From Bombyx mori (lineage: Eukaryota; Arthropoda; Insecta; Lepidoptera; Bombycidae), in contig NC_085107.1 of NCBI RefSeq assembly GCF_030269925.1, positions 7,750,001 to 7,814,000 on the forward strand: a stretch of DNA of 64,000 nucleotides, in the 5' to 3' direction. Under the pieces are notes generated by a model. That model was not told the origin of the DNA and ran no database searches. It was given only the letters and a program-made list of their open reading frames with translations. A program made the position numbers and the translations under genes. Positions within the stretch are counted from its first letter, which is position 1. Every line of letters begins with the position of its first letter. Positions 1-64,000 of the stretch are shown here, piece by piece.

Positions 1-384
1 GGAGAGAGGAACCATATACTGCCTTATTTTGGGACAAACATAAATTTGGGCACTGCCCGTTTGTCGCTCTGCTTTTTGAATACATTTTTTCAAGAGCAAA
101 TCGACAAACTGCAGGCCTTTGTACAAATGAAAGTGAATTTAACGCATCCCGTCAGTTTTTGTTTTTGCGCATGACTATTTTGCCTGTTTTTTAATTGGCA
201 CGCATGGCTTGGTAGACGCACTCATCACGCGCATCGAATTTTAACCTGTTTCCGGATCCCTTTGACTTCGCAAAGCTAACGTTATAGGGGGATCGGAATA
301 TTGAGGTAGGCGGGCTCCCAGTATGAATTACCCGCAGTTAATTATAAATAGTATAATAAATAATAAAAAAGGTATATCGTAGGA
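1..384. other. AT-rich stretch, nothing identified
   Basis: I see no open frame, RNA gene or known repeat here. The sequence changes near 385 to a much more GC-rich composition. A short AT-rich run (330-375) marks the edge. Confidence 0.5.
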
Positions 385-1565
385 CTACACGAGCTCCCCC
401 GGTGAAGGTCAAGGGGCGACCTGAGGGGGTGAGGTCGCGCGGCGCGCTACCAGCACTCTAGCGCGCTGCCGTGGAGTGATTAGAGCGACCGGTCGACGGT
501 GTATCGCGTCCCGACCCGGCAGGCTGGTTCTGGTCCAGCGGGGTATTCCGGGACACCAGCGGCACCGTCTGGGCGGCCCGACGGGCTGCCGTACCGAGAC
601 GGCCGACGTTTCAGAGCCTTCGATTCGCCTCGAAGGCTCCGTCGGCTGGGCGCCCCCCGGCGCGCACTCTGCGTGGCCGGGGCTCCGTCTGTGAGGGAAT
701 TTTACTGGACTTCCACCGGGCGCGTCCGTAGATGGCGGATGACACCCCTGGGAGCAGTCCCACTCCCAGGGGTGTCATCCGATCTTTTTCGTTGCAAGGA
801 TTCTTAGGTGTTAGGTAGGTAGGTTAAGTGTAGGTGTAGGTAGGCTTTGCAATGAAAGAGATAGGATGACGCGGACCAAAACCAGCAGGGGGGGTTGCGG
901 GCTCTCCACGCCCTTCACTCGCTGAAGGGTGTTCCTCCTGGAGACGCTCGGGCTTCCTCACTCTTCCCCTTTTTGTTTTCTTCGGGTCACGTTTGACCCG
1001 TTTCAGACGTAACCCATGGGAGATGGTGGGCCACTTTTGGCCTGTCTTTCGATGGAGAAGTGAGTCGGCGTTGCTTACGCATCTTCCGGCCGCTGGTCGC
1101 CGTGTCCCCGACTTCGGCTACAGGGGCACGCCCTCCAGAGGGGGGTACCGGTATACCGGCATGGCTTCGTCATTGTTGCTCGTTTGAGCGTCGGGCGGTG
1201 GTCTGCCGTGTTGCTCGTTACACTCGGCGGGCCGCCAGCCAACCCGTAATCCCCACCGCGTGGGGGATGGGGGCCGTTGCCGCGAGGCACGGAGTCGCGA
1301 GGACGTAAACCTCTTTAAAAAATGCCCCAATCCTAAGCTCTGGTACCCGGCGATGGCATGAATGGCTGGAGGGAGTCCAGTCCCGAGGATACCAACCAGA
1401 CCCCAGGGGACCGACCTCGGGCTAATAAAAAAGGAACAAATGATAATGGCACTTGTTAAGAAATTATTACCCCAGGGTACCTCCCGCTCCGCGGGGGGAG
1501 GATCCCTCCGTATGGTCGAGCAATCGGCCGCACGCTGCCCCACCGTTTCTTGGCTGTCAAAAGTA
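385..1565. repeat. GC-rich hairpin-studded island, probable LINE UTR, unclassified
   Basis: This kilobase is far richer in G and C than its flanks and has no long credible reading frame; the short frames in it look like chance. It contains at least four strong stem-loops (614-639, 736-781, 911-929, 983-1000) and a run of TTAGG-like words near 807-850. Composition and structure resemble untranslated regions of insect non-LTR retrotransposons, especially R1-clade elements, but I recognise no coding sequence to prove it. The 3' edge near 1560 is abrupt. A structured non-coding RNA gene is an alternative. Confidence 0.4.
736..781. other. Perfect 19-bp stem-loop
   Basis: Bases 736-754 are the exact reverse complement of 763-781, with an 8-base loop (cagtccca). 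It is the strongest of several hairpins in the GC-rich island. In a non-LTR element it could be an RNA structure in a UTR; it could equally act as a terminator-like or processing hairpin. Confidence 0.7.
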
Positions 1566-2384
1566 TAATATGTTTTATAGAAACTCGTTTTGGAAATTAT
1601 TTGAAAACCCGTAATTTTTGCAGTGAAAATACCTTAAAGCCGTTGCGATTTGAAATAGGTGAAACGGATCGGAACGAAAGATGAAACGGAAACGAAACCC
1701 GAATAGCGATACTAAAAAGAGACAAACATAGATCTATAGGATTTAAACTGCGAAAGAATGAGATAGAATATTGATATGATATTGTTATACTTCACTTCTA
1801 GATAGCGTGAAAGGCATGCGTGTTTTTTGTGTGTCGAAACGTATGTACACAAACGATACCTCTAATAACTAAAAACTGGCAATGTGATTTAAGCGACTCT
1901 CAAAATGAAAGAGACGGAGATAGTTTGAAAAATGCTTTCCTTGTTCTTTGAGCTTTCCACTTAATTTAAGATGTTACTCCAGTAAAGGGTGAAACCAGAC
2001 GTGGTCATTCATTGTGTTTTTTAAAAGTATTTTAGCATTTTATTTTCGTTAACTAAAAGTTTCCTATACAAAACACGCACCAGAAAATCGTTCGACCTTT
2101 TCTAATGTCACGTACTCGCAGTGCGAGAGGGAGAAGCGCAATGAGTTGGAAAGAGAAAATCGATTCCCCGTTAATGGGACGCAACGCGGGTCACATTGTT
2201 CGCTGAAACGAGATTAAAATACAACACACGTTGGACCAATAATAGTGTAAAAAGACTTTTCACGATACTCTGCCTAGCAGAACAACATTACACAAAATAA
2301 TGGTTACGTAACAAACGAATAATAAATACAAGCGAAAACTATATACGCTAATCAAATATATACTATAAGTAGTATGTACATTAT
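1566..2384. other. Non-coding AT-rich stretch (intron side of the 2391-2508 exon)
   Basis: No repeat or gene is recognised. If the minus-strand exon at 2391-2508 is real, this stretch begins its first intron, starting at the GTAAGT donor at 2385-2390. Confidence 0.4.
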
Positions 2385-2390
2385 ACTTAC

Positions 2391-2508
2391 CAACGGCTAT
2401 TTTCTCGACGGGAAAGGTCTGCGCTGATAGGACGCCTGCTTGAAGCAACAACAAAACCGTTATCAGAGAAACGTGGCGGCTATACACCACCATTTCGGCC
2501 GACAGCAT
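2391..2508 (-). CDS. Putative first coding exon of a secreted or membrane host protein
   Basis: On the minus strand an ATG at 2508 opens a frame of 39 codons that reads as a signal peptide: a short polar start, a leucine/valine core (SLITVLLLLQAGVLSA, residues 14-29) and a likely cleavage near SAQ, then TFPVEKIAV. A second in-frame ATG lies at 2493. The exon ends at 2391 and is followed by a consensus splice donor GTAAGT (2385-2390), giving a phase-1 intron with a split glycine codon. No acceptor or second exon is identified. An ionotropic glutamate receptor-like start would fit the short mature sequence, but that is a guess. An initiator-like TCAGTC lies upstream, around 2648-2653. Function is unknown; chance coding is possible. 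Confidence 0.45.
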
Positions 2509-2639
2509 TGTGCGTACGTCCGAAAAGTTCGTCACGATTTTTTACATGCTAAATTAGGTTATTTACGGAGATTATAAAGGGTTTCTGTGAAGATTCTAAA
2601 CGTAATAGCGACGGAATGCTGCGCCCAAACCTGAGACTT

Positions 2640-2660
2640 AGACTCGACTGATGCCGAATG
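2640..2660 (-). promoter_or_regulatory. Initiator-like motif upstream of the 2508 exon
   Basis: The minus strand reads ATCAGTCGAG here, matching the insect initiator TCAKTY. It lies about 140 bases upstream of the candidate ATG at 2508. I see no good TATA box or DPE at the expected spacing, so this is a weak call. Confidence 0.2.
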
Positions 2661-2699
2661 AGCGTGGCATGGGGTGCGGCGTCCCTCCCGCCCCGCGTC

Positions 2700-3655
2700 A
2701 CCCCCTATTCACTTGTTCGCTTATCGCAATAACCACACACTTTATTTCGCGCTTAATCCCATATTTCGCTTAAGTCATCGAATTCGAAGACGGACACTGT
2801 TATGTCTACTTTAATTAATGAGAGCATTCACGTTGTTAGAAAACCAGGACCCATATGAATAAATGTTTGTTTAAAGAATGTCTTTCTTTATATTCGATGA
2901 ATTTTAGTATTTACATATTTTAATGATAATAATTATGTAATTAGTGATAAGCTAAGTCACATTTTAATTTTGGAACACAGCTTAGTCTTTAATAATAAAA
3001 TAAAAAAAAATAAAAAAAATTCAGAGAACTACTTTAAGTACGACATTATTTTAACCGACTTTAAATAAAACATATAATTTTATTTCATACTACTAGATGA
3101 TTATTTACTTTTTAATAAACATATTTTTGGGTTTTATAGGTTGGTTCTAAAAAAATACGTAATAAATTTAATTAAATTCCTCACTAATGAAGCTTCAAAA
3201 TACGAAAGTGCTCGAATTTCATTTAATGCGAATCCTTTACAAGAAACACGTAATCACGCTTCTATTATTGAAAAAGATTTCCTTAAACATACAACGGTCC
3301 AAAACGTAACGAGATTAGTCGTACACAAAAGCTGATTCCTTCATCCATATACAACATACAAAGAGATATTTTATCAACTTCTTATTAGATTGTGTTTCAT
3401 AAATACTTATTAATCAGAATCAGTGCCATTATTTATGTTCATAATTTTATTTAATTGAAACCACAAGACACGGCTGATTTTATAGCATAGTATCAGAATT
3501 GAATGGTTGAGAATCACAATCTTGATTGTTTCTATCGGGAAACAATTATGCAGTCATTACCATATAGTTGGATCTTCAATCTCTGCTCACAAGAAGAACA
3601 GCATTCTAACAACTGGCGAAGCTTTCAACCCATCTTCCATCTTTAATAGTACATC
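2700..3655. other. AT-rich intergenic DNA
   Basis: Nothing supported. The frame at 3141-3335 lacks domains and looks like chance. Confidence 0.5.
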
Positions 3656-3659
3656 ATTT

Positions 3660-3905
3660 ACTGGTGGTAGGAGCTCTTGGGAGTCCGCGCGGATGGGTAC
3701 CACCACCCTGCCTATTTCCGCCGTGAAGCAGTAATGTGTTTCGGTTTGAAGGGTGGGGCAGACGTTGTAACTATACTTGAGACCTAAGAACTTATATCTC
3801 AAGATAGGTGGCGTATTTACGTTGTGGATGTCTATGGGCTCCAGTAACCACCTAACACCAGGTGGGCTGTGAGCTCGTTCACCTATCTATGCAATAAAAA
3901 AAAAC
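3660..3905 (+). repeat. Bm1 SINE, 3' part
   Basis: The sequence starts with the ACTGGTGGTAGG block and runs through the GTGAAGCAGTAATG and GGGCTCCAGTAACC segments to a GCAATAAAAAAAA tail. This is the 3' two-thirds of Bm1, the abundant Bombyx SINE. The tRNA-related head is absent, so it is 5'-truncated. Confidence 0.88.
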
Positions 3906-4965
3906 ATCATAAATAAATAACAGTAGAAAATTCAAACAACGGGACGTGTGGAACATTCTTTATTTACTTCGACAGCCCTGAACGCTTTATCAAACGATTT
4001 ATGAATACGTGGAGACTGGAGGATAGCACTTTGCAGATCAAATAAGCTGGCCACCAAGGAGGGCTACCTAACGAAATTGCTCGCTCGGAACTCTAAAGAA
4101 AATAAATTCACAATATTGCCTTATATGTTTTCCAAAACAGTATAGTTCACATCATGAAATAATATCAGTCAAATCGTAGAGACAGAAAATATATTAGTCC
4201 GTTTTTTTTTGTATCTCTTTAAGCCACTATCTTAATAGACATACCAAATAACAAACTTTTCAAATGAAGGAATTATTTAAGAAAAAGTAATAATACGTTC
4301 CAAGCCTCGAGAGTTTTACTCTCACGTAATAGAACTTAATTGAGTTGACACTAATAACTAACGACTTAACTGACTTAACTGAGTCTTAATAAAACCCTTA
4401 TCGATGGTAAAAAACTATTTTAGTTAATACTTCTTTGAATCTTACCGTGTGTACCGAATATTTACCCTGGTGTTATTGATGACGATTTATCGAAGCTTTA
4501 AGAAGACTGTCAAAGAGAGTCATCGATAATCATTAGATAGAGCTAAAGCACGCAATAATAGTCCGATAAATTTAAGATGGCCAGAATTCAATAATAAAAT
4601 TTTAAGCGTTTCAATAAAAAATAATATAGTCGACTTTGGTCAGCAGTTGGATGTTGTGATTGATTTTCAGTATTTCGACTTAGTAATATTTTCCTTTTGA
4701 AATACTTTTCATTGATAAATGCAGCCATGGGTGCAAGATATTGGAAAGTTAACAAGAAATAATTGATCGGTAATGGGAGAGGATTGGGGACGATTCGAAA
4801 GATTTGATTGTAGAAAAAAATATAAACCTTTATAAGGTTCATGTGTAGCTGCATGAAAGTCAGGTCATAAATTCTGTCACATGTTTAATGTAAAATAATT
4901 GAAACAAGTTTATTCATTATGTAACCATTCATATACCAAAATGAACTTAACAAAACATAGACTCT
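3906..4965. other. AT-rich intergenic DNA
   Basis: No gene or repeat recognised; the short minus-strand frame at 4588-4854 has no recognisable domain. Confidence 0.5.
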
Positions 4966-4979
4966 TATGACACTAAAGT

Positions 4980-6312
4980 TTATTCAAAATGACCTCCGTG
5001 ATTTTGAATACAGGCCTTCAATCTGCGCGGCCAGTCGTCTATCGCAGCACGAACGAGGTCCATGTCAATATCGGCGGCTGCCTTAATCAAGGATGTCTTG
5101 AGTGACTCCAAATTGGGATGAGGGCTTTGAGCACGCCTTTTCCTCCAAGTGTTGCCATATCTTGTAATCTAACGGATTCAAATCCGGACTGGAGGAGGGC
5201 CAGTCTTCGTGCCGGATGAAGTCGATTTCACGCGCCGCCAGCCAGTCTTGTGTGCTCTTCGCTCTATGAGCTGGCGCCGAATCTTGTTGGAATACCCAGT
5301 GCCTGTTATTGAACATGGTATGAGAAACAGGTTCCACAAGGTTCGTCAGGACTGTATTTTGATACACAACTGCATTCGTTTTTACACCTTTCTCACAAAA
5401 ATGTACCTCTGTTAAGCCCCAATAAGAAACTCCCAACCATACCATGAGCGAGGATGGAAAATAACCTCGTTGGACACGCGGAATACGGTTGCTCGCTTCT
5501 TCACTACTGTGTGCGTACACCTTATCATTTTGTTTGTTGTAGCTCTCTTCTACGGTAAAAATTTTTTCATCCGAAAAAAGAATTTCCCGATATTTTTTCC
5601 CGCGTACCGCTTCAACAAAGCGTGGCATCTCTTCAGTCTCAGGTCCATTAGACGAGCATTCAAACGATGTCCTGTTTTTCTTCGATATGCCCGAAACCCT
5701 AAGTCTTCATTTAACACCCTTTTAACATTTAACACCCTTTACGGCCGTCTGGTGTAGTGGTAAGTGACATGGTCACTACATAAGGGGGTCGGGGGTTCGA
5801 ATCCCGCCAAGGGAAGATATTTGTATGATAAATATAAATGTCTTTTCCAGGGTTATGGATGTATATTAAATATATGTATGTGTGTAATAAAAATCTTACA
5901 TTTATTTCCGTTGTCTGGTACCTGTAACACAAGTTGTTTACGAACTTATCACGGGACCAGTTAACGTGGCGTGATTGTTAGTAAATATTTATTTATTTAT
6001 TTATTTATTTTCACCGTGGTTCTGCTCAACCCCATCTGAAGGGCCAAAAGTTTCTGCTTACGTTTGGGATTTCTTTGAATTCGCGCCTTCACAGCTTTTA
6101 TCACTGCTGGAGTCCTAACAGACCGAGGGCGACCTCGGTCTTCTTGACCTGTCATCTACACTAGAGTCTTCATTGTATCGTTTGATGGTACGATAAATGA
6201 ATCTTTTGGTTATATTCAAATTTTTCAGTATGTTAAAATTTTGAATTGGCGCGTAACCGCAACGATGCAACGCAATAACTGCAACACGGTCTTCTTTAAG
6301 CGTCCACTCCAT
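4980..6312 (-). pseudogene. Mariner-type transposase, DD37D, disrupted
   Basis: The N-terminal part (6312-6007) gives a helix-turn-helix start (MEWTLKEDRVAVIALH, then a second basic region RRPRS). After the SINE the catalytic part continues (5735-4980): LFSDEKIFTVE with the first aspartate, FQQDSAPAHRA with the second, and SPDLNPLDYKIW with the third. There are 37 residues between the second and third aspartates, so this is a DD37D transposase of the maT/Bmmar1-like group. Such enzymes cut and paste DNA between inverted repeats at TA sites. The SINE insertion and a frame change around 5600-5640 destroy it. A 19-bp direct duplication adjoins the SINE near 5705-5740. Confidence 0.82.
5743..6010 (+). 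repeat. tRNA-derived SINE (copy 1), inside mariner
   Basis: The head reads like a tRNA with an A box (TGGTGTAGTGGTAA near 5750) and a B box GGTTCGAATCC (5794-5804). It is followed by about 150 bases of family-specific body and an (ATTT)n tail. A second copy lies at 7624-7891 in the opposite orientation. The pol III boxes imply an internal promoter. It interrupts the transposase reading frame of the surrounding mariner. Confidence 0.82.
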
Positions 6313-6400
6313 ATTTAAAAATGAGTAAAATTCTAAAAGTATACATTTTTATTTTCATGAACAATTCGAAATTCGAATTCAATAAACTTTTTTGTGGCCA

Positions 6401-7069
6401 GCATTCTAAAAGAAAAGTTTTTACTGTGTGACAATACTTATGACCTGACTAGGTATATAGTTAGTTATGCTGCACGGCTTGCGGTGGCGATCGTTTTGTT
6501 TGAGGTAACTACAGAGCAACGAGGGACAGGGGTCATATGTGCACTATGTTATGAATATGCAAATCTAGCATTTTTTACATATTTTCAAAAAACGGTAACA
6601 AAGTGGAAAAGTCGTCGGAACATGGGCCAATTTTATCGAACTTTCGATAAGCTTAAGAAAGTAAAAAGCTTACGAAAAAGTAAATAACGGGCTTATAAAG
6701 CTCCGATAACTCATTATGAATAAGGCCATCCGAATTATTTTTGTAAAAAAGCTCTCATACTATCAAATTATATGTAAGTATATGGAATAATGAAAAAGGA
6801 AACAAGATTCAAGTTCTTGAAATGATATTAGTAATAATAAATTTCCCTCTCTACAAAAGTTAACAATGAAATTACTTTTCGATGTAATTAAATATTTACT
6901 CGTGCGTTCTACTTTCATGAGTCTGAAATATAATAAGTATTTCATGGAGAGGCTGTCATGGACACCTGAATAAAGTATTAGTAAAAAAATTCGGCTGTTT
7001 TCCTTCGTAGCTAGGCGATACTCTACAAAATTGTCAAACGGTCAGGACTTATGCAAATGTAATATTTTT
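6401..7069. other. AT-rich intergenic DNA
   Basis: No domain recognised in the 97-codon frame at 6394-6687 or elsewhere; nothing else supported. Confidence 0.45.
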
Positions 7070-7290
7070 TCACATGGACCACACCCGTATTAACGCCCTT
7101 TGAGTCTTACAATCTCATTTTTGCAGGAGAGTCGCCGGATCGCCATGGTATGTGAGCATTGTAGATCTTCATGTTGGCCTAGATTTAGGACTGATCAGTA
7201 AGTAACTCAAGACAGCGTCAGAACGCTTCTTCGATAAAGCAGCGGGACACGATGATCCTCTCATCATAGCCGCCGGTGGATCTACTCAGT
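7070..7290 (+). pseudogene. Ancient jockey-clade RT C-terminal relic
   Basis: Translation gives HTRINAL*VLQSHFCRRVAGSP, then PWYVSIVDLHVGLDLG, a stop, then LKTASERFFDKAAGHDDPL and IIAAGG. This lines up with the C-terminal region of the jockey ORF2 proteins elsewhere in the window (RFCRIAVGAPWF, NVDLHDDLELD, KAARHENPLIVAAG). It has two stop codons and is far more diverged than elements A-D, so it is an older relic of a related family. Confidence 0.72.
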
Positions 7291-7623
7291 GCTCTTAGGC
7301 ATTCCAGACACATATTACCTTTCTCATCGAGCTCGTCGAATGCATTCAGAATTCGATGGGCAATTTAATCCAGATACAATCCAATTCGTTTCTTGCCGGC
7401 TTTTCTTAGTGTAGTAGATGTACTCGTGATATATTTGAGCTGTTAGAATTCCTTCGGAGGTGATTATGCAGTAGTTAACAAACCTCACCCCTGCTGACTG
7501 ACCCCAGATCATCTTTCCGTCCTGGTAAAGCTAGGCTAGTAGAATTCAGCAGTTTTGAGTAGTTGTTATGCGACCTCGGATGCTGTATGGGATAGCCATT
7601 ATACAATTCAGCCATGGATGTCT
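7291..7623. other. Unclassified, possibly LINE-derived
   Basis: Follows the jockey relic without a clear boundary. No domain or motif is recognised on either strand. Confidence 0.3.
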
Positions 7624-7891
7624 TAAATAAATAATAAATAAATAAATATTTACTAACAATCACGCCACGTTAACTGGTCCCGTGATAAGTTCGTAAAGAA
7701 CTTGTGTTACAGATACCAGATAACGGATATAAATGTAAGATTTTTATTATAAACATACATATATTTAATATACATCCATTACCCTGGAAAAGACATTTAT
7801 ATTTATCATACAAATATCTTCCCTTGGCGGGATTCGAACCCGCGACCCCCTAGTGTAGTGACCATGTCACTTACCACTACACCAGACAGCC
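7624..7891 (-). repeat. tRNA-derived SINE (copy 2)
   Basis: Reverse-complement copy of the SINE at 5743-6010. The B box complement lies at 7830-7840, the tRNA-like head ends at 7891 and the (AAAT)n tail complement is at 7624-7655. The body matches copy 1 closely, including the internal TTAACTGGTCCCGTGATAAG segment. Confidence 0.82.
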
Positions 7892-8080
7892 GTTAGATGT
7901 GTGTCTTGTATTTGTACTCCATAGACCGCCAGTACGATCAGAACTTAGAAATTGTTTGATAACGCCGACCTTTACTTCATTCTTTTTCTTAAAAATTCAA
8001 ATCATTTTTATTGATATACAGGTGTAATAACATTTTGTATTAAATCAAAGTATTTGGAAAAGAGAAAGCCTTAAGTTTTT

Positions 8081-8320
8081 ACTGGTAGTGGGGCGTTTTT
8101 GAGCCCGCGGGGTGGGTAAAACCACTCTGCCTACTTCCACCGTCAAGCAATAATGCGTTTCGATTTGAAGAATGGGGCAGTCGTTATACTGTAAAAATTT
8201 AGACTTAGAACTCATGCCTTAACATGGGCGGTGGCAATCACGTTGTTGTTCTATGGGCTCCGGTAACCAGTTAATACCAGGTGGGCCACGAGTGCGGCCA
8301 CCCATCCAAGCGATAAAAAA
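8081..8320 (+). repeat. Bm1 SINE, 3' part
   Basis: Recognisable from ACTGGTAGTGGGG through the GGGCTCCGGTAACC and CCATCCAAGCGATAAAAAA tail. It is diverged and 5'-truncated. Confidence 0.8.
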
Positions 8321-8367
8321 GTATCGTAGTGATTCTTCCCAAAGGTGAAACTGGATTCCGAATCAAG

Positions 8368-8710
8368 TTTTTTTTTAATTGCTTATAATGGTGGATGAGC
8401 TCACGGCCTGGTATTAAGTGGTTACCGCAGCCCATAGACATTTACAACGTAAATGCCGCGACCCACCTTAAGATAAGAGTCCTAAGATCACAGTATAGTT
8501 ACAACGGCTGCCCAACCCTTCAAACCGAAACGCATTACTGCTTCACGTCAATTATATTTTGACGTTATTCCTTCACCATGGAAGTCAATCGTGAACATTT
8601 GTTAAGTACGTATTTCATTAGAAAAATTGATACCCGCCGGCAGAATTCAAACACCGGTACATCGCTAAATATGAATGCACCGGACGTCATATCCTGTAGG
8701 CCACCACAAC
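8368..8710 (-). repeat. Bm1 SINE with tRNA-like head and internal deletion
   Basis: The tail complement is at 8368-8380 and the head ends near 8710 (GTTGTGGTGGCCTACAGG on the minus strand). Compared with the full-length copy at 21945-22391 it lacks roughly 100 bases around 8555-8565. It faces the Bm1 copy at 8081-8320. Confidence 0.8.
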
Positions 8711-8861
8711 CTCAAAAGTCATGACAGTAAGGTACCTTTTCATCTTATTTTCAGAGTTCGAATGGTAGATGGTGGTATTTGCATTCTATTTATTATCTAT
8801 GCGCTTCAGTTACCAATGTTTAATTTTTTTTCAAGTATACACACGGCCAGATTCTTTTTTA

Positions 8862-8990
8862 TTTTGTTTTTTATTGCCCGTGTACGCAGACGAGCATACG
8901 GCCCATCTGATGGTGAGTGGTTACCATCACCTGTGGACTTCAGAAATGCGAGGGGAACAGTCAAGCCGCTGCCTACCGTTAAAGATAGAG
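8862..8990 (-). repeat. LINE/SINE 3' tail, CR1-like moth family
   Basis: The minus strand reads GGTAACCACTCACCATCAG, then GGCCGTATGCTCGTCTGC, and ends in an AATAAAA-type tail at the left edge. The plus-strand copy at 26737-26908 is the same 3' end. This tail is typical of a lepidopteran CR1-like LINE and SINEs that share its tail; I assign the class from memory of the family, not from a protein. Confidence 0.6.
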
Positions 8991-10079
8991 ATCATAGAGA
9001 AACTCGTTAATATTATTTTTACCATGCCACTGCTTAATATAAAACTGTCGATAAACACTTATAGAATGGCGTTGTAGTATTTTCTTAGATTTTCACAGGT
9101 TGTTTACTTTAAAAACCAAAAAAAATTATGAATCATATATGCCTGAAACTTTAGTGATCATATCAAAGACACTCGATGCGTAGAACCAAATGTTTATCGA
9201 GCTATGCTATACAAAAACGTTCAGAAAAATACATTAAGGGAGCGACTAGGAAGTTTAATATCCTTAAGCAGTTGACGACCCGTCCCTTCAAACCTTGAAA
9301 GCTCAAAGGGGAAATAAAAAGATATTTCCATTGCAAATTTGAACAAGTTTGATTTTGATCGCTACTCCGGGAGTAGGCTGATGAAACAAGGTCGGTTTCA
9401 CGAATAATCCGGGCTACTTTAAAATATTGTTAAATCGGTACGTTTCAGTCAGATATTTTATAAAGCAGCCAACGGGTCACAGAAAGTTCATTGTAAAGGT
9501 TTATGTGATAAAAGAGAATTTTTCGTAAAATGTTTCATCTGGTAGAACAATTCCAGCTTGCTGTATTGGTATTGTGCCGCAAGAATTTGTATTAAATGGC
9601 TTGCTTCGACAGGATTACAGGCTATTAGGATCTGTGGCCGCTTCTGTTAATACGTTCAGTATTGCACAGCAAATGGAATGTTCTTCATTCAAATTGTCCT
9701 GTCGAACAAGACGAATGCAGCAAGAGAGCGCAGTGTTTCATGGGGAAGCAACAATAATGTGGTTTTTTATTTTTAAGATGATATTTTTGGCGAAAATGGG
9801 AGATTACGGTTTTAGTAACGTTTTCGATTCTTATGGGCTAAGCAGTTTGGTACCTAATTACAAAAATGTATAACCGAATCGGAACAAGTAACAATTTTTT
9901 TAATCAAAACCTTATACAACATAATGTGGTCTAAAATGTTTTTTTTTTTTGAAGCAACAATACTGTGGAATGATAATCAAAGACTTGTAAAATAGAATTT
10001 ATTTATTTTCCTTATTATTGGTGGTTGGGCTGTATATAATAAACATATTTACAGTTAGATCTTAACGTTTTGTCTATAT
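8991..10079. other. AT-rich intergenic DNA
   Basis: No gene or repeat supported. The 99-codon frame at 9574-9873 has no recognisable domain. Confidence 0.45.
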
Positions 10080-10330
10080 TCCGCTTTGAAGAACGGGACA
10101 GTGGCTAACACAATACTTTTGAGACTTCAACATTATTCTCAGTGTGAACTGTAAGAACATCTAGTGCAACAAATAGTTCAATAGAGTACACGAACTTGCG
10201 TACCTACTTACTTATTGGAGGTAGGTCATGTGGTGAGTTACCTGAGAAAATACCTATAGCATTCTACGGTATTAACAGAGTACCAAGTTTCCCATGAGCT
10301 TGTCTGCCTATTCATGCAAATAAATAAAGA
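10080..10330 (+). repeat. Possible degraded Bm1 SINE
   Basis: Fragments such as CGCTTTGAAGAACGGGACAG, then ACTTTTGAGACTTC and CATGAGCTTGTCTGCC, follow the Bm1 order but are strongly diverged. This is a weak call. Confidence 0.35.
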
Positions 10331-10799
10331 AACAGTGGGCTGTGTTCAATGAACACACATTCCATTTCGTATACTTTGTCATGAATTGCATATAAAATAT
10401 GTATCTAGAATGAATTCCAACAAAAATCTTCTCAAAAATATTTGTTGTTTTTTTTTTATTTTTACGCAATGGCCGCGTTGCGTCTATGTCATTCTGGGCT
10501 ATACCAACAGTAAAAACGAAACAAACAGGCAGTCGTTAGCCAGGCGGATCAATAGTTACTGTCCATGGAAATGTTTTTCCAGCTGATGTCTCTTTTTGTT
10601 TTAGATTTGACAATAACGCTTTGTTTTAGCTTTCAGTCGACATCACACAGTCACAGAAATATTGTTACTCTAGGACCTTTGTCGCTCTAACATTGGAGTG
10701 AATAATAAAACGAAAATATTTAAGCAACAATAAAATCGTAATAAATTTTTATATAAAAACAAAAATTAAAATGTATTAATGTTAACTAATGCTCTACTT
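10331..10799. other. AT-rich intergenic DNA
   Basis: Nothing recognised. Confidence 0.4.
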
Positions 10800-11480
10800 T
10801 TATCTATGTTTTATATCTATTGGGAAGTTTTTCTTCATACCACTGCCGCCTGAAATTCTCATCTCAGTAACGATCCATGGATGCCCAGTTCTGCAAGCTT
10901 GCAGAATTCGGAGCATTCTCCAGCACCACATTTCAAACACGTCTATTTTCTTGCGCTCTGATGCCCTAATTGTACAGGACTCTGCACCGTAGAAGAATAT
11001 TGAAAAAACTAGGGTTCGGACGAGTCTCATTTTCGTGACTTTGGAGACGGTGATTTTGCCATATTCGTGTGAGCTTGGTCATCAATATTTGTGGCATCTG
11101 CGTCCTCCTTCTGTTCTATCCTTCGCTGCCCCTGTGATCGGTCAGTAAGGACCCGAGGTATATAAGCTCGATGACGAATTCTAGATCTGATAGCTCCTCA
11201 GTTTTAGAGAATTCACCGATCCTGTCCACTGTCATGAACTTTGTTTTGGACTTATTAGCGGAGAGCTCCACCAAACCACTCTCATATTCCAGTCTACGGA
11301 ACAAGTCAGATAGTTCCTTTTCAGATGACGCGAAAAGCGTGGTATCGTCTGCATATCTCAGATTGCTATTTTTATGACACTGACTGAGATGCACCCCTTC
11401 CACTCCTCTAAGGTTTTCCTCATTATATACGAGTATTCCTCATACACATTGAAAAGAATAGGAGAAAGTATGCACCGGAG
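10800..11480 (-). pseudogene. Endonuclease-RT LINE relic (RT domain, deleted)
   Basis: Two blocks in different frames come from one moth LINE. At 11403-11116 an RT palm fragment carries the catalytic LRYADDTTLF motif and the following KFMTVDR region. At 11030-10800 the later region LVFSIFFYGAESCTIRA, then FEMWCWRMLRI, follows. The frame change and the missing pieces show a dead copy. A third piece of the same protein family lies at 26391-26714. Confidence 0.75.
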
Positions 11481-12339
11481 GGGCCAATATATATGGGCTT
11501 GTGAAAGCTATGTCAGAAATCATTATTAGAAATCATGTTATCTCGTAAATTTTGTGCAAGTACTCGTGTGGGTCAGCTTAGATGTTAGTAGAATGGATCA
11601 CCCCTCGAACGATGCTCCTTACAACGAACGACGGATGCTTGTTTGTCTTATCGAACGTACTGATAGTAACCAAAGCTCTCTAAGCTCTAATCGAAAACCA
11701 AACGATATAGTTATTGCGAATTACCGCTCCGAATTAGCGTCTATTTTTGTCATTTATCTTCATTTTAATCAAAGAAATACTAACTAGAATAATTAACTGA
11801 TTAATAGAGGTCTATATGATTTTACTTGTATTATATCAATAAATATTTGAACATATCACGTAATATGAAACAGAAATGACTTGTAGTTTAAAACGACACA
11901 ATTGCGTGGATGGTTCAAGAGCATTTAGCAAGTCGTCTCTCCTACGCTCGTAAAATATAAAAGCAATAAACGTCAAGCACAAACAGCCAAGTTTCACAAC
12001 ATAAAAGTTTGTGAGCGGTCGTGGAGATGGCCCCCGAGACCAAGTGGCTATTCAGCATTTTTCTATAATATTGTTTAGCAACAAGCATAATATTGCTGGA
12101 TTCCAGCGTTTACTATAAGTCTCAATTTTTCAATTACTTTTGCGTAGCAAACGCGTAGCATATGCTACGTTTGTGCTACACTTGCACTACGATCGATTTT
12201 GATAATGCTTGATACATAATATTATAATGTTTCAAATAAATATGTTTGTATTTCGTTATAAAGGTTGATAATTATATTCTATCGTAAATGTAAAAAAACG
12301 AAACTTTTATTAAGGTTGCTTCTGAACTATTCTTCTAAT
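11481..12339. other. AT-rich intergenic DNA
   Basis: No feature supported; the frame at 11554-11787 has no known domain. Confidence 0.45.
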
Positions 12340-12435
12340 CAGTAGTGTGGCAGTAATTCGCAGGACGGATACCACACACCGCCCTACCAATTACTGTCGC
12401 GAGGTAGCAATACATAACGGTTTGAAGAGATAGAT
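12340..12435 (+). repeat. Possible Bm1-related SINE fragment
   Basis: CACACACCGCCCTACCAATT, then ACTGTCGCGAGGTAGCAATA and CGGTTTGAAGAG, resemble the CCACCACCCTGCC / GTGAAGCAGTAATG / CGGTTTGAAGGG order of Bm1. It is short and diverged. Confidence 0.35.
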
Positions 12436-13425
12436 AGCGCTTACACAATTCAGTTTGAACTTAGACTTCATATCATTAGACTTATACATAGACTTCATAT
12501 CTATATATAATATGTATAAGATGGATTGTGGTATTCATGTTATGATGTATATGATTTCTGGTGGCTACAAAACTGGGAGAGTGTCTTGATCTCGCACGCA
12601 TATGAAAAAACAAATAAGAATTAAATATAAAAAGATATAAAACAATAAGTTCTCTTTTCGAAGACAGTTTATTCATTAATCTGAATGAGATATAATAATT
12701 AAATTACAAACATACAAAAATACATACAAGTGAAGCATATAAAAAGAGCTTCCGTCTATCAAATAAATATTTTCGGAAATTTATTTAATCACACAATTAA
12801 CTATATTCCCGAATTTCAGTTGCTTGAACAAAATGGCACCAAATTCCAACGTCAACTATCATTATGTGCTTAGTATTGTATACGCTTGCGCTGTGATGAT
12901 AGCCAATTATATTCGGTTGACAATTAACTTGAAATTCATTGTACAAGTGCGAACAGACGAACAAAGGCAAAGACATACTGTTGATAGATGACAACATTCT
13001 ATATGTTAATAAAACACTAAACTTCACCTGAGTTACGTAGATTCGTGCAGTACACTAATGAATTAAGAAACGAAAAATTTTAAACTAGAGATCCTAAAAT
13101 AATATTTTTATATGCTAACTTATACTTTTCGTCTAAAATAAGCCTTTTATAATAACCTATAATTTCGTTCGTAATATATGGCTGCACATTTTAGACTAAC
13201 AAACCATAGACTTCACATTTACGTGGCGACACAAAATGTAATCTAAGAAAGTGCATAAGAAACTGATATAAGGATTCACTTGTACCAATTTATTAGTACA
13301 TGCAAATTTTAAAGTTAATGTGGAAATCCCTTTTTGTACCCATTCACAATTCAAAAATATTTTTCATCACATAAAGATATAAAGAAAAAAAATACACACA
13401 CTACTAACAGTAGAATTATTGAATA
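12436..13425. other. AT-rich intergenic DNA
   Basis: No feature supported. Confidence 0.45.
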
Positions 13426-13721
13426 CTAGCTGACCCGGCAGACTTCGTAGTGTCTCAATTGATAAAGAAAAGACCTAAACTTTTGTATAAAATAAACTTA
13501 AAACAAACAAAAGCAATCAGTCCGACGGGGGACACATCAAAGGGAAAACAAAATTGTTATTTTTATTTAATTCCGAGCATTTTTATATTTATCTACATTT
13601 CAAACCTTCTCTGGACTTCCACAAATAATTCAAGACCAAAATTAGCCAATTCGGTCCAGCCGTTCTCGAGTTTTAGCGAGACTAACGAACAGCAATTCAT
13701 TTTTATATATTATTATATAGA
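13426..13721 (-). mobile_element. Non-autonomous Helitron (296 bp)
   Basis: On the minus strand the element starts with TCTATATAATAATATAT after an A, and ends in GGTCAGCTAG followed by T. That is the A|TC...CTAG|T arrangement of Helitrons. The body (reading GCCGGGTCAG near its end and GAATTGCTGTTCGTTAGTC near its start) is a widespread moth family. A second partial copy is at 63787-64000. There is no coding capacity, so mobilisation would need a Rep/helicase from elsewhere. Confidence 0.75.
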
Positions 13722-14760
13722 TTTGCTGCGAAATGATTATTATTTTTAAATAAAATATGATTGTCGATTTCAACGATTCAGTGGTGCGGCATTTGAAATT
13801 TTAACAAATGGTCTTTTGAATTTTGGTCTCTATTCAAGTATGTATAACGTCGTTTATCATCATGTCCGTGCGGAATATCCTAACCAGTCTTTTCAACTCG
13901 AGAATCTCGAAAGCCGTTCGAAGAAACGTTTTGAAGTTTATTGCAATGAAAGTCGAAACACTTAATTGCACCGTGAACCGTTCGAAATGTTAAGTCACAC
14001 AAATCATTCTGAACGATGAAACTGAGAATCGAGATGAAGTTTTCTAAATATTCAGAATAAAATAATACAGTCTTAAAAATCGACTGACTGTGTGGTGCAT
14101 TAGCAGCCCTGACTGTTGCATAGAAGGTCGTGGATTTGTTTCACACATCGGGCAAGCATTCGTGTGATTAACAGCTTTGTTTGCTCTTTGTCTGGGTTTT
14201 TATAATCTGCATAATAAATTAAATAGTTGTAAACAAATATAAGTATGCACGTCAGTTTCTGGTAGACATAACAGGGAATCTTAATTTGGGGCCGGATGAC
14301 CGTGCGTGATTCGTATTCGTTCCCAGTTATTTGTTTGTTTATTAAATCGTTATTTGAGTCTTGATAACCATGATTACATGTTGATAAAGAAAACGAGTGA
14401 TCATGTCGAAAGTTTATTTGTGAATTCAGAATTGCAATATTTACTTTGGTAAGCAGTTTTATCTACATATCTAAGTAAAGTTTGTTCATTCCTGTTAAAC
14501 AATAAACCGGACGACCGCTTGTAAACGTGACTGTTTTTAATTAAATATAAAGTGAATGTCACTGAATCATTCCAAGACAGTTTGGTTAAAATACGGTGCT
14601 TGCTAGCGGCAGTATTGCCGGCCTTTCCTTTAAGTCATTTGCGTTAAGAATGGGCTGAGACTCCCAGCTGATCTAATTAAGTACGATTTGTTAATATGCT
14701 TCTTAAAATGAAATATTTAAAAAAGAAAACTTAAACAATATTTTTTTTAAATGGGCGCAG
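13722..14760. other. AT-rich intergenic DNA
   Basis: No feature supported. Confidence 0.45.
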
Positions 14761-14932
14761 TTTTTTTATTGCTATGGTGGGTGTACGAGCTTCGATCCAC
14801 CTGATGTTAAGTGGTTACCGGAGTCCATAGACATCTACAACGTAGATGCCGCCGACTACCTTGAGATATGACAGAGCAACTGCTACCTCATCCTTGAAAC
14901 CGAAACACATTATTGCTTCACGGCAGTAATTC
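14761..14932 (-). repeat. Bm1 SINE, tandem copy 1
   Basis: Starts with the tail complement (TTTTTTTATTGC) and reaches CTTCACGGCAGTAATTC. It lacks the CCAGGCTGGTGGTACC block present in the next copy, apparently through an internal deletion. It directly abuts a second copy in the same orientation. Confidence 0.82.
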
Positions 14933-15190
14933 TTTTTTTTATTCTTTTTTTGTTGCTTAGATGGATGGACGAGCTCACAACCTGGTGTTAAGTGGTTACT
15001 GGAGCCCATAGACATTTACAACGTAAATGCCAACACCTACCTTGAGATATGAGTTCTAAGGTCTTAGTTTTTACAGAGCAACGGCTGCCTCACCCTTGAA
15101 ACCGAAACGCATTATTGTTCACGGCAGAAATAGCCAGGCTGGTGGTACCTATCCGTATGGACTCACAAGACGTCCTACCACCAGTAATTC
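14933..15190 (-). repeat. Bm1 SINE, tandem copy 2
   Basis: Runs from its poly-T (tail complement) through GAGCTCACAACCTGGTGTTA to CCTACCACCAGTAATTC. It is directly followed by the tail of a third copy, so three Bm1 units stand head to tail on the minus strand. Confidence 0.85.
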
Positions 15191-15382
15191 TTTTTTTTAT
15201 TGCTTAGATGAGTGGGTGAGCTCACAACCTGGTGTTAAGTGGTTACTGGAGCCCATAGACATCTACAACGTAAATGCGCCACCCACCTTGAGATATAAGT
15301 TCTAAGTTCTCAGGTATAATTACAACGGCTGCTTCACCTTTCAAACCGAAACGCATTAACTGCTTCACGGCGAAATAGTACC
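15191..15382 (-). repeat. Bm1 SINE, tandem copy 3, 3' half
   Basis: Poly-T tail complement at 15191-15200, body to CACGGCGAAATAGTACC. It is interrupted by an R1-clade LINE and resumes at 16309. The last 12 bases (15371-15382) are the target-site duplication. Confidence 0.85.
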
Positions 15383-16308
15383 TTTTTTTTTTTTTTGTCT
15401 GGAGGAAATCGCCGGACTTCCGCCCTTCACTGGGGATGGAGGGCGGGGCATGTCGGAGTCGAACCGACTAAAACCTCCTGTCTCTCAACAACCAACGTCC
15501 AAACCTCGCATGAAACAAAACTCATGAAAAGGCAAAGGGGGGAAAGTGAAGCGTTTAGTGCGGAGCACATCTCTCCCATCACCCTCCCCCTCGGGACGCC
15601 AGGCTAGCGGTCGTCGGCGCCACGACCACCAGCCCTCTCAGTCGGCAGGCTATCCGAAGCCCGCCTAGATGGCGCCGGTTAGAATGGTCTATCCTACGGA
15701 ATACCCCGCTGGGTCAGAACCAGCGTGGGTTGAGGATAGCCGGCCTTCCATCACCCGGATGCTCATGCATAAAACGCGTGCAGAGCAGCTTGCACGTCGT
15801 CTTCTTAGGCCCCTTTCGCCGGTCCCCAGGCCGACATGTGAGGGAGACCCGAAACACTTAGAGGGCCAGGGCTTGGGCGACATCCGCCTCCCTGGCCCCC
15901 GCTCGACGGCGGCGGGCCTGTGCGTCTCTCACGCGCCCCGCCGCCTCCTTCTGCGAGATGGTGCACTCGCAGAAGTCGAGCATCGCCTTCCACGACTCGT
16001 CGTCACCGAGCATCGATGCCACAACACTCGGCAACGACAAGTCGTTTCCTATTTTTGCGACGAGGACACGGCGCCACCCCTCCCATGCGGGGCAGGCGAC
16101 GAGCGTGTGCTCCGCCGTGTCCAAGTCGCAACCACAATGGTGGCACTCTGCCGTCGGCTCGGCTCCGATCCGGTGCAGGAACTCACCGAAGCAACCATGC
16201 CCAGTGAGCACCTGCGTGAGCCGGAAAGTGAGGCGTCCTCTGTCACGATTCACCCAGTTCACAAGAACCGGGCGAATCACCTCGACGGTCCTACGACCAG
16301 CCGAAGGA
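15383..16308 (-). mobile_element. 5'-truncated R1-clade LINE inserted in Bm1
   Basis: A poly-A tail (poly-T on the plus strand, 15383-15396), a 3'UTR and an ORF2 C-terminal piece form a dead 5'-truncated insertion. It is flanked by a perfect 12-bp duplication CGAAATAGTACC (15371-15382 and 16309-16320) that belongs to the surrounding Bm1. That gives an exact insertion point and orientation. Confidence 0.88.
15858..16295 (-). pseudogene. R1-clade ORF2 C-terminus (partial)
   Basis: The translated end contains RLTFRLTQVLTGHGCFGEFL, then CHHCGCDLDTAEHTLVAC, a CX2CX8HX4C finger, and WEGWRRVL. This is the C-terminal region of ORF2 in R1, TRAS and SART-type LINEs, which lies after the RT domain and is thought to bind nucleic acid. 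The endonuclease and RT parts are lost by 5' truncation. The frame ends around 15858; the rest down to 15397 is 3'UTR. The large plus-strand frame over the same bases is a shadow. Confidence 0.85.
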
Positions 16309-16405
16309 CGAAATAGTACCTACCCGTATGGACTCACAAGACGTCCTACCACCAGTAATTACGCAAATTAAATTTTGGCGGGTTTGACTTTTATAACACG
16401 CTTCT
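16309..16405 (-). repeat. Bm1 SINE, tandem copy 3, 5' continuation
   Basis: Starts with the duplicated CGAAATAGTACC, continues with CTACCCGTATGGACTCACAA and then the AATTACGCAAATTAAATTTT part of Bm1. The tRNA-like head is missing, so the copy is truncated near 16400. Confidence 0.82.
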
Positions 16406-19329
16406 ACTTTTACTGTAAACCCACGGTTTAGACCAAATAAACAAAGTATTTTGCACCTGGAAAATCTAGTAACCGGTGCGCACCATACACTCGTAGAACT
16501 TATGTCTACATAAATTGCTTAATTGAGGAAAAGGCTTTTATTTGCTTTCCCTTTTCGCTCGTGGAAGCTACCGGACTACGAATAACTACTGGGGCCCTCT
16601 ACTCTTGACACGAATCCCCAACCAAGTTGACAGGTTTATAATTAAGGTCCCGCTCAGGTATTTTCTATTAACGTTGGAAATCCTAATTAGGATACAGAGA
16701 GGATACAAAGTAAACTAGTCTTTTCCAAGTTTTGTGAAACTCATTCGGTAAGGGTTAATTTGATCCCTACCTTGGTGGGAGTCGGTAGTCCTATGATATT
16801 TTGTACGCGTACTGCTGCCATTGCAACACCATATCCAAGACCAGTAGTTTTTTAGCATGGTTTCGATGGCACCAGTTTGTATAAGGAGGTCCATAAAGAA
16901 GCTGGTTGCAAGTGCTTGGCTGAACATATTACTTGGTATACCCATGGTCGACCACTATAGTTTTGTCCATTAGAACGGTTCTGTGATAATTATCTTCAGA
17001 CTTTATGTGTAATTCATTCGTTTTTTATGTCAACCCCATGTTTGTGCAATATAATATAAAATTAATCACATAAAATGAACATAGTATGATTACGTACACT
17101 ATTGATCAATGAATACAGGCGAGGTAAAATCACCCGTTTGAATATCGTTAATTTAAAAAGATAGATAATAAATTTGTTAAAATATGCATTCAGGTAACTA
17201 TTATAAGTTGGTGACAGTGTAGAAAATAGAAGCGGCATGTTCATGTATAAAAGTGGCAAGCAACACCAAGGAGCTTAAATATCACCATCTGCGTATTACA
17301 TTCCATTTTCAAAGACAGGATCTACTTCGTGAATGGCAAAGTAGACGTCTGCATTCAATTTGTAGTGCCTATGGTTGTTTATTGAAAACTTAAAGAGTCT
17401 TGAGCTCTTTTGCCTGTGTACAGTTTTCAAAAAACTCAATAAGCCTTCCGACGCGTTAGATGGAATTTCCAAAGCGTTGACAATAATAATTTTGATATAC
17501 ATTTTCCACCACTACTACACATTTTGGCAATAATCCAACAGTAGAACCATCTAAACGACTATTGCTTCGGAATAACTAATGCAGTTCCATTTCGTATAAA
17601 CCCATAAAACAGATCAAGCGTACGTACTGGTCTTTTTTTTGGAATTTTTAACCACAAAGATATTAATTATTGACGTTTTTCCGCGTACGAAAATTTTATT
17701 TTACTTATTTAATTTTTGTGACGAAATCTCAATTTATATTCGTGTGGCTATGCGAATAGTTGTCATAAAGAGACCTCTGTGAGTTTTACAGTCATATAGC
17801 GTTTTCCGAACAGTTAAAAATGTCCACCACGAAAAAAGCTAACACAAAAGCACGTTTTCACAAGTACAGGCTAGTCTCGATGGGGCTTAGCATTGAAGTT
17901 GCTTGGGACCGCGCTCTCACACAAATAATTTTTCAGACAATCCTCTAAATTTGAACAATTTTATATGCTTTAAAATTTTATTACCAACTTACGAAACCTC
18001 AGTCACGGTTTATTATAGCGCACTAAACTCTTAAAATATATTTTTAAAACATTTTCATCATAACATATTATTATTTATTTCCATAAATGTATTTGACTAT
18101 TAATTACTCTTGTCATTTCACGGATCACGACAACAAAGCATGGCTAGATTTTACTAATATTTTATGTTAGGAATTTACATATTTTCTTACGAAATATAAC
18201 AGAATCTTTTTTCATGCCAATCCGATCACGAATTCGGGTGACAGCTTCGTAATTTTAATATCACCGTTTTTTATCCTTAATCTGATAATAAAGCCGTGGT
18301 CAAAGAAATATATCTAAAGAGAAATCTTCACGGCGCAATCCGTGGCTCGAAGCCTTCTGCGATCATTTTAAATCCGCGAATTCTCAGGTATATTAAATCA
18401 CCTCGGATTTTTGGATAAGTTACGGACTCCAACGGGACCAATTGTAATCGTTGGCTTACATTTCATTCGAAAGACGTCGGGTTGGCGGTAAAGTAGAGAT
18501 GGGAAGGTGTTGCGAGATTAAAGCCCTCTTGAATATAAAGTCGTACGCTATTAGGTATGAGGAAGTCAAAACGTGGAGGCACCGAACGATATGTAGTCCC
18601 ATGGGAAGCTACCGATAACTTTTCTAGAGAGCAGAAAATTCAACGTGAACTAAGTTTTATATACTATGTAACACCCGTATTCGAAATCATTTATGTTACG
18701 ATATTCAAACTAAAATAAGTAAGGTGTAGTTTTGTGACATAACACGGTTAACTTAATACAACTTTTGCATGATTAGATTGATTTGCATTCTAGTTTCGGA
18801 TTTGGTCCTAAACATTTGCAATGGTAATGAAAGTAAGTTAGTATAAAAATTACTTTTAGTTCACGTCATAGATATTATGAGTTTAATAAATACCACAATA
18901 TTAATTGCACTGCTATTGGCGTTACTTACGTTACAGTTTTACTTGGCTTTTGATGTCACAGCAGAAGTTTCCACTTAGGATCCGATCGTAAAATTCTTTC
19001 CTCTTAAGTACTCTTTTGAACGTTCTCACGAATCACTTACTTTTTTCAAGCTAAAACAACTCCACGTAGGAAAAATTCTATGCGAAAAATGTATTTCGGA
19101 CTTGATTTAGGTTATTTAAAATCTCTATATAGAAGTCGAAATCGAATTCAGCAGGATTTCTGTGGAGACACCAAGAGTCAAGTAGTTTCTATTTCTTAAT
19201 ACTCATAAATTAATGTACTCGTATATCAATACTCAAATATCATAAGTGTTCTTGTTCATGTCTACATCAAAAGCAATAAAAGTAAGTTTTCAGACAGTAA
19301 TAATATATTTTCCAAAAGGATTTTTTTGT
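16406..19329. other. AT-rich intergenic DNA, nearly 3 kb
   Basis: I see no gene, RNA gene or recognisable repeat on either strand. Reading frames are all under 80 codons without domains. It may contain introns of a host gene or regulatory DNA. Confidence 0.45.
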
Positions 19330-19455
19330 TAAGCTTTTTTAGTGCTTTGGATGGGAAAAGGTATTTATGATTCACTTGGTAGTGAGTTGTGAGTAGTCGC
19401 CGGAGCCCTTCGATATCACAAAGTAAATATTGTCACCTACTTAGCTTAAATACAT
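19330..19455 (-). repeat. Degraded Bm1 SINE fragment
   Basis: GTGCTTTGGATGGGAAAAGG, then TCGCCGGAGCCCTTCGATAT and TTGTCACCTAC, follow the Bm1 minus-strand order with many changes. Confidence 0.45.
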
Positions 19456-19489
19456 AACGTTTAAATCCAAATTGCGTTTTTTTTATTAT

Positions 19490-19730
19490 TATTGTAAGAT
19501 TACTGATGGCCCGAAGGCCTTTCCAGTTTCACCTGGATAGGTGGGCGAGCAAATGCTCAGCCAGGAGGGGTGGGATTTGCTAATAACCGCCCGAGTACCT
19601 CCGAAGGAGACCTAACAACTCAAGAGCAATTGCTTCGCGAATGAATCTACTACCGGATCGGAATCGCGACCCGCTGAGAAGATCCGGCGAGAAACTCAGG
19701 AGGCTGATGCATGGGTCAGGTTGCCCGTCG
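19490..19730 (-). repeat. LINE 3'UTR relic sharing the jockey 3' stem-loop
   Basis: On the minus strand this reads CTGAGTTTCTCGCCGGATCT, then TCTCAGCGGGTCGCGATTCC and GATCCGGTAGTAGATTC. That is the same order as the 3'UTR of jockey elements A-D (for example 34101-34160). The remaining 3' part (TATCCAGGTGAAACTGGAAA and GGCCTTCGGGCCATCAG) belongs to a different, older family. No coding part is retained. Confidence 0.65.
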
Positions 19731-21239
19731 ACCTCTTTGTCGAATTCGACGAGTACGGTTACCGGGGTCCTTAACCCTGCTCCTAGTGTTAGAGCTGAAG
19801 GCGTCAATACAGCTGAAGGCGTCAAAAATTGTGTTGTATGGTGCACGAAACATTCTTCCAACCGAAATGTTTGGTTGCTTCGTGGCAGACATGGGCGATA
19901 GGATGACAATTGTCACTCACTGTGTACATAGAAATAGAAAATAAAGCTATCGATTTTGCAGTGAACCGCACGGTCGTCGGATAAGACATATCTATGGAAA
20001 GAAGGGCTGCTATTATATGCCGATACATCATATACAATTTAAAGAATTTTAAATTAAAAAAGACATCATTTCGCCCTAAACATTCGCGTGTGGATATATG
20101 TAGATCGGATGCAATACGCGATAGCAAAGTCATTTAATCCTTCTCTATTTATTTACTAAGTACATGGGATAGTTTGTTTTCTTCAAACACAACTCCAGTC
20201 GCAGTTCGGGTAAGGAGGTTCATTACTTATTCAACGTCATGCACGATGTCTGAACAAGCCCGCTTCTGTTGCCTCTCGCCACTTCATTATCACATTTAAA
20301 CACTGAGATTTTGGGCCGTGTGTGTTTTTACAGATGTTCGAGTGTGTACGTTTGTGATGCGAGTTAACTGTTCATATAATACATAACTCGAATTTTGTTA
20401 TGATAAATAGTTAGACGTATAGTTTCTGTGACAGTTTTTTTTTTGGTTGTTTCTTAGCTATGCGTTCGCGCATCCTTCACTCAACCGAGTGCTCAAAATG
20501 CTTAAGATTAAAAAGTTATGGCGATTTTAGGCATTACTTTACAATAGCAGTTTGACAATAGCAGATCTGAAAGGTATAAAAAAAAAACTTTAATCGCTTA
20601 AAATTAGTAAAAAAGTTTTCAAAGATTTACAAAATAGATTCAAATTCAAATTGAATTTTGAGTGAGTTTAAAATATTACATTATTCACAAATCATTATTC
20701 GTAATTCATTTACAATCGATGATACACGTGATCTCAGGATACTTTTTCGCATCTGATTTTGTGAAGAATATCGTTAATCTTCTTACCACTGGCTACATTC
20801 AACCGTAAAAAATTGAATTGAAGAGTTAGTGACGAGCCCCAAGTTTCCTTTGAAGCACGCAGTGCAAGGGAATAAATAAGTACGATATGAGATTCTAGAA
20901 ACGTCAAGAAAATTGCGAACGAGATATGTAATAAAACTTCTGCTCAAGAGTCAATATCGTACGAAATGTCGTCTAAAGCGTGCCAACTGTAAATCAAATA
21001 GGCAAATAATAAAAATCGGTCATTCAAACATTCACGATACACAACTATGAAACCAACATTTTGGCGTAACACAAACGATCACTCATACGAATATATAATG
21101 ACAATAGAGAGAGAGTGTTTCTTTGATAAAAAAAACAGTGACATGGTAGTTTTAGTTAATATAAATAAAATATGTCGTTTCAATAAAAGGAATTATAAAT
21201 TAAATTTTAGTGCTAAATGTAAGAAAACGACGTGTTTTT
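19731..21239. other. Intergenic DNA, nothing identified
   Basis: Contains a short tandem (AGCTGAAGGCGTCAA twice, near 19793-19826) and otherwise unremarkable AT-rich sequence. The overlapping frames at 19580-19944 run into the LINE relic and are shadows. Confidence 0.45.
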
Positions 21240-21615
21240 AAGCTATTGCATAGCTTTTATCGCGGGCCTTGAGCGCGGCGACCAAATCATGAAATTCCGT
21301 AACGAAAAAAACCTTACACCCCTCACTCCGCCTACCGTGTAGCTCGCGTTCAACACATTCACACGTTGCGCTTGTGTAGTGTTTGTGAAGAAGCGCGTGG
21401 CGTGACGTCACACTGCATGCGCATCATGAAAAGTATGCCTATCTCTCTCTCGCGCGGTCTAGCTTATGAGTGTGAAGGGGACAGTTAAGGTTTTTCATTT
21501 ATTAATGTTTAATATAGCGTGGTCTTGTTTTATTATTGTTTTAATATTAAATTATCATTGTCTAATTATAATTGCATAAATTGATAAAAAATGCTATGCA
21601 ATAGCTTTACCGCGG
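21240..21615. repeat. Possible MITE-like unit with GCTATTGCATAGC ends
   Basis: A 15-bp inverted pair (21240-21254 and 21593-21607) encloses about 340 bases that are partly GC-rich (21265-21480). The end sequence is nearly palindromic, so a direct-repeat reading is also possible, with TTTATCGCGG and TTTACCGCGG following each copy. No target duplication is clear. Confidence 0.35.
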
Positions 21616-21944
21616 CAGTTCCCGAGTGCCACACGTTTTTTTTTTTGTTAATCTGAATAAGCTTTACAAATACCATAATATATACCGCAAATTGGATATG
21701 CACGTCACATACTTGTATGCAAACTACTGCAATAAAGGTGAACTATTCATAATAACCCTATCTGGGTTTATTGCATTACTCTTGTCTTCAGTAGTGAATT
21801 GTTTGCGTTTTATTGCCAAGTTGGCATATTTTAATTATTAAGCAAGCATAATAAAAGCTTAGGTCATTTTTTTCTTATTTAGAACACCGGGTTCGGATTT
21901 TTTCTCGAAAAATATTCTAAATAGTAAAACATTTTTTATGACTT
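21616..21944. other. AT-rich intergenic DNA
   Basis: Nothing recognised. Confidence 0.4.
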
Positions 21945-22391
21945 GAATTTTTTTTATGGCGTATATGTGTGGATAAGCTCACAGCCCACCTAGTATTAAG
22001 TGGTTACCGGAGCCCATAGATATCTGTAGCGTAAATGCCGCCACCCACCTTGAGATATGAGTTCTAAGGTCTCAGTATACGTAGTTACAACGGCTGCCCC
22101 ACCCTTTAAGACGAAACGCATTACTGCTTCACGGCTGAAATAGGCAGGGCGGTGGTACCTACCCGTGCGGACTCACAAGAGGTCTTACCACCAGTAATTA
22201 CCCATATTATAATTTTCCAGGTTTGATTTTTATTACACGATGTTATTTCTTCACCGTGGTAGTCACCCGTGAACGTTTGTTAAATATGTATTTCAATAGA
22301 AAAATTGGCACCCGTCTGCGGGATTCGGACATCGTTGCATCGCTAGATACGAATCCACTGGACGTCATATCCTTTAGGCCACGACAACTAA
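21945..22391 (-). repeat. Bm1 SINE, near full length
   Basis: The most complete Bm1 in the window. The tail complement is at 21945-21955, the common body follows to ACCACCAGTAATTACCC, then the middle part (TTCACCGTGGTAGTCACC), then the tRNA-related head with a decayed B box (GGGATTCGGACATCG) ending at CCACGACAAC near 22391. It serves here as the reference for judging truncation of the other copies. Confidence 0.9.
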
Positions 22392-23929
22392 ATTGATGGC
22401 AAAAACCTGATATGTGGTTAACCACTACCTATTTACATATTACATTACCTATGTACCTTAAGATAGTGACATAATTAATGATCGGTAGTCTTGATCATAC
22501 AACATTGACTTAAGCTATTATACATTATTTAAGTAAAAATAAGTAAATTTTCTAAGAAAATCAAATGGAATAGATTTAAAGTATTTCTCGAAGTTGAAGC
22601 CATTTTCAAGATTCATTCATGAACAAAATAAAGGAATTGCTAATAGAGCTCGGGGTCTTAATACTTTGAACAATACTTCTCTCAATTACGAACAAAAACA
22701 GACTGCACAGCATTTCATCTCAATCAGATAAAAGACGCGCCACAATATTTATCTCAACCAACATAAGCATTCATTTTAATATGGATAGATTTTAATGAAA
22801 CATGTATTAAAAAAAAACTTAATATTCATAAATGTAGAACTGTAAAACTATACCGTCAGCGTTAATTTGCCCGAGCAAAGATTTCACGATTAACTAAAAC
22901 CATTAAAGTGAAATTTAATGAAAATGAAGAGCTTCGCTTTCGCGTTGTTTTTCTTTACTCTTTGCACTTCCACGTTTTCAACATTTCATTTCCCGCGGGA
23001 AATATAAATCGGTGAACAAAAATCTATGGTTGAAATGAAGCCTGGTGTTGTTGCGTAATTACAATGTAACTTTATCGGTGCTCGTGTAGGCAGTAGGTTT
23101 CCCTCAATTTGTTCCGACGTATATATAGGTAGTTTGTTGAAAGGTAGTTAGTTATTTTAATTTATTTTATTATAATACACAGATATTATAAAAAAAAATT
23201 TGAAATAACGTAAAGGTTGAACTGAAATGCGGTTACCGAATACGGGATATTGGCGACGTAGTAAAATTTGGTTTAACTAATAAAAATGAGTTGAAGACAT
23301 TTTTAAAAAAGTCGATAAGTTTATCTTTAAGTAAATATTCGGTAAGTGTTTGTCACTAAACTCCTAAACGAATTCACCTATGGACCTAAAATTTCCATTT
23401 TTTTAAAATAGAAAATGTTAATCAGAAGCGCCAGCTACATATCTGCAGATCAGATTCCAAGATTTTTTTATAATTTTTAGTGCGAGGAACAACTTATTTC
23501 CTCCGCTAATAGTTGGAGATTAATTGACAGCTTAAAAGTGCCTTTGAAAGACATTGTGGACTTTGAAAAACAAAACTAGTCTTGCTAAAATTCGAATGCA
23601 TCGTCCTCTGGATTTAATACGCCATTATTTCCCTAGGGCGATAGTCAACAGTTGACACAGTACGCGACTCGTATCGAGCAGATACCGAATACAATCTTTT
23701 GTAAAAATTTAAAGCACCCGAGACTCTTTCTGTCATAAAAATTCACGAAAATATGATCATAGCAAATAGGTCGTCGTTTTGATTTGAAAACGTTTGTGAT
23801 CTAACTGAAAAGACGCTCGACATTTTAAAGAACATTTTACATGGAGATATACTAGTTAATCAATCTTCCATTATAATGCGCTGCATAGATTCCTGATATT
23901 TTTGAAACTCGACCTTCATTTTCTTTACC
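22392..23929. other. AT-rich intergenic DNA
   Basis: No feature supported. Confidence 0.45.
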
Positions 23930-24065
23930 TCTGGATAAGGTAAAGGAGCTCATAGCCCATCTTGTATTATGTGCTTACACATCATAATATGTTTGCTACG
24001 ACCAGCATTAAGATAAAAGTTCCTAATCTCAATTGTACAATATTGCGGTAGAACGATATTTAATA
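23930..24065 (-). repeat. Degraded Bm1 SINE fragment
   Basis: CTGGATAAGGTAAAGGAGCT, then CATAGCCCATCTTGTATTA and CATTAAGATAAAAGTTCC, match the Bm1 minus-strand order with substitutions and a deletion. Confidence 0.5.
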
Positions 24066-24123
24066 AGGTGACGTTAGATTATGAAACTGGCATAAACTTA
24101 TCCGTAATCTATGCTAGTGTGGT

Positions 24124-24538
24124 CAGGGACGTCTTAAACTAGGATGGGGCCCTTGGGCACACAAGAATTTGAGGCCCGTTTGGAAAGCAAAAAAAAGCGA
24201 ATTATAATAACATTTTTTTACTTAGTATGACCATTTATTATAGGTAATCAAATAGAATATAATATGTCATTAATGATATTAGAATGCTGCTGATTTTTTG
24301 GTTACGATTTCGATAACGGTATCTTTCGGGATTTCTGTTGAGCAAAATCTTCTATTACAGGCATAGTATATACCTTGTAAATACCTTCTGATTACCGATT
24401 TATGAAAAAAGTGTAATGTGCCCGACAAAAATGTTTTGAGAATAAATGTGTGAGAGAAATTGTCGGTCTTTCGGGGCCTCCTGAGAATGGGGGCCCTGGG
24501 CACGGGCCCCGTGTGCCCTCACGGTAAAGACGGTATTG
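24124..24538. mobile_element. hAT-type MITE (415 bp) with 8-bp target duplication
   Basis: Perfect 8-bp duplications AGTGTGGT flank it (24116-24123 and 24539-24546). The ends are imperfect inverted repeats: the left starts CAGGGACGTCTTAAAC and the right, on the minus strand, starts CAATACCGTCTTTACC. Both ends then carry GGGGCCC-rich segments. CA(G)GG-type ends, GGGCCC-rich subterminal repeats and 8-bp duplications are typical of hAT elements. There is no transposase, so it is non-autonomous. Confidence 0.72.
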
Positions 24539-24546
24539 AGTGTGGT

Positions 24547-25292
24547 GTTCGGTCATCACACTCGCACACACATATAGACTTCCAAAACCTATAATCCCGG
24601 TTCCGTGCCTCAAAAGACAAAAAAAATTATTTTACCTACTCGTGTGATCTAACAATTCTACGAGTAATAACATCATCTACAAATATGTATGTGTTAAAAA
24701 AATATTAAAATAATCGTCTGGTAAAAAAATATAGTGTCTGAAGTTATTTCTTTGAATAGTTATAAATTATTATTGGCTTACATACAGTTGAAGAATGAAA
24801 TTTGATTTCGTATTTTACGATAAGAAAAGAAAATTCTGACTAGTCAATTTGTCGCTAAGAAACTGAAATGTAACCAATCGATCGAGCTCAAAGTTCTGAA
24901 TTATGTTCGACATTAGAAAGTTTTCGAGATTAGTTTAAGCAACGTTCAATGGGTGACGCTGTAGGCAATTATCATAAAACACAAACGGTATTTCTTTGAA
25001 ATTCTGTGTACAAATCAAGTCAATTTTTGCAGAAAATGGAGTATTTAGAAGCGGATTTTATATTTTTATGGATAAGTCATAGGTAACCTAGCAAAATAGC
25101 AATTCTTTTTGTCCGTATCTTCAGCAAAATACCATTCCATACCAGTTGAACAAGACCGAGATGCGCTGTGGCTCACTTACTTTCTTTGTCAATGAGACGA
25201 AATTTCTTCAAGAACTTCTCACGGCACAAGCTATTCAAATAAATTATAGATTAACATTAACAACAACTAATCTGTAACAATCAAATAAAAAA
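24547..25292. other. AT-rich intergenic DNA
   Basis: No feature supported. Confidence 0.45.
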
Positions 25293-25690
25293 AAGATGTG
25301 TGGTGTCGTGGGACACCGGATAGGAACGAAGTTCTTTATTATAAATATATTAATTTTAAGTTCTATTCGAGGTATAAAGAAAATAAAACTGGAGGTTTCG
25401 CAACAACCCACGGTCATTTGGTAACGTGCGAACTTATTGTGGTACACTTCATTCACGGTCGTTTGCATTAGAGTTAGTATATTGCGTAAACGAACGCTCT
25501 GAGTTGCTCGTGGTCAATAAATGATAAAAAAATATGTTATTTTTTGTACGTTATTACAAAGTTAAGTCGTACACTAGCAATGCACACTACTAATAAAAAT
25601 CTTACGTTACGGACGTTTTTTCCTGGTTAGGTACCCCTCCGCATCGTCCCATAAGGACTTCGTTCCAAAAATAAAACAACACAAATCAAC
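25293..25690. repeat. Possible MITE with GGAACGAAGT inverted ends
   Basis: GGAACGAAGTTCTTTAT (25323-25339) recurs on the minus strand as GGAACGAAGTCCTTAT (25651-25666). Outside both lie related words around a cgtgggac/cgtccca core. The ends are not defined and no target duplication was found. Confidence 0.35.
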
Positions 25691-26390
25691 CTACCACGCT
25701 GGCACTCTCTACGTATTTATTTAAGGGTTATTTTTTCGAAGCATATATTTATACTCGTAGTACGCACGTCACTACCTGTAGATGTAAATGCGGGCAAATA
25801 TACGCAAACATTATCCTTAGTTTGGTCGTCTGAATACCGCAACGTACATCAGTGAGACCGGTTCAGTTGGAGTGTATTTCCATTGTACAAAAAAAAAATA
25901 CAGCCACTACTTTATTTAAATTTGAATGCGTGATTTAGCATACCTATATTTTTGTCACAAATAAGTAATCAATTCGCCCTCAAACCAGTATTAACCATAA
26001 GAATATTAATTAATTCAATCAATAAAACGACTAAATCAGTTCAGGAAAAGCAAACTATTTTCCTGTTGTATTTTCTGTTGAATTGTGATAATACTTTTTA
26101 ATCAATTTCTTTTTCTGACACTTGACACCTTTATATTATAAACTTCTGAAATTTTCTGTGAACTGAGTCTAATGAAATACACACTAATAGTAACCATACC
26201 ATACCAAGCTTATCTCAACACATCAACTTAATCGGTTCAATGAATAGAGATACATTGCACAAATATGCTGAATATCTGTTAACAATTCGATTAGATTAAG
26301 CACAACTACATATATCACTAATAAAGCATCATATATAATAATTTTTTTCAACACATTTTATATCTTCTTAGTCAGTCTCATTGCTGAAGG
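25691..26390. other. AT-rich intergenic DNA
   Basis: No feature supported. Confidence 0.45.
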
Positions 26391-26714
26391 TCGTGTCTAG
26401 CTTGAAGTGTTGATCACTCGACGCACTATGCCTCTCCACGTATTCCTGTCCTCGGTGGTCTTTATAGCTTCGGCAATTAGCAGACCAGTGAGCGTATTTA
26501 CCAGATCCGATCAGTGGGTAGGGGAGCGTTCGCGTGATCTTCTCCCCTCAACCTGACCAACTGCCATCAGCTTCTCTAGGTTATCAGAATCTCCACGAGC
26601 GATGTGACCGAAGTACTTGAGATTACATTGAAAGGAGACGGCGGACAGCCTAGTGGTATTACCGAGCTCCTTCAGAATGGATCCGGTAAGTACAGTCCAT
26701 GGAATTCCTAACAT
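26391..26714 (-). pseudogene. Endonuclease-RT LINE relic, C-terminal part
   Basis: The minus strand encodes MLGIPWTVLTGSILKELGNT, then KYFGHIARGDSDNLEKL and EGRRSRERSPTHWSDLV, and continues to the VRRVI region near 26410. This is the C-terminal part of the same moth endonuclease-RT family whose RT palm survives at 10800-11480. The RT domain itself is absent here. Confidence 0.75.
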
Positions 26715-26736
26715 CCGCCTCCAACATATTTATTAC

Positions 26737-26908
26737 ATGTCGGTGCTTCCCGAGCGCTATGACATGTCCTTCTTCAAACGAGGCTTGCGGCTTGGCTCTG
26801 CCCCTGGCATTGCTGAAGTCCATGGGCGACGGTAACCACTCACCATCAGGTGGGCCGTATGCTCGTCTGCCTACAAGGGCAATAAAAAATTAATAAAAAA
26901 AAAAATCA
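26737..26908 (+). repeat. LINE 3' tail, CR1-like moth family
   Basis: Contains TGCTGAAGTCCATGGGCGAC, GGTAACCACTCACCATCAG, GGGCCGTATGCTCGTCTGCC and an AATAAAAAATTAATAAAA tail. It is the same 3' end as the minus-strand copy at 8862-8990 and is 5'-truncated. Confidence 0.65.
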
Positions 26909-27337
26909 TTTATTTTCATATTGTACATACGGCACAATACCCGTGACGCTGTGAATGGAAATGAAAACTTGCGAAAGGAGTTTGTTAAATTAACGTATTT
27001 CGGCGGCACGTTTGCCCAAGATTTGGTTACATTGATTTCTAGAATTGTCGAACACAGAAGACCCGGGGATAACTTAATTGGTGTGATATTTGCTCTCAGA
27101 AGCTGTTCTATTCTGTGCGGGTATGTGTATTTATGAAAATCGAGTGCGTATATTTCAATTATAAATCACAAGGCTATTGTAATTTCAAGAACAAATCGAA
27201 ATCGGACTGAAATACACTTTAACAAGCCCTATAATCGGATACGGGCTTAGTGTTCTTTGGGTGTTTTGGTTGTCGTTTGCCACATCTTTGTTAGATATAT
27301 ACATAGCAGACGATTTTAATTTCGTAATTATTTTTTT
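26909..27337. other. Unclassified stretch with a 71-codon frame
   Basis: The frame at 26921-27136 has no recognisable domain and begins right after a poly-A-like tail. It could be part of an older insertion or chance. Confidence 0.35.
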
Positions 27338-27535
27338 CTTGCTTAAATGGGTATACAAGTTCGGGGCCCACCTAGTATTAAGTAGTTACCGGAGCCCATA
27401 GACATCTACAACATAAATGCCGGTGCCTTGAGACAAGAGTTCTAAGGTATTACAAAATGAATTTTACAAAACAAAGACTGCCCCAGCCTGTAAGCCGAAA
27501 CGCATTGTTGCTTCACGACAGATATAGGCGGTTTA
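27338..27535 (-). repeat. Bm1 SINE fragment
   Basis: Tail complement TTTTTTCTTGCTTAAATGGG, then CCACCTAGTATTAAGTAGTT and CATTGTTGCTTCACGACAG. 5'-truncated near 27535. Confidence 0.8.
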
Positions 27536-27687
27536 CACACTCTGCATGAGTAAGAATTATATTATAGCAACATGTTTAGGGCTCGTACCTGCATAAGTCG
27601 TACATGCCAGAAATGTGCCCACATTACACATCGTTGTTCGATAACTGTCATATTCTTAAAGCCTTGTTAAACTCTTAAAACTTATAA

Positions 27688-27950
27688 CTGGTGGTAGGAC
27701 GACTTGTGAGTCTGCACGGGTGGGTACCACTACCCTGTCTATTTCTGCCGTGAAGCAGTAATATGGTTCGGTTTGAAGGATGGGACAGTCCGTGTGCCGT
27801 TAAAACTGAGACCTTACAACTTACGTCTCAAGGTGGGTGGCGCCATTTACGTTGTAGATGTCTGTGAGACTCGGTAACCACTTAACAAAAGGCGGGATGT
27901 GACTCACGACTCACGAGCTTATCCACGCATCTAATCAATAAGTAAATTAA
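27688..27950 (+). repeat. Bm1 SINE, 3' part
   Basis: ACTGGTGGTAGGACGACTTG to the tail near CTAATCAATAAGTAAATTAA. It carries a small tandem duplication (GACTCAC twice, near 27901-27915) not seen in other copies. Confidence 0.82.
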
Positions 27951-28557
27951 AAAACCGGAAAATATATTTGCTATGCGGTAAAGAGTTAGGATATGGTAAC
28001 TAATCTTCCTCTTTTTGGTTTGGTTTTGAGGTTGGTAACTTTGAAACATTACTTACTATTTTACTGAGTCCGACTTCTGTCGCCTTTTTTTATTAGCGTT
28101 TTAGGCTGATCGACCATGTCGTACATCTTCTTCCACAATCACAATGCGCCCTACCGTAAAGTAAGATCCAGAAAACGTCAGAACAATACTAAGAAAATCG
28201 TTTGTAAGACGGCTGTGGAAGAGTTTAGTAAGAGTATACCTAAACTAGCGAATTAGGTATATTTATTTAAATAATAATATTCATTAAAGCTATAGTACAA
28301 TATTTATTCAAAATAATAGAAAAAATACTTGTTGAGCGTTACAGTAAGTACATAATTACTATTGTTTTAGTAAGTGACACTATGAAAATTTCTTAGAAAA
28401 GTAATAAATAAATAAACAGAATAATAAATGAATATAAATTATATAAAAAAATATATGTACATATATAAATTATATTGTAAATGGATATTCTATTATACGA
28501 ATCCGATAAAAATTTCGAGCATTAGCGATTGTAGGAAAAAAAAAACACAAATCAAAG
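27951..28557. other. AT-rich left flank of the nested cluster
   Basis: No gene recognised. It ends in the GTAAT target duplication of the BEL element (28558-28562). Confidence 0.5.
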
Positions 28558-28562
28558 GTAAT

Positions 28563-28658
28563 TGTTCGCGACGGACATAGATAGTTTTAAAAATAGATAG
28601 AAAACATAGTTGTTCGCGACGGACATAGATAGTTTTAAAAATAGATAGAAAACATAGT
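28563..28658 (+). repeat. 48-bp tandem duplication at LTR start
   Basis: Two adjacent identical 48-base units, each starting TGTTCGCGACGGACATAG. The 3' LTR has the same pair at 50992-51087, so the duplication predates the insertion. It copies the LTR terminus itself and may also double an enhancer-like block. Confidence 0.9.
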
Positions 28659-29028
28659 AAATATACGTTAAAATGGCTGTAAAATAATAGAAATGTCCGT
28701 AACAGATAAATGAATAGTATGTTAAAATAAGTTAAAGAATAAATAGTTATAATAAGGAAATGTCCGTAAATAGATAATATGTTAAAAATAGGTTAACATA
28801 AATAGAGAACGATGTAAATAGAAATAAGTAATTTGTAAATATTTGTTTGAAAATAAAGATTGGTCCTCGTGGTCTTTAATTTGGCGTGGGAACGCAGGAG
28901 CGAGTCACAATACGGGCAACTAATAGAGCGACTAGGCAAACAATAGGCGAGCGAGGCGGCCGAGAGAACAATGGACGCCCACCGTGCTCGGACTCATAAT
29001 AGCACTGGCCGAGTGCGCGTGGGCGACC

Positions 29029-29060
29029 ATAAATAAGGGGCCTACCTCGCTGCAAATTCA
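29029..29060 (+). promoter_or_regulatory. Predicted LTR core promoter (TATA, Inr), split by jockey A
   Basis: The TATA-like ATAAATAA begins at 29029 and an initiator A lies at 29060, 31 bases downstream. In the uninterrupted LTR the initiator reads TCAGTT and a DPE-like AGACCT lies at +28 to +33 (44735-44740). Jockey insertion at 29060/29061 separates TATA from the original downstream part. This is predicted only from motif match and spacing. Confidence 0.6.
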
Positions 29061-29300
29061 CAGTTCCGATTGCATCGCCTTACAGTCCGGACGTGTTTTT
29101 ACGAGAAACTGTCGCTGCCGTCGCGATCTTGTGTCTTGAGTTTCGCTGCATTGTCGTTGTCGCATCGATCGCGGCATTGTTGCGAATTCTTGACGCACTA
29201 TCGCTGGCGTCGCGACCTTGTGTCGTAAAAGCAACTCGAACTTGTCGATTGTGCATTCGTAACGACTTCACATTATCACCCACTCATATCATTTATTAAA
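29061..29300 (+). promoter_or_regulatory. Internal promoter of jockey A (Inr + DPE)
   Basis: The element starts CAGTTCC; with that A as +1, GGACGT occupies +28 to +33 (29089-29094), matching the DPE consensus RGWYVT at the required spacing. Downstream, a segment around 29109-29135 (GTCGCTGCCGTCGCGATCTT) recurs near 29200 (ATCGCTGGCGTCGCGACCTT), a spacing of about 90 bases. This suggests monomer-like repeats. Jockey family elements are known to use internal initiator/DPE promoters. Confidence 0.65.
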
Positions 29301-29567
29301 TTTATTTATTTATTCGGCGAGCAAAACAGTCTCTTTCGAGACTAACCCCCCGCTGAGATCACCGCTTGTTGTGGCATTCTCACAACCCAGTGGGGCCCCA
29401 CCTTCCCAACTCCACCCCAATCCTAGCCGACTGCCGTTTTGACGGCAAAGGCACTCCCCCCCCTTGGAGCTGGTAAAGCTCAGGGGGTGAACTCCTACTC
29501 AGGGGACTCGCCTTTCGGCGAGTGTGCCTTAAGTCCCGGGGACGCCCCCCCCGGGCAAAAACGTAAG

Positions 29568-31184
29568 ATGGAAGAAGAACTTTTAGGGTTTCTCGGGTTA
29601 CTTGCCGAGAAGTACCCGGTGTTATCAAACCTCACGGCCGAATTCGCGGCCTACAGGGCCGCCCGCGCGAGTCCCGCCCCGCCCGCGTCCCTCGCCGCGT
29701 CATTTCGAGCCGCGCAGTCATGCCCCGCCCCCAAACCCAATTTGAGCGCACGTACGCACGTAGCGACTCACGAAGCGCCTAGCGCCAACGAAGCGCCTAA
29801 CGCACCCGCGACGTCATTCTCGCCAATATCATCCGTCGCGTCGTCCGTAATAAATAACTCAGGTTCAGACTCCGATACCGGATCGGAGATGGACTTCGAG
29901 TCCGCGACGAGCCCGCAGCCCGGAACCTCGGATGGGTTCCAAACGGTAAAACGCGGGAAAAAACGTACTCGCGCCGTGGAGTCCCGGAGCTCCACGACAA
30001 AACAAACCAAGTCAGCGACTGCCTCCCGTCCGCAGGTAGTCGTGACACCGGAGTCGGACTCCGGCCGCCGCGCAACCCCACCGCCGCGTCCCAAGCCCGC
30101 ATCCGCGCAAAAAACCGTCGCCCCGCCCCCGCTGATTCTCCAGGAGAAGTCAGCGTGGAACCGCGTCTCCCAGGCCCTTCAGGCAAACAAAATTAATTAT
30201 ACCCATGCGCGTAACGTCGCGCATGGGATTCAGATAAAGGTCGCAACGCCGGGCGACCATAGGGCCCTCTCAGCATACCTCCGAAAGGAGAACATAGGTT
30301 TCCACACCTATGCTCTTCAGGAGGACCGCGAGCTCCGCGTAGTAATACGCGGAGTTCCGAAGGAACTCGACATAGAGTATGTAAGGGAGGATCTGACCGC
30401 TCAGTCCCTCCCGATAGTAAGTGTGCACCGGATGCACAACGGCCGCGACAAAAAACCATATAACATGGTTCTAGTCGCTCTAGAACCAACCCCGGAGGCC
30501 AAGAAAAAGATCGCATGTCTCGCGACAGTATGTGGCCTATCCGGGGTTACCATTGAAGCCCCCCATAGACGTGGCACTCCCGGACAGTGCCACAGATGCC
30601 AACTATATGGCCACTCGGCTCGGAATTGCCACGCGCGCCCCCGCTGCGTGAAGTGTCTCGGCGATCACGCCACGGCAGATTGCTCGCGAGTTAGGGAAAC
30701 CGCGACCGAACCTCCAAGCTGTGTCCTATGCCTTAAGCAAGGGCACCCCGCGAATTACCGTGGATGTCCTAGGGCTCCGCGTAAACGTCCGACCCACCCA
30801 GCCCCCCGTACCGTCGGCCCAAAGACTTCGGTGCCTTCAGCACCGAAACCCGCCTTCGTACCGGCGGCGGTTCCCACCGTCTCGGCGTGGAATAAACCGC
30901 TGCCGTATACGAGGTCGGGAACACAAACCGCACCCCAGCCCCCGCTCGCGACACGTCCCGCGCCGCAGCCCCTGCTCGCACCTCCCCCCGCGCCCGCGTA
31001 CCGTCCCCCGCAACCCTCAGCCGTCAACGACTTCACGCTCGTGCGCGACTTCGTCACGGCGGTCAACTTCGACCGTCTGCGATCGTTCGCAGACGTGTTG
31101 CGAAGGGCGGTAAACCCCGAACAACGGCTCGCGGCCGCGTTCGACTACATGGACGTTTACGAGTCCGTGGCCCGTACTTTCTAA
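29568..31184 (+). CDS. Jockey A ORF1 (Gag-like nucleic-acid-binding protein, 538 aa)
   Basis: Binds element RNA and forms the ribonucleoprotein with ORF2. I chose ATG 29568 (MEEELLGF) because the matching ORF1s of B and D start at the same point and the upstream in-frame extension has no ATG. A Ser/Pro-rich middle is followed by an RRM/PRE_C2HC-like region (about residues 215-325, including VVIRGVPKELD) and three CCHC knuckles: CX2CX4HX4C (341-354), CX2CX3HX4C (360-372) and CX2CX4HX6C (385-400). The tail is Pro/Ala-rich. This is the usual ORF1 layout for jockey and X-elements. The stop lies 15 bases before the ORF2 ATG. Confidence 0.92.
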   Translation: MEEELLGFLGLLAEKYPVLSNLTAEFAAYRAARASPAPPASLAASFRAAQSCPAPKPNLSARTHVATHEAPSANEAPNAPATSFSPISSVASSVINNSGSDSDTGSEMDFESATSPQPGTSDGFQTVKRGKKRTRAVESRSSTTKQTKSATASRPQVVVTPESDSGRRATPPPRPKPASAQKTVAPPPLILQEKSAWNRVSQALQANKINYTHARNVAHGIQIKVATPGDHRALSAYLRKENIGFHTYALQEDRELRVVIRGVPKELDIEYVREDLTAQSLPIVSVHRMHNGRDKKPYNMVLVALEPTPEAKKKIACLATVCGLSGVTIEAPHRRGTPGQCHRCQLYGHSARNCHARPRCVKCLGDHATADCSRVRETATEPPSCVLCLKQGHPANYRGCPRAPRKRPTHPAPRTVGPKTSVPSAPKPAFVPAAVPTVSAWNKPLPYTRSGTQTAPQPPLATRPAPQPLLAPPPAPAYRPPQPSAVNDFTLVRDFVTAVNFDRLRSFADVLRRAVNPEQRLAAAFDYMDVYESVARTF

Positions 31185-31199
31185 AATCACCGGTAATCA

Positions 31200-34082
31200 A
31201 TGGCGCAAAACGCTAGAGAGAAACCATATTCCCTTACGTTAGCATTCTACAATGCTAACGGACTCGCGCGACAACGCGATCAAATTTACGAATTCCTCCG
31301 CGACAATCTTGTAGATATTCTGCTAGTGCAGGAGACCTGCCTGAAGCCCTCGCGTCGTGACCCGAAAGTCGCGAATTACGTCATGGTTAGGAATGACAGA
31401 CTCACCGCCTCCAAAGGCGGGACTGCCATTTACTATAGGCGGGCCCTGCACGTTGTCCCTCTCGATACCCCCTCGCTCTCACATATCGAGGCGTCAGTGT
31501 GCCGTATCTCGCTGACGGGACACCAGCCGATCGTCATCGCATCCGTCTATCTCCCCCCGGACAAGCCCCTTCTGAGCAGTGACATCGAGTCACTGTTCGG
31601 CATGGGAGACTCCGTCGTCCTGGCAGGCGATTTAAATTGCCACCACACTAGGTGGAACTGCCACAGTTCAAACATAAATGGTAGGCGTCTCGACGCGTTT
31701 ATAGACGACCTTACCTTTGAAGTAGTCGGTCCCCCAACTCCAACATGTTATCCGTATAACATCGCGCTCCGTCCGAGCACTATAGACCTGGCACTGCTGA
31801 GGAACGTAACTCTGCGCTTGCGTTCCATCGAAGCAATGTCAGAGCTCGACTCAGACCACCGACCTGTCGTTATGCAGCTCGGTCGCCCCCACAACCCAGT
31901 CACAGCTACGAGGACCATGGTGGACTGGAAGAAGCTGGGCAAATGCTTAGCCGATGCCGCTCCACCAATCCTCCCCTGCGGCCCGGATTCAACTCCCTCC
32001 CCCGAGGACACAGTCGAATCCATAAACATCATCACGGATCACATCTCTTCCGCGATCATAAGATCCTCAAAAGAAGTCGATGTGGAGGATAGCTTCCACC
32101 GCATCAGACTGTCCCCCGAACTTAGGAACCTCCTAAGAGTTAGAAACGCGGCAATCCGGGCCTACGATCAACTTCCCACGCACTCAAACCGGATTCGGAT
32201 GCGTCGTCTACAGCGGGATGTAAAATCTCGCCTAAGCGACGCCCGAAATGAGAATTGGGATAGTTACTTAGAAGGACTCGCGCCCTCTCATCAAGCATAC
32301 TGGCGACTAGCAAGGACTCTCAAGTCCGAAACTACCGCTACTATGCCTCCTCTCGTACGCCCTTCAGGCCAACCACCGGCTTTCGATGACGATGACAAGG
32401 CAGAGTTGCTGGCCGATGCACTGCAAGAGCAGTGCACCACCAGCACTCAATACGCGGACCCCGAACACACCGAGGCAGTCGACAGGGAGGTCGAGCGCAG
32501 AGCTTCCCTGCCACCCTCGGACGCGTTACCCCCCATTACCTCTGACGAAGTTAGAGAAGTAATAGACAACCTTCAACCTAAGAAGGCACCCGGCTCCGAC
32601 GGCATCCGCAACCGCGCGTTAAAACTCTTACCAGTCCAACTGATAACAATGTTGGCTACCATCTTAAATGCTGCTATGACGCACTGCATCTTTCCGGCGG
32701 TATGGAAAGAAGCAGACGTTATCGGTATACACAAGCCGGGCAAACCGAATAATGAAACCGCTAGTTACCGACCGATTAGTCTCCTCCCAGCGATAGGCAA
32801 AATTTACGAACGGCTCCTTCGGAAACGCCTCTGGGACTTCGTTACCGCGAATAAAATTCTAATAGACGAGCAGTTTGGATTCCGCGCCAAACACTCGTGC
32901 GTACAACAAGTGCACCGCCTCACGGAGCACATCTTAATAGGGCTAAATAGGCGTAAACAAATCCCGACCGGCGCCCTCTTCTTCGATGTAGCGAAGGCGT
33001 TCGACAAAGTCTGGCACAACGGTTTGATCTACAAACTGTACAACATGGGAGTGCCAGACAGACTCGTGCTCATCATACGAGACTTCTTGTCGAACCGTTC
33101 GTTTCGATATCGAGTAGAGGGAACTCGTTCTCGTCCCCGTCATCTGACTGCCGGAGTCCCGCAAGGCTCCGCACTCTCCCCGTTACTATTTAGTTTGTAT
33201 ATCAACGATATACCCCGGTCTCCGGAGACCCATCTAGCGCTCTTCGCCGATGACACGGCTATCTACTACTCGTGTAGGAAGATGTCGCTGCTTCATCGGC
33301 GACTCCAGACCGCAGTAACCACCATGGGACAGTGGTTCCGGAAGTGGCGAATAGACATTAACCCCACGAAAAGCACAGCGGTGCTATTCAAAAGGGGTCG
33401 CCCTCCGAATACCACTTCGAGCACCCCACTCCCCAGTAGGCGCGTAAACACCTCCGCCGTTAGCCCCATCACTCTCTTTGACCAGCCCATACCGTGGGCC
33501 CCGAAGGTCAAATACCTAGGCGTCACCCTCGACAGAGGGATGACACTCCGTCCCCACGTAAAAACGGTACGCGATCGCGCCGCGTTTATACTAGGACGAC
33601 TCTACCCAATGCTTTGTAGACGAAGCAAACTGTCCCTCCGTAACAAGGTAACCCTCTACAAAACTTGCATACGCCCCGTCATGACGTATGCAAGCGTAGT
33701 GTTCGCTCACGCGGCCCGCACCAACTTGAAACCCCTTCAGGTAATACAATCCCGATTCTGCAGGATAGCCGTCGGAGCACCATGGTTCCAGAGGAACGTG
33801 GACCTCCACGATGACCTGGAGCTCGACCCCGTCAGTAAGTATCTACAGTCGGCATCGCTGCGCCACTTTGAGAAGGCGGCACGACATGAGAACCCTCTTG
33901 TCGTGGCCGCCGGAAACTACATACCCGATCCTGTAGACCGTTTGGTAAACCGTCGACGTCGCCCAAAGCACGTCATCACGGATCCTCCTGATCCACTAAC
34001 GGTGCTTTTAGGCAATACAAGCACCGGTCACCGTCCTCGCCGAACCCGTCGCTTGCGACGAAGGGCTCGACGAGCGAATTAA
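31200..34082 (+). CDS. Jockey A ORF2 (endonuclease + reverse transcriptase, 960 aa)
   Basis: Nicks target DNA and copies element RNA by target-primed reverse transcription. An APE-type endonuclease fills residues 1-235: QETCLKP (catalytic Glu 44), GDLNCHHTRWN (144-154), SDHRP (218-222). The RT spans about 460-740: APGSDGI, SYRPISLLP, FGFRAKHSC, FFDVAKAFDKVWH, GVPQGSALSP and the catalytic FADD (682-685), then YLGVTLD. A basic Arg-rich C-terminus ends the protein. All key motifs are present, so the enzyme looks intact. It differs from ORF2 of C at only a few positions. Confidence 0.94.
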   Translation: MAQNAREKPYSLTLAFYNANGLARQRDQIYEFLRDNLVDILLVQETCLKPSRRDPKVANYVMVRNDRLTASKGGTAIYYRRALHVVPLDTPSLSHIEASVCRISLTGHQPIVIASVYLPPDKPLLSSDIESLFGMGDSVVLAGDLNCHHTRWNCHSSNINGRRLDAFIDDLTFEVVGPPTPTCYPYNIALRPSTIDLALLRNVTLRLRSIEAMSELDSDHRPVVMQLGRPHNPVTATRTMVDWKKLGKCLADAAPPILPCGPDSTPSPEDTVESINIITDHISSAIIRSSKEVDVEDSFHRIRLSPELRNLLRVRNAAIRAYDQLPTHSNRIRMRRLQRDVKSRLSDARNENWDSYLEGLAPSHQAYWRLARTLKSETTATMPPLVRPSGQPPAFDDDDKAELLADALQEQCTTSTQYADPEHTEAVDREVERRASLPPSDALPPITSDEVREVIDNLQPKKAPGSDGIRNRALKLLPVQLITMLATILNAAMTHCIFPAVWKEADVIGIHKPGKPNNETASYRPISLLPAIGKIYERLLRKRLWDFVTANKILIDEQFGFRAKHSCVQQVHRLTEHILIGLNRRKQIPTGALFFDVAKAFDKVWHNGLIYKLYNMGVPDRLVLIIRDFLSNRSFRYRVEGTRSRPRHLTAGVPQGSALSPLLFSLYINDIPRSPETHLALFADDTAIYYSCRKMSLLHRRLQTAVTTMGQWFRKWRIDINPTKSTAVLFKRGRPPNTTSSTPLPSRRVNTSAVSPITLFDQPIPWAPKVKYLGVTLDRGMTLRPHVKTVRDRAAFILGRLYPMLCRRSKLSLRNKVTLYKTCIRPVMTYASVVFAHAARTNLKPLQVIQSRFCRIAVGAPWFQRNVDLHDDLELDPVSKYLQSASLRHFEKAARHENPLVVAAGNYIPDPVDRLVNRRRRPKHVITDPPDPLTVLLGNTSTGHRPRRTRRLRRRARRAN

Positions 34083-34292
34083 CCCACAGACACAGCCCAC
34101 TGAGTTTCTCGCCGGATCTTCTCAGTGGGTCGCGCTTCCGATCCGGTGGTAGATTCTGCGAAGCACTGCTCTTGCTAGGGCGGTGTTAGCAATTCTCCGG
34201 TTTGAGCCCCGCGAGCTCACCTACACAAGCTAGGGTAAGCTGAAATAGCCTCTCAAGGCTATCAGCATAGGTAGGAAAAAAAAAAAAAAAAA
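34083..34292 (+). other. Jockey A 3'UTR with stem-loops and poly-A
   Basis: CCCACTGAG pairs with CTCAGTGGG around a loop containing TTTCTCGCCGGATCTT (34099-34132). Nearer the end ATAGCCT pairs with AGGCTAT (34244-34264). The same elements recur in B, C and D and, in part, in the relic at 19490-19730. Confidence 0.8.
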
Positions 34293-34303
34293 CTGCAAAT
34301 TCA

Positions 34304-34530
34304 TTCTCGCTCACGACTCGGTCGTGCGCGGACGTGCTTTCCGATCCGTGGCCCGCTTGCGAGCTGCGTCTCTGAACTCACAGCTGTGCTCGACAGTTTA
34401 GTGACCGTGAATACATTCTCGTTTACGACTCGGTTGTGTGTGAACGTGCCTTCCAATCCGTTGGTCGCTTGCGACCTACGCATCGGAATACACATTTGTG
34501 CGTGATAGTGTTGTGACCGTGAATACCCAC
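34304..34530 (+). promoter_or_regulatory. Jockey B promoter: two tandem monomers
   Basis: With +1 at the last A of the target (34303), the start reads TCATTC, an initiator match, and GGACGT sits at +28 to +33 (34330-34335). About 110 bases later the unit repeats (ATTCTCGTTTACGACTCGG), with GAACGT at the same spacing. Both monomers end with GTGACCGTGAATAC. Tandem promoter monomers in a 5'UTR are known from some mammalian L1s; here they are an observation from this sequence. Confidence 0.65.
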
Positions 34531-34863
34531 CTCATACCAACTGTCTTTTTCAAGGCAACCAATCGCTACGATCAGGCTTCCTGTGGCACTCACAGGCTAG
34601 CGATTTCCTAACCCTTCCCAAAACAACAGTCTTTTTCAAGACTAGACCCCCGCTCGCGATTCTGCCTGCTGTAGCACTATACAGCCCGAGCGGGTTCCTT
34701 TCCTTTTCCCCGCCGATTGCCGTTTTCACGGCATAGGCATTCCCCCCCCCTGCTCCTTGCTGTCCTGCAGCACAGGGGGGTTACAAATCCTATCCGGGGC
34801 CTCGCCTTTCGGCGAGTTCAACAAAAGTCCCGGGGCCGCCCCCCCTGGGCAAGAAGACCGAAG

Positions 34864-36492
34864 ATGAAAGAAGATTGTGATAGTGTCAGTGACAGTGATT
34901 TTGTCGGGTTCCTCCGGGAAAGGTACCCGACAATTAGGGCCGAATATCAGGCATATAGGGCCTCTCGTGGCAATCCCTCCCCCCCCGCGTCCGTCGCCGC
35001 GTATTTCAAACGTGCCTCGGAGGCACGCCGCGCGCCCCCCGCCGCCGCGTTAAGTTCGAGCGCACGTTCCGACGATGCGGCTCACATAGCGCCTAACGCA
35101 ACCCCCACCCCCGCGCCCGCGTCGTTTACGTCATCGCGCGCTTCGTCCGTCGCGACCTCGATCGTTTCGAGTTCAGGCTCCGATACCGAATCGGAGATGG
35201 ATTTCGAATCCGCGTCAAGCCCTCAGCCTGGAACCTCGGATGGGTTCCAAACCGTAACGCGCGGTAAAAAGCGTTCTCGCGCCGTGGAGTCCCGGAGCTC
35301 CACGACGAAGCAAACTAAATCCGCGACCGCCTCCCGCCCACAGGTAGTCGTGACACCGGAGTCGGACTCCGCTCGCCGCGTAACCCCGCCGCCGCGTCCC
35401 AAGCCCGCGCCCGCTCCTAAAGTAGCTGCCCCACCCCCGCTGATACTTCAAGAGAAGACAGCGTGGAATCGCGTGTCTCAGGCCCTTCAGGCCAACAAAA
35501 TTAATTACACCCATGCGCGTAACGTCGCGCATGGGATTCAGATAAAGGTCGCAACGCCGGGCGACCATAGGGCCCTCTCTTCATACCTCCGAAAGGAGAA
35601 CATAGGTTTCCACACCTATGCTCTTCAGGAGGACCGCGAGCTCCGCGTAGTGATACGCGGAGTCCCTAAGGAGTTAGACATCGATTACATAAAGGAGGAT
35701 CTGACCGCTCAGTCCCTCCCGTTAGTTAGCGTGCACCGGATGCACAGTGGGCGGGGCAAGCAGCCCTACAACATGATCCTGGTAGCTCTAGAACCCACCC
35801 CGGAGGCCAAAAAGAAGATCGCATGTCTCACGACAATTTGCGGCCTATCCGGGATCTCGATCGAAGCCCCCCATAAGCGTGGCACTCCCGGGCAGTGCTA
35901 CAGGTGCCAACTCTATGGCCACTCGGCGCGTAATTGCCACGCGCGCCCCCGCTGCGTGAAATGCCTCGGCGATCACGCTACGATAGATTGCGTTAGAGAT
36001 AGGGAAACCGCGACCGAACCTCCCAGCTGTGTCCTATGCCTTAAGCAAGGGCACCCCGCGAACTACCGTGGATGTCCCAGGGCTCCGCGAAAACGCCCAA
36101 CCCACCCAGCTCCGCGAACCGTCGGCCCAAAGACTTCGGCACCTTCAGTGCCGAAACCCGCCTTCGTGCCGGCTGCAGTTCCCACGGTCTCGGCGTGGAA
36201 AAAGCCGCTGCCGTATACGAAGGCGGGAACGGAAACCGCACCCCCGCCCCCGCTCGTGACACGCCCCGCGCCCCAGCCCCTGCTCGCACCTCGCCCCGCG
36301 CCCGCGTTCCGTCCCCCGCAACCCTCTACCGTCAACGACTTCGCGCTCGTGCGTGACTTCGTCACTGCGGTGAACTTCGACCGTCTGCGATCGTTCGCAG
36401 ACGCGATACGTAGGTCGGTAACCCCCGAACAGCGGCTCGCGGCCGCATTCGATCACATGGACGTCTACGAGTCCGTGTCGCGTACGTTATAA
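34864..36492 (+). CDS. Jockey B ORF1 (Gag-like protein, 542 aa)
   Basis: Open frame from ATG 34864 (MKEDCDSVSD). Same architecture as A ORF1: N-terminal acidic/serine region, PRE_C2HC-like domain (IRGVPKELDIDY), three CCHC knuckles and a Pro/Ala-rich tail. The N-terminal 150 residues differ clearly from A and C, while the central and C-terminal parts are very similar. Close to D ORF1. It is intact although its ORF2 partner is not, so it could in principle still make Gag-like protein. Confidence 0.9.
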   Translation: MKEDCDSVSDSDFVGFLRERYPTIRAEYQAYRASRGNPSPPASVAAYFKRASEARRAPPAAALSSSARSDDAAHIAPNATPTPAPASFTSSRASSVATSIVSSSGSDTESEMDFESASSPQPGTSDGFQTVTRGKKRSRAVESRSSTTKQTKSATASRPQVVVTPESDSARRVTPPPRPKPAPAPKVAAPPPLILQEKTAWNRVSQALQANKINYTHARNVAHGIQIKVATPGDHRALSSYLRKENIGFHTYALQEDRELRVVIRGVPKELDIDYIKEDLTAQSLPLVSVHRMHSGRGKQPYNMILVALEPTPEAKKKIACLTTICGLSGISIEAPHKRGTPGQCYRCQLYGHSARNCHARPRCVKCLGDHATIDCVRDRETATEPPSCVLCLKQGHPANYRGCPRAPRKRPTHPAPRTVGPKTSAPSVPKPAFVPAAVPTVSAWKKPLPYTKAGTETAPPPPLVTRPAPQPLLAPRPAPAFRPPQPSTVNDFALVRDFVTAVNFDRLRSFADAIRRSVTPEQRLAAAFDHMDVYESVSRTL

Positions 36493-36511
36493 AAATCTTT
36501 ACCGGTAACCA

Positions 36512-38772
36512 ATGGCGCAAAAAGGTAGAGAAAAACCGTATTCCCTTACGTTAGCATTCTATAATGCTAACGGACTCGCGCGGCAACGCGATCAAATTTT
36601 TGAATTCCTCCGCGATAATCTTGTAGATATTCTATTAGTGCAGGAAACCTGTCTGAAGCCCTCGCGTCGCGACCCGAAAGTCGCGAATTACGTCATGGTT
36701 AGGAATGACAGACTCACCGCCTCCAAAGGCGGGACTGCCATTTACTATAGGCGGGCCCTGCACGTTGTCCCTCTCGATACTCCCTCGCTCTCACATATCG
36801 AGGCATCAGTGTGCCGTATCTCGCTGACGGGACACCAGCCGATCGTCATCGCATCCGTTTATCTCCCCCCGGACAAGCCCCTCCTGAGCAGTGACATCGA
36901 GTCACTGTTCGGCATGGGAGACTCCGTCATCCTGGCAGGCGATTTAAATTGCCACCACACTAGGTGGAACTGCCATCGTACAAACGTTAACGGTAGGCGT
37001 CTCGACGCGTTTATAGACGACCTCACCTTTGAAATAGTCGGTCCCCCAACTTCAACATGTTATCCGTATAACATCGCGCTCCGTCCGAGCACTATAGACC
37101 TGGCATTGCTTAGGAACGTAACTCTGCGCTTGCGTTCCATCGAAGCAATGTCAGAGCTCGACTCAGACCACCGACCTGTCGTTATGCAGCTCGGTCGCCC
37201 TCACAACCCAGTCACTGTTACGAGGACCATGGTGGATTGGAATAAGCTGGGCACGTGCCTAGCCGACGCCGCTCCGCCAATCCTCCCTTACGGCCCGGAT
37301 TCGAATCCATCCCCCGAGGACACCGTCGAATCCATAAACATCATTACCGATCACATCTCTTCCGCGATCATTAGATCTTCAAAAGAAGTCGATGTGGAGG
37401 ACAGCTTCCACCGCATCAGACTGTCCCCCGATCTTAGGAATCTCTTAAGAGTTAGGAACGCGGCAATCCGGGCCTACGATCGTCTTCCCACACCTTCAAA
37501 CCGGATTCAGATGCGTCGTCTACAACGCGAAGTCCACTCCCGCTTAAGCGACGCGCGTAACGATAATTGGCATAGTTATTTAGAACAACTCGCGCCCTCC
37601 CACCAAGCATACTGGCGACTAGCTAGGACTCTCAAATCCGAAACTACCGCTACTATGCCTCCCCTCGTACGCCCTTCAGGCCAACCACCGGCATTCGATG
37701 ACGATGACAAGGCTGAGTTGCTGGCCGATGCACTGCAAGAACAGTGCACCACCAGCACTCAACACGCGGACCCCGAACACACCGAGTTAGTCGACAGGGA
37801 GGTCGAGCGCAGAGCTTCCCTGCCCCCCTCCGACGCGTTACCCCCCATTACTACTGACGAAGTTAGAGACGCGATCCACAACCTCCAACCTAGGAAGGCA
37901 CCCGGCTCCGACGGCATCCATAACCGCGCGCTAAAACTCTTGCCAGTCCAACTGATAGCAATGTTGGCTACAATTTTAAATGCCGCTATGACGCACTGCA
38001 TCTTTCCCGCGGTGTGGAAAGAAGCGAACGTTATCGGTATACATAAGCCGGGCAAACCGACAAACGAAACTTCTAGTTACCGTCCGATTAGTCTCCTCTC
38101 GACGATAGGAAAAATTTACGAACGGCTCCTTAGGAAACGCCTCTGGGATTTTGTTACCGCGAACAAAATTCTCATAGACGAACAGTTCGGATTCCGCTCT
38201 AAACACTCGTGCGTACAACAAGTGCACCGCCTCACGGAGCACATTCTGATAGGACTAAATAGGCGTAAACAAATCCCGACCGGCGCCCTCTTCTTCGACA
38301 TCGCGAAGGCGTTCGACAAAGTCTGGCACAACGGTTTAATTTACAAACTGTACAACATGGGAGTGCCAGACAGACTCGTGCTCATCATACGAGACTTCTT
38401 GTCGAACCGTTCGTTTCGATATCGAGTAGAGGGAACTCGTTGTTACTACTACTCGTGTAGGAAGATGTCGCTGCTTCATCGGCGACTCCAGATCGCAGTA
38501 GCCACCATGGGACAGTGGTTCCGGAAGTGGCGAATAGACATCAACCCCACGAAAAGCGCAGCGGTGCTCTTCAAAAGGGGTCGCCCTCCGAACATCACTT
38601 CGAGCATCCCACTCCGTAGTAGGCGCGCAAACACCTCCGCCGTTAGTCCCATCACTCTCTTTGGCCAGCCCATACCGTGGGTCTCGAAGGTCAAATATCT
38701 AGGCGTCACCCTCGACAGAGGGATGACATTCCGTCCCCATATAAAAACGGTACGCGACCGCGCCGCGTTTAT
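36512..38772 (+). pseudogene. Jockey B ORF2, 5' part (RT catalytic box deleted)
   Basis: The endonuclease domain is complete. The RT reads normally to VEGTR and then jumps to YYSCRKMS. Compared with D, 45 residues are replaced by two (near 38438-38447), a net in-frame loss of 129 bp that removes GVPQGSALSP and the FADD catalytic aspartates. The frame is then cut at 38772 by element C. It cannot make an active RT. The apparent continuation to 38926 reads into the 5'UTR of C. Confidence 0.92.
38762..38772 (+). other. Target-site duplication of element C (left)
   Basis: GCCGCGTTTAT here is repeated at 43988-43998, directly after the poly-A of C. It lies in B ORF2, which fixes C as younger than B. 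Confidence 0.92.
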
Positions 38773-39266
38773 CAGTTCCGATCGCAACACGGTTGAGCCC
38801 GGACGCGTTTTCCCGAGAAATTGTCGCTGCTGTCGCGATCGTGTGTTTGGATTGCACGACATTGTCGTCGACGTTGTTTTGCATTCCGGACGCTCTGTCG
38901 CTGGCATCGCGACCTTGAATCGGTAAAGCGTATTTCGTGTTCGTAGTTTTGCACTCGAAACGACAACTCATTTATCATCCACTCATTTCATTATTAAATT
39001 TATTTATCTATTCGGCGTGCAAAACAGTCTCTTTCGAGACTAACCCCCCGCTGAGATCACCGCTTGTTGTGGCATTCTCACAACCCAGTGGGGCCCCACC
39101 TTCCCAAACTCCACCCCAATCCTAGCCGACTGCCGTTTTCACGGCAAAGGCACTCCCCCCCCTTGGAGCTGGTAAAGCTCAGGGGGTGAACTCCTACTCA
39201 GGGGACTCGCCTTTCGGCGAGTGTGCCTTAAGTCCCGGGGACGCCCCCCCCGGGCAAAAACGTAAG

Positions 39267-40877
39267 ATGGAAGAAGAACTCTTAGGATTTCTCGGGTTAC
39301 TTGCCGAAAAGTACCCGGTGTTATCAAACCTCACGGCCGAATTCGCGGCCTACAGGGCCGCCCGCGCGAGTCCCGCCCCGCCCGCGTCCCTCGCCGCGTC
39401 ATTTCGAGCCGCGCAGTCATGCCCCGCCCCCAAACCCAATTTGAGCGCACGTACGCACGTAGCGACTCACGAAGCGCCTAGCGCCAGCGAGGCGCCTAAC
39501 GCACCCGCGACGTTTACACCGATCTCGTCCGTCGCGTCGTCAATCGCCAACTCAGGTTCAGACTCCGATACCGGATCGGAGATGGACTTCGAGTCCGCGA
39601 CGAGCCCGCAGCCCGGAACCTCGGATGGGTTCCAAACGGTAAAACGCGGGAAAAAACGTACTCGCGCCGTGGAGTCCCGGAGCTCCACGACAAAACAAAC
39701 CAAGTCAGCGACTGCCTCCCGTCCGCAGGTAGTCGTGACACCGGAGTCGGACTCCGGCCGCCGCGCAACCCCACCGCCGCGTCCCAAGCCCGCATCCGCG
39801 CAAAAAACCGTCGCCCCGCCCCCGCTGATTCTCCAGGAGAAGTCAGCGTGGAACCGCGTCTCCCAGGCCCTTCAGGCAAACAAAATAAATTATACCCATG
39901 CGCGTAACGTCGCGCATGGGATTCAGATAAAGGTCGCAACGCCGGGCGACCATAGGGCCCTCTCAGCATACCTCCGAAAGGAGAACATAGGTTTCCACAC
40001 CTATGCTCTTCAGGAGGACCGCGAGCTCCGCGTAGTAATACGCGGAGTTCCGAAGGAACTCGACATAGAGTATGTAAGGGAGGATCTGACCGCTCAGTCC
40101 CTCCCGATAGTAAGTGTGCACCGGATGCACAACGGCCGCGACAAAAAACCATATAACATGGTTTTAGTCGCTCTAGAACCAACCCCGGAGGCCAAGAAAA
40201 AGATCGCATGTCTCGCGACAGTATGTGGCCTATCCGGGGTTACCATTGAAGCCCCCCATAGACGTGGCACTCCCGGACAGTGCCACAGATGCCAACTATA
40301 TGGCCACTCGGCTCGGAATTGCCACGCGCGCCCCCGCTGCGTGAAGTGTCTCGGCGATCACGCCACGGTAGATTGCTCGCGAGTTAGGGAAACCGCGACC
40401 GAACCTCCAAGCTGTGTCCTATGCCTTAAGCAAGGGCACCCCGCGAATTACCGTGGATGTCCTAGGGCTCCGCGAAAACGTCCGACCCACCCAGCCCCCC
40501 GTACCGTCGGCCCAAAGACTTCGGTGCCTTCAGCACCGAAACCCGCCTTCGTACCGGCTGCGGTTCCCACCGTCTCGGCGTGGAATAAACCGCTGCCGTA
40601 TACGAGGTCGGGAACACAAACCGCACCCCAGCCCCCGCTCGCGACACGTCCCGCGCCGCAGCCCCTGCTCGCACCTCCCCCCGCGCCCGCGTACCGTCCC
40701 CCGCAACCCTCAGCCGTCAACGACTTCACGCTCGTGCGCGACTTCGTCACGACGGTCAACTTCGACCGTCTGCGATCGTTCGCAGACGCGTTGCGAAGGG
40801 CGGTAAACCCCGAACAACGGCTCGCGGCCGCGTTCGATTACATGGACGTTTACGAGTCCGTGGCCCGTACTTTCTAA
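39267..40877 (+). CDS. Jockey C ORF1 (Gag-like protein, 536 aa)
   Basis: Starts at ATG 39267 (MEEELLGFLG). Identical domain order to A ORF1: Ser/Pro-rich region, PRE_C2HC-like domain and three CCHC knuckles at matching positions. It differs from A mainly by a short difference around residues 75-95 and scattered substitutions. The 15-base spacer to ORF2 is conserved. Confidence 0.92.
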   Translation: MEEELLGFLGLLAEKYPVLSNLTAEFAAYRAARASPAPPASLAASFRAAQSCPAPKPNLSARTHVATHEAPSASEAPNAPATFTPISSVASSIANSGSDSDTGSEMDFESATSPQPGTSDGFQTVKRGKKRTRAVESRSSTTKQTKSATASRPQVVVTPESDSGRRATPPPRPKPASAQKTVAPPPLILQEKSAWNRVSQALQANKINYTHARNVAHGIQIKVATPGDHRALSAYLRKENIGFHTYALQEDRELRVVIRGVPKELDIEYVREDLTAQSLPIVSVHRMHNGRDKKPYNMVLVALEPTPEAKKKIACLATVCGLSGVTIEAPHRRGTPGQCHRCQLYGHSARNCHARPRCVKCLGDHATVDCSRVRETATEPPSCVLCLKQGHPANYRGCPRAPRKRPTHPAPRTVGPKTSVPSAPKPAFVPAAVPTVSAWNKPLPYTRSGTQTAPQPPLATRPAPQPLLAPPPAPAYRPPQPSAVNDFTLVRDFVTTVNFDRLRSFADALRRAVNPEQRLAAAFDYMDVYESVARTF

Positions 40878-40892
40878 AATCACCGGTAATCA

Positions 40893-43775
40893 ATGGCGCA
40901 AAACGCTAGAGAGAAACCATATTCCCTTACGTTAGCATTCTACAATGCTAACGGACTCGCGCGACAACGCGATCAAATTTACGAATTCCTCCGCGACAAT
41001 CTTGTAGATATTCTGCTAGTGCAGGAGACCTGCCTGAAGCCCTCGCGTCGTGACCCGAAAGTCGCGAATTACGTCATGGTTAGGAATGACAGACTCACCG
41101 CCTCCAAAGGCGGGACTGCCATTTACTATAGGCGGGCCCTGCACGTTGTCCCTCTCGATACCCCCTCGCTCTCACATATCGAGGCGTCAGTGTGCCGTAT
41201 CTCGCTGACGGGACACCAGCCGATCGTCATCGCATCCGTCTATCTCCCCCCGGACAAGCCCCTTCTGAGCAGTGACATCGAGTCACTGTTCGGCATGGGA
41301 GACTCCGTCATCCTGGCAGGCGATTTAAATTGCCACCACACTAGGTGGAACTGCCACAGTTCAAACATAAATGGTAGGCGTCTCGACGCGTTTATAGACG
41401 ACCTTACCTTTGAAGTAGTCGGTCCCCCAACTCCAACATGTTATCCGTATAACATCGCGCTCCGTCCGAGCACTATAGACCTGGCACTGCTGAGGAACGT
41501 AACTCTGCGCTTGCGTTCCATCGAAGCAATGTCAGAGCTTGACTCAGACCACCGACCTGTCGTTATGCAGCTCGGTCGCCCCCACAACCCAGTCACAGCT
41601 ACGAGGACCATGGTGGACTGGAAGAAGCTGGGCAAATGCTTAGCCGATGCCGCTCCACCAATCCTCCCCTGCGGCCCGGATTCAACTCCCTCCCCCGAGG
41701 ACACAGTCGAATCCATAAACATCATCACGGATCACATCTCTTCCGCGATCATAAGATCCTCAAAAGAAGTCGATGTGGAGGATAGCTTCCACCGCATCAG
41801 ACTGTCCCCCGAACTTAGGAACCTCCTAAGAGTTAGAAACGCGGCAATCCGGGCCTACGATCAACTTCCCACGCACTCAAACCGGATTCGGATGCGTCGT
41901 CTACAGCGGGATGTAAAATCTCGCCTAAGCGACGCCCGAAATGAGAATTGGGATAGTTACTTAGAAGGACTCGCGCCCTCTCATCAAGCATACTGGCGAC
42001 TAGCAAGGACTCTCAAGTCCGAAACTACCGCTACTATGCCTCCTCTCGTACGCCCTTCAGGCCAACCACCGGCTTTCGATGACGATGACAAGGCAGAGTT
42101 GCTGGCCGATGCACTGCAAGAGCAGTGCACCACCAGCACTCAATACGCGGACCCCGAACACACCGAGGCAGTCTACAGGGAGGTCGAGCGCAGAGCTTCC
42201 CTGCCACCCTCGGACGCGTTACCCCCCATTACCTCTGACGAAGTTAGAGAAGTAATAGACAACCTTCAACCTAAGAAGGCACCCGGCTCCGACGGCATCC
42301 GCAACCGCGCGTTAAAACTCTTACCAGTCCAACTGATAACAATGTTGGCTACCATCTTAAATGCTGCTATGACGCACTGCATCTTTCCGGCGGTATGGAA
42401 AGAAGCAGACGTTATCGGTATACACAAGCCGGGCAAACCGAATAATGAAACCGCTAGTTACCGACCGATTAGTCTCCTCCCAGCGATAGGCAAAATTTAC
42501 GAACGGCTCCTTCGGAAACGCCTCTGGGACTTCGTTACCGCGAATAAAATTCTAATAGACGAGCAGTTTGGATTCCGCGCCAAACACTCGTGCGTACAAC
42601 AAGTGCACCGCCTCACGGAGCACATCTTAATAGGGCTAAATAGGCGTAAACAAATCCCGACCGGCGCCCTCTTCTTCGATGTAGCGAAGGCGTTCGACAA
42701 AGTCTGGCACAACGGTTTGATCTACAAACTGTACAACATGGGAGTGCCAGACAGACTCGTGCTCATCATACGAGACTTCTTGTCGAACCGTTCGTTTCGA
42801 TATCGAGTAGAGGGAACTCGTTCTCGTCCCCGTCATCTGACTGCCGGAGTCCCGCAAGGCTCCGCACTCTCCCCGTTACTATTTAGTTTGTATATCAACG
42901 ATATACCCCGGTCTCCGGAGACCCATCTAGCGCTCTTCGCCGATGACACGGCTATCTACTACTCGTGTAGGAAGATGTCGTTGCTTCATCGGCGACTCCA
43001 GACCGCAGTAACCACCATGGGACAGTGGTTCCGGAAGTGGCGAATAGACATTAACCCCACGAAAAGCACAGCGGTGCTATTCAAAAGGGGTCGCCCTCCG
43101 AATACCACTTCGAGCACCCCACTCCCCAGTAGGCGCGTAAACACCTCCGCCGTTAGCCCCATCACTCTCTTTGACCAGCCCATACCGTGGGCCCCGAAGG
43201 TCAAATACCTAGGCGTCACCCTCGACAGAGGGATGACATTCCGTCCCCACGTAAAAACGGTACGCGATCGCGCCGCGTTTATACTAGGACGACTCTACCC
43301 AATGCTTTGTAGACGAAGCAAACTGTCCCTCCGTAACAAGGTAACCCTCTACAAAACTTGCATACGCCCCGTCATGACGTATGCAAGCGTAGTGTTCGCT
43401 CACGCGGCCCGCACCAACTTGAAACCCCTTCAGGTAATACAATCCCGATTCTGCAGGATAGCCGTCGGAGCACCATGGTTCCAGAGGAACGTGGACCTCC
43501 ACGATGACCTGGAGCTCGACCCCGTCAGTAAGTATCTACAGTCGGCATCGCTGCGCCACTTTGAGAAGGCGGCACGACATGAGAACCCTCTTGTCGTGGC
43601 CGCCGGAAACTACATACCCGATCCTGTAGACCGTTTGGTAAACCCTCGACGTCGCCCAAAGCACGTCATCACGGATCCTCCTGATCCACTAACGGTGCTT
43701 TTAGGCAATACAAGCACCGGTCACCGTCCTCGCCGAACCCGTCGCTTGCGACGAAGGGCTCGACGAGCGAATTAA
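40893..43775 (+). CDS. Jockey C ORF2 (endonuclease + RT, 960 aa)
   Basis: Same length as A and D. APE endonuclease motifs (QETCLKP, GDLNCHHTRWN, SDHRP) and RT motifs including GVPQGSALSP and FADD are intact. I see only a handful of differences from A ORF2 (for example VVL/VIL in the endonuclease, D/Y before REVERR, L/F in GMTxRP, R/P in the basic tail). It looks competent. Confidence 0.94.
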   Translation: MAQNAREKPYSLTLAFYNANGLARQRDQIYEFLRDNLVDILLVQETCLKPSRRDPKVANYVMVRNDRLTASKGGTAIYYRRALHVVPLDTPSLSHIEASVCRISLTGHQPIVIASVYLPPDKPLLSSDIESLFGMGDSVILAGDLNCHHTRWNCHSSNINGRRLDAFIDDLTFEVVGPPTPTCYPYNIALRPSTIDLALLRNVTLRLRSIEAMSELDSDHRPVVMQLGRPHNPVTATRTMVDWKKLGKCLADAAPPILPCGPDSTPSPEDTVESINIITDHISSAIIRSSKEVDVEDSFHRIRLSPELRNLLRVRNAAIRAYDQLPTHSNRIRMRRLQRDVKSRLSDARNENWDSYLEGLAPSHQAYWRLARTLKSETTATMPPLVRPSGQPPAFDDDDKAELLADALQEQCTTSTQYADPEHTEAVYREVERRASLPPSDALPPITSDEVREVIDNLQPKKAPGSDGIRNRALKLLPVQLITMLATILNAAMTHCIFPAVWKEADVIGIHKPGKPNNETASYRPISLLPAIGKIYERLLRKRLWDFVTANKILIDEQFGFRAKHSCVQQVHRLTEHILIGLNRRKQIPTGALFFDVAKAFDKVWHNGLIYKLYNMGVPDRLVLIIRDFLSNRSFRYRVEGTRSRPRHLTAGVPQGSALSPLLFSLYINDIPRSPETHLALFADDTAIYYSCRKMSLLHRRLQTAVTTMGQWFRKWRIDINPTKSTAVLFKRGRPPNTTSSTPLPSRRVNTSAVSPITLFDQPIPWAPKVKYLGVTLDRGMTFRPHVKTVRDRAAFILGRLYPMLCRRSKLSLRNKVTLYKTCIRPVMTYASVVFAHAARTNLKPLQVIQSRFCRIAVGAPWFQRNVDLHDDLELDPVSKYLQSASLRHFEKAARHENPLVVAAGNYIPDPVDRLVNPRRRPKHVITDPPDPLTVLLGNTSTGHRPRRTRRLRRRARRAN

Positions 43776-43987
43776 CCCACAGACACAGCCCACTGAGTTT
43801 CTCGCCGGATCTTCTCAGTGGGTCGCGCTTCCGATCCGGTGGTAGATTCTGCGAAGCACTGCTCTTGCTAGGGCGGTGTTAGCAATTCTCCGGTTTGAGC
43901 CCCGCGAGCTCACCTACACAAGCTAGGGCAAGCTGAAATAGCCTCTCAAGGCTATCAGCATAGGTAGGGTTAAAAAAAAAAAAAAAA

Positions 43988-44491
43988 GCCGCGTTTATTC
44001 TAGGACGACTCTATCCAATGCTTTGTAGTCGAAGCAAACTGTCCCTCCGCAATAAGGTAACTCTCTACAAAACTTGTATACGCCCCGTCATGACGTATGC
44101 AAGCGTAGTGTTCGCTCACTCAGCCCGCACCCACTTGAAATCCCTTCAGGTTATTCAATCACGATTCTGCAGGATAGCCGTCGGAGCACCATGGTTCCTT
44201 AGGAATGTGGATCTCCACGATGACCTGGAGCTCGACTCTCTTAGTAAGTATCTACAGTCGGCATCACTGCGCCATTTTGAGAAGGCGGCACGACATGAGA
44301 ACCCTCTCATCGTAGCCGCTGGAAATTACATACCCGACCCAGTAGACCGAATGGTAAACCGTCGACGTCGCCCAAAGCACGTCATTACGGATCCTCCTGA
44401 TCCATTAACGGTGCTTTTAGGCACCACAAGCACCGGTCACCGTCCTCGTCGAACCCGTCGCTTGCGACGAAGGGCTCGACGAGCTAACTAA
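43988..44491 (+). pseudogene. Jockey B ORF2, 3' remainder
   Basis: After the duplicated GCCGCGTTTAT the B reading frame resumes (LGRLYPMLCSRSKLSL to the Arg-rich end RRLRRRARRAN). It is the C-terminal end of the RT protein and matches D better than A or C, confirming that it belongs to B. Confidence 0.92.
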
Positions 44492-44697
44492 CCCATAGAC
44501 ACAGCCCACTGAGTTTCTCGCCGGATCTTCTCAGTGGGTCGCGTTTCCGATCCGGTGGTAGATTCTGCGAAGCACTGCTCTTGCTAGGGTCAGTGTTAGC
44601 AACTCTCCGGTTGAGCCCCGCGAGCTCACCTACTAACGTTAGGGCGAAGCTGAAATAGCCTCTCAAGGCTATCAGCATAGGTAGGGAAAAAAAAAAA
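44492..44697 (+). other. Jockey B 3'UTR and poly-A
   Basis: Same two stem-loops as in the other copies (near 44505-44540 and 44655-44672), then a poly-A, then the LTR duplication CTGCAAATTCA. Confidence 0.82.
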
Positions 44698-44708
44698 CTG
44701 CAAATTCA

Positions 44709-44984
44709 GTTCGAGACAGCGAGCCGGCGAGTCAAGACCTCTCCAGAAGAAGAGGAGAGCGCCAACCGAAGAAGAAAAGACTCGCTCCTACGCCCTGCGC
44801 CGGTCAAGCCACGAGGACCGTGTGAACGCCATACTTGAAGCCTTCGTTATTTTCCTCGAACCAATCCCAGCACCCGTTCCGCGACAGCCACTGCGGCAAT
44901 ACTCGAGCCACCACGTTTGCCACGAGTAAGAAGTCTAAAAATCACACGTGGTGGCCGAAACCTGAGCGGTGGCCGTCCGGAATA
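44709..44984 (+). repeat. BEL 5' LTR, second part
   Basis: Continues from the predicted start site: GTTCGAGACAGCGAGC, a DPE-like AGACCT at 44735-44740, and ends GGCCGTCCGGAATA at 44984. The 3' LTR ends with the same bases (56793-57068), which is how the boundary was fixed. Confidence 0.9.
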
Positions 44985-44985
44985 T

Positions 44986-45006
44986 TGGTCCTTCGAGAGC
45001 CGGATT
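44986..45006 (+). other. Primer-binding site, tRNA-Tyr-like
   Basis: TGGTCCTTCGAG directly after the LTR is complementary to a tRNA 3' end ...CTCGAAGGACCA, as in insect tRNA-Tyr. The continuation CCGGATT also fits that tRNA if two extra bases (AG) are allowed. The tRNA assignment is from memory. Confidence 0.6.
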
Positions 45007-45051
45007 CATTTGAGGAAGATCGAAGAAAATTGAAGATTGAAGATTGAAGAA

Positions 45052-48000
45052 ATGGTGCTCACACGGTCCGAGAAGATGAGGTCGTCACGCCTTGACCGGC
45101 CCGGCAACGAAGCTGTCTCGGGCTCAACATCACAAGACGCACAGCAACGAGCTGTGTCGGCCGCGCCGCGTTCGGGAGTGACGCAGGGACCGCCACCGAT
45201 GGCGGCAACCTCCTCCCAGTCAACCGCGCCGCGTTCGGGAGTGACGCAGGGACCGCCACCGATGGCGGCACCCTCCTCCCAAGTGGAAAAGTGTCCGGGA
45301 GTGCCGCGGGGCTCACAAGCGATGCCCCCCTCCCGCCAAATATTGCCTACGCAATACTCGCCGGCGTCGCCAACGGGACCGAACAGCGGGGTCTGTCGTC
45401 GAGTGGTCAGACCCCCCAGCACCGCGACACCGGCAACAACTTCAGGCGACGCAGCAACGGAGAGCGTCGTATCCGCGAGCCAGAACAGAAAAGAGTCAGC
45501 GCTCACGGCCAATCCAATTGTACACGGGTCCCACATCACGGACGCCGCTGCCAAAATCTCGACGACAGAAGAAGGCTCCACACTCCGCGACGGGATGGCG
45601 CCACCAGTACGAGGATCTTCAAGAAAGTCGAGTCAACAGTCACAACGGCTGTTGCTTATGGCGCGCCTCAAGGAAGAGCATCTTCGCGCCAAAGAAGAAC
45701 AAGCCCGACTCCAAGCAGAGCTCGCCGCCGCCCGCATCTCAACATTAGAAGCCGAAGCGCTCGTTGAAGAGGAGGAAGATGCGCGCACAACACTCACGGA
45801 GGACGAGAACGAGCAATCGCAGCGCATCGATACATGGCTCAGTCAACAACGATCGATCGCGCTACAGGGAGTCGAAGAAAGAGTAATGCAGCCAACACAC
45901 GGATCACCAGCCACCATCGAGCAACCGCAACTGGAACTTCCCGCACCAATAGAACAGCTGAAGCTACCGGCCCCTGCCGCGGCACCGATTGCCGCACCTG
46001 TTGCACCGAAGAGCGACATTGCCGAACTAGCAGCTGCCATCGCGACGGCCGCCCGCCAAGCCAGGCCCGGACCATCGCATCGGTACTACGGGGAGCTTCC
46101 AGTGTACAGTGGATCGCACCAGGAATGGCTCTCCTTCAAGGTCGCCTACGCCGAATCAGCGGACAGCTTCAGCGCCGCAGAGAACACTGCGAGACTTCGG
46201 CGTACGCTGAGAGGAAGAGCAAGAGAAGCGGTCGAAAACTTGTTGCTGCATTACACCGAGCCCGCCGAGATCATGCGGACTCTAGAATCGCGCTTCGGAC
46301 GTCCAGAAGCAATCGCCGCAACGGAGCTGGAACGACTGCGCGCGCTGCCACGCTGCACGGACACACCGAGGGACATCTGCGTATTCGCGAACAAGGTGAA
46401 CAACGTCGTCGCCGCTCTGAGGGCCCTCGACCGCGTACATTATATGTACAACCCGGAGCTCACCAACATCACATCGGAGAAGCTGCCGTCCACTCTACGC
46501 CACCGCTGGTTCGAATTCTCAGCGACTCAACCGGCGGGAGAACCGGACCTCGTCAAGCTGTCGCGCTTCTTGCAACGCGAGGCGGACCTGTGCAGCCCAT
46601 ACGCACAGCCGGAGCCAGAGACGAGAGTGGAGAACACCAGCGGTCGGCGGAAGATGGTGAATACGCCTCAGAGGACGCACACCACGCAAGCGAAGGAAGA
46701 GAGGAAATGCGCAGCATGTCAGAAGCCGGGGCACATCCCACAAGATTGTCCCGAATTCAAGAGAGCAGCCGTCAGCGAGCGCTGGGATACGGCGAAGCGC
46801 GAGAATTTGTGTTTCCGGTGCCTACGGTTCCGGTCCCGGGGACACGTGTGTAAAAAGAAGAAGTGCGGCGTCGACAGCTGTGAACGCACGCACCACGAGC
46901 TGTTGCATAAGAAGTCAGCATGGCAGAAGCCGAAGGAAAAAGAGGAGGCGGTCACCTCGACGTGGGCCGCAAGAAGTGCGACAGCCTACCTGAAGATGGC
47001 GCCAATTACTGTTATCGGACCGGCGGGAGAAGCAGATACATGGGCCCTGCTGGACGACGGGTCGACGATCTCGCTGATTGACGAAGACTTCGCGAGACGA
47101 GTGGGCGCCAAAGGACCGATCGAACCCCTCTTCATCACTGCCATCGGAGACAACAAGATAGACGCAACACGCTCACGACGCGTCCCGCTGAAGCTATGCG
47201 GACGCACGGGGGAACCGCAAGAACTGAACCTACGGACAGTCAACGGCTTAAAATTAACACCACAGCGACTGAACATCGAAGTCCTCGCGTCGTGCCATCA
47301 CCTCACCGACCTCCGGCATCACTTCAAAACGAGCTACGCCTCGCCGAAGATACTGATCGGCCAAGATAACTGGCACCTGCTGGTGACGGAGGAGATGCGG
47401 ACGGGACGACGCGATCAACCAGTGGCGTCTCGTACTCCGCTCGGGTGGGTTGTGCACGGAGCACGCCCGGGAGGCAAGAGACAGCGCGTCAACTTCGTGG
47501 GACACGCGACGACGGTCGACACGAACATGGACGAAGCCCTCAAACAGTACTTCGCGATCGAGGGACTCACCGTCGCCGCCAAGACACCGAAGAACGACCC
47601 AGAAGAGCGCGCGCTGAAGATCCTGCGGGACTCCACCCGGCAGCAACCCGACGGCCGCTACGAGACCGCACTGCTGTGGCGTGAGGAGGGCCTGAAGATG
47701 CCCAACAAATTTGAAGCCGCAATGAATCGCCTGACGTCCGTAGAAAAGAAACTGGAGAAGGATCCAAATTTGAAAGAGCGCTACAAGCAACGAACAAACG
47801 CGCTGGTAGCGAAAGGATACGCCGAAGTAGCTCCGTCGACGGGTACGAAAGACCGAACCTGGTACCTGCCACACTTCGGCGTAACACATCCCAAGAAGCA
47901 GGAGAAGCCTCGCATCGTGCACGACGACGCTGCGAAAACTAGAGGGAAGAAGCCCAAACGATTTCCTGCTCACCGACTCGGACCTGCTGCAGTCGCTGCC

Positions 48001-48336
48001 CGGAGCGATGATGCGCTTCAGGCAGCACGCCGTCGCCGTCTCCGTGGACATCGCGGAGATATTCATACAGATAGGCGTCCGAAGCGAGAACCGCGACGCG
48101 CTCCGGTACTTGTGGAGGGAGGACCCTTCACAAGAGCCTACAGAGTACCGGATGAAATCTATAATCTTTGGCGCGACAAGCTCACCCGCGACCGCCATCT
48201 ACGTGAAGAACGCCAACGCGGAGAAGTACCGACTGCAGTACCCGGACGCCGCCGACGCAATCGTACGCAACCACTATATGGACGATTACCTGGGAAGTTA
48301 CCGGACAAGCGAAGACGCGATCAGGATCGCAAATGA
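45052..48336 (+). pseudogene. BEL/Pao gag-protease-RT N-terminal frame
   Basis: The first ATG in good context is 45052. Residues about 35-75 carry a 20-residue tandem repeat (PRSGVTQGPPPMAA), 200-245 form a probable coiled coil, 345-500 are a DUF1759-type Gag region (YYGELPVYSG...), 553-620 carry zinc-binding cysteines (CAACQKPGHIPQDC and CFRCLRFRSRGHVC), and 655-800 are a retropepsin-like domain with DDGS (668-671). The RT begins near 885 (PRIVHDDAAK about 960). Frame homology is lost near 47942-47946; after that the frame reads nonsense to 48336 while pol continues one frame over. A one-base change in a GGG run is the simplest cause; I do not see a slippery site. Confidence 0.88.
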
Positions 48337-51013
48337 GGTGAGGGCAGTGCACCGGCAAGGCCATTTCGAGTTACGCAAATGGACCTCGAATAACGAGGAG
48401 GTACGGTGCCACATGACCGACGAGGCCCCACCTACAAGTGTGACGCTGTCCGATGGAACGGAAATAGAACGAGTACTTGGCCTGGTGTGGAGACCTGCTG
48501 AAGACGTCCTCGCCTTCAATCTGGACATGGCGCGAATCCCAAAAGAAGTCTTGGAGAGCAGCGCGCCTACGAAGAGACAGGCTCTGCGAATAATGATGTC
48601 CGTCTACGATCCCCAAGGCATCGCATCACCAGTCACTGTCGGAGCGAAGAAGATCCTGCAAGAAACGTGGCGCCGGGGGACGGCGTGGGACTCCCCCCTC
48701 GACGAAGACCTCTGCGCGATGTGGAGAGAGTGGATCGACCACTTAAGACGCCTGCGCGACGTCTCAGTGCCGCGCTGCTATCCCGGCTACTCAGACGCCG
48801 CTAACCTCCAGCTCCACACATACGTAGACGCCAGCGAGTCCGCCTACGCCGCCGCGTTATACTGGCGCGCCGAAATGCCCGACGGGGAGATCAGGACCTC
48901 CCTCGTACTCGCCAAAGCCCGAGTCGCGCCCTTGAAACTCACCTCGATACCGCGCCTCGAGCTACAAGCTGCCGTGATGGGCAGCCGCATGGCCGCGGCT
49001 GTCACAGAGGAACACGACAGAAAACCAGACGCGAGAGTGTTCTGGACAGACAGCGCCACCGTATTGACCTGGCTACGAACGGGGTCGAGGTCGTATCGAC
49101 CGTTCGTCGCTCACCGCATTGCAGCAATAGAAGAGAACAGCACTGTGGAGGAATGGCGCTGGGTCCCCACAAAGGAAAATGTCGCCGACGACGCCACAAG
49201 GGAGATACCCGTCGGCTTTGAAAGAAACCACCGCTGGTTCATAGGCCCGGAATACCTAAGACGGCATCCGGATGATTGGCCCGTACAACGGACTGCAAGA
49301 AGGGCAGAAGGTACGGGCGAAGAGAAGTGCGCAACGCTCGCCGTGAGCAGAGAGAGCCTCGGCGAAGCGATCCCGGACCCAAGACGCTTTTCAAAATGGG
49401 AAAAGTACCTGCGTGCAACGGGGCGAATACTGCAGTTCGTCGACCTATGCCGCAGAAGTCGCGAGCGCACTTATTACAAGAGGACCAGGCGGAACCCGCG
49501 TTCGGACCCGACGTGGGAGAAGAATAGAAAGAAGACGACTTCGAAGACCCCGCTGAACACACCGCGGACGCCAGAGCAAGCAGTCATTCAATGGAAGACT
49601 ATAGACGCCGACACGCTTCGACGCGCCGAGATGCTCATTTGGCGACAGAGCCAGCGGGCAGCCTTCGAGGAAGAGATTTTGACGCTCCAGCGAGGGAAAC
49701 AAGTATCCCCAGCGAGCCGACTGCGAAACTTGTCCGTAACTTACACGGACGGGATATTGAGAATAAACGGACGCATCGGCAACATAGAGGGAGCTGACGT
49801 CATCACCTCGCCTCTCGTGCTAGACGGATCCCGACGCGAAACGAGACTGATGATAGACTTCATCCATAGAAAGATGCACCACGCCGGAACCGAAGCTACG
49901 ATCGCCGAGTGCCGACAGTCGTACTGGGTCTTACGCCTACGCCCAGTGATACGGAGCGTGATCCACAATTGTCTTCCGTGTCGTATCCGCAAGGACACTC
50001 CACCGCGTCCAGCCACAGGCGACCACCCACCGAGCAGACTGGCACACCATCGGCGACCATTCACATACGTGGGCCTCGATTACTTCGGGCCCTATCAAGT
50101 TACCACCGGCAGAAGCACCCAGAAGCACTACGTGGCCATCTTCACATGTCTCACTACGCGTGCGGTACATTTAGAACCGGCAGCGAGCCTCAGCACGGAC
50201 TCAGCGGTGATGGCACTCCGGCGCATGATCGCGCGCCGGGGAGCTCCGACGGAAATATGGAGCGACAACGGCACCAACTTACGAGGTGCCGACAAGGAGC
50301 TGCGCCAAGCTTTGGACAAGGCGACCGAGCATGAAGCAAGCTTAAGGCTTATACAATGGCGCTTCATCCCACCGGGCGCGCCTTTCATGGGCGGCGCCTG
50401 GGAGAGAATGGTGCGGGCGGTAAAGGCCGTGCTCTCGGCCACGGAACAGCCGAGGCACCCGACGCCCGAAATATTTCATACTCTGCTAGCAGAAGCAGAA
50501 TTCACCGTGAACAGCCGACCTCTCACTCACGTATCGGTGAGCGCCGACGATCCCGACCCTCTAACGCCAAACCACTTCCTGCTGGGAGGCCCGGCGCGAG
50601 TCCCCGTGCCGGGCAAGTTTTACGACGCCGACCTCATAGGGCGCGCACACTGGCGCGCAGCTCAACGTCTGGCAGATGTGTTCTGGAGTCGCTGGCTCCG
50701 GGAGTACCTGCCCGACCTGCAGAACCGGCGGGAGCCCCACAGCCGCGGGCCCGCCCTGAAGATAGGCGACGTCGTGATAATAGCAGACGGAACGCTCCCA
50801 CGGAACACCTGGCCACGAGGGATCATCCAGGAGGTTTACCCGGGGGCCGACGGCATCACACGAGTGGTCGACGTGCGCACCGCCGGCGGTATCCTGCGAC
50901 GCCCGGCAAAGAAGATCATCGTGCTGCCCACGATGACCGCCGCTCACCAGGGAGGATGCAGCGACGTGAACGACGCTGCACGGCGGGAGGATGTTCGCGA
51001 CGGACATAGATAG
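48008..51013 (+). pseudogene. BEL/Pao RT-RNase H-integrase frame
   Basis: Starts mid-RT (first Met of the open frame, not a true start). RT motif A VDIAEIFIQ and catalytic YMDDY (90-94) are present, then a Pao-type connection (about 160-260, YDPQGIASP), RNase H (D274, E318, D348, D395), an integrase zinc finger (H620, H624, C655, C658), the integrase core with D691, D753 and E799, and a DUF5641 C-terminus. The frame runs 22 bases into the 3' LTR. All catalytic residues are kept, so the frame break is the only clear defect. Confidence 0.9.
50981..50991 (+). other. Polypurine tract of the BEL element
   Basis: CGGCGGGAGGA immediately precedes the TGTTCG of the 3' LTR. Purine-rich and in the expected place for plus-strand priming. 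Confidence 0.6.
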
Positions 51014-51489
51014 TTTTAAAAATAGATAGAAAACATAGTTGTTCGCGACGGACATAGATAGTTTTAAAAATAGATAGAAAACATAGTAAATATACGTTAA
51101 AATGGCTGTAAAATAATAGAAATGTCCGTAACAGATAAATGAATAGTATGTTAAAATAAGTTAAAGAATAAATAGTTATAATAAGGAAATGTCCGTAAAT
51201 AGATAATATGTTAAAAATAGGTTAACATAAATAGAGAACGATGTAAATAGAAATAAGTAATTTGTAAATATTTGTTTGAAAATAAAGATTGGTCCTCGTG
51301 GTCTTTAATTTGGCGTGGGAACGCAGGAGCGAGTCACAATACGGGCAACTAATAGAGCGACTAGGCAAACAATAGGCGAGCGAGGCGGCCGAGAGAACAA
51401 TGGACGCCCACCGTGCTCGGACTCATAATAGCACTGGCCGAGTGCGCGTGGGCGACCATAAATAAGGGGCCTACCTCGCTGCAAATTCA
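50992..51489 (+). repeat. BEL 3' LTR, first part
   Basis: Appears identical to 28563-29060, including the 48-bp duplication (50992-51087), the TATA-like ATAAATAA (51458-51465) and the start-site A at 51489. Interrupted here by jockey D. Confidence 0.9.
51458..51489 (+). promoter_or_regulatory. Predicted 3' LTR core promoter joined to jockey D
   Basis: TATA-like at 51458, initiator A at 51489 (spacing 31), now reading TCATTC into jockey D, with jockey GGACGT at +28 (51516-51521). TATA, initiator and DPE all fit one start nucleotide across the junction. Prediction only. Confidence 0.55.
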
Positions 51490-52043
51490 TTCTCGCTCAC
51501 GACTCGGTCGTGCGCGGACGTGCTTTCCGATCCGTGGCCCGCTTGCGAGCTGCGTCTCTGAACTCACAGTTGTGCTCGACAGTGTAGTGACCGTGAATAC
51601 ATCGTGCTTACAATTCAGTAGTGCGGACGTGCCGATCCGTTGGTCGCTTGCGATTTGCGTCTCGGAGTCCATTTTTGTGCGCTAAAGTGTTGTAACCGCG
51701 AACCCACCCTTTACCAACTGCCTTTTTCAAGGCAAAACCAATCGCTACGATCAGGCTTCCTGTGGCACTCACAGGCTAGCGATTTCCTAACCTTTCCCAA
51801 AACAACAGTCTTTTTCAAGACTAGACCCCCGCTCGCGATTCTGCCTGCTGTAGCACTATACAGCCCGAGCGGGTTCCTTTCCTTTTCCCCGCCGATTGCC
51901 GTTTTCACGGCATAGGCATTCCCCCCCCCCTGCTCCTTGCTGTCCTGCAGCACAGGGGGGTTACAAATCCTATCCGGGGCCTCGCCTTTCGGCGAGTTCA
52001 ACAAAAGTCCCGGGGCCGCCCCCCCCGGGCAAGAAGACCGAAG

Positions 52044-53669
52044 ATGCAGAACAGTGAAAGTGTCAGTGACAGTGATTTTGTCGGGTTCCTCCGGGAAAGG
52101 TACCCGACAATTAGGGCCGAATATTTAGCCTATAGGGCCTCCCGTGGCAATCCCTCCCCCCCCGCGTCCGTCGCCGCGTATTTCAACCGTGCCTCGGAGG
52201 CACGACGCGCGCCCCCCGCCGCCGCGTTAATTTCGAGCGCACGTTCCGACGATGCGACTCACGAAGCGCCTAGCGCTACCCCCACCCCCGCGCCCGCGTC
52301 GATTACGTCATCGCTCGTTTCGTCCGTCGCGACCTCCGTAGTCTCAAGTTCAGGCTCCGATACGGAATCGGAGATGGACTTTGAATCCGCGTCCAGCCCT
52401 CAGCCCGGAACCTCGGATGGTTTCCAAACAGTGACACGTGGAAAGAAGCGTACTCGCGCCGTGGAGTCCCGGAACTCCACGACAAAACAGACGAAATCCG
52501 CGTCCGCCTCTCGACCGAAAGTAGTAGTTACACCGGAGTCGGACTCCGCGCGCCGCGTAACCCCACCGCCGCGTCCCAAGCCCGCGCCCGCTCCCAAAGT
52601 AGCTGCCCCGCCCCCGCTGATACTTCAAGAGAAGACAGCGTGGAATCGCGTGTCCCAGGCCCTTCAGGCTAATAAAATTAACTACACCCATGCGCGTAAC
52701 GTCGCGCATGGGATTCAGATCAAGGTCGCAACGCCGGGCGACCATAGGGCCCTCTCAGCATACCTCCGAAAGGAGAACATAGGTTTCCACACCTATGCTC
52801 TTCAGGAGGACCGCGAGCTCCGCGTAGTAATACGCGGAGTCCCTAAGGAGCTAGAAATAGACTACATTAAGGAGGATCTGACCGCTCAGGCCCTCCCGAT
52901 AGTTAGTGTGCACCGGATGCACAGCGGGCGGGGCAAACAGCCCTATAATATGATACTCGTGGCGTTAGAACCCACCCCGGAGGCCAAAAAGAAGATCGCA
53001 TGTCTCACGACAATTTGCGGCCTATCCGGGATCTCGATCGAAGCCCCCCATAAGCGTGGCACTCCCGGGCAGTGCTACAGGTGCCAACTCTATGGCCACT
53101 CGGCGCGTAATTGCCACGCGCGCCCCCGCTGCGTGAAATGCCTCGGCGATCACGCTACATTAGATTGCGTTAGAGATAGGGAAACCGCGACCGAACCTCC
53201 CAGCTGTGTCCTATGCCTTAAGCAAGGGCACCCCGCGAACTACCGTGGATGTCCCAGGGCTCCGCGAAAACGTCTAACCCACCCAGCTCCGCGAACCGTC
53301 GGCCCAAAGACTTCGGCACCTTCAGTGCCGAAACCCGCCTTCGTGCCGGCTGCAGTTCCCACGGTCTCGGCGTGGAAAAAGCCGCTGCCGTATACGAAGG
53401 CGGGAACGGAAACCGCACCCCCGCCCCCGCTCGTGACACGCCCCGCGCCCCAGCCCCTGCTCGCACCTCGCCCCGCGCCCGCGTTCCGTCCCCCGCAACC
53501 CTCTGCCGTCAACGACTTCGCGCTCGTGCGTGACTTCGTCACCGCGGTCAACTTCGACCGTCTGCGATCGTTCGCAGACGCGATACGTAGGTCGGTAACC
53601 CCCGAACAGCGGCTCGCGGCCGCTTTCGATCACATGGACGTCTACGAGTCCGTGTCGCGTACGTTATAA
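52044..53669 (+). CDS. Jockey D ORF1 (Gag-like protein, 541 aa)
   Basis: ATG 52044 (MQNSESVSDSDFVGFL). The region after residue 10 aligns with B ORF1 (RERYPTIRAEY). PRE_C2HC-like domain with IRGVPKELEIDY and three CCHC knuckles as in the other copies. The start context and position match those of B. Confidence 0.92.
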   Translation: MQNSESVSDSDFVGFLRERYPTIRAEYLAYRASRGNPSPPASVAAYFNRASEARRAPPAAALISSARSDDATHEAPSATPTPAPASITSSLVSSVATSVVSSSGSDTESEMDFESASSPQPGTSDGFQTVTRGKKRTRAVESRNSTTKQTKSASASRPKVVVTPESDSARRVTPPPRPKPAPAPKVAAPPPLILQEKTAWNRVSQALQANKINYTHARNVAHGIQIKVATPGDHRALSAYLRKENIGFHTYALQEDRELRVVIRGVPKELEIDYIKEDLTAQALPIVSVHRMHSGRGKQPYNMILVALEPTPEAKKKIACLTTICGLSGISIEAPHKRGTPGQCYRCQLYGHSARNCHARPRCVKCLGDHATLDCVRDRETATEPPSCVLCLKQGHPANYRGCPRAPRKRLTHPAPRTVGPKTSAPSVPKPAFVPAAVPTVSAWKKPLPYTKAGTETAPPPPLVTRPAPQPLLAPRPAPAFRPPQPSAVNDFALVRDFVTAVNFDRLRSFADAIRRSVTPEQRLAAAFDHMDVYESVSRTL

Positions 53670-53687
53670 AATCTTTACCGGTAACCA

Positions 53688-56570
53688 ATGGCGCAAAAAG
53701 GTAGAGAAAAACCGTATTCCCTTACGTTAGCATTCTATAATGCTAACGGACTCGCGCGGCAACGCGATCAAATTTTTGAATTCCTCCGCGATAATCTTGT
53801 AGATATTCTATTAGTGCAGGAAACCTGTCTGAAGCCCTCGCGTCGCGACCCGAAAGTCGCGAATTACGTCATGGTTAGGAATGACAGACTCACCGCCTCC
53901 AAAGGCGGGACTGCCATTTACTATAGGCGGGCCCTGCACGTTGTCCCTCTCGATACTCCCTCGCTCTCACATATCGAGGCGTCAGTGTGCCGTATCTCGC
54001 TGACGGGACACCAGCCGATCGTCATCGCATCCGTTTATCTCCCCCCGGACAAGCCCCTTCTGAGCAGTGACATCGAGTCACTGTTCGGCATGGGAGACTC
54101 TGTCATCCTGGCAGGCGATTTAAATTGCCACCACACTAGGTGGAACTGCCATCGTACAAACGTTAACGGTAGGCGTCTCGACGCGTTTATAGACGACCTC
54201 ACCTTTGAAATAGTCGGTCCCCCAACTCCAACATGTTATCCGTATAACATCGCGCTCCGTCCGAGCACTATAGACCTGGCATTGCTTAGGAACGTAACTC
54301 TGCGCTTGCGTTCCATCGAAGCAATGTCAGAGCTCGACTCAGACCACCGACCTGTCGTTATGCAGCTCGGTCGCCCTCACAACCCAGTCACTGTTACGAG
54401 GACCATGGTGGATTGGAATAAGCTGGGCACGTGCCTAGCCGACGCCGCTCCGCCAATCCTCCCTTACGGCCCGGATTCGAATCCATCCCCCGAGGACACC
54501 GTCGAATCCATAAACATCATTACCGATCATATCTCTTCCGCGATCATTAGATCTTCTAAAGAAGTCGATGTGGAGGACAGCTTCCACCGCATCAGACTGT
54601 CCCCCGATCTTAGGAATCTCTTAAGAGTTAGGAACGCGGCAATCCGGGCCTACGATCGTCTTCCCACGCATTCAAACCGGATTCAGATGCGTCGTCTACA
54701 ACGCGAAGTCCACTCCCGCTTAAGCGACGCGCGTAACGATAATTGGCATAGTTATTTAGAACAACTCGCGCCCTCCCACCAAGCATACTGGCGACTAGCT
54801 AGGACTCTCAAATCCGAAACTACCGCTACTATGCCTCCCCTCTTACGCCCTTCAGGCCAACCACCGGCATTCGATGACGATGACAAGGCTGAGCTGCTGG
54901 CCGATGCACTGCAAGAGCAGTGCACCACCAGCACTCAACACGCGGACCCCGAACACACCGAGTTAGTCGACAGGGAGGTCGAGCGCAGAGCTTCCCTGCC
55001 GCCCTCGGACGCGTTACCCCCCATTACCGCTGACGAAGTTAGAGACGCGATCCACAACCTCCAACCTAGGAAGGCACCAGGCTCCGACGGCATCCACAAC
55101 CGCGCGCTAAAATTTTTGCCAGTCCAACTGATAGCAATGTTGGCTACAATTTTAAATGCCGCTATGACGCACTGCATCTTTCCCGCGGTGTGGAAAGAAG
55201 CGGACGTTATCGGTATACATAAGCCGGGCAAACCGAGAAACGAAACTTCTAGTTACCGTCCGATTAGTCTCCTCTCGACGATAGGAAAAATTTACGAACG
55301 TCTCCTTAGAAAACGCCTCTGGGATTTTGTTACCGCGAACAAAATTCTCATAGACGAACAGTTCGGATTCCGCTCAAAACACTCGTGCGTACAACAAGTG
55401 CACCGCCTCACGGAGCACATTCTGATAGGGCTAAATAGGCGTAAACAAATCCCGACCGGCGCCCTCTTCTTCGACATCGCGAAGGCGTTCGACAAAGTCT
55501 GGCACAACGGTTTAATTTACAAACTGTACAACATGGGAGTGCCAGACAGACTCGTGCTCATCATACGAGACTTCTTGTCGAACCGTTCGTTTCGATATCG
55601 AGTAGAGGGAACTCGTTCTCGTCCCCGTCAACTGACTGCCGGAGTCCCGCAAGGCTCCGCGCTCTCCCCGTTATTATTTAGTTTGTATATCAATGATATA
55701 CCCCGGTCTCCGGAGACCCACCTAGCGCTCTTCGCCGATGACACGGCTATCTACTACTCGTGTAGGAAGATGTCGCTGCTTCATCGGCGACTCCAGATCG
55801 CAGTAGCCACCATGGGACAGTGGTTCCGGAAGTGGCGAATAGACATTAACCCCACGAAAAGCGCAGCGGTGCTCTTCAAAAGGGGTCGCCCTCCGAACAT
55901 CACTTCGAGCATCCCACTCCGTAGTAGGCGCGCAAACACCTCCGCCGTTAGTCCCATCACTCTCTTTGGCCAGCCCATTCCGTGGGTCTCGAAGGTCAAA
56001 TATCTAGGCGTCACCCTCGACAGAGGGATGACATTCCGTCCCCATATAAAAACGGTACGCGACCGCGCCGCGTTTATTCTAGGACGACTCTATCCAATGC
56101 TTTGTAGTCGAAGCAAACTGTCCCTCCGCAATAAGGTAACTCTCTACAAAACTTGTATACGCCCCGTCATGACGTATGCAAGCGTAGTGTTCGCTCACGC
56201 AGCCCGCACCAACTTGAAATCCCTTCAGGTTATTCAATCACGATTCTGCAGGATAGCCGTCGGAGCGCCTTGGTTCCTTAGGAATGTGGATCTCCACGAC
56301 GACCTGGAGCTCGACTCTTTTAGTAAGTATCTACAGTCGGCATCGCTGCGCCATTTTGAGAAGGCGGCACGACATGAGAACCCTCTCATCGTAGCCGCTG
56401 GAAATTACATACCCGACCCAGTAGACCGAATGGTAAACCGTCGACGTCGCCCAAAGCACGTCATTACGGATCCTCCTGATCCATTAACGGTGCTTTTAGG
56501 CACCACAAGCACCGGTCACCGTCCTCGTCGAACCCGTCGCTTGCGACGAAGGGCTCGACGAGCGAACTAA
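53688..56570 (+). CDS. Jockey D ORF2 (endonuclease + RT, 960 aa)
   Basis: Intact version of the B-type protein: endonuclease motifs QETCLKP, GDLNCHHTRWN, SDHRP; RT motifs through GVPQGSALSP and FADD at 682-685; basic C-terminus RRLRRRARRAN. It differs from B at a few residues (for example PTP/PTS, HSN/PSN, KFL/KLL, ADV/ANV), apart from the B deletion. Confidence 0.94.
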   Translation: MAQKGREKPYSLTLAFYNANGLARQRDQIFEFLRDNLVDILLVQETCLKPSRRDPKVANYVMVRNDRLTASKGGTAIYYRRALHVVPLDTPSLSHIEASVCRISLTGHQPIVIASVYLPPDKPLLSSDIESLFGMGDSVILAGDLNCHHTRWNCHRTNVNGRRLDAFIDDLTFEIVGPPTPTCYPYNIALRPSTIDLALLRNVTLRLRSIEAMSELDSDHRPVVMQLGRPHNPVTVTRTMVDWNKLGTCLADAAPPILPYGPDSNPSPEDTVESINIITDHISSAIIRSSKEVDVEDSFHRIRLSPDLRNLLRVRNAAIRAYDRLPTHSNRIQMRRLQREVHSRLSDARNDNWHSYLEQLAPSHQAYWRLARTLKSETTATMPPLLRPSGQPPAFDDDDKAELLADALQEQCTTSTQHADPEHTELVDREVERRASLPPSDALPPITADEVRDAIHNLQPRKAPGSDGIHNRALKFLPVQLIAMLATILNAAMTHCIFPAVWKEADVIGIHKPGKPRNETSSYRPISLLSTIGKIYERLLRKRLWDFVTANKILIDEQFGFRSKHSCVQQVHRLTEHILIGLNRRKQIPTGALFFDIAKAFDKVWHNGLIYKLYNMGVPDRLVLIIRDFLSNRSFRYRVEGTRSRPRQLTAGVPQGSALSPLLFSLYINDIPRSPETHLALFADDTAIYYSCRKMSLLHRRLQIAVATMGQWFRKWRIDINPTKSAAVLFKRGRPPNITSSIPLRSRRANTSAVSPITLFGQPIPWVSKVKYLGVTLDRGMTFRPHIKTVRDRAAFILGRLYPMLCSRSKLSLRNKVTLYKTCIRPVMTYASVVFAHAARTNLKSLQVIQSRFCRIAVGAPWFLRNVDLHDDLELDSFSKYLQSASLRHFEKAARHENPLIVAAGNYIPDPVDRMVNRRRRPKHVITDPPDPLTVLLGTTSTGHRPRRTRRLRRRARRAN

Positions 56571-56781
56571 CCCATAGACACAGCCCACTGAGTTTCTCGC
56601 CGGATCTTCTCAGTGGGTCGCGTTTCCGATCCGGTGGTAGATTCTGCGAAGCACTGCTCTTGCTAGGGTCAGTGTTAGCAACTCTCCGGTTGAGCCCCGC
56701 GAGCTCACCTACTAACGTTAGGGTGAAGCTGAAATAGCCTCTCAAGGCTATCAGCATAGGTAGGGTAAAAAAAAAAAAAAA
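56571..56781 (+). other. Jockey D 3'UTR and poly-A
   Basis: Stem-loops as in A (near 56583-56617 and 56735-56753), then TAGGGT plus poly-A. Confidence 0.82.
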
Positions 56782-56792
56782 CTGCAAATTCA

Positions 56793-57068
56793 GTTCGAGA
56801 CAGCGAGCCGGCGAGTCAAGACCTCTCCAGAAGAAGAGGAGAGCGCCAACCGAAGAAGAAAAGACTCGCTCCTACGCCCTGCGCCGGTCAAGCCACGAGG
56901 ACCGTGTGAACGCCATACTTGAAGCCTTCGTTATTTTCCTCGAACCAATCCCAGCACCCGTTCCGCGACAGCCACTGCGGCAATACTCGAGCCACCACGT
57001 TTGCCACGAGTAAGAAGTCTAAAAATCACACGTGGTGGCCGAAACCTGAGCGGTGGCCGTCCGGAATA
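56793..57068 (+). repeat. BEL 3' LTR, second part
   Basis: Same 276 bases as 44709-44984, ending GTCCGGAATA directly before the GTAAT target duplication (57069-57073). Confidence 0.9.
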
Positions 57069-57073
57069 GTAAT

Positions 57074-58195
57074 TAATTGCCTTGTGCTCTCAGAAAAAGT
57101 GAACAAAATTATTTTGAAAATAAACTATTTTGCAAGATACAGTATAAAATCAAAAGTTTACGCGACACGTAAGTCATCACTACCAAGATGAATACACATT
57201 TTAAATAAATTATAATATCAATAGGCAATTTTAGAATTTTAAATACATAAAGTATTCAGTATGAAAGCTTATTAAATATGACTGGCCGACTTAGTTTACG
57301 ATTATGAACCTCAATATATTCATTTTATACGAGCCGTTGATTTTGCAGAGAAAATGAAAAATGTAATTTATCTGTCGAGTTAGGGACCGCATTAAATATT
57401 AAACGATGTATTTACCAAAAACGGTATTCAGTTTAATAAAACTTTTTGACTTCCGTTTCCTTAATTGAAATCAGATCTCAGAGATGACCATCTGCTACGT
57501 CGAAGGAGGAACGTAACTCAAAATTGCTTGAACTTTTTGAAGAACAAATCAGATATAGTAAACCTTAGCCCGCGTGCTATTTTGGTATCGAGATATTGAA
57601 GATTTAGAAAATATTCTTCGTATCCGACTATAGGATTAGTTCTCCGTAATGGCGTAGACAAAAATATTAATGTGAATAGCCTTATTTCGTCGAAAAACAT
57701 CGTTTCGTAATGTATCTATTGAATCGGAAAATGTATTGACAGGCTGAAAAAAAAACTACGTTTTTCTATCTATCTCCTCAAGCTTAGGCAGCGTAACATT
57801 AGATATTGGAGAATTAAACTGTTTTAGAAATATTATTAGTTTCGGCATTCTAATAATTTCTAAGAAACTTTTCGCTATCAAACCGTGCAAACAACAGATC
57901 GGAACTATTGGAACAATGACAGGGCCGGAACAATTATCATTATGGCGTATCCTCTATCATGATATAAACACTGAAAACTCCTTAGTCGCCGTAATTTTTA
58001 GCTTCAGCTTAACGAGTTCTGGTTACTGAGCTCATGTGGCACAATAAGGTGCAACGTAGAGGTTTTTGTTAATTGTCGCTCTGTCGTCCGAACGATCAAA
58101 AAACTTTTGCTAAGCCCTGACCTTATTAAATATTACATTAAAATGACATTTCATATATCTTTCAAACATCATAATAATATATTGAGTATTTCAAA
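57074..58195. other. AT-rich right flank, nothing identified
   Basis: No gene or repeat recognised. Confidence 0.45.
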
Positions 58196-58206
58196 TGACT
58201 TAAGAA

Positions 58207-58609
58207 TGGATTTTTTGGCGGGAACGCGAGGAGTGAAGTTGTGTGATTTGTTTTATTTTTTCTATTTAGTGTTTCTTTAGTTTTAAATGCGTAATAACGG
58301 TTGTTTATTAACTGTTTAGTATCTTTAAAACTGCACAAACGTGGAAAAATAAAACAAAGCCGCTGGGCGTAATTTCTCGGGATCCTCCAAAAAGTCCACT
58401 GAAAAAGTCTCAGTAAATGACCACCATTTTACTGAGATTATATTTCATCCCATACCATTTCATTTCATGCCATGTTTCATATTAATCAACTTCATTTCAT
58501 TTCACTTCATAATATTATAATATCATTTTTCATATATATATAAAAGATTAGGTTGTATGGTGTGACACCTTTGCCTTTCCAGTTGGAAAAATAAAACTGC
58601 TACTACTAC
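58207..58609 (+). mobile_element. Short retroposon (403 bp) with (CTA)n tail
   Basis: Flanked by TGACTTAAGAA (58196-58206) and TGATTTAAGAA (58610-58620), an 11-bp duplication with one mismatch. It begins TGGATTTTTTGGCGGGAACG, has a CATTT-rich middle and ends GGAAAAATAAAACTGCTACT plus a CTA run. There is no coding sequence and no clear tRNA-like boxes. The duplication implies LINE-type mobilisation. Confidence 0.6.
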
Positions 58610-58620
58610 TGATTTAAGAA

Positions 58621-59049
58621 AACACTAAAATTAAACCAGCCTTATCTCGAAATGTTGATAAAAGTATATTTGATAACTTAGAAGGTTTAGAAGGATCACA
58701 CGAACGCCAAAGAATCAGATAAAAACATGTTTAAGATTTTCCAGAACATTAATGAGTTACAATTCTAAATGATAATATTTATTGGTGTTTTCATGCAAAG
58801 AAAATTAAACTAAACAAGACTTATAAAATTAGTGATTGACCGCGACCTACGGAACTTTGAGTTCAAGTAGATTCATCAATAAATTAGTCCTACCGACGTA
58901 AATAACAAATCCCAAACATCACAAAACTAATTTCTGTATCTGACGTGCTCTAAATGAAATCATTATAGTTTAATAGTTACTGGTTTGAAGCAATAGGCAG
59001 ACAAAGTCAAGGAATGTTTAAATGCAGTGGTGGTGGTAATGCAATGGTA
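58621..59049. other. AT-rich intergenic DNA
   Basis: Nothing recognised. Confidence 0.45.
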
Positions 59050-59287
59050 CTGGTGGTAGGACCTCGTATGAGTCCGCACGAGTAGGTACGATCACCCTGC
59101 CTATTTCTACCGTGAAGCAGTAATGCGTTTCGGTTTGAAGGGTGGGGCAGCCGCTGTAACTTTACTTGAGACCTTACAACTTATATTTCAAGGCGGGTGG
59201 CGCGTTGTAGATGTCTATAGGCTCTAGTAACCACTTAACACCAGGTGAGCTGTGAGCTCGTGTACCCATCTAAGCAATAAAAAAAAT
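59050..59287 (+). repeat. Bm1 SINE, 3' part
   Basis: TACTGGTGGTAGGACCTCGT through GCCTATTTCTACCGTGAAGC and GGCTCTAGTAACCACTTAAC to GCAATAAAAAAA. 5'-truncated. Confidence 0.88.
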
Positions 59288-61044
59288 GTCATTTTTGCTA
59301 TGTTTAATTCGATCGACAGCATTGCATCTTCTGTGCGAATGCCAGAATGTTGGCAGAGTCTCCACCCAAATTCCTGAAGGAGATAAGGGACCTCAGCACC
59401 TGGGGTGCGGCCTTTCGTTCTCAAATAAAACTCTTAGTGCAATTCGAGGATGGAATGGTAGGCTCAACCTTAGTTGTCCGTACCGAATGTATAGTCCAGG
59501 TTGTTGACCGATCTATTATCAAGGCAATTTATTCTGGATTGAAGTTGAAACGACGCTAGAGTAACATCACTGTACGACTCGGACAGTAACACACGCTCGT
59601 AGTCAGCATTAGAGCAGTTCTTTTCACACAAATCGGTATCAACAAGCTATCGAGCATGCAGCCACGATCTATTTTCTAGCCGCAGGTGACGGGGCGTGAG
59701 AGAGAACTCTTCTTTATCAACATCAACCTGGCTACTAAGCCGGGGACCTCGATTGACATCTGGCCTTAATCTTGGCCCCTACAATACCTGTAACTCTATC
59801 ATTGTGCCGGTTTGAGGACGTAATCTGATCTATATCCATTTTACGAAAAAGGGACCGGATGAAAGATGACTGCTCTCCTCAAGCCATGGTGGTTCTGACC
59901 CAACGAAGTATCCCAGGGTACCAATACCTGACGATAGCAAAGTGGCTTTTAGATAGCCCTTATACTGTAATGCCTAGCGGTTGTGCTGCCGAAAATAAGC
60001 AATCAATTATCAACATGCGCCTTGCGCGAAACCTCGGTCTGCTTCAAATCAATATTCTCATCGAAAGCAAAGACGCAGGATGTTGAGTGTTAGGCAGCTT
60101 CAGCCGGCTGACTCCCACACACCCTGCCCTGAATCAAAATAATCCCCTGATACCCCGTTTCCTGATTCATGATTTATTCGTTTGGATCATTGTCATACAT
60201 GTAATTGTTTCAAAAGGCTAATTTTTGGGTAATCACATCATACAAAGCTATTGGAGATCAGTACACATTAACTCGAAACTGCAGCCGGTTAGGTAAGCGT
60301 ATTTCATGCACCATTTATTTTCATTGGAATTGAACGAAGGTGTAATAGTTCGAATTATTGTGAGGATATAAACGCACAGAATCTGTGTCTAACGTTCGTG
60401 ATGCTTTTCTCCTGCAATGTTATTTACCGTTGGAATTTAACGTCGTTCAGAAAATACATGTTGTGGGTTCATGGAACGATCTGCTACGGGAAGACATCAC
60501 TTGAAATTGACTTTGGTCAGCGTTGTACATTGCAGAAATGCGTTTCCGCTCGATTGAAGTTGATTCGCTTGCAAATTGCATTGTCGAGTTCAGTAGTTTC
60601 TGTATCTACAAGTTAATTGGTTGCAATGATTAGTTTCCGTTCTGTTTATAACTATAAGTTTTCTTTAAATAAAGGATAAAACTAAGTATACAATCTACCC
60701 TAGGAGGTCATAAAAGTTAAGGATCAAGTATCAAAAAGAATTACGAGTTTAGAAACAAGGATTACGTACAAGTAGCTACTTTAGTCGCACCCCACTGGGC
60801 TCGGGTGGACTGTGGACCCCAAACTTTCGCTCTGTGATCATAATTTCAATTTAAAAGTTTAACAACTTAGTTTGTTTATGCTAAGCTGAAATCAAGGGGT
60901 TTGTAAATAAGGTATGAGCACGAAATCCGAAGAAAACTATTCATAGCTTGTACGTTGACATTTTTAAGTCTAAATTTACAATATCAGATGTTCAATGTGA
61001 CACTTTCCATAACTTATCAATTTCTTAACTTTCCTTAACTATCC
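59288..61044. other. Unclassified stretch, possible old LINE pieces
   Basis: Frames of 60-75 codons at 59286-59559, 59859-60086 and 60398-60616 have no domain I recognise. The composition of 59330-60110 is less AT-rich than its flanks, which could mean old coding or element DNA. Confidence 0.3.
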
Positions 61045-61160
61045 TGTTTTTTTTTTTCGCGCCTAGGGGGCGCGCGGGGTATGTGAGACTCAACGATCTG
61101 CAGGTGTTGAGAGCAGATCGCGGGCCCAAGGATTTTAGGGCCCACCCACTACCTAACAAA
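61045..61160 (-). repeat. Possible 3' end of a poly-A retroposon
   Basis: On the minus strand a GC-rich segment (GGGCCCGCGATCTGCTCTCA ... GCGCGCCCCCTAGGCGCG) ends in a poly-A (poly-T at 61047-61057). It looks like a 5'-truncated LINE tail; the family and target duplication are not identified. Confidence 0.35.
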
Positions 61161-62247
61161 TAGAGCTGTGTGTCAAACTTTACTCGTATGTATTAAATTT
61201 AAATAAATTCATATTTCACTTAAAATATTTAAACATAATATTTGATAATTGCGAGGTCTTAAGGAAATATACTAGGCTAATTTCATCAGTTTTTTTCATT
61301 TGATGTGACTTTCAATTTTCTGGGCGACCACCTTTGTAAATCTCTTGAGCTTTCTTTGGAGATGTAGATGTTCGTGGACCATTTGTGATTAGCGATTACG
61401 TTGCAGGCTTTTAAACAATTTTGCGTTTAGTTTCTTACAATTTTAATCCGCAGTTTTTGCACGTAAAAATTTTCACGACAATTTAATGATTTAATATAGG
61501 TATCATATCGGTTTATATATTATATCTGTGGCGGTCTTCAATAAAAATAATTATATAATGTAACATTTTGCGCAACGCCATTACTTGCAACTCAATATTT
61601 GTTTTTTATTTCTTTAATTTTATAAAAAAATCTCTGTTTATTAGTAGCAGTAATGAAACAATAAATGATCCAACTGTAATTACTTATTAAATAACTCAAC
61701 TAAAAAGTTTTACATTTTTCATTTTTACTTGAAACTCCATTTTGAAGTCATGACTTTATAAAAGTCAGAGAACATCTAGCACTAACTTGGCAATTTAAAA
61801 CCGAACGAGTCTCGCATAACGCTAACCCATAAATAAAGGGCCGGTATATAAGTTAGCATCCCCATAATGTACCTAAATAACGCGTTGTAATAGATTTTGC
61901 CGTAATGCGTCAAACAACAATAATTTACGACCAGATATTTGGCAAGCCACGGACTTCAGAAGCCGTGATTATTTCTGGCTTGTGAGTGGAGCATTTAAGT
62001 GGAAACGACTCTTGTTTCATTGCAATTTTGACACACTTTAAACAAATTCATTAATGTTATTCTGGAAAAATAAAACGACTTATGGTTACCAGGAAAATGT
62101 AAGCCGATTTCGAAAATTATTAACGTCATTATATTTCTATATCGCAACGTGAATTTAATATTATTGTAATAATAAGTGTAAATTAACTAACTCAATTTCA
62201 CAGTGAGCTGAGTGTTGAGTAATAGTTTGGAAAAATGAAAACAGTTT
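61161..62247. other. AT-rich intergenic DNA
   Basis: Nothing recognised. Confidence 0.45.
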
Positions 62248-62325
62248 TATTTTTTATTGCTAAGTTCACGGCCTACCAGGTGTTAACTGGTCACGGAAGC
62301 CCACAGACCTCAAATCGACGTTATC
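62248..62325 (-). repeat. Bm1 SINE fragment
   Basis: TTTTTATTGCTAAGTTCACG, then GCCTACCAGGTGTTAACTGG and GGAAGCCCACAGAC: the 3' end of Bm1 on the minus strand, diverged and cut off. Confidence 0.6.
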
Positions 62326-62363
62326 TTTCAATTTGTGCTAATTAATACGAAACGGTTTCCACA

Positions 62364-62588
62364 TGGATACTGAATGATTAACGAAGATTTAAGGTATGAG
62401 ATGAAAACACTGTTGAGATACAAGATACAGTTGAACATTGAATAAAAAAAAAGAACCATCGCACAATTACACTTCTTGTCGCAATAAAAATTCCCAGCGT
62501 TCGATTGCTGGCAATGTTCAACTGTATCTTGTATCTCAACAGTGTTTTCATCTCATACCTTAAATCTTCGTTAATCATTCAGTATCCA
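62364..62588. repeat. Perfect 77-bp inverted repeat with 71-base spacer
   Basis: Bases 62364-62440 are the exact reverse complement of 62512-62588. The arms show no mismatch and are not part of any family I recognise. A transcript through it would fold into a long hairpin, a possible Dicer-2 substrate. Recent inverted duplication is the simplest origin. Confidence 0.9.
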
Positions 62589-63110
62589 CTATTACCGTCT
62601 GGAGGAATTCCACATGTCAAATGAAATTTTTATCTGCTACCGCGATCCTAGGGATCGTGCTGCATTTTACGCTATCGGCTTTAGCTTCGTTTGTTCAACT
62701 GTATTTTTCAACGACAATACTGTAATATCATTTCCAACCAAAGTTTTCGAGCGTGCTCTGAGCAAAAACGGTGGGAGTTGCTCAAACAAGTTTTTTCAGC
62801 AAAACCTAAAAGTTTATAATTTAGTTCTGCTTGTTTTTACGATATTACTTGAACAACGGCTTTCCTATAATACTTCGGTTACATGTTCCGTCCATGGATA
62901 GATATTATTGTATTAACTACTATAAAAGAAAGATTACTAAAGGTAATAGAAGGAGTGAAACTCGGAGGAATGCTATTGATTGCTTGTACTGTAGCGGTAG
63001 TGAACATGGCTGCCATGCTGGTGTAATGTAAGGTTGCAGCTGGTCCATCGTAAGTCACTAGTTCATAGGAAACAGTAAAAGGAGCGTCGCTCGAAGGATA
63101 CTCCTCACTA
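62589..63110. other. Intergenic DNA with a 95-codon frame
   Basis: The frame 62614-62901 has no recognised domain. Nothing else supported. Confidence 0.35.
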
Positions 63111-63360
63111 TCTATACTAATATATAAATCTACAGTGGTTTTTACGGATGTTCCGTTATAACTACTGAACCATGTATCCGATTGACTTGAAACTTGGTAT
63201 CAATGTAGAAAATACATGTATTTAATAGATAAGCTAATATTTATATGAGTGTTGGACTCCCTACACCAGTTGCGGGGGCGTTAATGACGAGAATCTTTGT
63301 GGGGGTGAGAAATAATAATGTTAATTTTAAATGGCCAGCGAAGCAGACGGTTACAGGTAG
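63111..63360 (+). mobile_element. Non-autonomous Helitron (250 bp)
   Basis: Starts TCTATACTAATATATAA after an A and ends GCAGACGGTTACAGGTAG before a T. The start and the GAAGCAGACGG block before the end are hallmark sequences of moth Helitrons; the last four bases are GTAG instead of CTAG. No coding capacity. Confidence 0.7.
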
Positions 63361-63786
63361 TACTATATAAGATTTGGTTGAAATAACTTGTAACACTATT
63401 TAGGCTTCATCAGATTTAATATATTCGCTTACCACGAACGTTTATCCTGTGCGATACTAATATTCGCCAACCCGTACTCCTAAAGACTTAATTAGATTCC
63501 GATGGCAAAATATCCCTTACGTATAAAGTCAATGTCTTTCAAATATATTTATATAATATAAAATAGAACAATAACAAAATAGAATAGGTAAAGCTGATAC
63601 AAATAAACTTTAAGCAGGAAACATTGAAAGGCCATTATAACTTCTGCAAGGTTTTAAATAAAGTTTACAAATGTATTAGAGTCAAATTAAATAGATGAGC
63701 TTTACATCAGTGAAAACAAAATGACTCTATAGCGTTTGTATGATGTACTATTGAAGATATTGAAAATAATACTTTTTTGTATGTGT
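63361..63786. other. AT-rich intergenic DNA
   Basis: Nothing recognised. Confidence 0.45.
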
Positions 63787-63787
63787 A

Positions 63788-63843
<56 letters not shown>

Positions 63844-64000
63844 GAATTGCTGTTCGTTAGTCTCGCTAAAACTCGAGAACTGCTGGACCGATTTGGCTAA
63901 TTTTGGTCTTGAATTATTTGTAGAAGTCCAGAGAAGGTTTAAAAGGTAGATAAATATGAAAATTACTTTTGTTTGTTTTAAGTTTATTTTATACAAAAGT
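63787..64000 (+). mobile_element. Partial Helitron, same family as 13426-13721
   Basis: After a (TA)n run the sequence AATGAATTGCTGTTCGTTAG, then TCTCGCTAAAACTCGAGAAC and GAAGTCCAGAGAAGG, matches the minus strand of the Helitron at 13426-13721. The 5' end has been replaced or expanded by the microsatellite. It continues past the window end. Confidence 0.7.
63790..63840. repeat. (TA)n microsatellite
   Basis: About 25 TA units at the 5' end of the Helitron copy. Confidence 0.95.

Follow-up and report, generated by a model that had tools for sequence, protein, structure and literature searches.

The 11-bp word CTGCAAATTCA in the long terminal repeat (LTR) of a Bombyx mori BEL/Pao retrotransposon is a genome-wide integration hotspot for LINEs. 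Among 100 exact matches to the LTR site listed, 53 were empty and 47 were interrupted, and the word proved to be filled at many loci besides the one first noticed, also by a second, distant LINE group. The hotspot lies at the presumed RNA polymerase II (Pol II) start of the LTR, and the reading that we favor, with a probability of roughly 0.6, is that LINE nicking is steered to TATA-type starts, the promoters of which would be captured by the inserted copies.

LINE copies within a BEL/Pao element

The locus lies in a window of 64,000 nucleotides (NC_085107.1, positions 7,750,001 to 7,814,000), to which all coordinates refer (Table 1). The host element spans 28563-57068 and is flanked at both ends by GTAAT, a 5-bp target duplication (28558-28562 and 57069-57073), while its two LTRs show no difference over either their left parts (498 bp) or their right parts (276 bp). 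Its interior is of the Pao type according to Pfam (Peptidase_A17, 5.3e-46; Integrase_H2C2, 3.3e-07), with no RVT match in the two overlapping host ORFs scanned. The peptidase/integrase region, the paired LTRs and the 5-bp duplication identify the host as a BEL/Pao LTR retrotransposon.

The earlier note had placed three LINE copies, A, B and D, at one 11-bp word in both LTRs, with A directly upstream of B at the same word, and both observations were borne out. CTGCAAATTCA occurs five times in the window (chance expectation 0.03); it abuts the 5' ends of all three copies, and another CTGCAAATTCA follows each 3' end. Copy C is a fourth LINE, which splits B and has an 11-bp duplication of its own, GCCGCGTTTAT.

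Two subfamilies are represented. A and C are 98% identical, and identity between B and D is 96% in the first 4.1 kb and about 99% in two 3' stretches. Between A and D, identity is about 90% over the last 4.6 kb, and the first part is mostly unalignable. A Pfam scan of A, C and D found an endonuclease (Exo_endo_phos) and RVT_1 in ORF2 of each, with no RNase H match, and ORF1 of A and D matched PRE_C2HC. A PDB search gave reverse transcriptase homology to LINE-1 and R2 and nothing further, and the matches in a protein search were mostly unnamed proteins. The four copies are called jockey-like on the strength of this domain content and of the name given them in the earlier note.

Table 1. Features of the BEL/Pao element and its LINE insertions (positions in the window)
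Feature	Position	Strand	Basis
BEL/Pao 5' LTR, left part including target word	28563..29060	+	equals 50992-51489; GTAAT outside
TATA-like CATAAATAA	29028..29036	+	first base to last base of target word, 33 nt inclusive
Target word CTGCAAATTCA in 5' LTR, copy preceding A	29050..29060	+	sequence
LINE copy A (jockey-like, A subfamily), ORF1 and ORF2 open	29061..34292	+	ORFs, alignment, Pfam
Target word between A and B, duplication common to the stack	34293..34303	+	sequence
LINE copy B, 5' part (D subfamily)	34304..38772	+	alignment
TATAAAAA within B, 33 nt inclusive upstream of C junction	38740..38747	+	sequence
GCCGCGTTTAT, left duplication of C	38762..38772	+	sequence
LINE copy C (A subfamily), nested in B	38773..43987	+	alignment, duplication
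GCCGCGTTTAT, right duplication of C	43988..43998	+	sequence
LINE copy B, 3' part	43999..44697	+	alignment
Target word after B	44698..44708	+	sequence
5' LTR, right part	44709..44984	+	equals 56793-57068
BEL/Pao coding region, two overlapping ORFs (DUF1759; Peptidase_A17, Integrase_H2C2, DUF5641)	45037..51013	+	ORFs, Pfam
3' LTR, left part; target word at 51479-51489	50992..51489	+	equals 28563-29060
LINE copy D (D subfamily), ORF1 and ORF2 open	51490..56781	+	ORFs, alignment, Pfam
Target word after D	56782..56792	+	sequence
3' LTR, right part	56793..57068	+	equals 44709-44984

A genome-wide LINE integration hotspot

Genome-wide, 177 LTR sites were found at no more than three mismatches, and a reversed control yielded 0. 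The many independently filled loci that the earlier note had proposed to look for are present: the 17-mers directly after the site comprise 39 distinct sequences among the 47 filled sites. The interrupted sites hold members of the jockey-like family and close relatives (23), members of the second LINE group (22) or unassigned inserts (2), and all 45 assigned inserts lie in the LTR sense. LINE copies truncated at the 5' end also begin at the LTR site, with many truncation points. At 12 right-hand junctions an intact word follows the LINE 3' end, although that word had been used in the search and these junctions are, thus, not independent.

The second LINE group shares 32% ORF2 identity with the jockey-like family. 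Its subfamily with the L049-type 5' end is strictly site-specific, with nearly all copies at one sequence: 14 of 16 matches are at the LTR site, two of these 14 having identical flanks and possibly representing one duplicated locus, and one of the 2 off-site matches being only 65 bp long. The two off-target flanks of this subfamily, L207 and L209, show no clear TATA where one would be expected. Among the L039-type subfamily of the same group, 3 of 40 scored matches (118 candidates) coincide with the 100 exact LTR sites listed.

The jockey-like A/D family is not strictly site-specific. In a sample of full-length 5' ends, 64 of 80 lie elsewhere than at the LTR site; 9 of 40 D-type and 1 of 40 A-type ends are at it or stacked on it. 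A plain preference of this family for CTGCAAATTCA was rejected, given that copy C and the 64 sampled copies occupy other sites. Away from the LTR, duplications of 10-11 bp were found in 13 of the 20 copies for which the 3' flank was read and one of 14 bp in 1 of the 20, and the remaining 6 showed no duplication within the stretch read; the nick sites of the dispersed copies have no obvious word in common. The flanks L173 and L174 show likeness to L228 and L167.

TATA spacing and competing explanations

In the LTR, CATAAATA is located 33 nt before the junction, and this spacing recurs among the dispersed jockey-like insertions. A TATAWA whose first T lies 31-33 nt upstream of the junction was observed at 11 of 64 dispersed sites (1.08 expected; 0/20,000 rotations) and, for D-type copies only, at 7 of 31 (0.44 expected; 0/20,000 rotations). 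At 30-38 nt, the first A-type set gave 4 of 19 (1.04 expected; 243/20,000 rotations), and a validation set in advance on 19 further A-type flanks again gave 4 (0.76 expected; 72/20,000 rotations). TATA on the opposite strand is also clustered, more loosely, at 32-42. Because strict TATAWA at 30-38 is absent from 49 of the 64 dispersed sites, TATA can be at most part of the rule. A CA preceding the D-type query was considered as an initiator signal and rejected, as the duplications show it to be mostly the element's own 5' end.

The earlier note had suggested a preference either for the site or for the promoter architecture there. The number of filled sites supports a preference, and TATA about 32 nt upstream looks like a wider rule, but strict specificity for the site did not hold for the jockey-like family, and strict TATA was found in a minority of sites. 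Since the spacing recurs at unrelated sites, this family probably reads promoter architecture rather than the LTR word, and its insertions appear to keep a constant distance to a core promoter element, the sites being presumed promoters.

On the reading that we favor, the TATA box would be recognized, perhaps via TBP or the preinitiation complex acting as the factor that guides the nick. Nicking at a TATA-type Pol II start would yield the 10-11 bp duplication and place LINE nucleotide 1 at the expected transcription start, in the same orientation as the promoter. If the LTR site is, as presumed, a real transcription start, the LTR may drive LINE RNA. The TATA and target word stay upstream of each insertion, which renews the site and allows stacking, as with A before B. 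A more detailed and decidedly tentative version holds that a LINE group integrates via Pol II initiation complexes, with nicks at both edges of the region opened at initiation and the 10-11 bp duplication corresponding to the opened stretch. Each full-length insert would then capture a ready promoter and be transcribed from nucleotide 1; LTR elements would be the preferred host as repeated strong TATA promoters, and one LINE lineage would have narrowed to a single LTR.

Direct DNA recognition, which we consider a possible though rather unlikely explanation, would dispense with a transcription factor: the LINE endonuclease and other element domains would read a sequence that contains the LTR word together with an A/T-rich block lying some two helical turns upstream, the two lineages having converged on or inherited the site. 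The concentration of the L049-type subfamily at one sequence resembles classical site-specific LINEs and fits this explanation, as does copy C, which used a TATA within the ORF2 of another LINE, that is, in coding DNA that is probably no real promoter. Against it, dispersed jockey-like copies have the TATA spacing in common and no obvious word at the nick, and two LINE groups as divergent as these adjoin the same word.

Survivorship after broad insertion, with copies at the site kept or over-represented as the LTR drives them or as LTRs are harmless, is improbable. Selection would, as a general argument, purge insertions in genes elsewhere, but it leaves unexplained why a single point in a 774-bp LTR is used, when the right part is intact in 48 of 49 empty LTRs checked and the 263 bp or more directly preceding the site are unbroken in 30 of 30 LTRs checked, and why 5'-truncated copies begin at the same point.

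Conversion between LTRs, raised in the earlier note, or BEL retrotransposition of a filled LTR, by which one or a few insertions spread, is hardly credible: the same 5' addition does occur at a few filled sites (L107 and L108, C26; L117 and L211, C29), but 154 mismatches plus gaps separate B from D across about 5.2 kb while 774 bp of their LTRs are identical, and the distinct 17-mers, the many truncation points and the two LINE groups do not reveal the one junction common to most filled loci that such copying as the main cause needs. Misassembly was rejected because the filled sites are spread over 23 of 30 contigs.

Relation to known targeting systems

Known LINE targets include rDNA, telomeres, tRNA genes and some transposons; Tx1L of Xenopus, for example, inserts in Tx1D. 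The R1-clade LINEs of insects (TRAS, SART and R1) are site-specific, with rDNA or telomere targets. The Bombyx elements resemble them in their APE endonuclease, exact junctions and, in one subfamily, strict target, but the target here is neither rDNA nor telomere, and the present LINEs are placed by domain content. Target-specific LINEs that use other transposons are treated as a named class in one account (PMC8869645); another mobile element is likewise the target here, whereas the presumed LTR start region as the point of insertion, the two distant LINE groups and the occurrence of one of them elsewhere set this case apart.

TRE5-A of Dictyostelium is described as a non-LTR retrotransposon that inserts upstream of Pol III tRNA genes, at a distance of about 40-54 bp and in opposite orientation (PMC5911963). 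It is comparable as a LINE with an APE endonuclease aimed at transcription units, while the Bombyx LINEs are found at TATA-type, presumed Pol II sites, at fixed spacing and in the same orientation. Ty3, in the same account, is an LTR element with an integrase that integrates at the transcription starts of Pol III genes with promoter-bound factors (PMC5911963); integration at a transcription start, here a presumed one, is the likeness, and the use of target-primed reverse transcription by LINEs is the difference. Among the open-access matches listed, no title or abstract opening named a LINE that targets TATA-type starts at a fixed distance.

If the reading that we favor is true, a LINE aimed at TATA-type starts would be to Pol II what Ty3 and TRE5-A are to Pol III, and its targeting would explain how a LINE is able to live on borrowed promoters. 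How APE-type LINE endonucleases are guided becomes directly testable at the hotspot. The LTR would also offer a naturally occurring insertion site that renews itself and is replicated dozens of times within a single genome.

LINE copies inside one BEL/Pao element

The BEL/Pao element in the window (background on such elements is given in the accessible part of PMC3118150) has LTRs that are identical over the two parts compared, of 498 and 276 bp. Its 5' LTR holds the jockey-like LINE copy A and then copy B, and its 3' LTR holds copy D, in each LTR at a single point after the 11-bp word CTGCAAATTCA, which is found at all five positions where the earlier note had placed it. A further copy, C, has its target 33 nt past TATAAAAA within ORF2 of B.

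Spread of one insertion by conversion between the LTRs, the alternative weighed in the earlier note, is rejected for B and D, because conversion would leave them as alike as the LTRs, whose compared parts show no difference, while the alignment of B with D has 143 mismatches and 10 gap openings across the first 4.1 kb, and a further 11 mismatches over roughly 1 kb on the 3' side. Copies A and D diverge by about 10% over 4.6 kb, and poly(A) lengths and 3' tails are also unlike among the copies of the window.

Coordinates of features in the window
Feature	Coordinates	Remarks
BEL/Pao element	28563-57068	Peptidase_A17 match; 5-bp duplication GTAAT
Opening of 5' LTR	28563-28658	tandem duplication of a 48-bp unit
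Opening of 3' LTR	50992-51087	tandem duplication of a 48-bp unit
LTR TATA	29028	CATAAATA
TATA of copy C	38740	
Copy C	38773-43987	nested in B; own 11-bp duplication GCCGCGTTTAT
Jockey 3'-region fragment	19621-19758, minus strand	short, diverged; about 81-84% identity

Empty and filled LTR sites across the genome

The assembly searched (461.7 Mb, 30 contigs; the window is C1:7750001-7814000) contains the word 217 + 187 times, as against 92 + 96 for the reversed word, and a 23-nt left-junction pattern gave 104 + 73 matches at up to 3 mismatches, with none for the control. The right side was read at all 100 exact places among the matches listed, which end inside contig C29, so that more exact places may exist. 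Of these sites, 53 were empty and 47 interrupted through many independent junctions, which bears out the repeated filling that the earlier note had looked for; since only sites whose left word is intact can match the pattern, insertions that disrupt the word go uncounted here. The jockey-like family or close relatives fill 23 of the 47 (22 assigned by 78-100% nucleotide identity to A or D, one by its 5' end) and a second LINE group fills 22 (18 by nucleotide match, four by 5'-end sequence), while L090 and L210 carry no group assignment. All 45 assigned inserts lie in the LTR sense.

Foreign sequence adjoins the word at the interrupted sites except at L100, where it starts 9 bp beyond, and at L096, a complex junction containing filler. 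The 17-mers directly after the site are of 39 distinct kinds, and the full-length starts, short 5' additions and many 5'-truncation points seen there are marks of separate target-primed events. The right LTR part is intact in 48 of 49 empty LTRs checked, the exception (L086) having a LINE of the second group some 117 bp downstream. At all 30 loci with longer flanks, the aligned left part shows no break in the final 263 bp or more that precede the site (77-100% identity; several align without the outer 35-155 bp).

At two loci about 12.3 kb apart on contig C26 (L107, L108), the same AACC precedes the LINE, possibly because an already filled LTR was copied by BEL or spread by conversion. Contig C29 (11.2 Mb), which at a guess may be a repeat-rich sex chromosome, bears 15 of the 100 listed exact sites, well above the expectation from length. 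At L021/L040 a D-type copy at the word is interrupted near nt 628, where the 3' end of a jockey copy lies inverted.

As read from its sequence, the second group's ORF2 appears to have the start and RT motifs of an APE/RT LINE, and it is 32% identical to that of D across 882 aligned residues; its 3' end is GGGGGTACGACGACCC with short tails, as opposed to long poly(A). One of its 5' ends, the L049 type, has 16 genome matches, of which 14 are at the LTR site: 12 directly (5 + 7 in two read sets; in some of the seven the word is a one-base variant or has its final one or two bases replaced) and two in stacks, preceded by a different LINE at the word. The flanks of these stacked two are identical, and they may represent a single duplicated locus. 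The other two matches lie off the site, one of them with a length of 65 bp. The L039-type 5' end had 118 candidates, of which 40 were scored, and three of the scored matches fall on listed LTR sites.

Dispersed jockey-like copies and TATA spacing

A search with the opening 120 bp of D scored 40 of 291 candidates, all 40 being full matches, and the corresponding stretch of A gave 40 matches from 40 scored of 106. The 5' flanks of 38 D-type and 39 A-type copies were read; the remaining three, L040 and the window's A and D, sit at the LTR. Five D-type copies are at the LTR, four are stacked after a LINE that occupies the word or a variant of it, and 31 are elsewhere; for the A type, one is at the LTR, six are stacked after other LINEs at different words (L232 with a gap of about 40 bp) and 33 are elsewhere. 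Thus a minute fraction of the genome has received 10 of the 80 insertions sampled, so that the site preference proposed earlier stands, but not as confinement to this site. On the contig that includes the window, three D-type copies (L154-L156, C1:5927153-5937898) stand head to tail at about 5.3-kb spacing in one LTR with a variant word.

Among 20 dispersed copies with 3' flanks examined (13 D-type in list order, seven picked partly for visible TATA), 13 have duplications of 10-11 nt, including 8 of the 13 unpicked, one has a 14-nt duplication and no duplication was found in six.

Measured from its first T to the junction, TATAWA stands at 31-33 in 11 of 51 sites aligned on duplication ends, C included (mean 0.15 at other offsets; none of 20,000 within-sequence rotations reaches 11), although one shift per subfamily is the fairer test, since the duplications were partly fetched for TATA sites. 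With one shift, the D type has it at 31-33 in 7 of 31 (0.44 expected; 0/20,000 rotations) and the first A-type set at 30-38 in 4 of 19 (1.04 expected; 243/20,000). All 64 dispersed sites, three pairs of related flanks retained, give 11 at 31-33 (1.08 expected) and 15 at 30-38 (2.99 expected), each with 0/20,000 rotations. With the range 30-38 pre-set from the first A-type set, the motif stood within it in 4 of 19 further A-type flanks (0.76 expected; 72/20,000); five of these 19 are stacked behind a LINE. The TATA of C and that of the LTR are both at 33. Against a TATA rule, strict TATAWA is absent at 30-38 from 49 of the 64 sites, and opposite-strand TATA likewise clusters, at 32-42, partly because motifs such as TATATA match both strands.

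Two pairs of mutually related jockey flanks (L173/L228, L167/L174) contain boxes of the TATAAATA or AATAAATA type, as though other repeated promoters had been struck more than once.

Proposed promoter guidance and renewal of the site

With TATA at about -31, the LINE junction would coincide with the expected Pol II start, and in the LTR it divides TTCA/GTT, which resembles the insect initiator TCAGT. DNA is opened over a limited region at initiation, and a bottom-strand nick about 10 nt upstream of the junction would make the duplicated stretch fit that region in place and size. This suggests an endonuclease guided by a promoter-bound factor or by opened DNA, but the data are also explained if TATA DNA is recognised directly.

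For a promoter-guided endonuclease, the nearest known systems in working are TRE5-A, in which ORF1 interacts with parts of TFIIIB, TBP among them, and Ty3, which integrates at Pol III starts (accessible part of PMC5911963). LINEs with other transposable elements as target form a named class (PMC8869645, in part); the portion available of PMC3747384 held nothing bearing on the present case, and the titles and abstract openings among the literature matches listed included no LINE that targets a BEL LTR or start sites of the TATA type.

After insertion, TATA and word would remain upstream and the site would thereby be renewed, which would explain the stack of A and B, as well as those at L154-L156, L120, L121, L200 and L201.
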